A stretch of DNA of 64,000 bases from Antedon mediterranea. Lineage: Eukaryota > Echinodermata > Crinoidea > Comatulida > Antedonidae. The notes beneath the pieces are model-generated. The model was given only the letters and a program-made list of their open reading frames with translations. It searched no databases and was not told the DNA's origin. Where the stretch lies: the NCBI RefSeq assembly GCF_964355755.1, contig NC_092670.1:30119795-30183794 (forward strand), written 5' to 3'. Of the stretch, positions 1-64,000 are shown piece after piece. Positions within the stretch are counted from its first letter, which is position 1, and every line of letters begins with the position of its first letter. The position numbers were made by a program, and so were the translations under genes.

Positions 1-1273
1 TCATATTGTCTTTTATGGGATAACGATGCAAAATTAAAACCAATCCAACATTATCTGTTAGTATGTTGCATTCATATTACAATAAAGAAAAAATTAGGAA
101 ATCTGGCTTTTAGTTTTCGAAATATAGGATCTAAAACATCGCCGAAAATTATCGTTTTTAGCCACGAAAGAAGTAAAACAATTTGCGGCCCCAGTCGGCA
201 ATTCTATTAACTAGGCCTACGCCATATTTGGTTAAAATAATTATATATAATTACGTTTTTTAGTAATTTATTTTATATATCACCATTGGAAATATCAATA
301 AAACATGTTATTAAATGCTTATAAAATATATGAAGTTGTTTACTTAACGGAATTCGGACAAATGCATTGCTCTAATTGTGTGTAGTAACGATCAGAGAGA
401 CCGTATGATCAACATCATGGTACACGCGCGAGAGAAAACATTCCGCTGCGGGTGATTCGCATCCACCAATCAAATCAGCCAGAATCCAAAATCATTCAAC
501 CGTGAGCAATGCCAATCACGAGAAAGCTCAGCTTTGATTGGCTTACGATGACATCATATCACAAAATGGTGGTTTTGTAGTTGAGCCTCACGGAATATTC
601 TGTTCCAAAAATGAAATTCATGGATATTTTTTATGGTATGTGTGCTTTTTCTTTAAAAAATTCGAATAATAAAGGCCTCATATCGAGAAAAAAACGGGTT
701 TTTGGCACTTATAATAAATATATCTTACGAGAAAAAAAGCACATGGCATGTGGAACTATATAATCTTAGCGTAGGAAGACATACAAATCCCTGGTCATGA
801 GAGGCTCAACTGCAAAAACAAGGTTGAATAGGGTAAGGTCACCGGACCGTTCTTCAAAGACTTTTGAGTAAACAATCTAGCGCGTACGGCCGTACGTACG
901 TGCTAGATGATAAGATATTTTGACCACATTTTTTACGTGTTTGGTTAGATGTAATGAAAATAAAAAATAGTTGATCTGAACATGGAGGTACCTCCATCAT
1001 CTGAAGGGAATGATATGATATGTAAATAAACAAACACTCAAAAGAATTATGTTTACAGTTCAATTATTGTCAGAATAATAGTTTATTCTTATTTGCCTAA
1101 CTTTATTTTTTCCCGGCACCTTTTTTGCCGACGGACGCGATGATGTGGGGGGTTGGTTGGTTGGTTGGGGGGGGGGGGGGGGCGGGCCCCCCGGCTCCCC
1201 CAATGGATACGCCACTGACACTAACCATAGTCTAGGGTTTGAACTATTGTTTTATTTATTATTTATTTTTTAG
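1..1273. other. Gene-free left edge, probably intron of gene A
   Basis: I see no LRR exon here in the phase used by the downstream exons. The corresponding upstream exons of gene A are either left of the window or lost. The region holds a run of 17 G with flanking GGTT repeats and a G/C-rich stretch ending in a 'ggatacgccactgac' tail (about 1149-1220), which looks like the terminus of a decayed retroelement. A CG-rich palindromic patch lies at about 880-905. The short frames at 581-763 (+) and 854-1063 (-) have no recognisable features. Confidence 0.5.
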
Positions 1274-4200
1274 TGATTTGAGCTGGAACTATCTAACAGC
1301 ATTGGGCGACTGGCAACTACCTTCAGTTAAAAAAATAATAATAAACAAAAATAGTATTCAACGCATCTCAAAAACAGTCTTCGCCAATATATCATCCCTA
1401 GAAATGTTGTAAGTATAAATTAGTTGGAAAATATGTTTGGTGTCAATAGACGGTTAATAAATTAAGATTAAAAGAGGTAACATTAATTTAATTTGTAAAT
1501 AGATAACAAAAGGAACGATGGTACTTTGGTTGTCTATGTTTTCTAACATGAAAATCAATGACAATAATTTTTCTTTAATAAGACATAGGCCTATCATTTT
1601 TGGTAGACTTAAGAATGATCACATTCAGATTATTAAATTCTAAATTTCCAATTTCTTTTTACTATGCAGCAAATATTGAAGATGCATTTGTTATGTTAAA
1701 GTTGAAGTCATATTTTAGATAATTTTAGGAAATTTATAATCTATATTATATTATTCATTTTTTTACAGATGCGGATATTAGTGATTCATTTATTTTCTTC
1801 CTCATTTTAAAGTTCAAAACACTATTTTATTATTTTTGTCTTATTTATACATATTAGCTTAGATTTATAAAACCAGAGGACGCACACGCATCGCTCGTTC
1901 ATTTGATTTAGATCGGGCGCCCGTAGAATGTATTTATGTGAAAAGCCACAACAGGTTTGATGGGATATGATTATGTATATATATGGCTTCAATAAGATTC
2001 AATAATCAATATTGCTGCCAGCTCGTATCCTGTAAATTTTCCCTGGGACACCAAATAAGGAGGGATAAAAAAATTGATTTAATCATGTGAAAAGCCACAC
2101 GGATAAAAGTTGTTAGACATTGTCCGCATATGTGTATAGAATGTTAAAACAGCAATGACAGCAACTTTATCCTGAAAGTTGCCCGAAACAGTAGCCCAAA
2201 GTGACCACTCAACAAAAATGGTGTTATTCATGTCAATAGCCACACGGCTAATTCTTTTTGCATTGTAACTGTTACACATTACATTGTTGGGGTGCACAAA
2301 AATACCATTGACAGCAACTTTATCCTGTAAGTTGACACAAGACACTCTCTTCTTTGTCTGAGGATGGTCTTATACCCATTTCTTTGTCTGTGGATGGGCT
2401 TATACCTCTTTATTTGTCTGTGGATGGTCTTACACCCCCTTCTTTGTCTGTGGATGGGCTTATACCCCCTTCTTTGTCTGCGGATGGTCTTACACCCCCT
2501 TCTTTGTCTGTGGATGGTCTTACACCTCCTTCTTTGTCTGTGGATGGTCCACCATAAGTTAAATATTTAATCAATGGACCCACTACTTTGATTTATTAAA
2601 TCAGACATTGTTCTTGTATGATTAGAAGACTAAGACCTTCAAAGTGAAAGTCCACATGTGGATGCATAAAATGTTTTTGTATAGAACAGTATATTGTAGG
2701 TCCATGTCACTCATTTGAGGATTACTCGAATAATTACTTATTGAGATGTCTTTTACGAATTGATTTGGTTTGGATTTTGCTGAAAATCAATGATTAGAGA
2801 AAATCGAGGAAAAGGATTCTGATGAAAGGTTTACAGCAAGGGCCCATTACCATAAAAATGGAGTACAATTTGTTAGATGCAACAAAAATTAACAAGAATT
2901 ATCTGAGTTTCTGACAAACTGTAGTAAGGACTTTGAAAGACGGTGTTTTTTCAACTCATGAAAATGAGAACTTCCCGACATCAAAGAGGCCAACGAAAGA
3001 ATGTCACTTTACATAAAAAATATTTACAAATGGCATCTAATGATTGACACATTACAGTTTACAAAACAAGTCGGTATAGATGAGTCAAAATGTAAAAAGG
3101 TATATATACGAAAGAATCATTTATACACAGGCTAAGATGGGGACATAATAATAATAATAATAACAATAATAATAATAATATTTATAATAACATATGCAGA
3201 AGCATTTACAAGATGGGGATAGAAAGGGAAAGTTGATGGCAATGGATTTGTTCCCCACTGATCATCTTCCAGAAGTGTCGAAAGAATGTTGAGACCTGCA
3301 AAAGTTTGGATGGAAGATGTATGCATAAAGCCTAACTGTTCTGTACATCACTAGTTCCTATGTGGATGTATCCTGATTGTAAGAACTGAGATTACTGTTT
3401 CTCAGTGATCTGTAATACTTTACGCCTATCCTATCACATCAAAAGTCCAAAATTCAAAATAATAATTCCTGGTCATTTTTGCATGAAGTGTCATTTATTT
3501 CGGTTAAAGAAATTAGGTGCATTTATACCAGTGTAAACCAGACACAGTATGTTCACATAATTATATAGGTACGTTATACAAGTTATATCTGGTCATAAAT
3601 TGTATTTCCCGTCATTTTATGTGAAAATGTTTTATTACTACAAATATAAATGTCTCTATTCTGAAATCGATTGAAAATGATCAGTAGTTATTGAGAAATA
3701 CAAATAGGTGGTCAAATGTAAAACTGGAAGAAACGTCATTTCCGGTCATTTTTTTTTACAAAGCTTTTCATTAGAACAAAGAGAAATATGTAGTTTGTAA
3801 ATAATTTAAAACCAGAATCAAGTCTCTACTGTTTATAGTTGCCAAGACACTTTTTGTTTTTATGGTGGCCATTTTGAAATCAAACCCGCCATACCGGACG
3901 TTGGACACTTGGCACCCCCCGATATTTTGAATCTATATACATCAAAGAAACTTTGTGGCAAGTTTCATGCTTTGGTAATAAAATGCACAACTTGGATAGC
4001 TATTTTTATGGCGTTAACTGCTCTACTAACTGTTTCGGGCAACTTACAGGATAAAGTTGCTGCCATTGCTTTTTTAACATTCTATACACATATGCGGACA
4101 ATGTCCAACAACTTTTATCCGTGTGGCTTTTCACATGATTAAATCCATTTTTTACCCCTCCTATTTGCTGTCCCCAGGGAAAATGTTTACAGGATATGAC

Positions 4201-7200
4201 CCGGTAACAATATTGGTTATTATTAGCCATATATCTACATAATCAGCCCATAATACCTTTTGTGGCTTTTCACATGAATAAATTCTCTGAGTGCCCGGTC
4301 TAATTACTTTTTCTGTTAATTATATACGGTTTTCCAGCAAAATATTTTGATTTATGAATACATTTTGATTGACTTGATTATTGATTTTTCTACGATTAAA
4401 ACAAGCAATATTCAATAGTAATGTTGGCTCCAACAGCAAATTACTGTCTATAGAGCACCAATTTAGAGGTAAAATACGGACGTAAGTTGAATGTTACCAC
4501 CTGACAAATTTCGATTGAACATTTCTAATGTTGCCGTTCTAACAGACAAACAATGTTATGGAACAATGTTACTATTACAATTGTACAATAAATTGATCAT
4601 ATACCATTCACGGAAGATAAAATAGGATAAATAGAATATGACATTGAAGACAGTTAATTATTTTAATGCATTTTACATGACTCTCTTAGAATAAATAATA
4701 ATAATGATGATGATGATGATGATGATGATGAAGATGATGAAGATGATGATGATGATGATGATGATACATTTTAAGCAAATGGCAATGCAATTCTCATAAA
4801 ATAATATATTATAAAGAAAATACTGTAAGCGTTACCTTTAAATGTTGGCTTAGCATTTAGGCCTAGCCTAGCTAAGCACACTTGATTCAAGACTTAGAGT
4901 GTGTGCCTTGATCGCAATTAGTGGGCCTAGGCTACCTATAGGCTAGATGGGTACTGGTGAACTCGTATTCAAACTAACTCGTAGGTCTACCCATGCAAAC
5001 TCGTACCCAACTTAGCTAATTCGTACCTCAATTAACTCGTATCCACACCAACTTGTACCTAATCATTTTAAACTTTTTATGCCAGCACCATTAGTTTCGA
5101 CTAAGATTTGCCTGTATAACAAGTTAGACTGATGTGAATTACGACAGATTTGTAAAAAAAATTGCTAGACTTAGGCCTACTCGCTATGACTAAGCCTTAC
5201 TACTCTATGAGCCTAGCTAGTGTTAGGCATATTGGCTTAGTCCAAATGCTAAGCTGAAAGTTTAACGGTAAGGTGTACTGTATTTTTCTTTATGATTTTT
5301 ATTTATGTATCAATACGTATTCACATCGACCTAAGAAATACTGTATATATTGTTTCAGAATGCTTATAGGCAACAATATTACTTTTATCGAAGAAGGGGC
5401 ATTTAGTGGAACTAATCTTCGTTTACTGTAAGTCAGTTGTATACATCATTTTCTGAGCTATGTATTGTGCTATTATAGAACTACGTTAGGACAACGTTAT
5501 CGTGTTTATTGTTGACATATATTACTTTTATCATGTAAATTGGTTTTCCAAAGTCAAAACAGAAACACTAGTTACATTTGTTTCCCTTCATTTTTTTTTA
5601 GATTTCTTTATGGGAATGGAATTACAAACATTTCATATGAGACATTCAAAACGAATGGCACAACGCTGGAATACGTGTAAGATTGTGTACTACTGTACTA
5701 ATGTAAAACAATAACGAACCGTTTGTTGAAGTTTAATATATAGCATACATAACATAACGTTTGTGTATTTTTTTACTAATTGATATTTATATATATAAAA
5801 AACGGATAAAACGGTTTTATTTCCATTATTTTTAGATATTTATTTAACAATAAGTTAAACAAGATCGGAGAAAATGCGTTGTCACAAATGGTCGAAAATG
5901 GAACAATGTACGTTGACCGGAATGTTTTTTATTTATTTAGAAATTATGATAATATCATTCTTATTATATTTGGAAAAATAGTCATCTTTGTCATATAGAT
6001 GAGTGGAAATAGATGAAAAATAGGCGCTGAGTCAAACAAATTGCAACAGTTTGTTTTTTTGCTGAAATATGCTCAACTATATGTAGATATTATCATATCC
6101 AAAATCTACCCTGATCTGCCCATTATAAATTACCTAATTTGCATAAAATCAAAATGGCTGCCATTTTACAACTTTGATCCCAATTATCTCTTAAACCATA
6201 AAGAATTTGGTATAAGAATGTATTGAACACAAATATAAACATGACCCCAAAGATTCAGAGTAATATATTTGATTTGTCTTTGGGGTCAAGGTCAAAGGTC
6301 ATTCCAGTTTGACATCTAAATTATGCAAATTATCTCTTAATCCATTAGGTATTTTGAATAAGAATGTTTAAGTACAAATATAAACATGACCCTTAAGATT
6401 CAGAATAGCACATTTGATTTTTCATCTTACCCTGGGGTCACTGGGTCAAATGTCACAATATAAAAAAATTCAAATTATCCTTTAAATCAATTTCCATAGT
6501 AGTCTTACTACTACTAAAAACATAGCATATACAGTACAGACATTGCAGCAGATTGATGTCTGCACACTGCGCCCACACCCCTCCCACCCAGAGATTACTA
6601 GGTCAATTTAAAAAAAAAATAGTTTATTTATAAATATTATAACTACTAAATGTACATAGTATCAGTAGGTAATTTACTTTATACCATACAGTATAGCTTA
6701 TTTTGACATTTACTTTTACATTTAGGCATACCTACTTTAGTAGACCTACAAAGCTTATAAGCTTACATTTCTGAAACATTGGTCACAAAAATGTCTAAAT
6801 AATTCTTGGGTCGGACTCGATCGTCAATGGAGTTACTTTTTAAGATGTTTTTGCCATATTCTGGACAATTCTCGCTTCACTGAGAATTAATTAGTAAAAT
6901 TACGTCAGAGTAGACCAATAAACTTAGCTTTCTGATAATTAGTAATTTAAATTAGGCCTATCATCTATCATTTTTTTTAAAATCAAATTATCTACAATTA
7001 AACTAAGCAACAACAGTTGCAAAGAACTAGTTTTGTTAATGTATACTTTAGTAAGTATCACAATGACTTACTGTCTTACTGTATTCATTACATTCTCGAT
7101 TGAAGCATCATTTTGCTAATAAAAGTATTAATAAATACTGTTACTTAATCCTAATATATACTGATACTTTAAAATGTTTGTGTTTAGATAAATTTTAACA

Positions 7201-10200
7201 TACAGTACACTAATGGTATTTAAATATGAATACAAACTACACTTGTTTTTAATGGCTGGATTTTTTTAAATTTTCATCCATCTCAAACTTAAAAATTTAG
7301 GGTGTTACGAAAGATTCTAATTTTTTTTTAATGTATCTTTATATTTGTGTCATTTGAGAGCAGAGGACTCGTTCTTATACTAAAGTAAACTATAGACACT
7401 TGTTCTAAAGATTTTTAGTTCACATAGTCTCTGTATTCTTAATACACAGAATATGTCATCTTTCACTTCTGCACCCACTTTGGTTAGTACAACTTAACTT
7501 TTTCCAATGTTAGGGTCAGGTTTTACTGTTTGAACCACATGACCTCCATTTTCACAGTTACAAATTTTGTAAGGGTAAAGGTGTTTCCAAACTTTCCCAT
7601 AATTTCAGTTTAAACACTTCACACAACCAGACAGGATTGACAGTTTTTGTGTGACATATTTTAGCATAGTGTTCTATAATCTAAAAAAAAAACCAAATAT
7701 AATAAATGTAATTCCTTACAATTAAAACACCTTTCCTAATAGTCTGATCCCTGAAGTTAACTCAAATGAGCTTTTCAAAATAAATATGAGTTGTTCATAA
7801 GTACATCATCCAAATTGAAATTAATTCACTTCATAATTAGAGTATTTTATATTGTAAGATAATGACATTTTATCTTGACCCAATACAAATCAAATGCAAA
7901 TCATAAGAACATATTATGTATATTTCTATTAAATACATTCTTGTTCAAAATACCTGATGTTTTGAGAGATAATTAGCATATTTTATATGGCATAATTAGA
8001 TGACATTTGATTTTGACCCCATACAACTCAATTGCATCTTTCTAAATACATAGGGTCATATTTATATTAAATACATTCTTGTTAAAAATACCTGATGTTT
8101 TGAGAGATAATTAGCATATTTTATATGGCATAATTAGATGACATTTGACTTTGACCCCATATACAACTCAATTGCATCATTCTGAATATTTAGGGTCATA
8201 TTTATATTAAATACATTCTTGTTAAAAATACCTGATGTTTTGAGAGTTATTTTCGAATTTTATATAGTGTAATTAGATAACCTTTTGAACCTTGAACCCT
8301 AATACAACTCAATTACTGTACATTATTCTAAACCGTTAGGGTCATGTTTAGGCCTATATTTGTACTATAGTTAAACATTCTTATTCAAAATACCTAATGG
8401 ATTAAGAGATAATTAGCATATTTTAGAGGCCATACTGGAATGACCTTTGACCTTGACCCCAAAGACAAATCAAATACATTATTTTAAATCTTTAGGGTAA
8501 CATTTATATTTGTACTTATACATTCTTATTCAAAATACCTAATGGATTAAGAGATAATTAGCATATTTTAGATGTCAAACTGGAATGACCTTTGACCTTG
8601 ACCCCAAAGACAAATCAAATATATTATTCTGAATCTTTGGGGTCATGTTTATATTTGTGTTCAATACATTCTTATACCAAATTCTTTATGGTTTAAGAGA
8701 TAATTGGGATCAAAGTTGTAAAATGGCAGCCATTTTGATTTTATGCAAATTAGGTAATTTATAATGGGAAAATCAGGGTAGATTTTGGATATGATAATAT
8801 CTACATATAGTTGAGCATGTTTCAGCAAAAAAACAAACTGTTGCAATTTGTTTGACTGAAAAGTCTAATTCCACTCATCTAATATGTTCCAATCAATATT
8901 TTACAATTTGCCAACCATGTGTTATTTATACTTAACTGCAATTCACTTATTCTTGTCTGTATTCAGATATCTTAACTGTGGTGGACTCAGGTCAATTCCT
9001 ACATACATTGGAAAACCCGTTAAAACGTAAATAGTTGAAATACACATTTCATAATGACAATATAATATATTAGGTTACGTAGCCTAACAGCACAAAGAGG
9101 GTTTCATTTTTGCAAAATTGGTGAACTGTTTTTACCAGCAATGATTTTCGATCTGATCTATTAATACATAATTCATCTTTTAACGTTAAGTAAAAGAACA
9201 GAATGTATGTAGCTCTTAACTGTATTATTTTCTAGTGTTTGTGTTACAGAAGATACAGAAATCGATATAAGCATTGGAGGGGAGTTATTAAAGTTCATTG
9301 GTAGAGGAACTGGATTATCATGTAATGTGAAAACCGACAAATGCAGTCCGTGCAAGGAAGGGACATACAAGATATGTAATGAACACAATGGTATCTGTCT
9401 AAAGTGCCCTCCAGGTAATGTATGAACGAGATTAGGGTTTCTAGAAAACTCAGATCTAGAAAACTTAGATCTCAGATATATCTGAGTTTTCTAGATCTAG
9501 AAAACTCAGATATCTGACTTTTCTAGATCTAGAAAACTAAGATATCTGACTTTTCTAGATCTAGAAAGCTCTTATATCAATATCTGAGTTTTCTAGTTCC
9601 AGAATGGAACTAGACAACTCAGATCATCAAATGATTGGTTGGTAGGTCATTTGGATCATTCTATTATTAATCTGAAGGTCATTTGAAATACTAGAGTATT
9701 ATTAAAACTGATTACTGTGTACGATTTTTTATTAATATTGTAACATGTAGAAGCGGCCTACGGCTTAAATTATAAAGAAAATACAGTGCAAGTTACCGTT
9801 AAAATGTAACCTTAAATATTAAGTATGTACGAGTTGGTTGAGATACAAGTTAACCAAGTTGGGAATAGGTACGAGTTATTTTGGGTACCAGTTAACAACG
9901 TCTAGCCTAGTAGGGTCAAGCCTACTCTTCGTGATACATCGCGATAGCGCCCAAACGTTGAGCCTTGAATTGAGTTTGCTTAGCTAGGCTAGGCCTAAAT
10001 GCTAAGCCTACATTTTAAAAGGTGTATACTATATTTCTTTATGATTTAAGTCGTAAGCAGCTACTACAAGTTACATAGTACAAGTATAGTATTTCAAACA
10101 AGCTACCCTCTGATTAATAATGGAACGATCCATTTGATGATCTGGGGTTTCTAGTTCCATTTTGGAACTAGAAAACTCAGATCTTGATATCTGAGTTTTC

Positions 10201-12466
10201 TAGATCTAGAAAACTCAGATATATCTGAGATCTGAGTTTTCTACACACCCTGGAGATTATCATTATTTAATACTTTTCCGATAATTATTTTGTATTTATA
10301 TTACGTTATTCTGCTAAACATTACGTCTTTACCACAATGTTACAAGTATAATTTTTGAATGCTATCACATTAATCATTGCATTTTTAGTGAAAATTATGT
10401 TTTGCAATGATCATCTACAGGCTAATAATAATATGAATATGATTAGTATTAATTAATTATAACTATAGAATTATCAACAGTGGCTGTTATTTCTGGATTA
10501 ATACTTCTTTTCAGGTGGCTTCTATCAAGATAGAAGAGGAGTTATTGAGAGGAACAATTATACAGAAACCTGCAAACAATGTCCTATTGGAAGTTTCTCT
10601 AATCATGCAGGAGCAGCGTCCGTTGCCGATTGCCAGACGTGTCCATCTGGAACCAATACCAGTACATTTGCTAATCTAAACGCTTGTTATTGCCTTGATA
10701 ATTTTCATAGAACTGATCGTTTTGGCCGATGCTTTCCATGCCCGGAGGGTGTTACCTGTAACGGAGGGTATCAAAATCTAACAAGGGGTTACTGGTGGTC
10801 GTGGGATTTTTCTGTTGATTGTAATGTAGTTGAAGATAAAAGCAGAAGCTCTTGTTTAATGGCGTACACCAAATTTATAAACAATTTACAAAATGACAAT
10901 TTTCCCGTTGAAAATCCAAGCATACTAAAAGATGATGTATACACAGGTCCGTTACCACAAGTACATATGTGTCCACTAGGAGAAAAGAGTTGTGCTGTTG
11001 GATTGAAATTAAATGAAACCTGTGCCGAAGGATACACTGGTTGGCTTTGTGCTGCATGTTCAAACGGGCATTATGAGCTATTTAACACATGTCATAAATG
11101 TCAAGGACCAGTTGTGACTGTAGTTATATTTCTCAGTATTTCCTTGGCAATAGTTGGATTGATTGTCTTTATATGGAGAATGCAGAAAAGATATGCAGAT
11201 AATCAAAATTTTAAAATAGATTCATTTGTAACGTATATAAAAATAGCTATTAATTTTTATCAGGTTTTAGGAATACTATCAGAAGTAACAGAAATTCATT
11301 GGCATACTAATTTTGAGTATGTTGGCCAAATCCTTCAGTACTTCGACGTCATAAGGTACATTAGTATGTTAAGTCCAAGATGTTTACATGAATCTTGGAA
11401 TGCGTACTCGTCACTTCTCTTTGCTATGGCTACACCACTTGTCATAGTGGTAATTATGTCTACCATTTACGTTACTCTGTACATCTGGAACAAGTTTCAT
11501 GACGTAGTAATGGGGAGCCACGTGCGCGACAAATGTATCGTTATGTCGATGTTGCTTCTTTACCTTACATATGCAAACACATGTGCAGATATTATGGCGG
11601 TGGGACCATGGTCTATTCGTGTATTCGACGTTACATCAAATGGTACAGTAAAAAAATCAGTACTAACATCAGACTACTCAATTGATCTGGATGAAAATGG
11701 TGGATCCACATATCAAATTAACAAAACACTTGTCTACGTTGGGTTATCATACATCGTTGGTTTTCCATTGGTCATAGTTCTTATGTTATACTATTATCAT
11801 GTACGTTGTTATCAGCATAACGAAACCCACGTCAACGGATGGATGATTGGTGTGCAGTTCTTTTGTGGACAATATAAACATACATTTTGGTTTTGGGAAT
11901 CATTTGAGCTGTACAACAAGGCTATGTTGGCATTAATTGCAAACTTAAGAGATGACGTATCTTCAAGCCTATCTTACTCTCTCTTTTTCACTGTAATCTT
12001 TATTGTATTACATTTATATCTGGAACCAATGAAAGTGAAATCTGAACACAGGTTTCAACAGTTGACACTTACCTTCATCGTTGTCAATTTATCCATTGGT
12101 GCGATTGTAAACTTGGACCAGAGGGGTAATGGAGATAACGTCATCGAATTACTTCACAAGATTACTCCAATCATTCTACTCATGCTGAATGTGTCTATCA
12201 TGCTTGTCGTAATTGGTAAGATATTTTATAATAAGTAAGTAAGCAAAGTTACTTTGATAGTTAGGATTTTGTCAGCTAAAACTGTTGTGTTACGTAGGGA
12301 CGAAGGGTCAAATCTTTGATTAAAATAGTTTTTTTTAGTAATGAAAATGTTTTTATTTTTAGTTGATTTTGTGAAGAAAATTAAAACGGAATGTTTCAGC
12401 CATGATGAACCAGTAAGACTCCTTCAAATCAGTAGTGATTATCCAGAAGAAGACGCAGATTGGTGA
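1274..12466 (+). CDS. Gene A: LRR / cysteine-rich / multipass membrane protein, 3' part (8 exons)
   Basis: Exons read by splice sites and phase: 1274-1408 (135 nt, two LRRs), 5359-5427, 5602-5676, 5836-5907, 8967-9026, 9236-9414, 10515-12215, 12363-12466. All early introns split codons after the second base, each donor is GT and each acceptor AG. The five LRR exons carry the LxxLxLxxNxI pattern. Exon 9236 begins the cysteine-rich module (CSPC, CPPG). The 1701-nt exon continues it ([25 protein letters not shown]), then encodes about 7-9 hydrophobic segments. The last exon gives a short tail ending ..EEDADW before TGA at 12464-12466. The ATG at 10859 lies mid-exon and is not the gene start. The 5' exons are not in the window. 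Every exon has a same-length partner in gene B except the last, which is 3 nt shorter. The family is uncharacterised to my knowledge; a cell-surface receptor role is inferred. Confidence 0.85.
2353..2550. repeat. 30-bp minisatellite, about 6.5 copies
   Basis: Units of about 30 bp follow the pattern ctttgtctgtggatggtctt plus acacccc. Because 30 is divisible by three, the array makes repetitive open frames on the plus strand (SVDGL-type peptide). These are by-products of the repeat, not a gene. It lies inside the 1.9-4.3 kb inverted-repeat element. Confidence 0.85.
3145..3187. repeat. (ATA)n microsatellite
   Basis: Imperfect ATA/ACA trinucleotide run inside the 1.9-4.3 kb element. Confidence 0.9.
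4698..4765. repeat. (GAT)n microsatellite
   Basis: About 22 GAT units with two GAA interruptions in a gene A intron. Confidence 0.9.
4810..5293. mobile_element. MITE, copy 1 (TIR ATAAAGAAAATAC)
   Basis: The left end ATAAAGAAAATACTGT and the right end rc ATAAAGAAAAATACTGT form inverted termini. Inner matches include a GTTACC motif and an 'aaatgctaagc'-type motif in opposite orientations. The interior carries degenerate tandem copies of an 'aactcgtacc' decamer. A second, shorter member with the same termini lies at 9772-10042, which supports calling this a family. Confidence 0.7.
5998..8879. mobile_element. 2.88-kb TA-flanked inverted-repeat element
   Basis: Both ends start GATGAGTGGAA in inverted orientation and are flanked by TA (5996-5997, 8880-8881). 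The terminal repeats run for several hundred bp, so the same 61-residue frame appears on the plus strand at 6041 and on the minus strand at 8661. The right half holds about six degenerate tandem units of roughly 100-150 bp (7870-8660), each with an 'attcttnttnaaaatacct' plus 'tgaccttgacccc' pattern. The left half holds two inverted counterparts (6230-6470). No transposase is seen. It fills the gene A intron whose gene B counterpart is only 107 bp, so the insertion post-dates the duplication or was lost from B. Confidence 0.8.
7870..8660. repeat. Degenerate internal tandem repeats of the 2.88-kb element
   Basis: Repeated blocks contain 'taattagcatattttatatgg' variants (abridged), an 'ttgaccccat'-type block and a 'tttatattaaatacattctt' block. 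Sequence drift between blocks suggests old expansion within the element. Confidence 0.65.
9424..10245. mobile_element. Foldback-like arms (agatctagaaaactcagat) around a nested MITE
   Basis: Arms at about 9430-9620 and 10125-10245 are made of repeated, self-complementary 'tctagatctagaaaactc' units and share 'tttctagttcca' / 'tggaactagaaaactcagat' in inverted orientation. The MITE at 9772-10042 lies between them. The whole block occupies the gene A intron 9415-10514; the matching gene B intron is only 264 bp, so this block accounts for the size difference. Confidence 0.65.
9772..10042. mobile_element. MITE, copy 2 (same family as 4810-5293)
   Basis: It starts ATAAAGAAAATACAGT and ends with ATATTTCTTTAT, inverted relative to the start. 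The tacgagtt-type inner motifs match the first copy. It is shorter, so internally deleted or a subfamily. Confidence 0.65.
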
Positions 12467-12779
12467 AAATGTATTGTGTATCTCTATTATATAAAATCTG
12501 AAGTAAGCCGCTTAAAACATTCTTTCTTTCGAAAACACCTATATCCATTCTTGCATGGCAGTACGATAAACCTGCACCCGATTCTGGATTTGATATTGAA
12601 TACACAGTTTACGTTATACCATGTCTTCACATACGATCTAATGACAGCGATATCGTGTATTAAAAGTACTTAATACAGTCAGATAGGTCTCTGGTAGACT
12701 GTCGACAGTCTTCCACACTGAGTGTACTAACAGCCACAGAATCGGGTTGTTTCAACTTAATTACCGTTGCTTAAAGAGA

Positions 12780-12785
12780 AATAAA
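12780..12785 (+). promoter_or_regulatory. Candidate poly(A) signal of gene A
   Basis: AATAAA lies about 315 nt after the gene A stop codon. It is the first canonical hexamer downstream in the sense strand that I noticed, in AT-rich sequence without other features. Transcript data would be needed to confirm it. Confidence 0.4.
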
Positions 12786-15739
12786 TGTGTACATTTCATG
12801 GTTTAGATATAGATCAATATCACCACTTTAACAAGATTCTAATGAAATCTTCTAAAAAAAGTATAATCTAACGACTGGATTAATTTCCTCTTTAAAATTA
12901 GAATGGAAAGTGTTCACTAGGCACGTGTAATATAGATCCAATTGATACGCATTCTTACTAATAACTCTCAACACAAATCTAGTAGATATTTGGCTGAAAC
13001 ATTGAGATATCCCAAGAGAAAGCGGGTCACTGTCATTATCATCTACTTCTTCTGTACAGTATTATTTAAGTAAATATCTTTTATTTAGATTTCATTCCAT
13101 TTTTGTTAATTTATAAACATAAAGCAGAATCTTAAAAACTAATCGGTGATGACAAATAAGTAACAAAAGACTGTATTATATTCGTAAATTGATTTGATTA
13201 AATCTAGCTACTGAAAGTTGTTGTCTATTACTCTAATCCAAAATCTGATGAATAGTTATATTTTATCACAGTATTAGGGAATAACCTAAATTTTTAGAAA
13301 ACATTTATCAATTCATTTTCCGATCCTTTAAATATGTTGAATCAAGATTGAAAGGGTAGTATCGCTGATATATTATGGTATCGTGTGTATTTATAGCTTT
13401 TTTCTTTTAGTTAGTGAAGATGTAAAAACCAAGAGACTTATGTCAACATAGATTATAATTATGTAAACAGTTCTAGATTAAGTATGATTTGTTCATTTGT
13501 GTTTAAAATGTATTTTTATAATGTATTATTCACCTATTTGTAACTGTATTATCTTTTTTAAAGTAAATTAATGTATTGGTAATGATTTAAAGGGTAATAT
13601 CGCTGATATTTATGGTATCGTGTGTATTCATAGCGTCTTTTTTAGTTAGTGATGTGAGAACCAAGATAGGTCTGTTAAAATAGATTATAATATATGTAAA
13701 CATAGTTATAGATTAAGTATAATTTTTTCATTTTGTATTTTAAAACGTATTTTTATAATGTATTATTCGCCTATTAGTTAATTGCATTATCTTTTTTTTA
13801 ATAAATCAATGTATTGGTGGAGGAGAATGACTAAATGTATAATATGTATGTATCTTTATTATTGTTATATCGATGTGGTAAAGTACCTATTTAAAAATAC
13901 AAACTTTTATTCAAATAATATTCAATCAATATATTCAACGGCGCAATGAGGAAATATAGACTAAGCCTACGTCAATGCATCAAATGCAGAATTAAACATT
14001 TTCAACCTAATTTTTCTGAATATAGTAGGCCTACAAGATGTAGTAATACAGCTCTTTCTGAAGAAGAAATTATGAAAGTATATTTCTGCTGTTAACTGTT
14101 TCAACTGAAATATCATTCCATAACTTAGTAATAGAAATGTATCTATAAAACAAGGCTTAATTACAACTTCAATAGTCTACACTATTTCACATTAAGCCAC
14201 TAGACCTACGTTTTTTGACCTATAGTTTCACTACACTACATTTTATGTAAAAATAAATACTAAATAGATATATTGCGATAATTTGTTCGTCTTTAAACGG
14301 TTATAATAAAAAAAAATAAGTCTATTGTAATAATTTAAACGCGCCCCCTATAAATACAAGAATTAATCGCATATCGAATTGATATTTTCAAAATGTGATT
14401 TATTTCTTTATTCTGACATAAAATCATAGTATAAAAACACAATAAAGTACCTAGACGGCAAACTTATTTCCATTGTAGACCTAAACAAATATTACAGAAT
14501 AAACAAGAAAACCACACTTAATTAAACATAATAAACATACATATAGCAAATTAAATTTCTCTGATGTGATTCACCCACCTCGGTCGATCGCGTGAAAAGG
14601 TAAACAGATAAAAGAACTGTAAATTTTCCTATAGCATATAATACCCTATAGCTACCGTAAGATGTTCCTACGTTACTGCTCTTTACCAGTTAGGCCTACA
14701 CCTAAGAAGACCGTACACGAGAGGACATTCGATGCGAGCTACTTAGGTAGTGCATTGTTTCTTTTTCTCATAGTTAACCATACGTAACATACATAAAATG
14801 AATGGATGACCTGGTTTAATATTTTTAAAGTAATGTTTATTCATTATTTTTACAAAACGACAACAATTTTATAGGTCTATATATCTTTAACATTTATTTA
14901 TTTGTCAACGAAGTAGGCCTACGTAGGTATATCGAAACGTAGTGTCATCATTGAGTATTCCCTATCCAACAACCTACTTTGCGTTTGACGACAGTAAATT
15001 GAAAAAAAAAGTAAGCTTGTAACTACAGTATGTGAACATCCACAGCAGTGGATATTATTGTTTTTTTTTAATACACACCTAACATGTACATGATTTTTCA
15101 TTTTTAAATATCACTCCCACAATTTGTTTTCAGTTTAGATTCATTGTCATTTCAATTGTGAAAACGTTGACTCAATATGAACATGCGAGTTGTTATTGCT
15201 ATTAAAACGTTAAGGTTATTTTTAATAATTACAGTTCATAATTATCAATACATGGTTCTATGTCTAGAGAAAATAGGCTGCGTTACATCTATACTTTCTT
15301 GTCGTCTGTTAAATATAATATTTCTTAATCAATCCCCTAAAAGGCATATCATTGACAAATACGTTATATTAACACTGTTCTTTCATGGCATAGAATTTAA
15401 TTTTGTCGGTATATTATATACGTCCATTGCTTCTTAAAAAATGAGTTTGCATTGGTTTGTGTAGGGCAATTAATTAGATCTGGTAAAAAGAAAAACAGTT
15501 TTGAAATTGTAAAAGTACCGAATATTAAGATATTATATTCGTGTTTATTTTGATCTGTAACACTCCGCATTATTTACATTGAGTCAATAGAAGAAAGTAT
15601 GAAGAAGTAAGTGTGTTATAAGATATACTTTCATATTTAAGCAATCGATGATACGTGTTGTTATACTACCAAACAAACACTATACATTTACATTGTATTG
15701 TTTGCATTTAATGGTAACTTCCTTATAACATTGGAGTGA
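12786..15739. other. Spacer between gene A and gene B
   Basis: About 3 kb of AT-rich sequence with no exon that I can support. It contains the 238-bp tandem duplication listed separately. The frames at 14919-15101 (-) and 15177-15437 (+) lack motifs and are probably chance. Confidence 0.5.
13351..13818. repeat. Tandem duplication, 2 x about 235 bp
   Basis: Two diverged copies begin 'aaagggtaatatcgctgat' (13351 and 13589) and end near 'aatgtattggt'. The period is 238 bp. Both contain a 'gattaagtat' block and a 'tgtattatt' block in the same order. Confidence 0.8.
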
Positions 15740-15746
15740 TATAAAG
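15740..15746 (+). promoter_or_regulatory. Possible TATA box of gene B
   Basis: TATAAAG lies 59 bp upstream of the predicted start codon at 15805. An imperfect palindrome (15765-15786, ggcggcctaggatcctagcc core) lies between the two. Position and sequence fit a core promoter only if the 5' UTR is very short and unspliced; transcript data would be needed. Confidence 0.25.
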
Positions 15747-15804
15747 AACACCGTATTAAGTCGAGGCGGCCTAGGATCCTAGCCGCATTTAAGTACTCCT
15801 GAAG

Positions 15805-18800
15805 ATGTCTCGAAAATACTTGATAATATTAATATTGTATTTATGCTTGGATTTATCATTTGGTGTAACGGTTGCATGTAGGTATGTTAATGATACCAGT
15901 GTGAATGCAGTTTGTGAATGTACAGAAAGAACACAAACAGTGAAATGCACAAACCGTGGACTCAATGAATGGCCTGATGGAATTCCAGTAAAAACTCTTT
16001 TTCTGTAAGTTTTAATTATGCACTTGTAAAGCTATTATGCTGTTAAATCTTGCATGCTTTAACCAAGCTTAACTCTCTTCAGTAGATGGATAGAAATAGC
16101 ATTTTGAGTAAAACAAAAGTTAGTTTTTTTGCTGAAACATACTCAACTACATATAATTTGCATAAAATCAAAATGGCTACCACTTTAACCCCAGGTATCA
16201 GATTATTATGAAAGGTCATTTTATTGTAAAGAATTACATTTTATTATTTGTCTTAAACAAACACAAAAGTAAATCCTGGCTAGTTGTTTGGAGTGTTTGA
16301 ACTAATTAGATATCACCAACATAATATATTATAGAAACAAAAACTAAACGCTTTATTTATAGGAATTGATCAATGTTTTTTTTTATTCATGAACATACCA
16401 TGTTTACCTTTACCCTCTTCAAAGCAAATCAAATTCTTAAAGATTCAAATCCGTTCTGTAGCCTAACCCAACCTTTCAAAAAGTAAAATTACATCAACAA
16501 AGTAAACGATTTACATTTCAAAAGTGATAATTTCTATCCTTGCCTAATAAAAAAAGTGAAACCACGCTTAACACGTTGGTTAGGCCCTAGCTTTTGCTAT
16601 ACTGAACAACATACCAATAATGCAAATAGTCTTCGTGACCACGTTTGAACTCGAAAAAAACATCACATAATTCCTCGATGATACCTAGTTGTATGTCAAC
16701 ACCCATTTGTGTATGTAATTATTTATCATGTAGATCAAACATTCGTAATTTAAAGTATGCCTGCATTGTTTACTTTGCGTCAGAAACAATACAGCAAACA
16801 GTGGATGATGCTATACGGTGTAGCACAATAATAATGACAACAACGACAATAATAATAATAATAATAATAATAATGAATAATTACACAACATCAGACATAT
16901 CCTATTTTAAAGACATTGTGTGAATATATATTTTTTAACAAATATTATACAATCAATTCATATTTTACCAAGAGTTAATTAACTCTTTTTTTTTTATAGT
17001 TACATTAATGATAACAACCTGAGAACAATTGATGACGATACGTTGACAGAGCTACCGGAGCTTAGAACTATGTAAGATTTTAAGAGGCATAAATGTTTTA
17101 CAGTATGTATATTGTAGCAAAAGTTTTGATAGAATGTGACACAAACGTGCATCTCTAGAAATATTACATATCCGCAACTATCGATCTGACCATTGAATAA
17201 TAATCGATTTTATAATAACGTAAAACATATTACACTTTTATCTACTGTTTTAAAAATAAATAATAAATAAAATGCTTAACTTTAATGACAGAGAAATTAG
17301 TCGCAACTCACTAAGAAGACTACCAACGTTTCCGAAGTCAATTGTTACTGTGTAAGTAGTGTTTTATACTTTAAATATCAAGTCAAACAGCATAACTACC
17401 TGGATAAGAAACACATATCCTATACTTCTTTCACGCCAAAACTCCGCAGTGGTTTCCGGAGACACTCCGGGGTTTGTGACCACTTAAAACTCCGGAGTTA
17501 CCCCATTCACACTAACCCTAGCAACACCAGAGTATTTAAAAATAAAATGGTAAATACCGCCCTCTGTTTGTTTACATATCGACGATCGTTAGAATAATTT
17601 TAAATGATAATAATTTTAATTTAATAACTATTTTCAAAATATCTCAGAAGTCATATAATATTTTATTTATACTAGTTATTATTTTGTAGACCCGCTATAT
17701 ATTTTGTACAAATATTTAAAGTATTTTGAAATAAAACTGTACTAAAGCAATGATTGATCGTGTAAGGATGATCTTTTGACCTAAAAACTCCGGATTTGAT
17801 GTTGGTACCTTTCATACCAAAACACCAGTGTTTCCCTGCATTTCGCCCTCTGAGAGAATGTTCAGATGTTCAACCCCGCTGTTTGTACTCCGCAGTTGTT
17901 TGATTTTACCCCTTCACACCACGTCAACTCCAGAGTTGTGCTTTTTGTGTGAAAGGAGTTACAAGACGAATAGCCTAACACATTACTGTATGTTGTATTG
18001 TATCATATTGATTTTACTGCAGTTGGTTAATTTATTAATAAATATAACATTTACAACATACACATATTTCAGATATGCAAAAGGCAACTTTTTGACCGAC
18101 ATATTGACAGCTTTTAATGATCTTCCAAGACTTCGTAACGTGTAAGTTAGGCCTACAATATTGTAATTTAATAATGGTTTGCTGTTCTTTATGGTTTATT
18201 GTAGTAGAATTAACTTTCTTCCTAAAATGATATTAAACATTGTTTTTCTTATATAACAGGATTATGGTAATTATTGATTAAAATAAACAAACCTATGATA
18301 ACTTTCTAACATTCTAGTTCACAATTTATACAAAAGATACATTACATCATTTTGACTCATCATCAATATAGTATACACAGCATAGTAAGTTTTCAATTGT
18401 GAGGAAGGAGACACGACAGTTTGTCTTTAGGCATAAGTACCGTAGGCCTATAATGCCTTACTACTTTTCTTTTTCAAAATTAAGATGTTTGTCTTATTTG
18501 ACTCTTGGGGTATACTCTATCATATGAATTGACCAGTTATTCCAAAATATGAGTGAAATATATTGGGGTTGTCTACAAACACCCATTATAAATAATCTTA
18601 CAAAAGCAAAACTACAGCAATTGACAAATCGGATAGCAGTATAATGAATATATAATGAGGCAGATATAATGCTCTCAGGAGAAAAGCTTTTTTTCATATA
18701 TTTTGTAATTCTTTTACAACTTACAGCAAATTACCTGATCCAAAATACATTTATAATTTATTTCAACTAAAATCAAAAAATGTTTTGGTAAATTTTGATC

Positions 18801-21800
18801 AAAAAGCAAACAAAATAACTGCAAAAGTGTCCCGCTAAATAATTACGAAAAAAGTTTATCTGCATTTTGACCCCTCAAAAAATAAAATAATAATTGAAAA
18901 CTATGTATAAATGAAAAGTGTTTGTTTGTAATTACTCAAAAATAGCCATTTTCTCAGCCCTTTTTCAATAATAACTGAAGATGTTTAAAAAATACTCCTC
19001 ACTAAAATTTAGGATAAGTAATGTTACTGTGTATAAAACAATACTATTATAATATTATATTATTATGTTATCTTAACTATATCCTTTTTGTTTTCAAAAT
19101 AGAGACATTCCGTACAACAGCATTACAGTGTTAAAGAATTCTATGTTTAAGGGTTCACCATTCGTAGGTAGATTGTAAGTATCATGGTATGATTATTTTG
19201 TCAAAGTAATGCTAAAGCTCAACTTCAAGCAGCTCCAGATTGACAATATTGACCACTAATGAAACAAAATTATGATTTTATTTTCCAGAAACTTAGTGTC
19301 TAACAATCTACTTAGAATTGAACCTTTCGCATTTATAAACATCCAATTGAGATTGCTGTAAGTTTTTTTTTTAATTCCATGCTTTCAAAATAAAATGGTA
19401 GTGATTAATTTTATTTGGCGTTTCCGTTTTTATGTAAGCACCTGTATTCTTAAATCAAAGATTGTATAGCGCCACAAGGTAGAGATTTCCATGGACAAAT
19501 TTGAACAAGAATTAATCCTTGTCATGACAATATCGTACGATATGTTGGCCAGCGGCCGAGTTGTATCCAAGCATGGAGAAATACTTATACTAATGAAAAA
19601 AATCACCGCAAAAATTAAATCATACAGAAATAGCATATCTTCATCCGGGTATTTTGACCACCCGAATGGCGTCCATGGAATCAAATGGAGCGTAGTGTTA
19701 TAAGATAGGGGCTTGGCAACAGTTATCTATTTTGCGCGGCGCAAATGACCCACATGATTATTCAATTGAGAAGAAACAGATATGTTGCGCCGTACTACTG
19801 TTCTAACCAGACACTATCCAATCTAGGCAATCTAAAAACAGGACACTCGCACGCCTTACCAAGATAGGCTCGTAACAGTCCTTTGATCTTATGTCTGGCT
19901 GCGACAGATACCAAAAGTACTGTACTACACTGTCCCAGCAATGCAAAAGAAAGTATGGGACAACATGATAGTTTTGAGTATCAAGCAAATCTTTTTGTTT
20001 GTTTCCATCAATTTTGAACAATGCCGGACCATGACATTATATAGTGGTCTAATGGTCAACAGTGGTTAGGATAACTGCATATCAAGCAGAATAAAAGGTT
20101 CTAAGGTTAAATCTCGATTGGGCGGATTTTTTTTTCATTTTCGGAAATTAATAAATGTTCAGTATATCATTAGGTGGTTTAGAATTTATTCTGCGCCTGT
20201 TGATTACCCAGCGTCTTTCAGCAGATTTCAATGATGGCCATTCATTCTTTTTTTGTGCATACATGTCCCTTCGGTGATGCCGGCTTCGTGAATAAATATA
20301 CTGAAATAAGAGGACGTATCAAATTGATCTATTTTACGCATGCGTACAATTGATAATTAGTGCTAGCTGTTCCGTCGACATACAATTTCGAGTCGCATCC
20401 AATCGAATTTGAACAAGGCCTACTATGAAAACTATCACTGAGTACCATTGTAGTTCATTGATCTAAATTACAATTGGCCGTCATGGTAAGTAACAATGTT
20501 GACAGTCATCATTGCTGTAAATCTTGTAAAACGTGTTCATTGGTCGAATCTACTAAAACACTTCACCGTAACCCAACTGGCCGCATCAATCAACAATTAA
20601 TACATTTAACTTAAAACGTCATTTATCTTATCTTATATCTGTAATATTTGTGTTAAAACTTACGTCGGAGAAAAAAAATAACGACTCTCTGTATGAGAAT
20701 GCCACAACATACATCAGCAATTAAAACATTGAAACTTGATTAACTTGTAGCTGTTATTCTCATGATTCGAGTGCAAATGTTAAGTTATGGCAATAGACCA
20801 CATTGTCAATGTTTTCAATAAACAAGTTCGTCAGAGGAAAATTAAAATTTCGTGAACTATTTTCGAAATTGAATCAGCATTGTTTAGGTAGTGTTTAGGT
20901 AGTGATATGAGTTATTTTGTTTAACATTGTTCAATTCCTAGAATTAAGATTTCTTTTATTTTTTTGTTGCAATTATGAGCAATTTTTCAATTTATATCAT
21001 ACATAACTATGTATATTTAATGCATACAACCTAGTAAATGACTGTATTGATTACTATAAACTTGGATATTATCCAATACCATTAAGGTAATATTGGTTTT
21101 TTCTATATTACAGCTGGATTGAAAATAACCACGAACTTATAGAGCTGTGTGAAAATGCATTTGCATTAGCTTCAAGACAAGCTGTTGAATTGTAAGTGAA
21201 GTAACCAGGAAGAAAATTGTTAAAATGAAATTGTTATTCCTTTCATTGGTCAATAGCCCAGCGTCAGGATTTGATCGAAATAGTTTCAAACAACTGTTGT
21301 AATATTCTACATGGACAATTACAGTACTGTGTGTCAGTACACTATAAATGTATCTATGCATTATTTTATTAATACATTGTACTTACAGCAACGTTTAACA
21401 AACATTCAGTTTGCTTTCTCAGGTAGACTGTTGATATTGGCTACAGTCTGGCCAACATCACCTCGGTGTATGCTGTGTTTTGTTGCGACATTGACGTTGC
21501 CCTTCTCCCCTGTTTGTTTCCCTGTGTCTGAATGATGTAATCGTATATTTGTGAGGTTGTTTGTTTGTCATCCCTGTTTATTGTGTCTGTAGTTTTGGTC
21601 AGATTCCTTGTTTCTCACTCTCGTTTTGTAGTGTTTGAGTGTCCAAGTTTGGTGCGTGGTTTAGATGAATAGCATGGTCTATATTGGCTGATTTTTTATA
21701 GTTCATAGTTAGTTCATAGTTCATTGTATTTGTCCATACGGAAATTCATGTGACATACAATTTCTCAAAGTTAAAAGGTTAATACAATAAAATTACATAG

Positions 21801-24800
21801 CAACAAAATTCAACGACTTAACAACGGTTATTAAAATGTCTAATTGGGTACGGAACAAAAGAATTAAGGAAGCGTTTTGTTCTACAACGTGTAGCCCTCA
21901 AACGCCTTCCAGATCTCAGCCATTGAAAATCACTATAGAGCGGATGACTCTCATCTTTCATTATGGCAATGACCTTATCATAAATTTTGACGTTACAAAC
22001 ATCATCAAATCTAATGATCTGTTTAGTTATTCTGCACGCCTTATTTACTAAACATTTAACATTCTTTAGGTCTGATTTTCTAAAACTACTGAACCATATC
22101 AGACAACCATAAACTAAGACACTTTCCATGACCGACTTATAAAATAGACCTAATATTGTGTTGTCAACACTAAACGAGTTTAATTTTCTTAAAAAGTACA
22201 ATCTAGAGTTACCCTTAGACATGATCGTTTTACAATGTTCACCCCAATTAAACTTGTTGTCGATTACCATTCCAAGATATTTATATTTGGACACAATATC
22301 AATATCAACTTCATTGATTTGGTTGATTAGAACTATTTCGGAAGTCAAAAATCATTTCTTTAGTTTTACCTTCGTTAATAACTAAACGATTATCTACACA
22401 CCCGTCTACACACCATGTAATAAATGAATTCACTGAGTTTCTATATAATGTCTCGTCATTCTTAGCAATTAAACCTAATAAGACGGTATCGTCGGCGTAC
22501 TTCAACAAATAATTGTTCGGATGAATAGATTTACAATCATTCGTATACTAAACATATAATAGCGGCGAGAGAACACAACCTTGTGGGGATCCGACATTAG
22601 TTATCTGTTTATCCGAAAGAGTCCCCGATATGTGCCTATCTGCTGGAAATCGTCAACAATTATCCCTGTCCCTAAAAGAGCCCGCCCTAATCAATTGAAT
22701 GACTTTCGTCCGGTAGCGCTTACCCCTATTGTTATGAAGTGCTTTGAAAAGATTATTAGTAAACATCTTATTGCCCCTTTATCTCCACTTCTTGACCCTT
22801 TGCAATTTGTTTTCCAACCACACAAGTGTGGAGATGATGCTGTTCTTACACTTGTTCATTTGATGCGATGTAGCACTTATAAGAATTAGCTACAGAACTA
22901 TAGCATTGGTCAACAATTCTTTATCACAGTGGTTAAAATCACCCATAACAAGTTTAGGTGAATCAGGAGATTTATCTGAAACGTCATGTACAGTTTCGGT
23001 AACGATCTTAGCTGCTTTATTTGCATCCGCATCTGGGGGAATATATGCTAAAATAACATAAAGTTCATTAAACTCCCTAGGCAAGTAAAACGGTCGAAAG
23101 GCTACGCACATAAGTTAGATGTTCACATCGCATAAAGTCTTCTTTATGTTGACGTTACCGCACCAATTATTATTCACAAACATAAAAATTCCTCCTCCTT
23201 TACTTTTCCCAGTCACTGTAGCATCTCGATCAAGTCGTAATAAATTAAAGCCATCAATACTTACAGAGTAATCATTAATCGTTGTAGATAACCAAGTTTC
23301 CGTAAAACAGACTAGGCTTGATTCCCTGAAGTTGGTTAGAAATTTCGTACAGGCATTTCATCAACTTTATTTACGATTGATCTAACGTTGCTCATAGTTA
23401 TAACTGGAAGCGGTAGACGGTGTTGATTTTTCCTAATTCGTCGCTTTAAGCTTCCTCTGTGTCCTCTTTTCCTGGGTTTTACTGCAACGTCATTCCGATT
23501 TGGCATCCATTCTGGAATAATGGGGCTCGGCATCCGGGACGCTTGGCTTGGTGTTGATATTCCAAGCGCTAGCAGCACATCACGATCGTAGCTTAGTGGG
23601 GCTGACAATACCGAGTGATTTAAAACGGCAAAAAGTGCGATAAAACTCACAATCCAGACAAAGAAAAACGTATCCATACTCTCAGAAACTAAGTATGAAT
23701 TGAAATTCGCAAAATTACAGCGCACATAATACAATAAAAACGATGAAAATAATTATGTTAGAAGAGCAAATTGAACGTTCCGCGTCGCCGATGAACAGCG
23801 CCACTATTATTCCTCTTGTTTTCATGATCTGTTTATATGTCTGTCTCTTCTACATCTTATTGGTGTTCCATAAATCTGATTTTGAGTGCTCTTCCAGTTG
23901 CATTTATGCAAACGTTGTCGCAATTATTTAGTTTATTCAAGTGGGTGATGAGAGTTAAAACATAGATATGGATTGTTGTCGGTGGTGGGTTTCCGATACA
24001 CTGTGGTTTTGAGGGATCCGTCGTATTGTAAAGTGATGATGGTGTCCAAGAAAGGTATCTCGTTTCTGTGGTGAATGTAATATTCCCTGATGGATCAATG
24101 TTGTTTAATATTCATTAAGGTTAGACTCAGAGTTGTTTGGAACACATACCCTTTCCAAAAATGGGCTTGATTGCAGTTGGTTTCCGATGTACAGGCTTGT
24201 TGTTCCAGCCATTCCATAAAAAAGCTAGCAATGATCTGAGCTTCCCATTGCTATCATTTTCTTGTGTCTGTATATTTTTTTTTTAAACTGAAACGGAAAT
24301 TAATTAATTAGTACCCGTTTTAGTAGCGCCATGATGTCTTTTTTTTGGTTCTTATTTTTAGTTCTGTGTCTTGTTTCAGACGTTTTTTTACTTCGTCTAA
24401 TATTTTGATGTTTCCTCTCCGAAAAATGTGGCAAAATATAGTAACCCACACACTTTAATAATCTTTATTTACAAAATAAGCGCGCATATAAACATCCTAA
24501 ATCATATATTGTAATAACTAATTACTTTTTAAAACTGTGATAACTCAAGTAGAACAAAAAATTACAGTAAAATTAGTATTAAATAAAACACAAGAATGTA
24601 TGAATTATCTATTATTGAAATAACTTGAAATATCTTCTTTCAATAGAGTGATTGCAAACAACTATAACCTAGTTCACATTTCTACTGGAACTTTCAAAAA
24701 CTTGTCAAGTGGAAGTAGCATGTTGGTAAAACTTTTAACCTATGATTATTACTCGAATAAAGCCGACAGAGTTCTGTTTCCAGTAACCCTCAAGGACTGG

Positions 24801-27800
24801 GCTACTTTTTAGCCGGTTCTTTTCCCATCTTAGTTGCAGACGACAACTCTGATTTCCCCCAAACCCGGTCATTGTGACTGCTATCACTTCCTTTATGCGA
24901 TTTTCATAACTTTGGTCAAAGGTTGAGTTTGGTAAAAAATAATACTACTCATCTCATACAATTGGTGGCTGTACTGTATTGTTATAGTAGTAGGAGAAGC
25001 TGCTATACAAAATGTACTGCGACAGACTATACTAATAGTGGGGTGCCTTAAGGGAAAAAATGATCAAAAACGTTACACGGATGACAAAGTTTTCAAATTT
25101 TGTACATATGTTCACTGGGACATACAGATTAAAAAAATCACTGTAGCCAAGAAAAAAATTTTATTTTATGACCATATTTGGAGTATTTTCAAAATGGCCG
25201 CCAAAACAAAATGATGGTCTTAGTAACCGGTAGGGGTACAGAGTTCATTTTAGTGTTAAATTGCTTAGAACACATATGTTTCTATTCACTCTAATACAAA
25301 ATGTTATTAGAAAATGGCCGGAATCATCATTTCCGGAATTGTGAACTTTGACCCTAGTTCCTAATTATCATATGAAAAAGTAATTGTTTAAATTTGTTGA
25401 GAAAACAATGTATTGCGTGAAAAATAAGTGTTTGACGGTTGACTGTCATGCAATGTTGTAGTGATATAAAACAAAATTTAAGTCAAAAGTTAATATCATT
25501 ACTTCTGGTCAATTGATAAATTCAGTCATTACCTTAATTAATACAAAAATATACGTTTTTGACAATTTAAGCACAATATTGTGATGTTATGCGCATTCGG
25601 TAACAAAATTTGAGGTTATCGGGTCAAAGGTCAATATTATGATTTCAGTCACTTTTGGGAAAAATAGTTCGTTAGACCAAATACTAACATGTATATTGTG
25701 AATATTTTAAGACCAACCTCATGTTTCTACTGTCAGTAGTTATCGAGCTAAAATGAACTCTGTACCCCTACCGGTTACTAAGATATTGACCATCATTTTG
25801 TTTTGGCGGCCATTTTGAAAATACTCCAAATATGGTCATAAAATAATTTTTTTTTCTTGGCTACAGTGACTTTTTTAATCTGTATGTCAAAGTGAACATA
25901 TGTGCAAAATTTGAAAACTTTGTCATACGTGTAACGTTTTTGACCCTAAGGCACCCCACTATAAAGCTATTTCTGGCCCGAGGAAATGTGGTAAAGTTAT
26001 CAAAGATAACCATGTCCAGGATTTTGGATCATAGTTAGTTACTTTAATAAATAAATAGGAGAAATTCTTACGCCCTGGGTTGCCATAAAACTTGGCCATT
26101 AATACAATTCGTTCATAGAAATTAAATAAAAATAAAAACAGCCATGACATCTGGCAACTTTTCTAACAGACTGAGTAATTGTTGCATTATGAATATTTAA
26201 ATTATTAATTAAACAAACAGTTTTTGATCATTATCCTAATAACCCCAGATATCTAGATGGAAACAGTTTACGAAGCATACCTTCTAGAGCTTTTCAAGGC
26301 GGATCAATATTTCATATGTAAGCATTAATTATCGTGTATCACATATTTTCAGTCACGTCTGTCAAAAGTTATGACTAACGTATTATCATTTAGTTTTATA
26401 GTATAATTATTGGTGCTACCAGGGCTCAGTCACACAGGTTTATAGTATAATTATTGGTGCTACCAGGGCTTAGTCGCACAGGTTTATAGTATAATTATTG
26501 GTGCTACCAGGGCTCAGTCGCACAGGTTTATAGTATAATTATTGGTGCTACCAGGCCTCAGTCATACAGGTTTATAGTATAATTATTGGTGCTACCAGGG
26601 CTCAGTCGCACAGGTTTATAGTATAATTATTGGTGCTACCAGGGCTCAGTCACACAGGTTTATAGTATAATTATTGGTGCTACCAGGGCTCAGTCGCACA
26701 AGTTTATAGTATAATTATTGGTGCTACCAGGGCTCAGTCGCACAGGTTTATAGTATAATTATTGGTGCTACCATGGCTCAGTCACACAGGTTTATAGTAT
26801 AATTATTGGTGCTACCATGGCTCAGTCGCACAGGTTTCCATACCAATGTTCGGTTCGTAACCAGAATTAGTTAATTTAGTAGTTTTTTAATATTTTTCAG
26901 CAAACTTGAAAACAACGATATTAGCTTTATACATAAAGACGCATTTTTTGCATTGGACAGTATTTATATGTTGTGAGTACTAATATAGTTCATATGTTTA
27001 AACATTGCTATTGCCATTGTATTGGTACAAATTATAATCATGATAATCAAAAAAACAAAAATTGACACATTCTAACATCATAATTTATCAATAATGTTGT
27101 TTTCCAGAAATAGATTATTCGCATAAATTTAATTAGTAAAATGTGAAATTAATTTTGTCAATGCATTATTTATTGTTTTACTTTATGAAGACGACTTGCC
27201 TATAACAACCTTAAGAAAATACCAATTTTGAACGCAAACATATTTGATACACTGTAAGTGGTTTTCTAATAATTATACCATTCATTACCTTTACTAATAG
27301 TTTTTTTTATTTGCTGGTCATTGTTCCCTAATGGCTAACGGGAAACTGTTATTATGGCATTTTGTGACCAATCGAAACTAACTTACAGGTCAAATTCAGC
27401 AATGGAAATTAATCTTTCCCAACAATTAAACCATACTCCGCATGCTGTAATTCTAGTTTTATAGAAAATAATTAAGCAGTATAATTTTATGATTTTTCTA
27501 AATAAACAAATCATATTTCCTGTACTAATCTAGTACATAATATTGTTTATTTTAGTGATTTGAGCTGGAACTATCTAACATCATTGGAAGACTGTCAACT
27601 ACCGTCAGTTAAAAATATTATAATGAACAAAAATAATATTCAACGAATCTCAAAAAAAGTTTTTGTTAATATGTCATCACTTGAAATGTTGTAAGTACAA
27701 ATTGATGGAAAATAATGTTTGTTATTAATAGATAATTTCAAAATAAGAAATTGAAAACGATGTTTGTACAGAAAGTATAACGCACACATTTCCTAATATT

Positions 27801-30800
27801 ATCGTTTCAAATTAATTAATTAAATTTCAGTTTAGAATTACTGTTCTATGCCTTACACAGCAAAATTCTGATTCTTGTTTTAAGAAAAAAAAAACTTGTT
27901 TCAAGCAAAATATTTCTTGAAACAAGTAAATTTTGACTTGTCCGTATTTCAATACTTTTTGGCTTACCAAGAATCGTAAAATTCTTAACAAGAATCACAC
28001 AAATTCTTATCAAGAAAATTATTCTTACCAAGAAATAATACTTTAAGAACAATATTCTTACCAAGAATTTAATTGCTTTTTTCATTCTTGTTTTAAGCAG
28101 TATCTGCCTTAAAATAAGTAACAATTTATCGATTTTTTAAAATAGAATTCTTGTTTCAAGCAATATTTTTCTTAAAATAAGTAAGAATATTCCGATTTAT
28201 ATTTTTAGTTTTCTTGTTTCAAGCAATATATTTCTTAAAATAAGTAAGAATATTCCGATTTGTATTTTATAGAATTCTTGTTTCAAGCAATATATTTCTT
28301 AAAATAAGTAAGAATATTCCGATTTGTATTTTTTTGAATTCTTGTTTCAAGCAAGATATTTCTTAAAATAAGTAAGAATATTCCGATTTGTATTTTATAG
28401 AATTCTTGTTTCAAGCAATATATTTCTTAAAATAAGTAAGAATATTCCGATTTGTATTTTTTTTAATTCTTGTTTCAAGCAAGATATTTCTTAAAATAAG
28501 TAAGAATATTCCGATTTTTATTTTTTGAATTCTTGTTTCAAGCAATATTTTTCTTAAAATAAGTAAGAATATTCCGATTTGTATTTTTTGAATTCTTGTT
28601 TCAAGCAATATTTTTCTTAAAATAAGTAAGAATATTCCGATTTGTATTTTTTGAATTCTTGTTTCAAGCAATTTTTTTCTTAAAATAAGTAAGAATATTC
28701 CGATTTGTATTTTTTGAATTCTTGTTTCAAGCAAAATATTTCTTAAAATAAGTAAGAATATTCCGATTTTTATTTGTAGAATTCTTGTTTCAAGCAATAT
28801 TTTTCTTAAAATAAGTAAGAATATTCCGATTTGTATTTTTTAGAATTCTTGTTTTAAGCAATATTTTTCTTAAAATAAGTAAGAATATTCCGATTTTTAA
28901 TTTTAATATTCTTGTTTCAAGCAATATATTTCTTAAAATAAGTAAGAATATTCCGATTTGTATTTTTTGAATTCTTGTTTCAAGCAATATTTTTCTTAAA
29001 ATAAGTAAGAATATTCCGATTTGTATTTTTTGAATTCTTGTTTCAAGCAATATTTTTCTTAAAATAAGTAAGAATATTCCGATTTGTATTTTTTGAATTC
29101 TTGTTTCAAGCAATATATTTCTTAAAATAAGTAAGAATATTCCGATTTTTATTTGTAGAATTCTTGTTTCAAGCAATATTTTTCTTAAAATAAGTAAGAA
29201 TATTCCGGTTTGTATTTTTTAGAATTCTTGTTTTAAGCAATATTTTTCTTAAAATAAGTAAGAATATTCCGATTTATATTTTTAGTTTTCTTGTTTCAAG
29301 CAATATATTTCTTAAAATAAGTAAGAATATTCCGATTTTTATTTGTAGAATTCTTGTTTCAAGCAAAACTTTTTTTAAAATAAGTAAACAAGAAGTCTAT
29401 CAAATAAAAACCAGTAAATGTTTACTTATTTTAAGAAAAGTATTGCTTGAAACAAGAATTCTATCAAATTAAAATTCGTAAATTCTTACTTATATTGGGA
29501 AAAAAATTGCTTGAAACAAGAATTCTATAAAATATAAATCACTAAAAATTTATTTTAAGAACGATAAATGAATACTCATTTTAAGTAATATTTTACTTAA
29601 ACAAATAAATTCAAGAATGTTATAAAACATAATATTAACAATACTGTTATTTTCATTAAGAACTACAATTTACATGACATTAGGTACAATAATATATACA
29701 ACTTCTTTAAAACAAACTTGTTTTTATTAATAATAAAATGCCATCAAAAGAAAACTTAAAAACATTAAAATGGTAAAATACAAATTTCGTAAAATTCTTC
29801 TCCCGCACCTGGGCTTTAAACTATTAGGTGTCTTTAAATTTAATAATGTATACTAATGATGATTCAACAGCCTTTGTCAAGTGTACAGGTGTGTTTTCAT
29901 CACAAATCACTAACTGTTAAAGGATAGTGAGGCCTACTTCTTTTCATTTTGGATAATCGAAATCCAGAAGGTAAAAAGTGGAGAGGAGAGTAACTAGAGC
30001 CTCATCTAATTTTGCTTTCTTTGTAGTTAGAATTGTTTGCTAAACTTTAATGTAGGCCATTTCTGTGTCCAAAAGCAATACCGGCATATTACCTGATCGG
30101 CGTGAAGACCAGGATTCTGGATCTTTATTCATGTTCCTAAAAATGAAAAGAGATTAATATAGTTTTAGTTATTACTGTATTTAAAATATGTGTAACATCA
30201 TCAACTAATTGGGTACGGTGTGGTTTTAGAGTCCTATATCTGGGGCGGTAAACACAAAAACATGACGCAATATTAGAACGGTGGTAAGAATAATTTTACA
30301 TTATAAGACATAAGGGTGGGTGGAATATGCATTTGAACTTTTTAATCACAAACTTTGCCCTGTTTATACCGATCCCAAAGACAGGCCTGGCTGTATCTAT
30401 TATTTTTAGTTAAATTATTAGGGTCTAAATTTATTTTTAATATTACTATTTAGGCAAAACGGTGCTCAATCCTGATTGATGTTTTTATTCTGTATCAATG
30501 TTTATAATAACAATCATACAATTAAATGTAAATTTTGTTTAATTGTTTGATTTTAATAAATTATTGTAAACATAGTATATACCTCGAATTTTAAGCTAAG
30601 ATAAATTTGATTTTAAAAAAACACTTTAAGATATTTTTTTTTAATGTACATAATGTTACTTGTATTTTAAATTAAAAAAAACACTAAATACCTTCAAGGT
30701 CGGCAGACTTTTTTTGATGAGTTTTTCCCAACAAATATGTTTGACAGATTTGACAACATATGGGTTATCTTTGAACCTAACCAAAAATAACAAATTGAAA

Positions 30801-33800
30801 ACATTATATTATATAAATTTATTTAAATGAGTGGAATAATGTATGGACATAAACTTGATATACTGTAGCTCAAATTTTTAATAATGTAGCCTACAGTTTT
30901 GTAGGTGGTCAATGTAAAAGGAAGGGGAAAGGGTGGGCTGGCCAGGAGATCATTAATATGTCAAAAATTAATATTCATAAGTCATTTATTTAATTTTAGT
31001 TGTCAAAGGGAGGAGTGCATGACACTAGCTTGAGTCGAACCAAGCTGTTAAAAATACGTACACAATATGTACACGTATTTTCCTCACTACCATTGGTCCA
31101 TTATAAAAATATTTATGAATAAATAAAAGTACAAAAACATACACTGTACTTACCAGATGGAGGACTGGTGTTTCTCTTTAAAATACCAAAATAAACTATA
31201 TTATTCTCTTCTTTGGAAAAATTTGCTAAGCACTTTTTTAAAAAGCTTTCTTTTGTATTTCATTCCTCTTTGCCTAGTAATAATTAGTATCCTTCGAACT
31301 TCTTCAATTACCTAACAAATAATTTAAGATAAAAAAAGAAATTTAATATAACAATTTTAGTTATGCAGTACGTATGTTTTTTGTTTGTTTTTTTAGTATG
31401 TTTTTTTAAAAATTTAGAGTTAAAAACATTAAGTTTCAATATCGATGTGATCACTTCGGGGATTACTTAGTGTGTACAATTAATTAAATATAAAGAAGTG
31501 TTTTTAAATGTCATTATATTTCTCATTGGAATATGTGTATATAATATAATCCTTCGTAGATATTTCATGGCTACATTGCAAAATATTACTGTTACATTAT
31601 AATTGTATTATCTATTATTAGGCCTTCCTTATACCTAGCTGAAATAGGTCCGACAATATTTGTCCCCTCTGTCAATGTCTGAACTAAAATGCTAAGCTAA
31701 ACCTATACACCTGTCCGTCAGTACAGGCATAGTAGGCTAGCCTAGACCTACTAGTTCCAGGCCTACAGTATTACTAAATAGGAAGGAGCCTAGGCTAGGC
31801 CTAGACTGCTGGTAGATTAAAATATAATTATTAGGCCTACGAACCTGTTAAAATGTTGGCCACTTCTTCATCTATTTCTCGGATCTTCAACAAAGCGTCT
31901 TCCTTCGACATTATATTAGACTAATCTTACTAGGCCTATTGAAGCATTTAATATATAAATTGCGATGAAAGGTGTCTTTTACAGTACTTACAAACTCTAG
32001 ATTTTGAATGATTACTTTAAAAAACCGTTGGCCATGATCCCGCCGGGAGCTAGGTCATCGACCACACACAGTGTTGTTTTTCAACTATTATCGCTGGCCT
32101 TTTACCCAGAATGTATAAGGTCATTATACTGCTTAACGTTAAAGCATGGAGGTATAAACCTCCATGGTGGTTAAAGCAAATCTATAAAACGTCTGGACCA
32201 ACAGTAATACGACAGACAATAATAATGACACATGTTTGTTGCAGTCCAAAAAAAAGCGATAAGTTGGTGCCAGTAAACTGAAGTAGGTACAGTATTTGCT
32301 ACCCTATTTGCTAAGGCATTATAATTCAATTCATGGAAATACTCCGAATTTTCGAGTAACATGTGGAATTGGTGGTTCGCTGCCCGGCAAGCTTTGGAAT
32401 TTACAATTCGTTTTACAAGAATGTCATAAGACGCCATTTTAAGGACGAGTATAACAATCGGCAACCTCCTGCAGTTGACGATGGAAACATCAGTATATAA
32501 GTATGCCTGGAGAAAACGAGGATGCCAATTGAGGATGAAGTAGAACTAGGCCTAGACTAGGAGACTGACGAAGTTAATGAAGAAAAAAACTATTATAACG
32601 GGGATGATTTATCAACTGACGATAGTAGTAGTGATAATTCTAGTATTGTTATACTGTTAATGATTGTTTAATATTAATTATCTTGTTGATGCTCAGCAAG
32701 AAGGCCTACTAACTAGAGGATGAACAAGCAGATAATAGTATAAAAAATGCTGATTTCTTTCTACTAAAATTAAAGGAGAGAAACAAGATTCCACAGGTAA
32801 GCCATTTTGCTTTAAAATTACAACAATTATGCATTTTAAACTATTTTTTATTAGAGAAATACGTCTATTTCCTAGGCCTTGCTGGTACTGTTATTATACA
32901 GGACTATTAGCTATAGTAACTATAGGACTTGGGTACTAGGCCTAGGCATTATACACTCTAAGTTTATGTTGCATTTTTTTGTGACCAATTTCATTGTTAC
33001 AAATAACATTTTTTTTGTTAGGCTGCATAGCTCCCCAACTAAAGCACAACTTAGTTTTTAAACATATTAAAACTTGAATATAAAAAATATTAAATCAATA
33101 TTATTTTCTTTAGGTTGCAGTGCAATCGATTATTCAAAGCACAAACAGTTTGATTACCCAGATTCTTTCATCAGTTGAAACTGAAGTGCTAACTGCTCTA
33201 CCGTTGTGTGAATATAAGGATGACAATCTATTTTAAGTAAAACATTTCTCAAAATAAGTATTTTTCAGAATATTAAAATAGAATTGACTTCAATTCAAGC
33301 AAAAATAGTCTTGATAGGATATAGTATGATATTGACTTCTTATCTTAAGTAAAACATTTCTCAAAATAAGTATTTTTTAAAATATTGCGAATCTCAATTT
33401 AAGCAAAAATAGTCTTGATAAGATAGTATGATATTGACTTCTTATTTTAAGTAAAACATTTCTCAAAATAAGTATTTTAAAGAATATTGCGAATCTTGAT
33501 TCAAGTAAAAATAGTCTTGATAAGATAGTATGATATTGACTTCTTATTTTAAGTAAAACATTTCTCAAAATCAGAATATTGCGAATCTGAATTCAAGCAA
33601 AAATAGTCTTGATAGGATAGTATGATATTGACTTCTTATTTTAAGTAAAACATTTTTCAAAATAAGTATTTTTTAAAATATTGCGAATCTCAATTTAAGC
33701 AAAAATAGTCTTGATAAGATAGTATGATATTGACTTCTTATTTTAAGTAAAACATTTCTCGAAATAAGTATTTTAAGAATATTGCGAATCTTGATTCAAG

Positions 33801-36800
33801 TAAAAATAGTCTTGATAAGATAGTATGATATTGACTTCTTATTTTAAGTAAAACATTTCTCAAAATAAGTATTTTTAAAAATATTGCGAATCTCAATTTA
33901 AGCAAAAATAGTCTTGATAAGATAGTATGATATTGACTTCTTATTTTAAGTAAAACATTTCTCAAAATAAGTATTTTTAAGAATATTGCGAAACCTAATT
34001 TAAGAAACTTTGTCTTACCTAGAAAAATATTTATTGTTTTAAGTAATTTTTAGAATTCATCAATCTTGATTTAAGAAAAATTATTCTTGATAGGGATAAA
34101 TATAATATTGATTTCTTATTTTAAGTAAAATACTTTTCAAATTAAGTATTTTCAAATCTTGTTTTAAGCAAAACTATTCTTAATAAGAAGAGAATGATAT
34201 TGACTTCTTATTTTAAGTAAAATATTTCTTGTAATAAGCATTTTCAAGAATATTGCGAATCTTGATTCAAGTAAAAATAATCTTGATAAGGGTAGTGTGA
34301 AATTGACTTCTTATTTTAAGTAAAATATTTCTCAAAACAAGTATTTTCAAGACTATTGCGAAACCTAATTTAAGAAACTTTGTCTTACCTAGAAAAATAT
34401 TGATTGTTTTAAGTAATTTTTATAATTCATCAATCTTGATTTAAGAAAAATTATTCTTGATAGGGATAAATATAATATAGATTTCTTATTTTAAGTAAAA
34501 TACTTTTCAAATTAAGTATTTTCAAATCTTGTTTTAAGCAAAACTATTCTTAATAAGAAGAGAATGATATTGGCTTCTTATTTTAAGTAAAATATTTCTT
34601 GTAATAAGCATTTTCAAGAATATTGCAAAACTTAATTTAAGAAAATGTGTCTTTTCTAGAAAATTATTTCTTGTTTTAAGTAATTTTAAATCTTGACAAG
34701 AAAAAAAATACTTATTTTAAGAATTTTTTCTTAAAACAAGATTTTTTTTTCTTGCTTAGAATTTCAAATTTTGCTGTGTATGTAGAGAGATCTATTTAAC
34801 AATCAATGTTATAATTAGGTGATCATTTAGAATAAAATGATCTAATATCTCACAGCTTTTCAGAATTAAAGATGACATTAATTTTCATAAAATATTACGA
34901 AAGCTCATAAAATATAGATATGAATTCATATTCAAATTGTGCCTACCGGATGTAGTGGAATTATCATAATTATGGCAAGTTGAAGTTAAAAAGTAGTTTT
35001 TTCATCTATTTCGTCAAAGTTATACACATTTTAAAGAGCGCGTACAGCGCTTCTACGTGCCAAATTTTCTACCAAATCTTATATTTATTTGCTCAATTCA
35101 TTATCTTCCAAAATTTTCATCTTCAAGTTTTTTTTATAACGCCATCATACCAAAAAATTAGAACATGATGTGGGTCCCGTAATTTCAACTATGTTACACT
35201 ATATATAAATATACAGTATACTGTATATATTATGAGACATATTAGGCACAGACTATAAGCATACTATAATATGCATCAGGTCATAGGATGAACATTTTTA
35301 CGATCGTATTTTACGTACGTGGATGTTTTCTAAATATTAAATGTCAGTAAAATGATATAATTCGTCAAAGTGACAAATTAAATTCTAGTTAAACATTATT
35401 TTACCCAGTAAATTACAAATTCCATTCCATTCATGTTTTTTTTTTATTCAAATGGACCTAAGAAATATTGCATAATTTATGTTGTTTCAGAATGCTTATA
35501 GGCAACAACATTACTTTTATCGACGAATGGGCATTTAGAAGAACTAATCTTCGATTTCTGTAAGTCAGTTGTATAATTTAATTAGATCAACATTTTGTCG
35601 TTGTGTATCGTGTACGTTATCGTGTTTATTATTGGAATTGTTTACGTGTCTGTATCCAGTTAAAACAGAAACAAGTGAAAATTCAACAATTTTTTGTTTT
35701 ACTTTTCAGATTCCTTTATGGGAATAGAATTACAAACCTTTCGTTGGAAACACTAAAAACAAATGACATAACGCTGGAATTCATGTGAGAGTTTGATATT
35801 TTTAATGTAAAATAATGGCGAAAAAAAAAACAAACATGGCAAATCGTTTGTTACAGTGAAAATTTTATATTTTTATTTTCAGATATATTTTTGACAATAA
35901 ATTAGAAAAGATTGAGGAAAATGCGTTGTCACATATGGTAGAAAATGGAACAATGTACGTTGACAGGAATGTTTTTTTTTTTATTAATATATTATTATAA
36001 TACCATCCATATTATAACGTTAGCATCAATGTGTAATTCATTTAGTATTGTCTTTATTCAGATATCTTAACTGTGGTGGCCTAAGGTCAATTCCTACATA
36101 CATTGGGAAATCTGTTAAAACGTAAATATCATTTTAAAATACAATTGTGAAATGGATTGAATGCATAACTATAGAGTATAATAGGTCTATTACGTTACAT
36201 AGCCTAACATAGAACGTTTCAACTTTGCAATGTTGAACTGTTTTAACCAACATTAATTGTCAATATTGGGCATTTCCGGTATTTCTAGTGTTTGTGTTAC
36301 AGAAGATACAGAAATCGATATACAGATTGAAGGGGAGTTATTGAAGTTTATTCGCAGGGGAACTGGATTGTCTTGTAATTTGAAAACCTTCAAGTGCAGT
36401 CCTTGTAAGGAAGGGACATACAAGATATGTAATAAGTACGAGTTTAAATGTCTAATGTGTCCTCCAGGTAACGTACAGTGCAACTAACTTGTATTTGTCT
36501 TTTTTTTATTCATTATTTGCTCTAGTATTTTGATACTTTGCCAACAAATATTTCATCAATAATATTATACGTAACTGTGCAACAAACAAATATACGTTCA
36601 TGATAGAGTATTGTCCATGTATTTTTGTGCTACAATGATCATTTAAGTCAATAATATAAATACGAATATTTAGTAGAAATATACATTATCAACAGTATGG
36701 CTGTTATTTCTAGACTAATAATTCCTTACAGGTGGCTTTTATCAAGATAGAAGAGGAGTTATTGAGAGGAACAATTATACAGAAACATGCAAACAATGTC

Positions 36801-38679
36801 CTATTGGAAGTTTCTCAAATCATGCAGGAGCAGCGTCCGTTGCCGATTGCCAGACGTGTCCATCTGGAACCAATACCAGTACATTTGCTAATCTAAACGC
36901 TTGTTATTGCCTTGATAATTTTCATAGAACTGATCGTTTTGGCCGATGCTTTCCATGCCCGAAGGGTGTTACATGTAACAGAGGGTATCAAAATCTAACA
37001 AAGGGTTACTGGTGGTCATGGGATTTTCCTGTTGATTGTAATGTAGTTGAAGATCAAAGCAGAAGCTCTTGTTTATTGGCGTACACCAAATTTATAAACA
37101 ATATACAAAATGACAATTTTCCCGTTGAAAATCCAAGCATACTAAAAGATGCTGTATACACAGGTCCGTTACCACAAGTACATATGTGTCCACTAGGAGA
37201 AAAGAGTTGTGCTGTTGGATTGAAATTAAATGAAACCTGTGCCGAAGGATACACTGGTTGGCTTTGTGCTGCATGTTCAAACGGGCATTATGAGCTATTT
37301 AACACATGTCATAAATGTCAAGGGCCAGCTGTGACTGTAGTGATATTTCTCAGTATTTCCTTGGCAATAGTTGGATTGATTGTCTTTATATGGAGAATGC
37401 AGAAAACATATGCAGATAATCAACATTTTAAAATAGATTCATTTGTAACGTATATAAAAATAGCTATTAATTTCTATCAGGTTTTAGGAATACTATCAGA
37501 AGTAACAGAAATTCATTGGCATACTAATTTTGAGTATGTTGGCCAAATCCTTCAATACTTCGACGTCATAAGGTACATAAGTATGTTAAGTCCAAGATGT
37601 TTACATGAATCTTGGAATGCGTACTCGTCGCTTCACGTTGCTATGGTTACGCCACTTGTCATAGTGATAACCATGTCCACTATTTACATCAGTTGGTACA
37701 TTTGGAATAAGTTCCGTGGAATAGTAACTGAGAGCCACATACGTGACAAATGCATCGTTATATCAATGCTGCTTCTTTACCTTACGTATGCAAACACATG
37801 TGCTGATATCATGGCGGTAGGACCATGGTCAATACGTTTATTCAACGTTACATCAGATGGTAAAGTCAATAAAACGGTACTAACATCCGACTACTCAATT
37901 GATCTGGATAAAAATGATGGATCTACATATCAAACTAACAAAATACTAGTCTATGTTGCTTTATCATACATTTTTGGCTTTCCATTGGTAATAGTTGTTA
38001 TGCTATACTATAAACATGTACGTTGTTATCAGCATAGCGAAACCCACAGCAACGGATGGATGATTGGTGTGCGGTTCTTTTGTGGACAATATAAACATAA
38101 ATTTTGGTTTTGGGAATCATTTGAGCTGTACAACAAGGCTCTGTTGGCATTAATTGCAAACTTGAGAGACGACGTGTCTTCTAGCCTGTCTTACTCCCTC
38201 TTTGTTACGGTACTATTTACTGTATTACATTTATATCTTGAACCAATGAAGGAGAAATCTGAACAAAGATTCCAACAGTTGACACTTACCTTCATTGTTG
38301 CCAATGTATCCATTGGGGCGATCATAAACTTGGACCAGACTGACAACGGAGATGATGTCATCGAATTAATTCACAAGATTACTCCAATCATTTTACTTAT
38401 GCTGAATGTATCTATCATGCTTGTCGTAATCGGTACGTTATTTCAGCATAAGTAATGCCATAACAATAAAAAGTTACAATTTAGCCAAATACAATTGTCG
38501 TATTTCTTGCGTATGTACAAAACGCTCTGAATAAAATAGTTGAATTTTGATAACCTGCTTTTATATTTGTAGTTGCTTTTGTGAAGAAACTTAAAACGGA
38601 ATGTTTCAGCCATGAGGAGGAACCAGTAAGACTACTTCAAATCCGTGGTGATGATTCAGAAGAAGACGTGTATTGGTGA
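15805..38679 (+). CDS. Gene B: complete LRR / cysteine-rich / multipass membrane receptor-like protein (19 exons)
   Basis: Exons: 15805-16004, 17000-17071, 17292-17351, 18073-18141, 19103-19174, 19289-19357, 21114-21191, 24647-24721, 26249-26317, 26901-26972, 27191-27253, 27556-27690, 35491-35559, 35710-35784, 35883-35954, 36062-36121, 36289-36467, 36732-38432, 38573-38679. The total is 3297 nt, or 1098 residues plus stop. Residues 1-24 form a signal peptide, followed by a CxC...C LRR N-cap ending GLxxWPxGIP. Residues about 67-437 are some 16 LRRs, mostly one per exon with the same codon phase. Residues 437-695 are cysteine-rich, resembling GCC2/GCC3 ephrin-receptor-like repeats, and end [10 protein letters not shown]. 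The first membrane helix is at about 696-717, with 7-9 in total, then a 35-residue acidic tail. One donor is poor (GTTGGT after 24721). Introns 7, 9 and 12 hold large repeats. No kinase, TIR or GPCR signature is seen, so the signalling mode is unknown. An innate recognition role is only a guess. Confidence 0.85.
16091..16197 (+). mobile_element. Fragment of the 2.88-kb inverted-repeat element family
   Basis: This stretch reads like the terminus of the 5998-8879 element: a 'gatagaaatag' block, then 'tttttttgctgaaa', 'actcaactacatat' and 'cataaaatcaaaatggct'. Only about 100 bp is present, with an internal deletion. It sits in intron 1 of gene B and shows that the family is dispersed. Confidence 0.6.
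16827..16876. repeat. (ATA)n microsatellite
   Basis: ATA trinucleotide run with ACA interruptions in gene B intron 1. It creates the tail of a spurious plus-strand frame. Confidence 0.9.
17426..17957. mobile_element. Probable MITE with CTTTCAC / GTGTGAAAG ends
   Basis: The left end 'ctttcacgccaaaactccgc' and the right end 'ttgtgtgaaaggagtt' are imperfect inverted counterparts. 'actccgcag' and 'actccggagtt' motifs recur near both ends and at 17785. It lies in gene B intron 3. No clear target duplication was found, so the boundaries are approximate. Confidence 0.45.
19358..21113. other. Gene B intron 6, no coding content recognised
   Basis: Frames on both strands around 19430-19703 overlap each other and show no domain. 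I see nothing else here except the tRNA-like sequence at about 20041. Confidence 0.5.
20041..20125 (+). repeat. tRNA-like sequence (decayed SINE head)
   Basis: An A-box-like segment (agtggtctaatgg), a CTGC..GCAG anticodon-type stem around ATC, and a B-box-like GGTTAAATCTCGA follow in tRNA order. The B box deviates from GGTTCGANNCC and the acceptor arms do not pair, so I call it a decayed tRNA-derived repeat rather than a tRNA gene. Confidence 0.35.
21700..23734 (-). mobile_element. Non-LTR retrotransposon (LINE), internally inverted and deleted
   Basis: On the minus strand, 23734-23336 encodes a leader typical of these elements, with a basic patch and then the endonuclease start ([12 protein letters not shown]). 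23335-22890 continues the apurinic-type endonuclease (CFTETWL, then MGDFNH). 22595-21818 encodes the reverse transcriptase C-terminal half ([16 protein letters not shown] catalytic pair, KYLGMVID). Between these, 22620-22868 encodes the N-terminal RT part ([17 protein letters not shown]) on the plus strand. Stop codons and frameshifts are present. The 3' end is marked by a repeated 'actatgaacta' tail near 21700-21735. It lies antisense in gene B intron 7. Clade placement (Rex1/L2/CR1-like) is tentative. Confidence 0.8.
23740..24270 (-). mobile_element. Penelope-like element relic
   Basis: Minus-strand translation gives [10 protein letters not shown], then IDPSGNITF, then [20 protein letters not shown] and a GIY-YIG-type tail ([14 protein letters not shown], stop, DV) in the order seen in the better-preserved copy at 49-51.7 kb. 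The region that should hold the YVDD catalytic motif is scrambled, and several stops interrupt it. The plus-strand frame 23743-23931 is its antisense shadow. Confidence 0.75.
25036..25961. mobile_element. 0.93-kb MITE with about 215-bp terminal inverted repeats, TAA flanks
   Basis: The ends read TAGTGGGGTGCCTTA and its complement TAAGGCACCCCACTA, and the inverted arms extend about 215 bp through the 'gaactctgtacccctacc' region. TAA occurs immediately outside both ends (25033-25035 and 25962-25964), consistent with a 3-bp target duplication as in PIF/Harbinger elements. No coding capacity is seen. It lies in gene B intron 8. Confidence 0.8.
26395..26837. repeat. 44-bp minisatellite, 10 copies
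   Basis: Ten head-to-tail units with core tataattattggtgctacc plus agggctcagtc(a/g)cacaggtttatag. Units differ at only a few positions (agg/atg, cac/cgc/cat), so the array is young or homogenised. It lies in gene B intron 9, about 80 bp after exon 9. It has no spacer diversity, so it is not a CRISPR array. Confidence 0.95.
28141..29385. repeat. 63-bp tandem array, about 20 copies
   Basis: Unit words in order: gaattcttgtttcaagcaat, tttttcttaaaataagtaag, aatattccgatttgtatttt. The period of 63 is divisible by three, which produces two long repetitive minus-strand frames (28411-28797 and 28790-29176). I treat these as by-products. At 29400-29530 the unit reappears in the opposite orientation. 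Confidence 0.95.
31845..31911 (-). pseudogene. Possible first exon of a decayed gene carried by the 6.9-kb element
   Basis: An ATG at 31911 opens a short acidic/basic helical peptide ([20 protein letters not shown]) followed by a GT donor (31844-31843). A possible continuation at about 31320-31155 reads [20 protein letters not shown] before a stop. Another AG-bounded piece at about 30140-30090 could be a third exon. Codon-like character and splice signals argue for a degraded gene, but no family is recognised. Confidence 0.3.
32719..33236 (+). pseudogene. Spliced ORF remnant in the 6.9-kb element (two exons)
   Basis: Segment 32719-32796 ends CAG before a GTAAGC donor. Segment 33114-33236 follows a polypyrimidine tract and TTTAG. 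Joined in frame, they encode about 66 residues, including [15 protein letters not shown] at the junction, and end in TAA where the right tandem array begins. Upstream of 32719 the frame is broken by stops, so it is probably the tail of a decayed gene. The N-terminal part of the product is unidentified. A link to a transposon-borne protein is inference only. Confidence 0.4.
33237..34700. repeat. About 100-bp tandem array passing into 370-bp higher-order repeats
   Basis: The phrase 'gatattgacttcttatttta' recurs roughly every 100 bp from 33329. From about 33985 a longer block starting 'gcgaaacctaatttaag' recurs at 34358 (period 370). Antisense frames 33377-33568 and 33738-33965 are by-products of the array. 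Confidence 0.9.
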
Positions 38680-38728
38680 AAATGTACAGTTGGTCTGTTT
38701 TTATGCCAAATCAACGGAATTACTTACT

Positions 38729-38952
38729 TGTGATAATAACTCATACTATAGAGGTTATTATCCAGTAACCTTTAGTTACTCCTCTTACAGTTATACATAT
38801 CATATGGTACCATGTGGCCTAGAAAAATAGCCCCAGACAAAGTTAACGGTAATTTTGTCTCAATTTTTGAAAAAGGCTAACTTATCAAACTACTTGGAAT
38901 ATTGTTGGCCAATCAGAAGTAAGGGTGGGTTTTTTAAATAGTTAAGATGATA
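38729..38952 (+). repeat. Truncated 5' LTR of the gypsy element
   Basis: Nearly identical to the first 223 bp of the 3' LTR at 40934-41156, with one small indel near 'gaaaaatagccccagac'. The high identity suggests a recent insertion. Confidence 0.85.
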
Positions 38953-38965
38953 AACTGAATTTGAT

Positions 38966-40024
38966 CCTTATCCTATTCCTAGGATAGATCAGATACTTGA
39001 TGAAGTAGCTAAAGCTAAATATATCTCAACCCTAGATTTGACTAAGGGATTTTATCAGGTACCTCTAGATCCGCAAGCTAAAGCAAAATCAGCATTTGTG
39101 ACACCTTTTGGGCAGTTTGCATATAGGGTCATGCCGTTCGGTATGATGAATTCTAGTGCGACATTTCAAAAGCTAGTTGATACTGTGTTGATAGGATGTT
39201 CCGCATTTTGCAGACAATATATTGACGATATTGCGATTTTCTCTAATACGTGGCAAGATCATTTAAATCATTTAGATATTGTATTAAGTAAAATTTCAGA
39301 AGCTGGTCTTACTATTAAGCCATCTAAATCGAAATTTGCTAACAGCACTGTAAACTACCTTGGACATACCATAGGGGATGGCCAAATAAAGCCTATGTTA
39401 GATAAGATAGAGTCGGTAGAGAAATTCCCTACCCCTCAAACTAAGAAGAATGTCAGGTCATTTTTGGGATTGACAGGGTATTATAGGAAGTTTATTCTAC
39501 ACTATGATGACATAGCAAGACCCTTGATAAACTTGACTAAAAAAGCCGAACCTAAGAGAGTAAATTGGACGCCTGAGTGTGATAAAGCATTCACAGATTT
39601 AAAATCTCAGCTTATTGCTCACCCCATTTTAAGAGCACCAAACTTTGATAAACCATTTTTACTACAAACTGATGCATCGAAAACAGGAATTGGAGCTGTT
39701 TTAAGCCAGTTAGATAATGATTATAATGAACATCCTATTGTTTACCTTAGTAGAAGGATGTTGCCCAATGAGTTAAATTATTCAGTTGCTGAACAAGAAT
39801 GTTTAGCTATAGTATGGTCAATTAACAAATTACGATATTACTTACAAGGGCACAAATTTACAGTTGTAACTGACCACAAGGCGTTGAAATGGCTTGACAA
39901 TACCCGCCATTCAAATAATAGACTAATGAGATGGTCAATGACTCTACAACAATTTACTTTTGATATACAATACCGCAAAGGTATAACAAACACCAATGCT
40001 GACAGTTTGTCACGTCGATGTTAG
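38966..40024 (+). CDS. Ty3/gypsy RT-RNase H remnant
   Basis: The open frame has an ATG at 39038, but RT homology extends upstream in frame from about 38966 (YPIPRIDQILDEV, then STLDLTKGFYQVPL). Visible RT motifs are TPFGQFAYRVMPFG and the catalytic YIDD, followed by FLGLTGYYRKFI. RNase H follows with TDASKTGIGAVLSQ and the YxVxxQECLAIVW region through DHKALKWL to a NADSLSR end. A stop occurs at 40022-40024 directly after RNase H. The roughly 900 bp to the 3' LTR shows no integrase. The N-terminal RT, protease and gag are absent, so it cannot be autonomous. Confidence 0.9.
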   Translation, partial: PYPIPRIDQILDEVAKAKYISTLDLTKGFYQVPLDPQAKAKSAFVTPFGQFAYRVMPFGMMNSSATFQKLVDTVLIGCSAFCRQYIDDIAIFSNTWQDHLNHLDIVLSKISEAGLTIKPSKSKFANSTVNYLGHTIGDGQIKPMLDKIESVEKFPTPQTKKNVRSFLGLTGYYRKFILHYDDIARPLINLTKKAEPKRVNWTPECDKAFTDLKSQLIAHPILRAPNFDKPFLLQTDASKTGIGAVLSQLDNDYNEHPIVYLSRRMLPNELNYSVAEQECLAIVWSINKLRYYLQGHKFTVVTDHKALKWLDNTRHSNNRLMRWSMTLQQFTFDIQYRKGITNTNADSLSRRC

Positions 40025-40933
40025 TAATTCAGGGAACATATGGTACATTGCATTATTTTAATTTATAGTTAAGTGAGTACACAAGCTTCATCAGCCCAAA
40101 ATGTGTATGTTATAAGGATTATCACAAATAATCCCACTTTATATAGTAAAATTAAGTATTAACATACAAACGAAAAGATTCTCACAAAGAATCTATATAT
40201 ATTGTGACCATTATATTATAACAATTGTGTCTAATTGGTTAAAAAAAAAAAAAAAAAAAAAAATTATAATATCTATATTGTCAGTAAAGATTATATTTAG
40301 CATCACCAACTAACAATTGGCCAGAGCACTTCACAATATTGAAGGTTATTATGTACATCCAACTTATACTTGGTATTAGACACTTTACTGTATTGTAGTA
40401 CATCTGATTTATTATGATATTATATTATTTAAGATTTAGAATTAAGTATAAAGTGCATCTCGAACTGTTGCCATAAAATGGTATGAATGTGACCATTAAC
40501 CGTATCATCTTCTTTTATACAAACTTTGAACACTGTGACCTGTTTATGAACTCTTACATTTATGATTGACAGCAGTACAACAGTGAAATGAGGAGCATTG
40601 AAGAAAAACTTTTATGTAATTAATTTGATTGATATTTTATTTTTAACAGCGTGATTTTTGCAGAACTGCAGAACACTTTATGATTTTGAAGTTAAATTTA
40701 ACACATTGGACACCATACCATTGATGAACAATAACTTGAACAATTGATGATAGAGCAGTAGAAATTATAAACACTGCATTTTTAATTTTAATACTGAAAG
40801 CTGAACATTTGAAACTACTTTGAACATTTTCAGTTTTATATTCTCATATTATATTGGTTTAGTTATTAAGTACTGTAGTTAAGGACATACTATTTTTAGA
40901 AGAGTGACACACTCTTTTATTCAGTAGGGGGGG
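40025..40933 (+). other. Non-coding 3' internal region of the gypsy element
   Basis: AT-rich sequence without an integrase frame. It contains an A run of about 26 at 40239-40264 and ends in the polypurine tract before the 3' LTR. Confidence 0.6.
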
Positions 40934-41367
40934 TGTGATAATAACTCATACTATAGAGGTTATTATCCAGTAACCTTTAGTTACTCCTCTTACAGTTATA
41001 CATATCATATGGTACCATGTGGCCTAGAAAAAAAGCCCAGACAAAGTTAACGGTAATTTTGTCTCAATTTTTGAAAAAGGCTAACTTATCAAACTACTTG
41101 GAATATTGTTGGCCAATCAGAAGTAAGGGTGGGTTTTTTAAATAGTTAAGATGATATGTTTTAAGTTTAGTTTTAGTTTTGGCATGAAGGTGAACAGACA
41201 CAGGCCAGCAAGAGCGCCTGTTCATTAAAGAAATATACTTTTACTTTAACTTTACTGCATTTTTGATGTTCATCTTTGTCTGATAACTTTAAATATTAAA
41301 CCGCTCGGACGTTTCTCCTATATGACTATATAAGCAAACCGCTCGGACTCATGCGAAGCCCGTAACA
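40934..41367 (+). repeat. 3' LTR of the gypsy element
   Basis: It begins TGTG and ends AACA, is preceded by a G-rich polypurine tract and followed by the TACT target duplication. 'ctcggac' motifs repeat near its 3' end. Confidence 0.85.
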
Positions 41368-41715
41368 TACTATTCTTACTTTCATGTTTAATGTACATTG
41401 ATATTATTAGCGTTTATCTTGAAATTTTAAGTGGGTAAGAGCACTAATAATTACACACACACACCCGTACAGAATGTTGTGAAAAATATGTTTCTATTCT
41501 TTATTAATATAATTTGAGATTTGAGGATACATGTAATTTTAATTAGTATGTGTTATCTAAATTAATCAGTTGAGTGATGTAGCATTCGCCACAAGTGAAT
41601 TCGGTTTTGTTGTTGTTCCGGAACGTTGATAACTGGTCTTCGGTGCAGGATAGCTATACAGTAGGACACAACACGGCTATGGTAGGCCCATGAATATGCT
41701 GTCCCGCTGCCGTAA

Positions 41716-42035
41716 TTTTTTCGTACATAAGTTAGGGACCCCATGTGAAAGATAGCCAAACTACTTCCTAAATATAACTAAACCTAACGCTCCAAATATT
41801 CTCTCTCTCACTATAAAGTAAAAGAAGTAGCTCATGGGAGTCGAACCCCATACATCGACATGTAAAGTCCATAGTCTTATTCACTCGACTATACAGACGG
41901 CTCGACACAAATCGTTTACATTAGCGAATTGTAATTAGCTCAATTCTTACGTCACACCTTATGGATATAACTAATGAATATTCATGTTTATTTTGTGACG
42001 TTTCACGAGGGGTCCTCAACTTATGTACGAAAAGA
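41716..42035. mobile_element. Inverted-arm element enclosing a tRNA-like sequence
   Basis: Arms 'tttttcgtacataagttagg' (41716 on) and its inverse 'caacttatgtacgaaaag' (to 42035) bracket about 250 bp. Both arms also share gggacccc/ggggtcc and a GTGAAA/TTTCAC pair. The tRNA-like sequence (41827-41905, minus strand) lies between them. Confidence 0.6.
41827..41905 (-). repeat. tRNA-like sequence (tRNA pseudogene or SINE head)
   Basis: On the minus strand there is a D arm GTCT..AGAC around TATAGTCGAGTG, an anticodon arm whose loop reads TTTACAT (TAC, valine-like) and a good T arm ATGGGGTTCGACTCCCAT. The acceptor strands do not pair, so a functional tRNA is unlikely. Confidence 0.5.
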
Positions 42036-44100
42036 AATATCGCGTCCCGCTGTTGATTCTTAGAATTAATCACAGCAAAATAAACAATAATAAGATTATT
42101 GTACTATATATTGCGCGTTCCCGGTGCGGAGGTATCGTAAATTCACTGTACTAGAGGGTGAGCTCGCTTCGCTCGCTCCCCCTCTAGGAAGTGTAGACGA
42201 TGGTTCTCGGAATGATAATGTTCTCCTTATACGTTTTCTGTCGGTTACCATTATTGAAAATGCTTGACATTCGTAAAACTAAACTACTTTGTTTCACAGT
42301 GTTTTAGATGATTAATAACATTTTAAAGTACAGTTTTTATTGTTTGGTAGGGCCCTTTGGGGAGGCGGAGGTCATTTGAGGGAGGTGCTTATTCGAGGGA
42401 TATATGTTAAATTTTGTAATTTTAATAATATGGTAACATTTATAATCAAATGAAATCCTCTAATAGATATGAAAAGTGCTAAAAAAAGAATAACAAATGC
42501 TTGGTAAATTGTAAATAACAGTGCGGTGAATTCTACTACAAATAGTATAATTGTGTTGTTATAAATATGTGGATGGACGTTTATTAGATAGTTGGATTGG
42601 GGGGGGGGGGGGGTATTATTCAAAGTGATGTTTTATTGGAGAGGCGTTTATTCAAATGAATACCATCCTAATAATTATTAATACATTATTTAATTTAATC
42701 ATCTTTTGAAACTAACTGCCGTGACAGAGTGGGCCCAAGAAAGAAGACATTACGGCTTGCAACATGGGCAGACATCTCGGTCCTAACGGGACACAGGAAG
42801 ATAGCCTACAGTTATTCCTGCAAGCTTACTCAATAAAACTCAGCTATCGGGATTTCACTCGAAAAAAGTCTTATCATCAAATCTCCCTATGTAATTTTAT
42901 AATACTATTCCCAACAATATATTCTGATTCTTTATGGCGTATATTTAATTTGATCTTTATTAATTTGCAGTATAATTCTTATTATTTAACTACTGTACCT
43001 TCACACACGTGCGGTATGTTTTAAAATAAACAAAAAACTGAAATGGCTATGATTAATGGCCAAATATATCTGATTTTTTTTTTTCGTCTTCCAAAGGGAC
43101 ACTGTATTGATTGATGGAAAGTGCCTGTTTCCAGTCACCTTTAGGGTCAAATCTATTATTTTAACTGCTCCCTTGTGTTTAAAAGAGAGAAAATATTTGA
43201 AACTAAGGTTGTTGCAAGGTGAACTTATCTTAAACCCGGAAATTACTTTGAACGGGAAGAATTGAAATTGAGAGGAAAATCCAATGTTGAAATCATAAAT
43301 GTTGTTAAAAAACTCTTTATAATATCTTCCTAAGATATAAATATGGAACAATAGCGTCGGCGTGCACACTAATGTTATCAAATCTACGTTTCGCGGTACA
43401 TCTCGGATAGATTTGTACCGAAGTTTTTGCATTGTGCTCGCCTATGTCAGAATTAACCATAATTTATATATAGATACAAAGATGCATTAAAAATTTTTAT
43501 AACGCCACTGGTTGTATTCGTGCAGTTTTTTTCAATTACGCATGGACTAAGACCTACCTAATGAAAAGGTCACGTGATATCTAATGGTGCTAATTTACGC
43601 ACTCTAATGCACGTTCGGCGTTTTTTAAACATTTTTAGAATGTTTGCCTCGCAATGTAGTTGATTGAGCAACTGTTCTACTCCACATCGAATTTAAACCA
43701 CTGCCTTTGGTGATTTACGATGAATAAATTGAATAACAGTAGATTATAAAACCAATAGCCAATGTAATTGAATTTCTAGCAGATGATTTAATGTGAATAT
43801 AGTATACACAGTTAGATGTAAAATAATAGAAAAGAAATATTATTGCAAAATATCTCGCCGCTATGTCTGAATTTTGAGATTTTATTTATAATAGAACAAT
43901 CATGAAATGTGTGGGCACAACTGGCGTTTTTAAAGTTAGCCTGAGTGTTTCTTATTGGGAATTTTGACAATTATACGATACAGTGTGTGATTGTACTCAA
44001 CTGTTTACCTCTTTAGTAAGATGTTAACTATATTTCTCTTTAAATGAAAAATATGTATAAATAAGATCCACTGCATACATTTATATCGCGTAATTGTTCA
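42036..44100. other. Gene-free stretch
   Basis: Apart from the 42150 palindrome and a run of about 13 G at 42601, I see no coding exon or repeat family here. Frames 42372-42623 (-), 42764-43024 (+) and 43001-43432 (-) show no recognisable domain. Splice-site-bounded small exons cannot be excluded. Confidence 0.4.
42150..42187. repeat. Near-perfect palindrome
   Basis: ctagagggtgagctcgctt and its complement form a 38-bp hairpin with few mismatches. It is G/C-rich within AT-rich surroundings and probably a transposon terminus or small foldback. Confidence 0.7.
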
Positions 44101-44104
44101 ATGT

Positions 44105-44645
44105 CTGGGTGGTAGTTGTCCAGGGGTTAGTTGTCCTACGGAGGTAGTTGTCCTGAAACATTATTTGCACTCGGAGTATTGTCCAGGTCCAGAGGTAGTT
44201 GTCCGCGGGATAATTACCAGGGGGGGGGGTAATTTTCATGGGGTAATTGTTCCTTGGGGGTAATTGTCCGGGGGGTAGTTGTCCAGTCCTAAAAGATTAT
44301 TTGCCCTCGTAGTATTGTCCAGGTCCAGGAGGTAGTTGTCCTACGGGGAGTATTGTGTCAGAGGTAGTTGTCCGCGGGGTAATTACCCGGGGGGAGGGTA
44401 ATTGTCCGGGGGTAATTGTCCGGGTTTAATTGTTCCTGGGGGTAATTGTCCGGGGGGTAGTTGTCCAGGGGGTAGTTGTCCTAAGGGGGTTGTTGTCCTA
44501 AGGGGGTAGTTGTCCGGGGGGTATTTGTCCGGGGGGTAGTTGTTCTAAAGGGGTAGTTGTCCTAAGGGGGTAGTTGTCCAGGTGGTGGTTGTCCGGGGGG
44601 GTAGTTTTCCGGGGGGTAAATGTCCAGGGGGTGAATATCTGGATA
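44105..44645. repeat. G-rich minisatellite (gggggtagttgtcc)n
   Basis: About 35 degenerate units of 13-16 bp built from GGGG(T)A(G/A)TTGTCC. The strand is strongly G-skewed and has many G4-6 runs, so G-quadruplex formation is plausible. Longer blocks also repeat (44160-44240 resembles 44290-44400). Confidence 0.9.
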
Positions 44646-44747
44646 CGAAACAAATGCATTGTTAGGGGTTAGGGGGTTTTCAGCATTAAACTTGTCTAGT
44701 CTAGTCCGCCTACTGTATTATGAGTGAGTGAGATCGGGGAAAGATAT

Positions 44748-45829
44748 GGGTGTCACGAAACCTAAGACCACGAAAGCTAAGACCCCCTAAGACCTAAGAT
44801 CACGAAAGCTAAGACCCAACACCTAAGATTACAAATACTAAGATATACTACAGCTTAAAAACAATACTTGTTTATCCATACATAATTTTAAACACAATAG
44901 GTTTAATTTATTACCATAAATATAATTTAATACTACCGCAAAACATAGATAAACTCACATTATTTTCGCCCGTTGAGTAAATGTATATTTTTTCTTTACA
45001 ACAAACAAACTTTACGGGTTGTTTGTTGGTATATATTTACTCCATTGTGTTGGTTCAGAGGATGTTTTTCTTACGCACCTGCCTTTCTTGTATTTTGACT
45101 CCAAATTTGTTGACTAACTTTATCCTGAACACCACACTTTAAAATTAGGACTTATAAGTACTTTCAGAAGGAGAAACACATAATAACAAATAAATAAATC
45201 CTTTAAATTGATGATTTTACAGATGTGTTTCTTTGTATACTGTAATGTAACTCCTCGAGCTCCATGCTCAATGTTTTTGTTTCTATGGAGCGCCAAAAGA
45301 GCAACAATAATAGTACAAGTATAAAAACAGAAAGAAAACGAAACAAATAAACTTATCATGATTTTTAAATTAAAATTTATTTGCCAGTATTTATTTCTTC
45401 GTACTTGCATGATTATACTATTATCATTACAATTTTTATTTTACATTGTTCCATCCACACTGTAGATGGACTCCACAGAGTTTTCAGCCCTCTATATAAT
45501 GTTTGCTCTTTTGACGTTCCATAGAAACAAAAACATTGAACATGGGGTAGGCCTACTGTACTGGGTCCACCCTGTACTGTAGGCTAGTCATTTTGTGTGC
45601 GAGAAAAACGTCTGTAAAATCATCAATTTAAAAATGTATTTGTTACTTTTTATGTGATTCTTTTTCATGAAAGTGCCAATTCTAAGATGTGGTATTCAGA
45701 ATAAATGTTTGGAGTTAAAATACAAGGCAGGTGCGAAAGATAAATATTTGTAATCTTAGTGTTGGGTCTTAGCTTTCGTGATCTTAGGTCTTAGGGGGTC
45801 TTAGTCTTAGGGGGTCTTTCGTGACACCC
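44748..45829. mobile_element. 1.08-kb foldback / Mutator-like non-autonomous element with 10-bp target duplication
   Basis: The termini GGGTGTCACGAAA and TTTCGTGACACCC are inverted. The arms contain 'cctaagatcacgaaagctaa' repeats and remain complementary inward (for example around 45075/45720 and 45250/45520). The direct repeat GGAAAGATAT lies immediately outside both ends (44738-44747, 45830-45839). A 9-10 bp duplication and long arms fit Mutator-like or foldback transposons. The minus-strand frame 45120-45410 has no domain and is part of the fold. Confidence 0.85.
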
Positions 45830-45839
45830 GGAAAGATAT

Positions 45840-46850
45840 TGCTGCCTGCACATACTGTAATTGCAGTAGTTGAAGCTACTTTTCTTTTCAGCTAACAAAC
45901 TTTCTCTTAAGCACAAAAAATGTAACTTCATCCTGTTTGGGACCCCTCAGAAAATTAAGAACATTGATACTGCAAACTATAACATTTCTATTAACAATCA
46001 TGATACTTCTTTAGTCCAACCTGCTACATTTTTAGGAGTTCATCTGGACAGTCGACTTTCATGGAAAAATCACATCAATTTTGTTGAGAATAAAATTTCC
46101 AAAAGTCTAGGCATCATTAGGCCTACTAGACTTTCTTTTTTTTTTTACCCCCTAACATTCTTCGTATTCTTTACTGCTCCCTTATCCTGCCTTATCTTAA
46201 CTATTGCAATATTGTCTGGTGCAACTCTTATCCTTCCAGTATTAAAAAACTTCAAACTCTTCATAAAAAAGCCATCAGGGTTATATCTGGCGCCCAACCC
46301 CTGTCTCATTCATCTTATCTTTTTTCAAAGCTTCATCTTCTCAAAGTCTCTGATATCAATCTAACCCATCAAGGCTCTTTCATCTTTTCTTCCAAAACAT
46401 CTTTGTCCCATGTTCACTCCTAATTCTTCAATTCATTATCATCATACCCGTATATGTTCAAAATTACATATTCCAACTTAGCCAACCACTTTCAACACAA
46501 CATTAGGTATTCCGGACCCACTTTTTTAAACGATCTGCCACTCCCCATCTTAAACTCTGTTTCTAGCAAATCATTTTTATCTAAACTTAAAAGTCACCTT
46601 ATTTCCAAATATTAACTTTTCCTCGGTCAATTTTTTAATTTTTTATTTATTTATTATTTATTTTTTGTTTAGTTTTTATTGTCTGTGTCAGTAATAGGTA
46701 CGCCCTCCACAAGATGTGTTTTTCATTTTTCGAGGCTTGTACCTTCTTCTTTCGAAATTGTGTTTAAATGTATATTGTTCATTGAAATCAATTTTGTATA
46801 TGAAAGGGAAAAATAAATGTTGCTTTGAATTGAATTGAATTAAATTAGAT
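45840..46850 (+). mobile_element. 5'-truncated LINE with GAATT tail
   Basis: From about 45885 the plus strand encodes the RT C-terminal region (NKLSLKHKKCNFILFG, then FLGVHLDSRLSWKNHI). A frameshift near 46135-46200 moves the homology to another frame (LPYLNYCNIVW, KLQTLHKKAIRVISG). The 3' end carries a GAATT-type microsatellite (46823-46850). RT catalytic motifs lie upstream and are absent, so this is a dead fragment. Confidence 0.75.
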
Positions 46851-47670
46851 CCTCAGGGGCGGTCGACTGACTATTTTAGCAAGAAAATTGTTAAATGACA
46901 CCCCTAGATGGCCGTAAATGGTACTCTCGCACGTACAATTCATCATAAATTGCACCTCTCGTTCGCCGGAAATGTCACTCTCTCTGTAGTGCGTAAGCAA
47001 ACAGAGGATTATAGCCCATATTAATTCGCCGATAATAAAACATACGCGACTAACAATATAGGATAATATTTTTTTTTTTTCGTTCAATGCGAACGTCACG
47101 GGGAAGTCGATGAAGGTACTTTTGATACGGTAATACATTCTAATAATTTTATTCAATTAATGTTAATTAATTATTAATTAATAATTTTAAAAAGTTATGC
47201 AAAGAATATGAAGCTGTTTCTATAAATAGGCTTATATTGTGCAAAAACATTAAATTGAATTATTTTGAATTAAATGCTAAATAAAGTCAGATGTTTAAAC
47301 CACAATTTCCAAAATTCATTTTTATTTATCCACTATGAACTTTACAAAAATGTTGTTTTAAACCACACTTAAAAATAAAACATAGAAAATAATGATAGGA
47401 CATTTGCAGGAAGAAGCAAACTTTGCTCTGCTACCGGTATAATTAACACTGTTCAAATTTCGGAACGTACATAAACCAGGGAGTATAACAACTCCCTGCA
47501 TAAACTACTACGGAAATTCGGACGTACTGAAGTGAAGATAAATAGGGTACTATACACGCATCGGAAATACAAAACTATATGCACAATTATGATTTGGCCT
47601 AAAAATTGACCTTAGATTATGGAAAACCCTCGGCAAAATGCAATAATTATGGACAAATCGATTATTAGCC
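46851..47670. other. Gene-free AT-rich stretch
   Basis: Nothing coding is recognised. An AT-rich palindromic patch of TTAATTAA words lies at 47150-47195. The minus frame 46845-47156 has no motif. Confidence 0.4.
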
Positions 47671-48430
47671 TTGGCTTTATGCCTAATATTTAAAAGGAAT
47701 GAATATAAGGATTGGGGACAGTATAGAAGTATCCAAAAAACAATACAAATTGAAATTAAAAAGGCATATGACCAATATGTCGCAATCTTGTTCGATGAAA
47801 TTGAAAATAGTGGTGGTGCACTTAAAAAACTATATACATTCGTAAAAGGTCTAAGACGAGATAGAGTTGGAATCTCATCTCTGCAAACAGACGGTAAATT
47901 TGCAACTGAAGGAAAGGATAAAGCAGAAATGTTATCTAAACAATTTCAGAAAGTATTTACCCACGAAGATACTAGGAATATTCCAGACAAAGGCCAAAGT
48001 CCATATCCAAATATGCCTGAAATTAAAATTAATACGGATGGAATATTAAAATTATTAAGTAAACCTAATCCTAAAAAAGCAATTGCTATAGATATGATTC
48101 CGACGCAAATTATTAAAGACCATGCAGATCTTGTGGCACCCATCCTAATTGAAAAATGTCAGCAGTCTTTAGAGGAAGGGGAAGTGCCACATGATTGGAA
48201 GCAAGCAAATGTAACAGCCTTATTTAAAAAAGGTGATAGATCATTACCAGTTAATTATAGGCCTGTGTCTCTTACATGTGTGACTTGTAAAGTTATGGAA
48301 CATGTAATATTTAGTAATTTTTATGGATCACCTAGAAAAAAGAAATATACTAAATATTAATCAACATGGATTTAGACAAGGCCATAGTTGTGAATCTCAA
48401 TTAATTAACCCAATAGAAATATTAACAAAC
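47671..48430 (+). pseudogene. LINE reverse transcriptase, N-terminal part (same element as 51886-53150)
   Basis: The plus-strand frame 47671-48360 shows the pre-RT linker and RT motifs 0-2a (KKAIAIDMIPTQIIK, then FKKGDRSLPVNYRPVSLT). Around 48318 a frameshift moves the homology to a frame reading NINQHGFRQGHSCESQLI. It then ends at about 48430, where unrelated repeat sequence starts. The endonuclease is not seen upstream. Confidence 0.8.
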
Positions 48431-48439
48431 AAGGCCATA

Positions 48440-49090
48440 TAGATGGCTGCAGTTGTGTGCTCATTAGTTTTTACCGACCGACCAACCTACCAACTGACCG
48501 AAATTACTGAACATGTTTAAAAATGTTGAAATGTTTGAAAACATTTTATATTTTTTTAATTTACACGTGCGTAGCCTGTCACTTTTGACGTGCTCGTATA
48601 ACGTAATTTCGAGTTGAAAAGTAAGTCAAGAAAACTGAAATCGGGCAAACAGAGTGCGCAATAAAATAAATAATCTGCGCACAAATGGCAATTTTGTAAA
48701 CGCCTAAAATTGCCTGAAACGTACTCTTATTTCATCGAAAATAAATTTTGAAAATTTTAAGCGCGCGTACGCATGCGTTACATGCGCTACGCATGTAATT
48801 GTATTGCCATATGATGATTTATGCCCTGAAATTTATGAGTACCAAATTTTATTTAATTCATGGTTGTGAAGATATGATTACAAATGTGATTTCGTTAAAT
48901 CGTGCGTAGACCGCGTAATTTTTTATTACGCACCGTACCACATCGGTGAATAAGTGCATTTTGTAGGATTGTAGATAATAAATAAATCATTTTGTTAATT
49001 GATTTTCCCTATCCCTATGTGTGTTATAATAGGCCAAAATTTAAAAGTGCCATAAAAAATTTTCCCCAAGACCCCCTGGGATAGGAATTT
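48440..49090 (+). repeat. Dispersed repeat, copy shared with 62035-62520
   Basis: Blocks such as 'cacttttgacgtgctcgtat', 'gcgcgcgtacgcatgcgtta' and 'attgtattgccatatgatga' occur in the opposite orientation at 62150-62520. It lies between the LINE N-terminal part and the Penelope-like element. Confidence 0.7.
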
Positions 49091-49195
49091 TTTTTCTGAC
49101 ATTCCATATGCTATTAGAAAAACCAACAAAAAATTTTCCTATACTTTTTTCCCGCAAATGTGTATAATAATTGTTCTGCACCCAGGCTACTACTA

Positions 49196-51690
49196 CTTCC
49201 TGGAAATCTGTTGTTATTGTTTCTAGGTGACGTCATACTTTTTCGTAGCAGTGATGTGTATACGTGATCGAGATATACATTTACGCATCGTTGCAAAGAT
49301 AACGGTATCACACAATCAAGCCTCCGGATCAGCTGCCCGATAAATACGGAGAAAGCCAGAAACATCATAAGAAAAGCCGAAAAAGATCTAGTAGGTGAAC
49401 GTATCCGGGTAGTAAGGAACAAAATTAATGTTCTTCTTGAACGTAAATCTGAATTGCAAAAACAAAAACTAGAAACACTGAATACCGATGACCGTCACCA
49501 TGTTGATGTACATATAGTAAACAAACGTGAATCAGAGGAAACAAAAACCAAACAGAGACATAAAGTAAAGCTCGAACGCCTCAAAGTTAAACATGAAACA
49601 AAACAGAAGTCTAATTATTTAACGGAACCCGACCTTAGCGGTACACAACTCAAAAAATGGCGTGAAAAATGGGTTAAAAACATCTCAAACAGAGTCCTAT
49701 CCGAGCAACAACAAAAGTTGCTCGCTCGAGGGTTGAATTTTGCAGTGTCGGTTGACAAAATACCACATGAAGAATACATCGTTGCTTGCGAGTCAGTTTG
49801 TTCTAAACTACCAATGGAGGATGCTAAAAAGCCTCAGAACAGAGATAGCAGGTATGTTAAAATCAGCAAAACCTCCCAAATCTAACATCTCAAAACAAGA
49901 AAGAGTTGCTCTTAATGCATTAAAAAAGGACAAAGAAATGATGGTAATGTGTGCCGACAAGGGAAAGTGTATTGTCGTTCAAAATAAAAAAGAGTATGAA
50001 AGCAAGGTTAAGGAAATGTTAAACGATCATAAGACGTATGAAAAGCTTACCAAAGATCCTACTCCGGGTTACAAACGGAAGTTAGTTGAGATTTTGAAAA
50101 GACTAAAAACCGAAAACAAGATTAATGAAAGCCAATACAGGTTACTCTATCCTACTGCCGAAAATACACCTAGAATGTACTGTACCACCAAGATCCACAA
50201 ACAGGGAAATCCAATAAGACCGATAGTGGATTACACCGGGTCGATTGGATATCAAACCTCAAAAGCCCTTGCCGAGATACTCGCCCCGCTCGTAGGTACC
50301 ACCGAACATCATGTGGTGAACTCCAAATCTCTCGCGGAGGAAATGACAGCGATAATGATTGACGATGGATGGGGACATTCTTAATTCTCACGACGTAGTA
50401 TCGTTGTTCACTAACACTCCTATCGAAAAAGCCTTGGACGTCATTAAAGATAGACTGTTAAATGACAAAACTCTAAACCAAAGAACTAATTTAAACCCGG
50501 ACGACGTTATTGCTCTTTTAGAATTTATCTGCACAACAACATATTTCAGCTTCAGAGGACAAATTTACCGTCAGATATTTGGTGCAATCCTGGCCAATCT
50601 GTTTATGGAATGGTTAGAGAGAGAAGCCATCGCTACATCACCTCTCGATTGTAAGCCGAAGCTGTGGCGCCGCTACGTTGATGATGTGTTAGAGATAATT
50701 AAAAAAGACAGTACACAAAAACTTACTGACCACCTCAACTCCATCGATCCAACGGGCAACATCAAGTTCACGTTTGAGGAAGAAAATCAGGGAAAAATCC
50801 CCTTCCTGGACACATTAATCGTCAGGAAAGAAGATGGGTCACTGAAATTACTGGTGTACAGGAAAAAGACACACACTGACCAGTACCTGAATTTCCAATC
50901 TCAACACCAGCTACACCAAAAGCTAGGGGTCATCAGAACGCTCATGGATAGAATGGAGAACATAGTTACAGAGGAGGCGGATAAGAAAGAAGAGGAAGTT
51001 AAGTTCAGGAATGCGCTTAGGAAATGTGGATACCCCAAGTGGTCACTGGACAGAGTCAAACAACAAATAAAAAATAAACAACCAACGCAAAGGAAGAAGA
51101 ACAAAGAGTCGGAGACACCATCTAAGGGTATGGTTGTTTTACCTTATGTCGAGGGAGTGGCAGAACAAGCTCAAAGGATTTTTAAGAAATATGGTATTTC
51201 CACCGCCATGCGTCCAACGAACACTCTTAAAAGCATTCTAGTCCACCCCAAAGACAAGAAGGACATCACCCAAACAAGTGACATTGTTTACGACATCCCT
51301 TGCAAAAGTTGCAAGAAATCGTATATTGGGGAAACAGGTCGTCAATTTGGAGTAAGACTGAAAGAACACCAAAAAGACACTGAAACGGTCACACCGATCG
51401 TAAATACACTCGGGCAACAAGAAAGGAATCAACATCCGAAATCCACAAATCCGCCATCACAGACCATGCAGCGCAAGAAAACCATATCATCGATTGGGAT
51501 GGGGCAAACATTCTTGACAGAGACTCTAACACATTCAAGCGTAGGATCAGAGAGGCAATCCAAATCAGAAAGAGGGGGACTAACGCAATCAACCGCGACG
51601 AAGGGGCTGTATATCTCGTATACACATCACTGCTACGAAAAATATGACGTCACCTAGAAACAATAACAACAGATTTAGTAGTTTTTTTTT
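49196..51690 (+). mobile_element. Penelope-like element, nearly full length
   Basis: About 70-bp inverted copies of a terminal sequence (ttgttattgtttctaggtga / cgtagcagtgatgtgtatac) lie at 49205-49275 and 51609-51677. Between them are three overlapping plus-strand frames (49454-49885, 49740-50384, 50359-51657) that together cover an N-terminal conserved region, reverse transcriptase and GIY-YIG endonuclease. Terminal repeats are known for this class. Frameshifts make this copy inactive as it stands. Confidence 0.85.
49454..51657 (+). pseudogene. Penelope-like RT / GIY-YIG polyprotein, frameshifted
   Basis: The first frame has a basic coiled-coil N-terminus, then GLNFAVSVDKIPHEEY. A frameshift near 49850 leads to LKKDKEMMVMCADKGK, YCTTKIHK and PIRPIVDYTGS. 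A second shift near 50370 leads to HDVVSLFTNTPI, ILANLFMEWLE, the catalytic RRYVDDVL, GKIPFLDTLIV and a lysine-rich linker. The GIY-YIG part shows DIVYDIPCKSCKKSYIGETG followed by VRLKEHQKD. A third shift near 51410 moves the C-terminal tail (HIIDWDGANIL, RRIREAIQIRK) out of frame. All RT and endonuclease motifs can still be read, so decay is recent. It is self-contained and unrelated to host genes. Confidence 0.85.
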
Positions 51691-51885
51691 TGTCTTGTGT
51701 GAGTTCTTCTCACGTTTATTTAAATTCTCATTGATGAATATATTATATACATATAAGTACATTTGTGACAATTAAAAGTACGTGTTTATAGTATTAAAGT
51801 AGTTAAAATACAGGTATATTTACATAATAAGATGCCAGAATTCAGTATTAACCTTATTTTTTTTATTTAAAATTTTAGATACGAT

Positions 51886-53155
51886 GTTAATTAAAATGTA
51901 GAAATGAAAAATGGCGGTAAAATACATGATTAAAATGTTCTTGTTAAACTATCTTATTTGTGTTCTTATGGATGGATACACATCAGATAAAGAAAAGGTA
52001 CAATCAGGGGTACCACAGGGTACAGTTTTAGGACCTCTTATGTTTTTACTTTACATTAACGACATTACAGAAAATATTACTTCAGAAATGAAATTATTTC
52101 CTGAAGATAGTATTTTATTTAAATCTGTCAAAAATAACAATGATGCCAAGCAACTCCAAAAAGATCTTGATAAAGTAGTGGCATGGTCTGAAAAATGAAA
52201 TTTAATCCCAACAAATGCCAAGTAATTAAAATAAGTACCAGAAAAAATATTCAACAGTATGAATATACAATGTATAATGTTACACTTCAATCAACAAAAC
52301 AGCTTAGATATCTTGGAGTGGAACTTACCCATAACCTAACATGAGGAGCTCACATTGACAAGATTACAAAAAAAGCAAATAATACATTAAACATGTTAAG
52401 AAGAAATTAATAAAATACAATCAATTCAAAACAAAGCAGCCAGATATGTGACAAAAAAATATGACAGAAATAGTAGTATAATACAGAGATTAATAAACAG
52501 TTAAAATGGCCACTTCTTCTACATAGAAGATTTGTTGCCAGACAATCTCTTCTATACAAAACATGGCATGGAAAAACAGCCATAATACTACCACCATACA
52601 AAAGTAATATTCATACAAGAGTGTTACGAAACTCCAAAAATTTTAACTTGTCAAATGCGAGACATTCCATAGACAAATACAAATATTCTTTTTTTCCGCG
52701 TACTGTAAGAGCATGGAATGTACTTCAAGAATGCATTAAGCGTGGTTCCCACTAGAATATAACGCAAGGACGTCAACGCAACGCAAGCGAATTGACCAAT
52801 CACAAGCGATGGCTTATTCGCTTGTGATTGCTAACTGTCTATAACTTCGCTTGTCATTGGTTAAAACGCTTGCGTTGCGTTTACGTCCTTGCGTTACGTT
52901 CTAGTGGGAACCAAGCTTAAAACAAGCATCATCACTACAAACCTTTAAATCAACATTTTGGACAAACTTAGATGATTGCACAATCACTATTGCACCACCT
53001 AATAGCATGTACTGCCAAGTCATGGGCTTCAATTTAATGCAGCAATCGATTTATGTATATTAATATATGGATGTTGGTTTGTTTGTTTTTTCGTCATTAT
53101 TTGTTCAGTTTTGTGAAGTTAATAAATAAAAAAAAAAATTAAAAAAAATAAATAA
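51886..53155 (+). pseudogene. LINE reverse transcriptase C-terminal part and 3' end
   Basis: The frame at 51911-52198 has QSGVPQGTVLGPLMFLLYIN. It then reads FPED where F/YADD is expected, so the first catalytic Asp is replaced. After a frameshift the homology continues with FNPNKCQVIKIS and LRYLGVELTHNL, and later WNVLQECIK, interrupted by a TTAA-flanked MITE, then LQTFKSTFWTNL. An A-rich tail (53125-53155) marks the 3' end. Together with 47671-48430 it looks like one LINE split by about 3.45 kb of later insertions, although about 80-100 RT residues between the halves are missing. Confidence 0.75.
52740..52916. mobile_element. 177-bp TTAA-flanked MITE
   Basis: The ends gcgtggttcccactagaa and its complement ttctagtgggaaccaagc form arms of about 55 bp (with cgcaacgcaagcg). 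TTAA lies directly outside each end (52736-52739, 52917-52920), as for piggyBac-type insertions. It interrupts the LINE C-terminal homology, which resumes in register after it. Confidence 0.9.
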
Positions 53156-53692
53156 ATATATAAAGCAAATTTAGTTAAGTATGATGTTTGCACACCGAGG
53201 GACGCACTCCCTGGCGCATATGCCCATGTGGTCCTTCGTCAGTATTCATCCAGATCCAGATATAGGCCTAGGCTATATTTCGTTAGTCGATGAATTTTTG
53301 AATTCATGTATGAATGCTTGATCCATTAGAGGTAATCTGTGATGGCGCTAGTAAAACTGCTATGCGTGGGTAATTTGTGAATTACGTAGTAGGCTACATA
53401 CACGAGCCTAGATAGGGAAGATCTGTACTGCCGTTCATTGTGAGAGGAGGGGAATAAATGTAAATGTGTCATGATAATGTAACAAGCCAGAGATGAAATA
53501 AAATCACAAATATATTTAGCTGATTGTTTTTTCAAAATTGAGATTATTGTCTTAAAGCTCAGGAACAGGCATGAATATAATATCTGGTTAATTGTACATA
53601 TATCAAATATTTTAAACAGAAATCAAGAGGAAGACCTTTTTTCAGTAGTTAGGTAGTTTAACCTACTGTGTAATAACATGTCTGGTGACTCC

Positions 53693-54222
53693 TGTGATAG
53701 GTTTGTCAAACGGAAGTGAGCCCTCTAGAGTAAAAGAGGTGAGAGGAATAAAGATGGACGACAACTACAACGTGTTTAATTTTGTTATGTTCTTATTGTT
53801 GGTTTCAGCCTAACGAGCGAGCCCGTAACACGGTCCATAGAAGGTGAAAAAAGATGGTGGATATACGGTGGATAATTTTTGCTATAGCAATGAAAATTTT
53901 AAAGAAGCAGTTGAAGTAAATTCATATCAACGACCTGTTAAAATAACTACTGTATAAGAAAAGACTTAAGATGTTATAGTAAACAGTTATAAGTTTAATC
54001 ATATCAAACTTTCTTTAAGTGGGGGTGTGTGATGAGTTTGTCACACGGAAGTGAACCCTCTAGAGTAAAAGAGGTGAGAGGAATAAAGATGGACGACAAC
54101 GTGTTTTGTTATGTTCTTATTGTTGGTTTCAGCCTAACGAGCGAGCCCGTAACACTCCATAGAAGGTGAAAAAAGATGGTGGATATACGGTGGATAATTT
54201 TTGCTATAGCAATGAAAATAAA
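53693..54222 (+). mobile_element. TRIM-like miniature LTR element, LTR-leader-LTR-leader
   Basis: Two direct copies of a short LTR-like sequence lie at 53693-53830 and 54028-54154 (TGTGAT..GTTTGTC to GAGCCCGTAACA), about 127-138 bp long. Both are followed by the same leader of about 65 bp beginning tccatagaaggtg. A purine tract (aagtggggg) precedes the second copy. About 130 bp of unique sequence is the whole internal region. There is no coding capacity. The TGTGAT/CCCGTAACA termini match those of the gypsy element at 38.7-41.4 kb. Confidence 0.75.
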
Positions 54223-56015
54223 AATCTGAAGTTCAATAAAAACACCAGAAATGTAAAATTCAAGTTACTAGATGGTCGTGCCCACAGATGGTTCTCGAAT
54301 ACACAGTAATTTCAGCGTAACAAAACTGGCGATTTCAAATGTACGTATACCGCAGGACTATAATACATTGTCGTTTACAGAAACAAATAAATAGACACGA
54401 TGATTTATGTAGTCAACTAAAATTAGCACCCTGGGGATTACTTCCGAAGGAGAAACTTATCACAAAATGAGTCCAAATTGTTGATTTGGACTCATTTAAA
54501 GAAATCCAATTTGTGTTTTGTATGTAACATTAGGGTTGAGGGATGGGAAAGCGGATAGGTACAAAGAGGAACAATTTTTAAATATTTTCTTTATCCACTC
54601 CCTTACGAAATATTTTTTGTTTTATAGGCCTATAAATAATATACCTCTCAATACAGTAAAACATTTGCGATTTAATAATTTGTTTATTTTATTTATTTAT
54701 TTATTTATTTCTTTTAAATATTCATTGTACACTAACTTTCCCCGTGTATGGCAAGAGATTCTTAATTATATTAGAGAACATTCTTTATTCAGTTTAGTTA
54801 AAACTGTCACTGTCATAATCGATTGAAATATTAAAGTACATGTCACGATACACCACTACGACGTTTATTTTTGGTAGTTATTAATTAATACAAACGTTGA
54901 GAAAGAACTGTCAGTATAAAGTTTATTTGTATATAATAATGTGTTTATATATCTAACAGTAGAGCCTATCCACAATCTCAGTAATAACGTTTTTTTGTAT
55001 ATATTTTTATATTACATCTAACAGTACGAACATTCACAGTAAGAAATGTTCGATTCAAATGAGGACCAAAAATAGTTAATAGGTATTTACAGTATTGTCA
55101 AAGTATTGCAAGTTTATTCTCAAAGGGCCCATATATTTACCTACCGTATGTGTTAAACCAAGGGCTCATAAATTTACCTACTTGTGTTAAACCAAACTCT
55201 GGCAGACTGAGAGATTGGGATGTTCCATTCATCGCAAATCAATACATTTGTATAATCGTATATTAAATCTATCAAAATAGTATTTTTTTAAGAAAATCGG
55301 CCTGTCTTCAACATTATGATGGTGTACTCTAGCTGTTCAACCGGTTTTCAGCTATTAAAAACAATTATCGTAGGAGGAGATAGGAAAATGCGAAGCCTCC
55401 TCGCATTTTTGTGGCGGGTATTTTTCAAGATGGACATCCATTAGACAGTGTATACCACGATCGGAAAACACCCCTATTTGGGGAAAATCGTTGAACCTAA
55501 ATTCGTTTTAATCGTCAATAACTAATTATCTAACTTAATTTAATTAGTAAACAGGGTTACATCAGGTGGTTAAAATCAGTACCGAAAGTACGAACCAACT
55601 TTATATACCATCGAGTAAAAATTCTAGAAGTAAGGCGCGATTTACCGAATTTTGCCCTTACGTAAATTTATATATAGATATTACCTATATTTAGTCATCT
55701 GATAACATTTTACCACATTGTTTATTTTTCATAGCTTTTTAGAATGTCTCTCTATTTACAAAATGTGTGTACAAAAGAATAGAGATTTTATTGTGTAATT
55801 TGAACTATAAGAAAGTGCTTATTTTCAACAAGCTTGTGTAACACAAATAAAATCGCAAAAATTATGAAACATAGAGTAACTATAGATCGATAATTATTGG
55901 AATGCCCGCACCTGGCCTTTAAATGACTTTTGAGGTTATAATCTATCATTTAAAGTTAACAGCTACTAAAAAAATTTTCTATAAATAAGGCGCGAAAACA
56001 GTAAAAAAATTAAAA
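54223..56015. other. Gene-free stretch
   Basis: No gene is recognised. It contains a TTTA microsatellite (54682-54712), a short inverted pair 'gaggaggcttcgcatt'/'aatgcgaagcctcc' type near 55370-55410, and AT-rich sequence. The frame 54518-54826 has no domain. Confidence 0.4.
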
Positions 56016-56462
56016 TCCCATGGTTCATCCACTCCTGCTTCTACAAATGGGTCTATCAATCTTGGTGATTTGGTATTCTTGTATGGAGACCGGGACAAAA
56101 CCAAACCTCGTGATAAGTATATGGTGGTAAAAATCTCGGACGACCGCTGTCAACTTCGTAAATTTACTAAGTCACAGTTCCGTTCCAAGTCATACGATGT
56201 CCGAATCTCAGATTGCTATCGTGTACAACCAACATTGTTGTTGCATTCACCTAAAGATCTCATTCGAGGTTTACCTAACGATCCAGACTCTGATTCCGAC
56301 TCGCACGTTGACAACACCACTCCACCAGTAGCTTTAACTTCACCGCCTGTCGAATTATCTTCTGAAACTTACACTTTTAATGGCAGTCCCCAACGTCGTT
56401 CTACTAGAAACAAACAGCCGCCTAGATGGCAAAACACTGGAGAATGGGTATTTCACCCTTAG
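56016..56462 (+). pseudogene. LTR-retrotransposon integrase C-terminal fragment
   Basis: The frame opens upstream of the ATG at 56070 (STNGSINLGDLVFLYGDRD) and encodes a small beta-barrel-like integrase C-terminal region (KPRDKYMVVKISDDRCQLRK). A Ser/Asp-rich linker and a basic RRSTRNKQPPRW end follow before the stop at 56460-56462. This layout matches the end of Ty3/gypsy-type pol. RT, RNase H and the integrase core are missing upstream. Confidence 0.6.
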
Positions 56463-56525
56463 ACTTTGCATTTGTTTTTACAATTGGACTTTGTTTTGTT
56501 TTTCCTTTATTCTGTTTTTGAAAGA

Positions 56526-56791
56526 AATGTGGAAGGAAGAGGCGTTGCGCCATCAATCACGTCCTCGTGAGTTATCGTTGTTACTGTGCACCACCTTGCG
56601 CCCTATCGAAGGACATTGTTTACATATAGAGTTAGTTTGTTCATGTTACATTATATATTGTTTCGGTTGATATTATATTCGTTTATACATTAAAGTGTTC
56701 ATATCTTCTTAAAGTTGATGAGTCTTTAATTAATGCCGTTGATAGTAAAACGAAGATACGTTCTTGTCTGGTTATTAGGTATTCATACAGC
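56526..56791 (+). repeat. Possible 3' LTR following the integrase fragment
   Basis: It starts TGTGGAAGG after an A/G-rich tract (gaaagaaa) and ends near ATACA. It includes an ATTAAA-like signal. No second LTR copy is in the window, so this rests on position and ends only. Confidence 0.35.
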
Positions 56792-56874
56792 GATGAAGCG
56801 GAGGATTTTTTTGTAGCGTTCCATTTAAAATAAATTTTGTTACAAAGAAATATTTTGGTTGTGAAGGTCGTTAA

Positions 56875-57080
56875 AGCCTGTTTTCCTGTCTACGTTAGTC
56901 GACGCTATCGTTAACAATAATCGGCGATCTTCTACGTAAACATTGAAATGTTAACGATTTACAGGAAAAGGTACTCGCTATCGTTATCATTTCAACTTGA
57001 TCGTTTTCAAACGATCGTCGTTGAACTGTTAACGATCAACGACGATAGCGTCGAATAACGTCGACAGAGAAAACAGGCTT
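56875..57080. mobile_element. 206-bp TTAA-flanked MITE
   Basis: AGCCTGTTTTC and its complement GAAAACAGGCT form the termini. The arms extend about 55 bp with 'cgacgctatcgtt' motifs repeated in both orientations. TTAA flanks both ends (56871-56874, 57081-57084). It is a different sequence family from the 52.7-kb MITE with the same target preference. Confidence 0.9.
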
Positions 57081-57267
57081 TAATTCGTTGGCGCTAGAAT
57101 TACTTCTTTTACCAATTTTAACAATTAAGCTAACATCAACATTCAACAATGATAAAATGTCCTGCAACTCTGTAACTACTTTATGACTAAGCCTATCAAG
57201 TTCCGGGTCCGGATGGATATTTACTCAATTTTAATTTAGTGGCAGAAACAACATTTAGTATGAAATT

Positions 57268-57320
57268 AAGGGTGTTGTCCGGGCCACTAGGGCAACACCC
57301 CTGGGTCCGCCCCTGATCCT
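57268..57320. repeat. Hairpin with retroelement-like tail
   Basis: gggtgttgtcc and its near complement gggcaacaccc form a hairpin around gggccactag, followed by a 'gggtccgcccctgatcc' end that resembles transposon borders. Confidence 0.6.
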
Positions 57321-57392
57321 TATTCATTTAATGATCAGAAATTCTTAGATATTTTAACTACATCTGTCCATGTGAATACAGAAAAAAGCATG

Positions 57393-58150
57393 TTGAGATG
57401 CCACTGCCATTTAAAGCCAGACCAGAATTGTCTGATAACAAATGTATGGCCCTACACAGACTGCAGTTGTTTGAAGAAAAGACTTATAAAAGACAAGATC
57501 TACTTTATTAAGCACTATAAAGGTTTTATGAAAGCTGTTATAAAAAATGATGATGCAGAAATTGTGTATGCTGATGATATGATGAAAGGTGGTTAGTACA
57601 TACCTCATCACGGGGTGTACCATTTTCAAAAAACTAAATAAACTACGCGTTGTATTCGACAGTTTTGCAAGATTTAAAAATACTGTACGTCTTTAAATGA
57701 CCATTTATTAACAGGACCATATTTGACCAACACACACTAGTAGGAGTGTTATGTCGATTTAGACAGGAAGATATAGTCGTCATGTGTGACATAGGACGAA
57801 TGTTCTATCAATTTCATGTAAACGATGAATATACAGACTACTTACGTTTCTTATGGTGGGGGACAAGGGTAATATTAACACAGAACCATTAATATATAGA
57901 ATGAAGGTTCATATTTTTGGAACTGGATCCTCTCCAGGCTGTGAAAATGTTGGTCTCAAGCACATAGCAGATTTGTATTGTAAACCAGACCAACAAGATG
58001 CAAAGGAGTTCAATTTTTATGTTGATGATGGATTCACTCAGTATTTATTTAATTCTACTCAGTTTTTACTTGGGTTTACTCAGTATAGCCTATACTTAAT
58101 TTTACTTAGTTTTTACTTTTATGTTGATGATGGATTCACCAGTATTTATT
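57393..58150 (+). pseudogene. BEL/Pao-type retrotransposon RT fragment
   Basis: Across several frames I read MPLPFKARPELPDNK (57398 on), then FMKAVIKNDDAEIVYADD, then DIVVMCDIGRMFYQFHVN (the first catalytic Asp region). YLRFLWW comes next, then NINTEPLIYRMKVHIFGTGS, SSPGC and finally the catalytic FNFYVDDGF. This order and the SSPxC / YVDDG motifs are those of BEL/Pao RT. At least three frameshifts disrupt it. The final YVDDGF block is duplicated at 58110-58150 amid repeats. Confidence 0.75.
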
Positions 58151-58170
58151 TAATTTTACTCAGTTTTTAC
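58040..58170. repeat. Local repeats of 'tttactcagtttttacttaa' type
   Basis: Short direct repeats of a 'ttaattttactcagttttt' phrase, also at 58630-58670. They include a duplicated 'tatgttgatgatggattcac' block, so the RT motif appears twice. Confidence 0.7.
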
Positions 58171-58620
58171 TTGGTAATCTTCAACTGCAAAAAAATCTAA
58201 TATACGAAAAGCATACCATATTACTTAGAAGAACATCTTTTATTTACAATGGACCGTATATATGGAACAACTTACCGCTCAATCTAAAAGCAATAACCAT
58301 CATAAATACATTTAAAACAAAATACAAACAAAGACTTATTTCAAACTATTTAGAACATTAGTAATTCACAATTGCCTTAAGACTGTTTTTTTTTTCTTTT
58401 TTGTGCCTTTTTGTTTAATTTTATTTGTCAATTTGACGAAAGAAAGAAGTTTGTTTTTGTTCTCTCACTTAAATTAAATAATTAAATATTATATTAATTA
58501 TCTGGAGGACCAAACTTAAAGCCTTGGCTTATTGCGTCCTCCTCACACAATTGTATTTATTAATTTATGTTACTGTTCTATTGTATTGTATTGTGTGAAA
58601 CAATAAACTTGAACTTGAAC
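58160..58620 (+). mobile_element. LINE 3'-end fragment
   Basis: The plus strand reads ILLRRTSFIYNGPYIWNNLP, then FKTKYKQRLIS and a stop, the usual C-terminal end of L2/Rex-type LINE ORF2. About 260 bp of UTR follows, ending in 'aataaacttgaacttgaac', a short direct-repeat tail. Confidence 0.65.
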
Positions 58621-58689
58621 TGGTTTCACTCCGTATTTACTTAATTTTACTCAGTTTTTGCTTAATTTTATTTAAAAAAAAAAATAAAA

Positions 58690-58830
58690 AAATGTGTTTC
58701 CCACTTGCGGCGCGCTTTACGGGAAACAAATGTTACAAGCGACAAGATGATCTATCGTGTTGAGATTGGTTAAATCGTTTGCCCGCGCTGACGCGTCCTA
58801 TGTTGCCTCCAAGTGGGAACCAAGCTTTAC
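58690..58830. mobile_element. Diverged MITE related to the 52.7-kb TTAA MITE
   Basis: The left end 'tgtgtttcccacttg' and the right end 'caagtgggaaccaagc' are inverted and match the terminal words of the 52740-52916 MITE (ggttcccact / agtgggaaccaagc). The TTAA flank is not preserved on either side, and the interior is different. Confidence 0.5.
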
Positions 58831-60240
58831 ATTGTACAGAGTGGTGAAATCTTTACAGTTGCCACTCAATAAGTACACAAAATGTCACAGTCGTGCGAAT
58901 AGTGCAGCACCACGTTCTGGTACACCACCCAAAATAAAAAGCGCATACACATCGTGTTGAAGACCGTCTCCGTGACTATGCATATGATAGAAGTGTTCAG
59001 CGGTAAAATAACAAGATTATGTTATATGATGAATCCAAGTAAAAGCTGCATCCGGGCATCTAACCAAGAACAAAGCATCCATTTAAACGTATTTGAATGT
59101 ACGTCGTTTATTATAACTGAACCGATAATGATAACTTATAACCGACTCTGCCATCATTCAAGTACATTTCCAGTATTTTAGCTAATTAATTACCACCAAC
59201 CACTGCCGTATTATAGCTTTTCAGACATCAATCCCACTATTCACAAATTAAAGTATTTCACAAAAATATCAGAATTTATTTGTTCATTTTCTGAGAGCAG
59301 TGTAAAAGTATAGTTATTCTCATACTGCCTTATATAATATATAATACATATTAATCTTATACTACAGACTACAAATATATAAAACATGAAATATTGTACT
59401 TATTTACAAGCTTTAAGAAAATAAACTGTATACATGCCTTATAATCAAAAACATAACTTTACATAATACATTATTTACACTGTGGGCCAGCACGTTTTGT
59501 TAGATAATTGGAACTAGTGGAAAGTACTGAACAGATAAGCATAAGCCTGCGACTGTCTTTCCATTATTAAATCAAGAAAGACATTTCATGAATTTCCTAA
59601 AACAAGGAATCCGCATTATACATATATTTAAAAAAATGATAAATGACCAAAGATAAAATATACTTGAAACTCTATATTTTTTCATGAAATCTTTTTTTTT
59701 TTCTTTTTTTTTGTACTGTAATTGATAACTTGTGTAATAGTATAATAGTTTTGTAGTAAGTAACAGCCTTGTGAAAAACACCAATATGGTGATTCAAGTG
59801 TTGCATCCGTTTTTAAATAAAGGTGTTATTATTATTATTATTATTATTGCTATCTTTGTAGCTAGCATTTTGATAAAAAAATGTATAAACTTTTTGATTG
59901 TCTAGTGTCAATACAAGCATTATTTCCACCATTTCAGTGATGTTGACACAAAATAATCTGAATTTTACTACCTCACATTTAGTATATTTATGTTTTTAAA
60001 AAATAACTTAAACATTTACAGGTACATCGATATACATTTCTTTTCTTTAACTGTTTTATTTATAAGAGTCTATTAAAAGAAATCAAAATAAATGCTTCAA
60101 TTACATTATTTAGAATTATGAAAGGAAATGGTTCTTTATACATTTTAAAAAGTAACCAGCGATGAAAGTGAATGTGATAGAAATATTTTAATATTACAAC
60201 AGGTCAGATACAAAAAACAACTTGTCAATGATTATGACAC
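58831..60240. other. Probable intergenic or 3'-flanking sequence of the integrin gene
   Basis: AT-rich, with a (TTA)n microsatellite at 59826-59850 and T runs near 59690-59712. No exon is recognised on either strand. Confidence 0.45.
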
Positions 60241-60259
60241 TAGATCAGATACGAAAGAG

Positions 60260-60645
60260 ATCGCAATATATCAGAAACATGAAAGGGAAATTTTCAATAT
60301 TCTGACAAATCAGAAACTTGAAAGGAAAACTGTCACTATTCTGAAAACAAATCAAAAACATGAAAGGAAAACTGTCACCATTCTGACAACAAATCAGAAA
60401 CATGAAAGGAAAACTGTCAGTTCCTTGACAACATATCAAACATGAAAGACAAATTGTCACTATTCTGACAACAGATCAGAAACATGAAAGACAAATTGTC
60501 ACTTCCTTGACAACATATCAAACATGAAAGACAAATTGTCACTATTCCGACAACAGATCAGAAACATGAAAGACAAATTGTCACTTCCTTGACAACATAT
60601 CAAACATGAAAGACAAATTGTCACTATTCTGACAACAGAACCCAA
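60260..60645. repeat. 42-bp / 81-bp tandem array in the probable integrin 3' UTR
   Basis: The unit has 'atcagaaacatgaaaggaaa' followed by 'actgtcactattctgacaac'. It is first about 42 bp, then becomes an 81-bp alternation of 'ttccttgacaacatatcaaa' and 'ctattctgacaacagatcag' types. The minus-strand frame 60245-60460 is generated by the 42-bp (14-codon) period. Confidence 0.9.
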
Positions 60646-60770
60646 CCCCAACCCATATATTGATAGCATACTATCAATATCATGAAAGATAACATTGTTA
60701 ATATTTATTTCGAAAACACATCAGAATCATGAATTGTTAATATTTATTTAGAGAAAATATAATATTTAAA

Positions 60771-60942
60771 ATTGTCCCTATTTTAACAATGTAGCAGAAC
60801 CATTAAATTAAAGCTAACTTGTTACAACAAATTGTCCCTATTTTAACAATGTAGCAGAACCATTAAAGCTAACTTGTTACAACAAATTGTCCCTATTTTA
60901 ACAATGTAGCAGAACCATTAAAGCTAACTTGTTACAACAAAA
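60771..60942. repeat. Three tandem copies of a 56-64-bp unit
   Basis: 'aaattgtccctattttaaca' and 'atgtagcagaaccattaaag' repeat three times, separated by 'ctaacttgttacaac'. The array lies just downstream (minus strand) of the integrin stop codon. Confidence 0.9.
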
Positions 60943-60965
60943 GTATGAAATGCAAATTATTGAAT

Positions 60966-63716
60966 CTATTTTGAAAACATATCAGAATCATGAAAACTGT
61001 TAGACCAGATTTCTTCAATGGCCTGCCTTGAAGTAAGGCCTTCTCTCTCATATTTGTCATCCTCTATCAACTGATCTAATTCTTCCTTATGTTTCCTGTG
61101 AAAGAACCCAACCTGTGAAGAATACAGACAACCCTAGTATTAAATACAATTATACATACAATCTATAAGTTTAAAAATTACCTATTATAAAAATTTAGAA
61201 AAGTAAATATAAATCATTTCTTTTATACAGTATGTAAACAAGTGTGTTTACATAATAATACACTAATATGTTGAGGGAGTATTATCTCAATTGGCTACAT
61301 ATAATATATAATATAAAAAATTAATCTGTGACTCTGACAGAGTGTTCTAGATGGCATATAATAAATAAATGCCGATTCAAAATATGCGGGCCTTTGAGTT
61401 GTTAATGAAGGCTTGTTTGACCATTCCAACATTATGATCCTGGTTTTATACTACCTTAAATTCACACTACAATATTTATTTTGTATAGAAGGGGAGGGAT
61501 GTTTGTAGGCTGTGCCTAGTTTGACCAAAAAGTGTGATGTGCCCAAATTATGGTAGTGATTTAACATAATCATGTCCATATAGAGGTACAAAACATTTTC
61601 TTTTTCACATAAAGTTTCATAGAGTAGACAGAGTTTTAGATTATTCTCTAATCTTTTATCCGAGTTCATGTGTGCCCAATTAATCATAGTGGTAGAGAAC
61701 CATAATTATAGTCCATATGGTAGGTGTGAGAATTTACTTCAAAACTTACCTTTCTCAGAATAAAAACAATTAAAATAAGACTAATCAAGCCAACTAGAAC
61801 ACTACTGATTATAATCCAGAATGGAAGTTTGGTATCACCAGTCACAGCTTCTTCAGTGTACACAGTAGTGCTAACCTGCAATGAAAAATAATCCATGATC
61901 GGTTTGGAATAAGATTTGGGAAGCACAGACCTCAGTCTTCAGATAAATGTTGGAGTTTCCTGTCTCACTCTAAGATTCATTTATTAGGTTATATGCATTA
62001 ATGCATATAACCTCTTGATTCTGTCAAAATCTTTATTTATTTATTTATTTATTCTTTCCTTAGCACTATTTTGTCCGTGAATTATCTTGGCATCAGTTTC
62101 ATCTAGCTAAGTCAACTTTTCAGATTTTACGAAATCACGTTTGTAATCATATCTTCACAAGCATGAATCACAATTAAACAAAATTTGGTACTCATAAATT
62201 TCAGGTCATATTTCATCATATGGCAATACAATTACGTGCGTAGCGCATATAACGCTTGCGTACGCGCGCTTAAAATGTTCAAAATTGTCAAAATTTATTT
62301 TCGATTTTTATGGCAATTTCCATGAGTGCGTCGATTTTTGCACGCGCACTGCTCGTTAAACGTTAATGCGCACTCTTTTTGCCCGATTTCTGTTTTACAA
62401 TCTTTCTTTAATAATATCATCATATTTGATTCACGTTTCAACTCGAAATTGCGTTATACGAGCACGTCAAAAGTGACTGGCTACGCACGTATAAGTTAAC
62501 AAAATGGTGAAAATATACTAAATTTAAAATTAATATATATCGTCAGAATGCAGGGGAACACCTATTTTTTATTTCATTTTGTTGAAGTTTATGTTTCATA
62601 TGTATGATTTATTATCAAATTAAGAGAACAAAAGTTGATTAAGTCATCATTAATTGCATATTAAATTTTTTTTAAAATAATTTCGACAATCAAACAAATT
62701 ATGACATTTTCTTAGGCCAAAATAACAAACTTAACATTAACTTTCTTCCTTCCAAAGTTCATATATTAAAGTTAAAAGTATATAGTTTGACAGTGCATCA
62801 TTTGTTTACATTTTAAAGATGTCATCATAGTAAAAAATTATAATTCATTGCGGTATGTAATAATCTATTTGCACCAAACTGGTTACTGCATAGTAAATAC
62901 ACGGAGGAATTTTTCTACAACTTTTAGTCAGTTGTGTATGGCTCGATGGTCTGTGCTCGTGTCTATGGCATTCAAGGTAACGAGATCGAGTCTCACCTTG
63001 GGAAACGAAATAAGATTTTTTTTTTATTATCCGTATTGTTTGTTAAAATTTATTTCTTAGTGTATAGATTATACACATGATTTATAATGAAATCTAGATA
63101 AAAATTAACTTATGTCTTTATTATTATGTAACAACAAATGTGGTTTATGACATTATACGCATATGGATCTTTGATCGGATTGTGATACCGGCTATGGTGG
63201 TCACGTTAGCAAGGCCAGGTCCTATCATATATTATAAATAATTAAAGATTCTGAGAAAATCAATCAATCAATATATCTTTTAAAAATCAATTATCTTTAT
63301 TTAAATCAATGCATATAACCTATAATTCGTCATAGTGACGAATTAAATCTAGTTCGATATTGTTTTGGATATACGAAAAACAAAAGCAAAAATTTACTTT
63401 TGGTTAAACTAAAGTTAAAAATACATTGGTGGCACATTTTTCACAATGCACATAGCCATATACGACGATTGGAAAGGGCTGGCATATTAAACGGTTCTCA
63501 TTTGTGTAAATTGGCCTTTAGGGTACATAAGAATAGTGACTAAGTTAATGAATATGATACAACACCTAATTAATGATGTCAAATGTCTTGAAGTAATAGT
63601 TGTAGACTTACTGTTGCTATATTTGGCTTATGGTTCAGTGGTTCAATATGCTGATTGAGGGCATCATCTACAAAGATCTCTGCTGTTGTCAAAATCTCTG
63701 CTAAGCCCAGATTCAA
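60966..63716 (-). CDS. Integrin alpha chain, last three exons (partial)
   Basis: Minus-strand exons: 63716-63612 (35 codons), 61875-61750 (42 codons) and 61112-60966 (48 codons plus TAG), all phase 0 with AG/GT borders. The first ends the extracellular stalk (LTTAEIFVDDAL..). The second has the membrane-proximal segment EEAVTGDTKLPFW and a 23-residue transmembrane helix ending FILRK. The third begins VGFFHRKHKEELDQ, carrying the juxtamembrane GFFxR signature that pairs with the beta chain, followed by an acidic tail ending SDMFSK. The FW-helix-KVGFFxR arrangement is diagnostic of integrin alpha subunits. The propeller and most of the stalk lie beyond the right edge. Which alpha subfamily it is cannot be decided from this piece. 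Confidence 0.92.
62035..62520 (-). repeat. Dispersed repeat, second copy
   Basis: Reverse-oriented relative of 48440-49090, sharing words such as 'atacgagcacgtcaaaagtg' and 'tcatatggcaatacaattac'. It starts with a TTTA microsatellite. Confidence 0.7.
62935..63005 (+). repeat. tRNA-like sequence (SINE-like)
   Basis: An A-box match TGGCTCGATGG and a B-box match AGATCGAGTCTC lie about 35 bp apart, followed by a T-rich tract. There are no pairing acceptor arms, so it is a tRNA-derived repeat rather than a gene. Confidence 0.4.
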
Positions 63717-64000
63717 CTACAATTAAAATGTTTTTTTATTAAGTTAGTGTAAGTAAAATCAAATTATCTGATCAGATATATCAGGTTGTTGTTCGTCTTT
63801 TTTTATCATAAATTTCACAATGAATAAGAAAATGGCAGGGGCAAAGGGTATGACACATGAAACAAAAAGTTTGCTCCTTGGTTGTATTCTGACTTAAACT
63901 GATTACAAACTGATGACAATAACTTTATTCCTTTTGAGTTGATTTTGAGATAAAATTCATTATGTAATTAAAAAAAGCATTACTTAATTTGTCTGCCTAA
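63717..64000 (-). other. Intron of the integrin gene, right edge
   Basis: No further integrin exon is seen between the acceptor at 63717-63718 and the end of the window. Confidence 0.5.

Follow-up and report, generated by a model that had tools for sequence, protein, structure and literature searches.

The analysed window, a stretch of 64,000 nt of Antedon mediterranea DNA (contig NC_092670.1, 30,119,795-30,183,794, forward strand), carries two genes in tandem, here called A and B, both on the forward strand. Positions without a contig label are those of the window. Gene B extends from 15805 to 38679 (+) and comprises 19 exons. Splicing of these exons yields a CDS of 3297 nt including the stop codon, which is free of internal stops and encodes the product of 1098 aa expected from an earlier inspection of the letters and reading frames (the sequence-only reading). 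All internal exon boundaries carry AG at the acceptor and GT at the donor, the donor of exon 8 (GTTGGT) being weak. Exon 1 (15805-16004) encodes the leucine-rich repeat (LRR) N-terminal cysteine cap and the signal peptide that the same reading had named; the signal peptide is recognised by eye, and the cap matches the Pfam family LRRNT below its cut-off (13.5 vs 25.8 bits).

Exons 2-16 of gene B are LRR exons, all starting in phase 2. Exons 2-12 span 17000-27690 (exons 2-6: 17000-17071, 17292-17351, 18073-18141, 19103-19174 and 19289-19357; exons 7-12: 21114-21191, 24647-24721, 26249-26317, 26901-26972, 27191-27253 and 27556-27690), and exons 13-16 span 35491-36121 (35491-35559, 35710-35784, 35883-35954 and 36062-36121). 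Together, these 15 exons encode 16 repeats, and LRR_8 matches the ectodomain with 130 bits (cut-off 27, E 2.7e-38). The number of repeats and the shared phase thus agree with what had been proposed, except that exon 12 (135 nt) encodes a pair of repeats, which leaves 14 of the 15 exons with a single repeat each. Exon 17 (36289-36467) encodes a first cysteine-rich module, which matches Ephrin_rec_like and NCD3G below their cut-offs. It is followed by exon 18 (36732-38432, 1701 nt), which encodes a TNFR/ephrin-receptor-like cysteine region, a DUF7630 domain (37187-37318) and nine predicted membrane helices. Exon 19 (38573-38679) contributes a short tail, first basic and then acidic, that is predicted to be cytosolic, and the stop codon.

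Gene A lies upstream of gene B and is present in the window from its 1274-1408 exon through its 12363-12466 exon, with exon order and phases as in gene B when spliced. The 1274-1408 exon, with two LRRs, is the equivalent of exon 12; the preceding 5' LRR exons were found in the DNA before the window, colinear with those of gene B. The equivalents of exons 13-16 span 5359-9026 (5359-5427, 5602-5676, 5836-5907 and 8967-9026), and that of exon 17, with the cysteine-rich module, is located at 9236-9414. The exon 18 equivalent (10515-12215) again combines the cysteine region, with DUF7630 at 10970-11101, and the membrane domain, and the last exon (12363-12466) encodes the tail. Gene A is a colinear tandem copy of gene B, as had been suspected from the common exon design, and the range 1274-38679 assigned to the pair runs exactly from the first exon of gene A in the window to the last base of gene B. 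A pattern coding for GWLCAAC occurs twice, and in none of 100 shuffles. That the exons of A and B exceed chance is best seen from their dN/dS values of 0.50 (0.35-0.72) for the LRR part and 0.21 (0.14-0.30) for the membrane part.

The two copies of exon 18 do not differ evenly along their length. Over the first 900 aligned nt only 22 mismatches separate them, but the following 799 have 105; this boundary was picked after inspection of the data. Among the equal-length exons of exons 2-17, 201 of 1289 sites differ. For the LRRs and the membrane domain, the synonymous divergence (dS) between A and B is 0.293 and 0.306, respectively; for the cysteine region it is 0.042. This pattern points to recent gene conversion over about 10515-11416 in gene A and 36732-37633 in gene B, a putative tract that covers the cysteine region and the first two predicted helices.

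The assembly searched for relatives comprises 354 Mb in 18 contigs, labelled C1, C2 and so on. Gene B exon 18 matches it in 45 pieces: 17 nearly full-length copies free of stops, and two divergent open copies on C3 and C4 (two pieces each); the remaining 24 pieces come from 10 places where the exon is broken or partial. Open membrane exons are therefore present at 19 loci on seven contigs (C1 seven, C10 four, C2, C5 and C7 two each, C3 and C4 one each). A genome search with DUF7630, which may miss weak matches, gave 20 matches at E<=0.001, all over the cut-off, namely the 19 open loci and one broken copy; at this threshold, the domain was found in the genome only within this LRR-multipass family. 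Searching with the member that diverges most led to 46 pieces, again only at places of the family. Exon-1-like matches were seen at no fewer than 18 places, including gene B, among the 86 of 213 candidates scored. For nine of the 19 genes (A, B, one on C7, two on C5, two on C10, and those on C3 and C4), the DNA upstream of the membrane exon was read, and all nine have LRR exons there, with the same phases and order in unlinked paralogues. One C5 gene has two copies of the exon 2-3 pair and the C3 gene has three, all of them in phase; the extra pairs could provide either a longer LRR array or alternative, mutually exclusive exons. A side result of the genome analysis is a match to the domain of bindin, an echinoderm protein, at C1:15552879-15553076 (-) with E 2.3e-28, in keeping with the echinoderm origin of the DNA; a COX1 search of the assembly gave no match.

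In a tree built from all 19 membrane domains, A pairs with B (100/99), the four C10 copies cluster with one C1 copy, and the C5 and C7 copies cluster with another C1 copy; the C3 and C4 members have long branches and are placed with uncertainty. These groupings across contigs imply that duplication has been both local and dispersed. Exon-18 fragments at C10:13732581-13910190 form three sets that match one another and lie 86-90 kb apart, which suggests repeated segmental duplication. Two of the C10 copies are identical but for one residue across the 14 LRR exons read, which shows that not every duplication diversifies. Some LRR exons were not found (14 in the C7 gene, 6 and 12 in the first C5 gene, C5a, and 5 and 6 in the second, C5b) and may have been lost or missed.

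DUF7630 (PF24633) is the only curated match in exon 18 of A and B, and it passes its cut-off barely (27.4 vs 27 bits). All 14 family members scanned match it at E<=1, but its extent is limited to 45 residues of the cysteine region, and no function is assigned to it. Ephrin_rec_like and a TNFR-like module match the same exon in A and B below their cut-offs, and at E<=1 they are seen in 12 and 10 of the 14 members, respectively. Unlike the proteins known for these modules, members of the A-B family are multipass, and neither a kinase nor an ephrin-binding domain was found in them. Ephrin_rec_like itself is described in PMC6993872 as an old eukaryotic domain of unknown function.

For the membrane domain, no Pfam match over the cut-off was obtained in the members tabulated, and the best match of three divergent membrane domains at E<=10 was DUF6297 (E 0.0041, 16.4 vs 29.8 bits). 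A profile match that would place this domain in a characterised family was sought and not found. A PDB search with a single protein returned weak matches only (TNFRSF21, Eph and two complex I chains; best E 0.15), and a profile search gave ten weak matches, nine of the TNFRSF21/Eph type and one to EIF1 (best E 0.029), none of them to a channel. Pattern matches in bacterial and archaeal genomes (59) and in viral contigs (469) included no confirmed relative. The searches of open-access literature turned up neither a paper on the family nor a function for it, in line with the sequence-only reading.

The number of membrane helices, first put at seven to nine, can be narrowed. Alignment-averaged hydropathy of the membrane domain has eight peaks, to which a conserved Trp-rich segment at about residues 459-477 may be added, giving nine helices. 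In the nine-helix layout, Lys/Arg outnumber Asp/Glu in all predicted inner loops and are outnumbered by them in all outer segments, and N-glycosylation motifs are mainly on outer segments. As this charge pattern is consistent with a Trp-rich ninth segment, nine helices with the N-terminus outside and the C-terminus inside are favoured, though not proven; an eight-helix alternative would put the tail outside. Five charged residues inside predicted helices (K242, E461, E464, K468 and H499) are invariant in the 14 aligned members, which reach down to 32% identity. Structure models made from only the two window copies were unusable, with a mean pLDDT of 32.0 for exon 18 (573 aa) and 38.6 for the membrane part (378 aa), and the roughly nine long helices in the latter model were given no weight for the fold.

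Whether the one-repeat-per-exon design belongs to a diversifying recognition family, as had been suggested, can be approached through substitution rates. Among A, B, the C7 gene and the two C5 genes, all ten pairs have dN/dS point estimates below 1 in all three regions, although the bootstrap interval of the A-B cysteine region and most of those of the C5/C7 pairs reach 1. The LRR part evolves faster than the membrane part in A-B, and the three C5/C7 pairs have LRR and membrane ratios without a clear difference. Within the LRRs, change is greatest at the putative concave positions. Concave, convex and core positions were counted from the start and end of each exon, not from a structure, and exons 7 and 8, whose start has one extra residue, were treated like the others. 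In six genes (A, B, one on C7, two on C5 and one on C10; three to six genes per exon), the mean pairwise difference is 0.535 at concave, 0.349 at convex and 0.108 at core positions, and a concave-convex gap at least as large arose in 2 of 10000 permutations of the labels. Neither this set nor the pooled dN/dS includes exons 3, 12 or 16, and exon 7 is in the latter only. Rows of unequal length were dropped from the permutation set (C10 in exon 6, A and B in exon 8, C7 and both C5 genes in exon 11), and exon 8 of the C10 copy is absent from it.

The pooled ratio at concave sites is about 1.03 (dN 0.206, dS 0.199), from small counts that are not independent because the pooled pairs have sequences in common; at convex sites, dN is 0.111 and dS 0.156, and at core sites 0.036 and 0.211. 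By pair, the concave ratios are 1.17, 1.09, 1.46 and, for C5a-C5b, 0.64, so that concave dN/dS appears to be about 1, not clearly above it. The word "diversifying" is therefore only partly borne out. It is favoured by the faster A-B LRRs and by the concentration of change at concave positions; the near-identical C10 copies, the similar ratios in C5/C7 and the homogenised first 900 nt of exon 18 in A-B speak against it. A faster-evolving LRR arm could also reflect relaxed constraint.

We hold with moderate confidence that A and B are echinoderm surface recognition receptors, built from an LRR arm, a cysteine stalk and a nine-helix body that signals by itself. Architecture and the pattern of change are seen directly in the genes; on this basis, the LRR solenoid would bind a ligand via its variable concave face. 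The TNFR/ephrin-receptor-like cysteine-rich stalk may then relay the event to the nine-helix membrane body. Because the predicted cytosolic tails of A and B are only 33-34 residues long and have no Pfam match even at E<=10, the membrane body itself would have to provide the output, most likely through a conformational change of the channel or transporter type, or else by coupling to a partner. The conserved charged residues in the predicted helices and the lack of a tail domain are the two grounds on which we infer such a channel or transporter output. New copies would originate from both local and dispersed duplication, with divergence falling mainly on the LRRs and gene conversion homogenising them in part.

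Echinoderms have large LRR receptor repertoires with TIR or NACHT outputs, and the copy numbers of their TLR and NLR genes are far above the count found for the A-B family. Both groups share LRRs, multigene expansion and ectodomain divergence with this family; in contrast, A-B members have a multipass body, and no TIR or NACHT was found in them. Toll-like receptor membership of A and B is likewise not indicated, given the multipass exon 18, the absence of TIR from the exon 18 scans and the short tails. An immune use of the A-B family is a guess by analogy that would fit the echinoderm LRR expansions, those of TLR, NLR and SRCR genes in the sea urchin being mentioned in PMC3308324.

A more far-reaching proposal is that the family represents a new class of directly signalling receptors, in which a diversifying LRR arm gates a nine-helix body whose fold is undescribed among GPCRs and TRP/polycystin channels, forming an echinoderm multigene family; this we regard as unlikely. 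If it were true, a variable LRR sensor on an uncharacterised multipass body would constitute a separate route from recognition to a membrane signal, and DUF7630 and its unnamed membrane domain would gain a function. The nine genes whose LRR exons have been read ease the design of ligand-face and expression tests.

Alternatively, A and B may be adhesion, gamete-recognition or developmental proteins instead of receptors for foreign ligands, with LRR divergence following subfunctionalisation, a possibility that we consider real if somewhat doubtful. Such a role would agree with an open set (19) that is small beside the echinoid TLR or NLR sets, with divergent single-locus members on C3 and C4 that look old and with the unchanged multiplication of some copies. 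However, the concave-face excess of change, the broken copies and the dispersal over several contigs fit a recognition family of the turnover type.

Two further proposals concern only the output and overlap with the surface-receptor reading. According to the first, which seems unlikely, the proteins would be channel subunits that resemble polycystin-1 or fungal Flc/TRP proteins and sense through their LRRs. In polycystin-1, too, LRRs are linked to a multipass domain; fungal TRP-like proteins probably possess about nine helices and a Trp-rich helix of similar kind, and the A-B family has an invariant Trp/Glu/Lys helix. On the other hand, the A-B family has more LRRs than Polycystin-1, and PKD repeats, GAIN/GPS, PLAT and PKD_channel are absent from the scans of gene B exons 1-18; no polycystin or TRP family matched the membrane part of the 14 members at E<=1 or of the three divergent members at E<=10. 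The fungal TRP-like/Flc profile (PF06011) does not match the family and has a single match in the genome, at another place (E 4.73; all four candidates scored); the fungal proteins are not known to have LRRs.

The second of these proposals, an LRR-bearing GPCR, LGR-like or of a divergent class, with G-protein output, appears improbable. LGR-type receptors share the LRR cap and the multipass domain with the A-B family, their genes also have phase-matched one-repeat exons, and the weak NCD3G match on exon 17 (E 0.12, 12.7 bits vs a cut-off of 38.9) is to a cysteine domain of class C GPCRs. This match is far below the cut-off, though, and no 7tm family, whether 7tm_1 of the rhodopsin type or 7tm_3 of class C, was found in the 14 members at E<=1 or in the three divergent membrane domains at E<=10. 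The cysteine region differs from that of LGRs, and the charge topology argues for nine helices, not seven. The earlier view that the C-terminal part is not a rhodopsin-type GPCR is thus upheld.

Finally, the idea that the gene models are decaying or spurious, stitched together from LRR-like exons, is hardly credible: ten broken or partial places in the genome, the weak exon 8 donor and reverse-transcriptase-like frames seen by eye in intron 7 of gene B (21818-23752) might suggest it, but A-B dN/dS lies well below 1 in both the membrane and LRR parts, and unlinked paralogues keep the exon design.

The introns and surroundings of gene B contain several further elements. A frame at 21821-22351 (-) in intron 7 matches ALKBH8_N with 27.1 bits (cut-off 21). 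Overlapping frames at 49268-51657 (+), which by eye resemble a Penelope-like element with a GIY-YIG end, include two that were scanned and had no Pfam match at E<=0.01. A frame with RVT_1 and RT_RNaseH, resembling the LTR-retrotransposon type, is located at 38954-40024 (+) and starts about 275 bp past the gene B stop. The intron between exons 12 and 13 contains long AT-rich tandem arrays at 28084-29387 and 33229-34645, with repeats of 63 bp x 20.6 and of about 102 bp x 7 plus longer periods.
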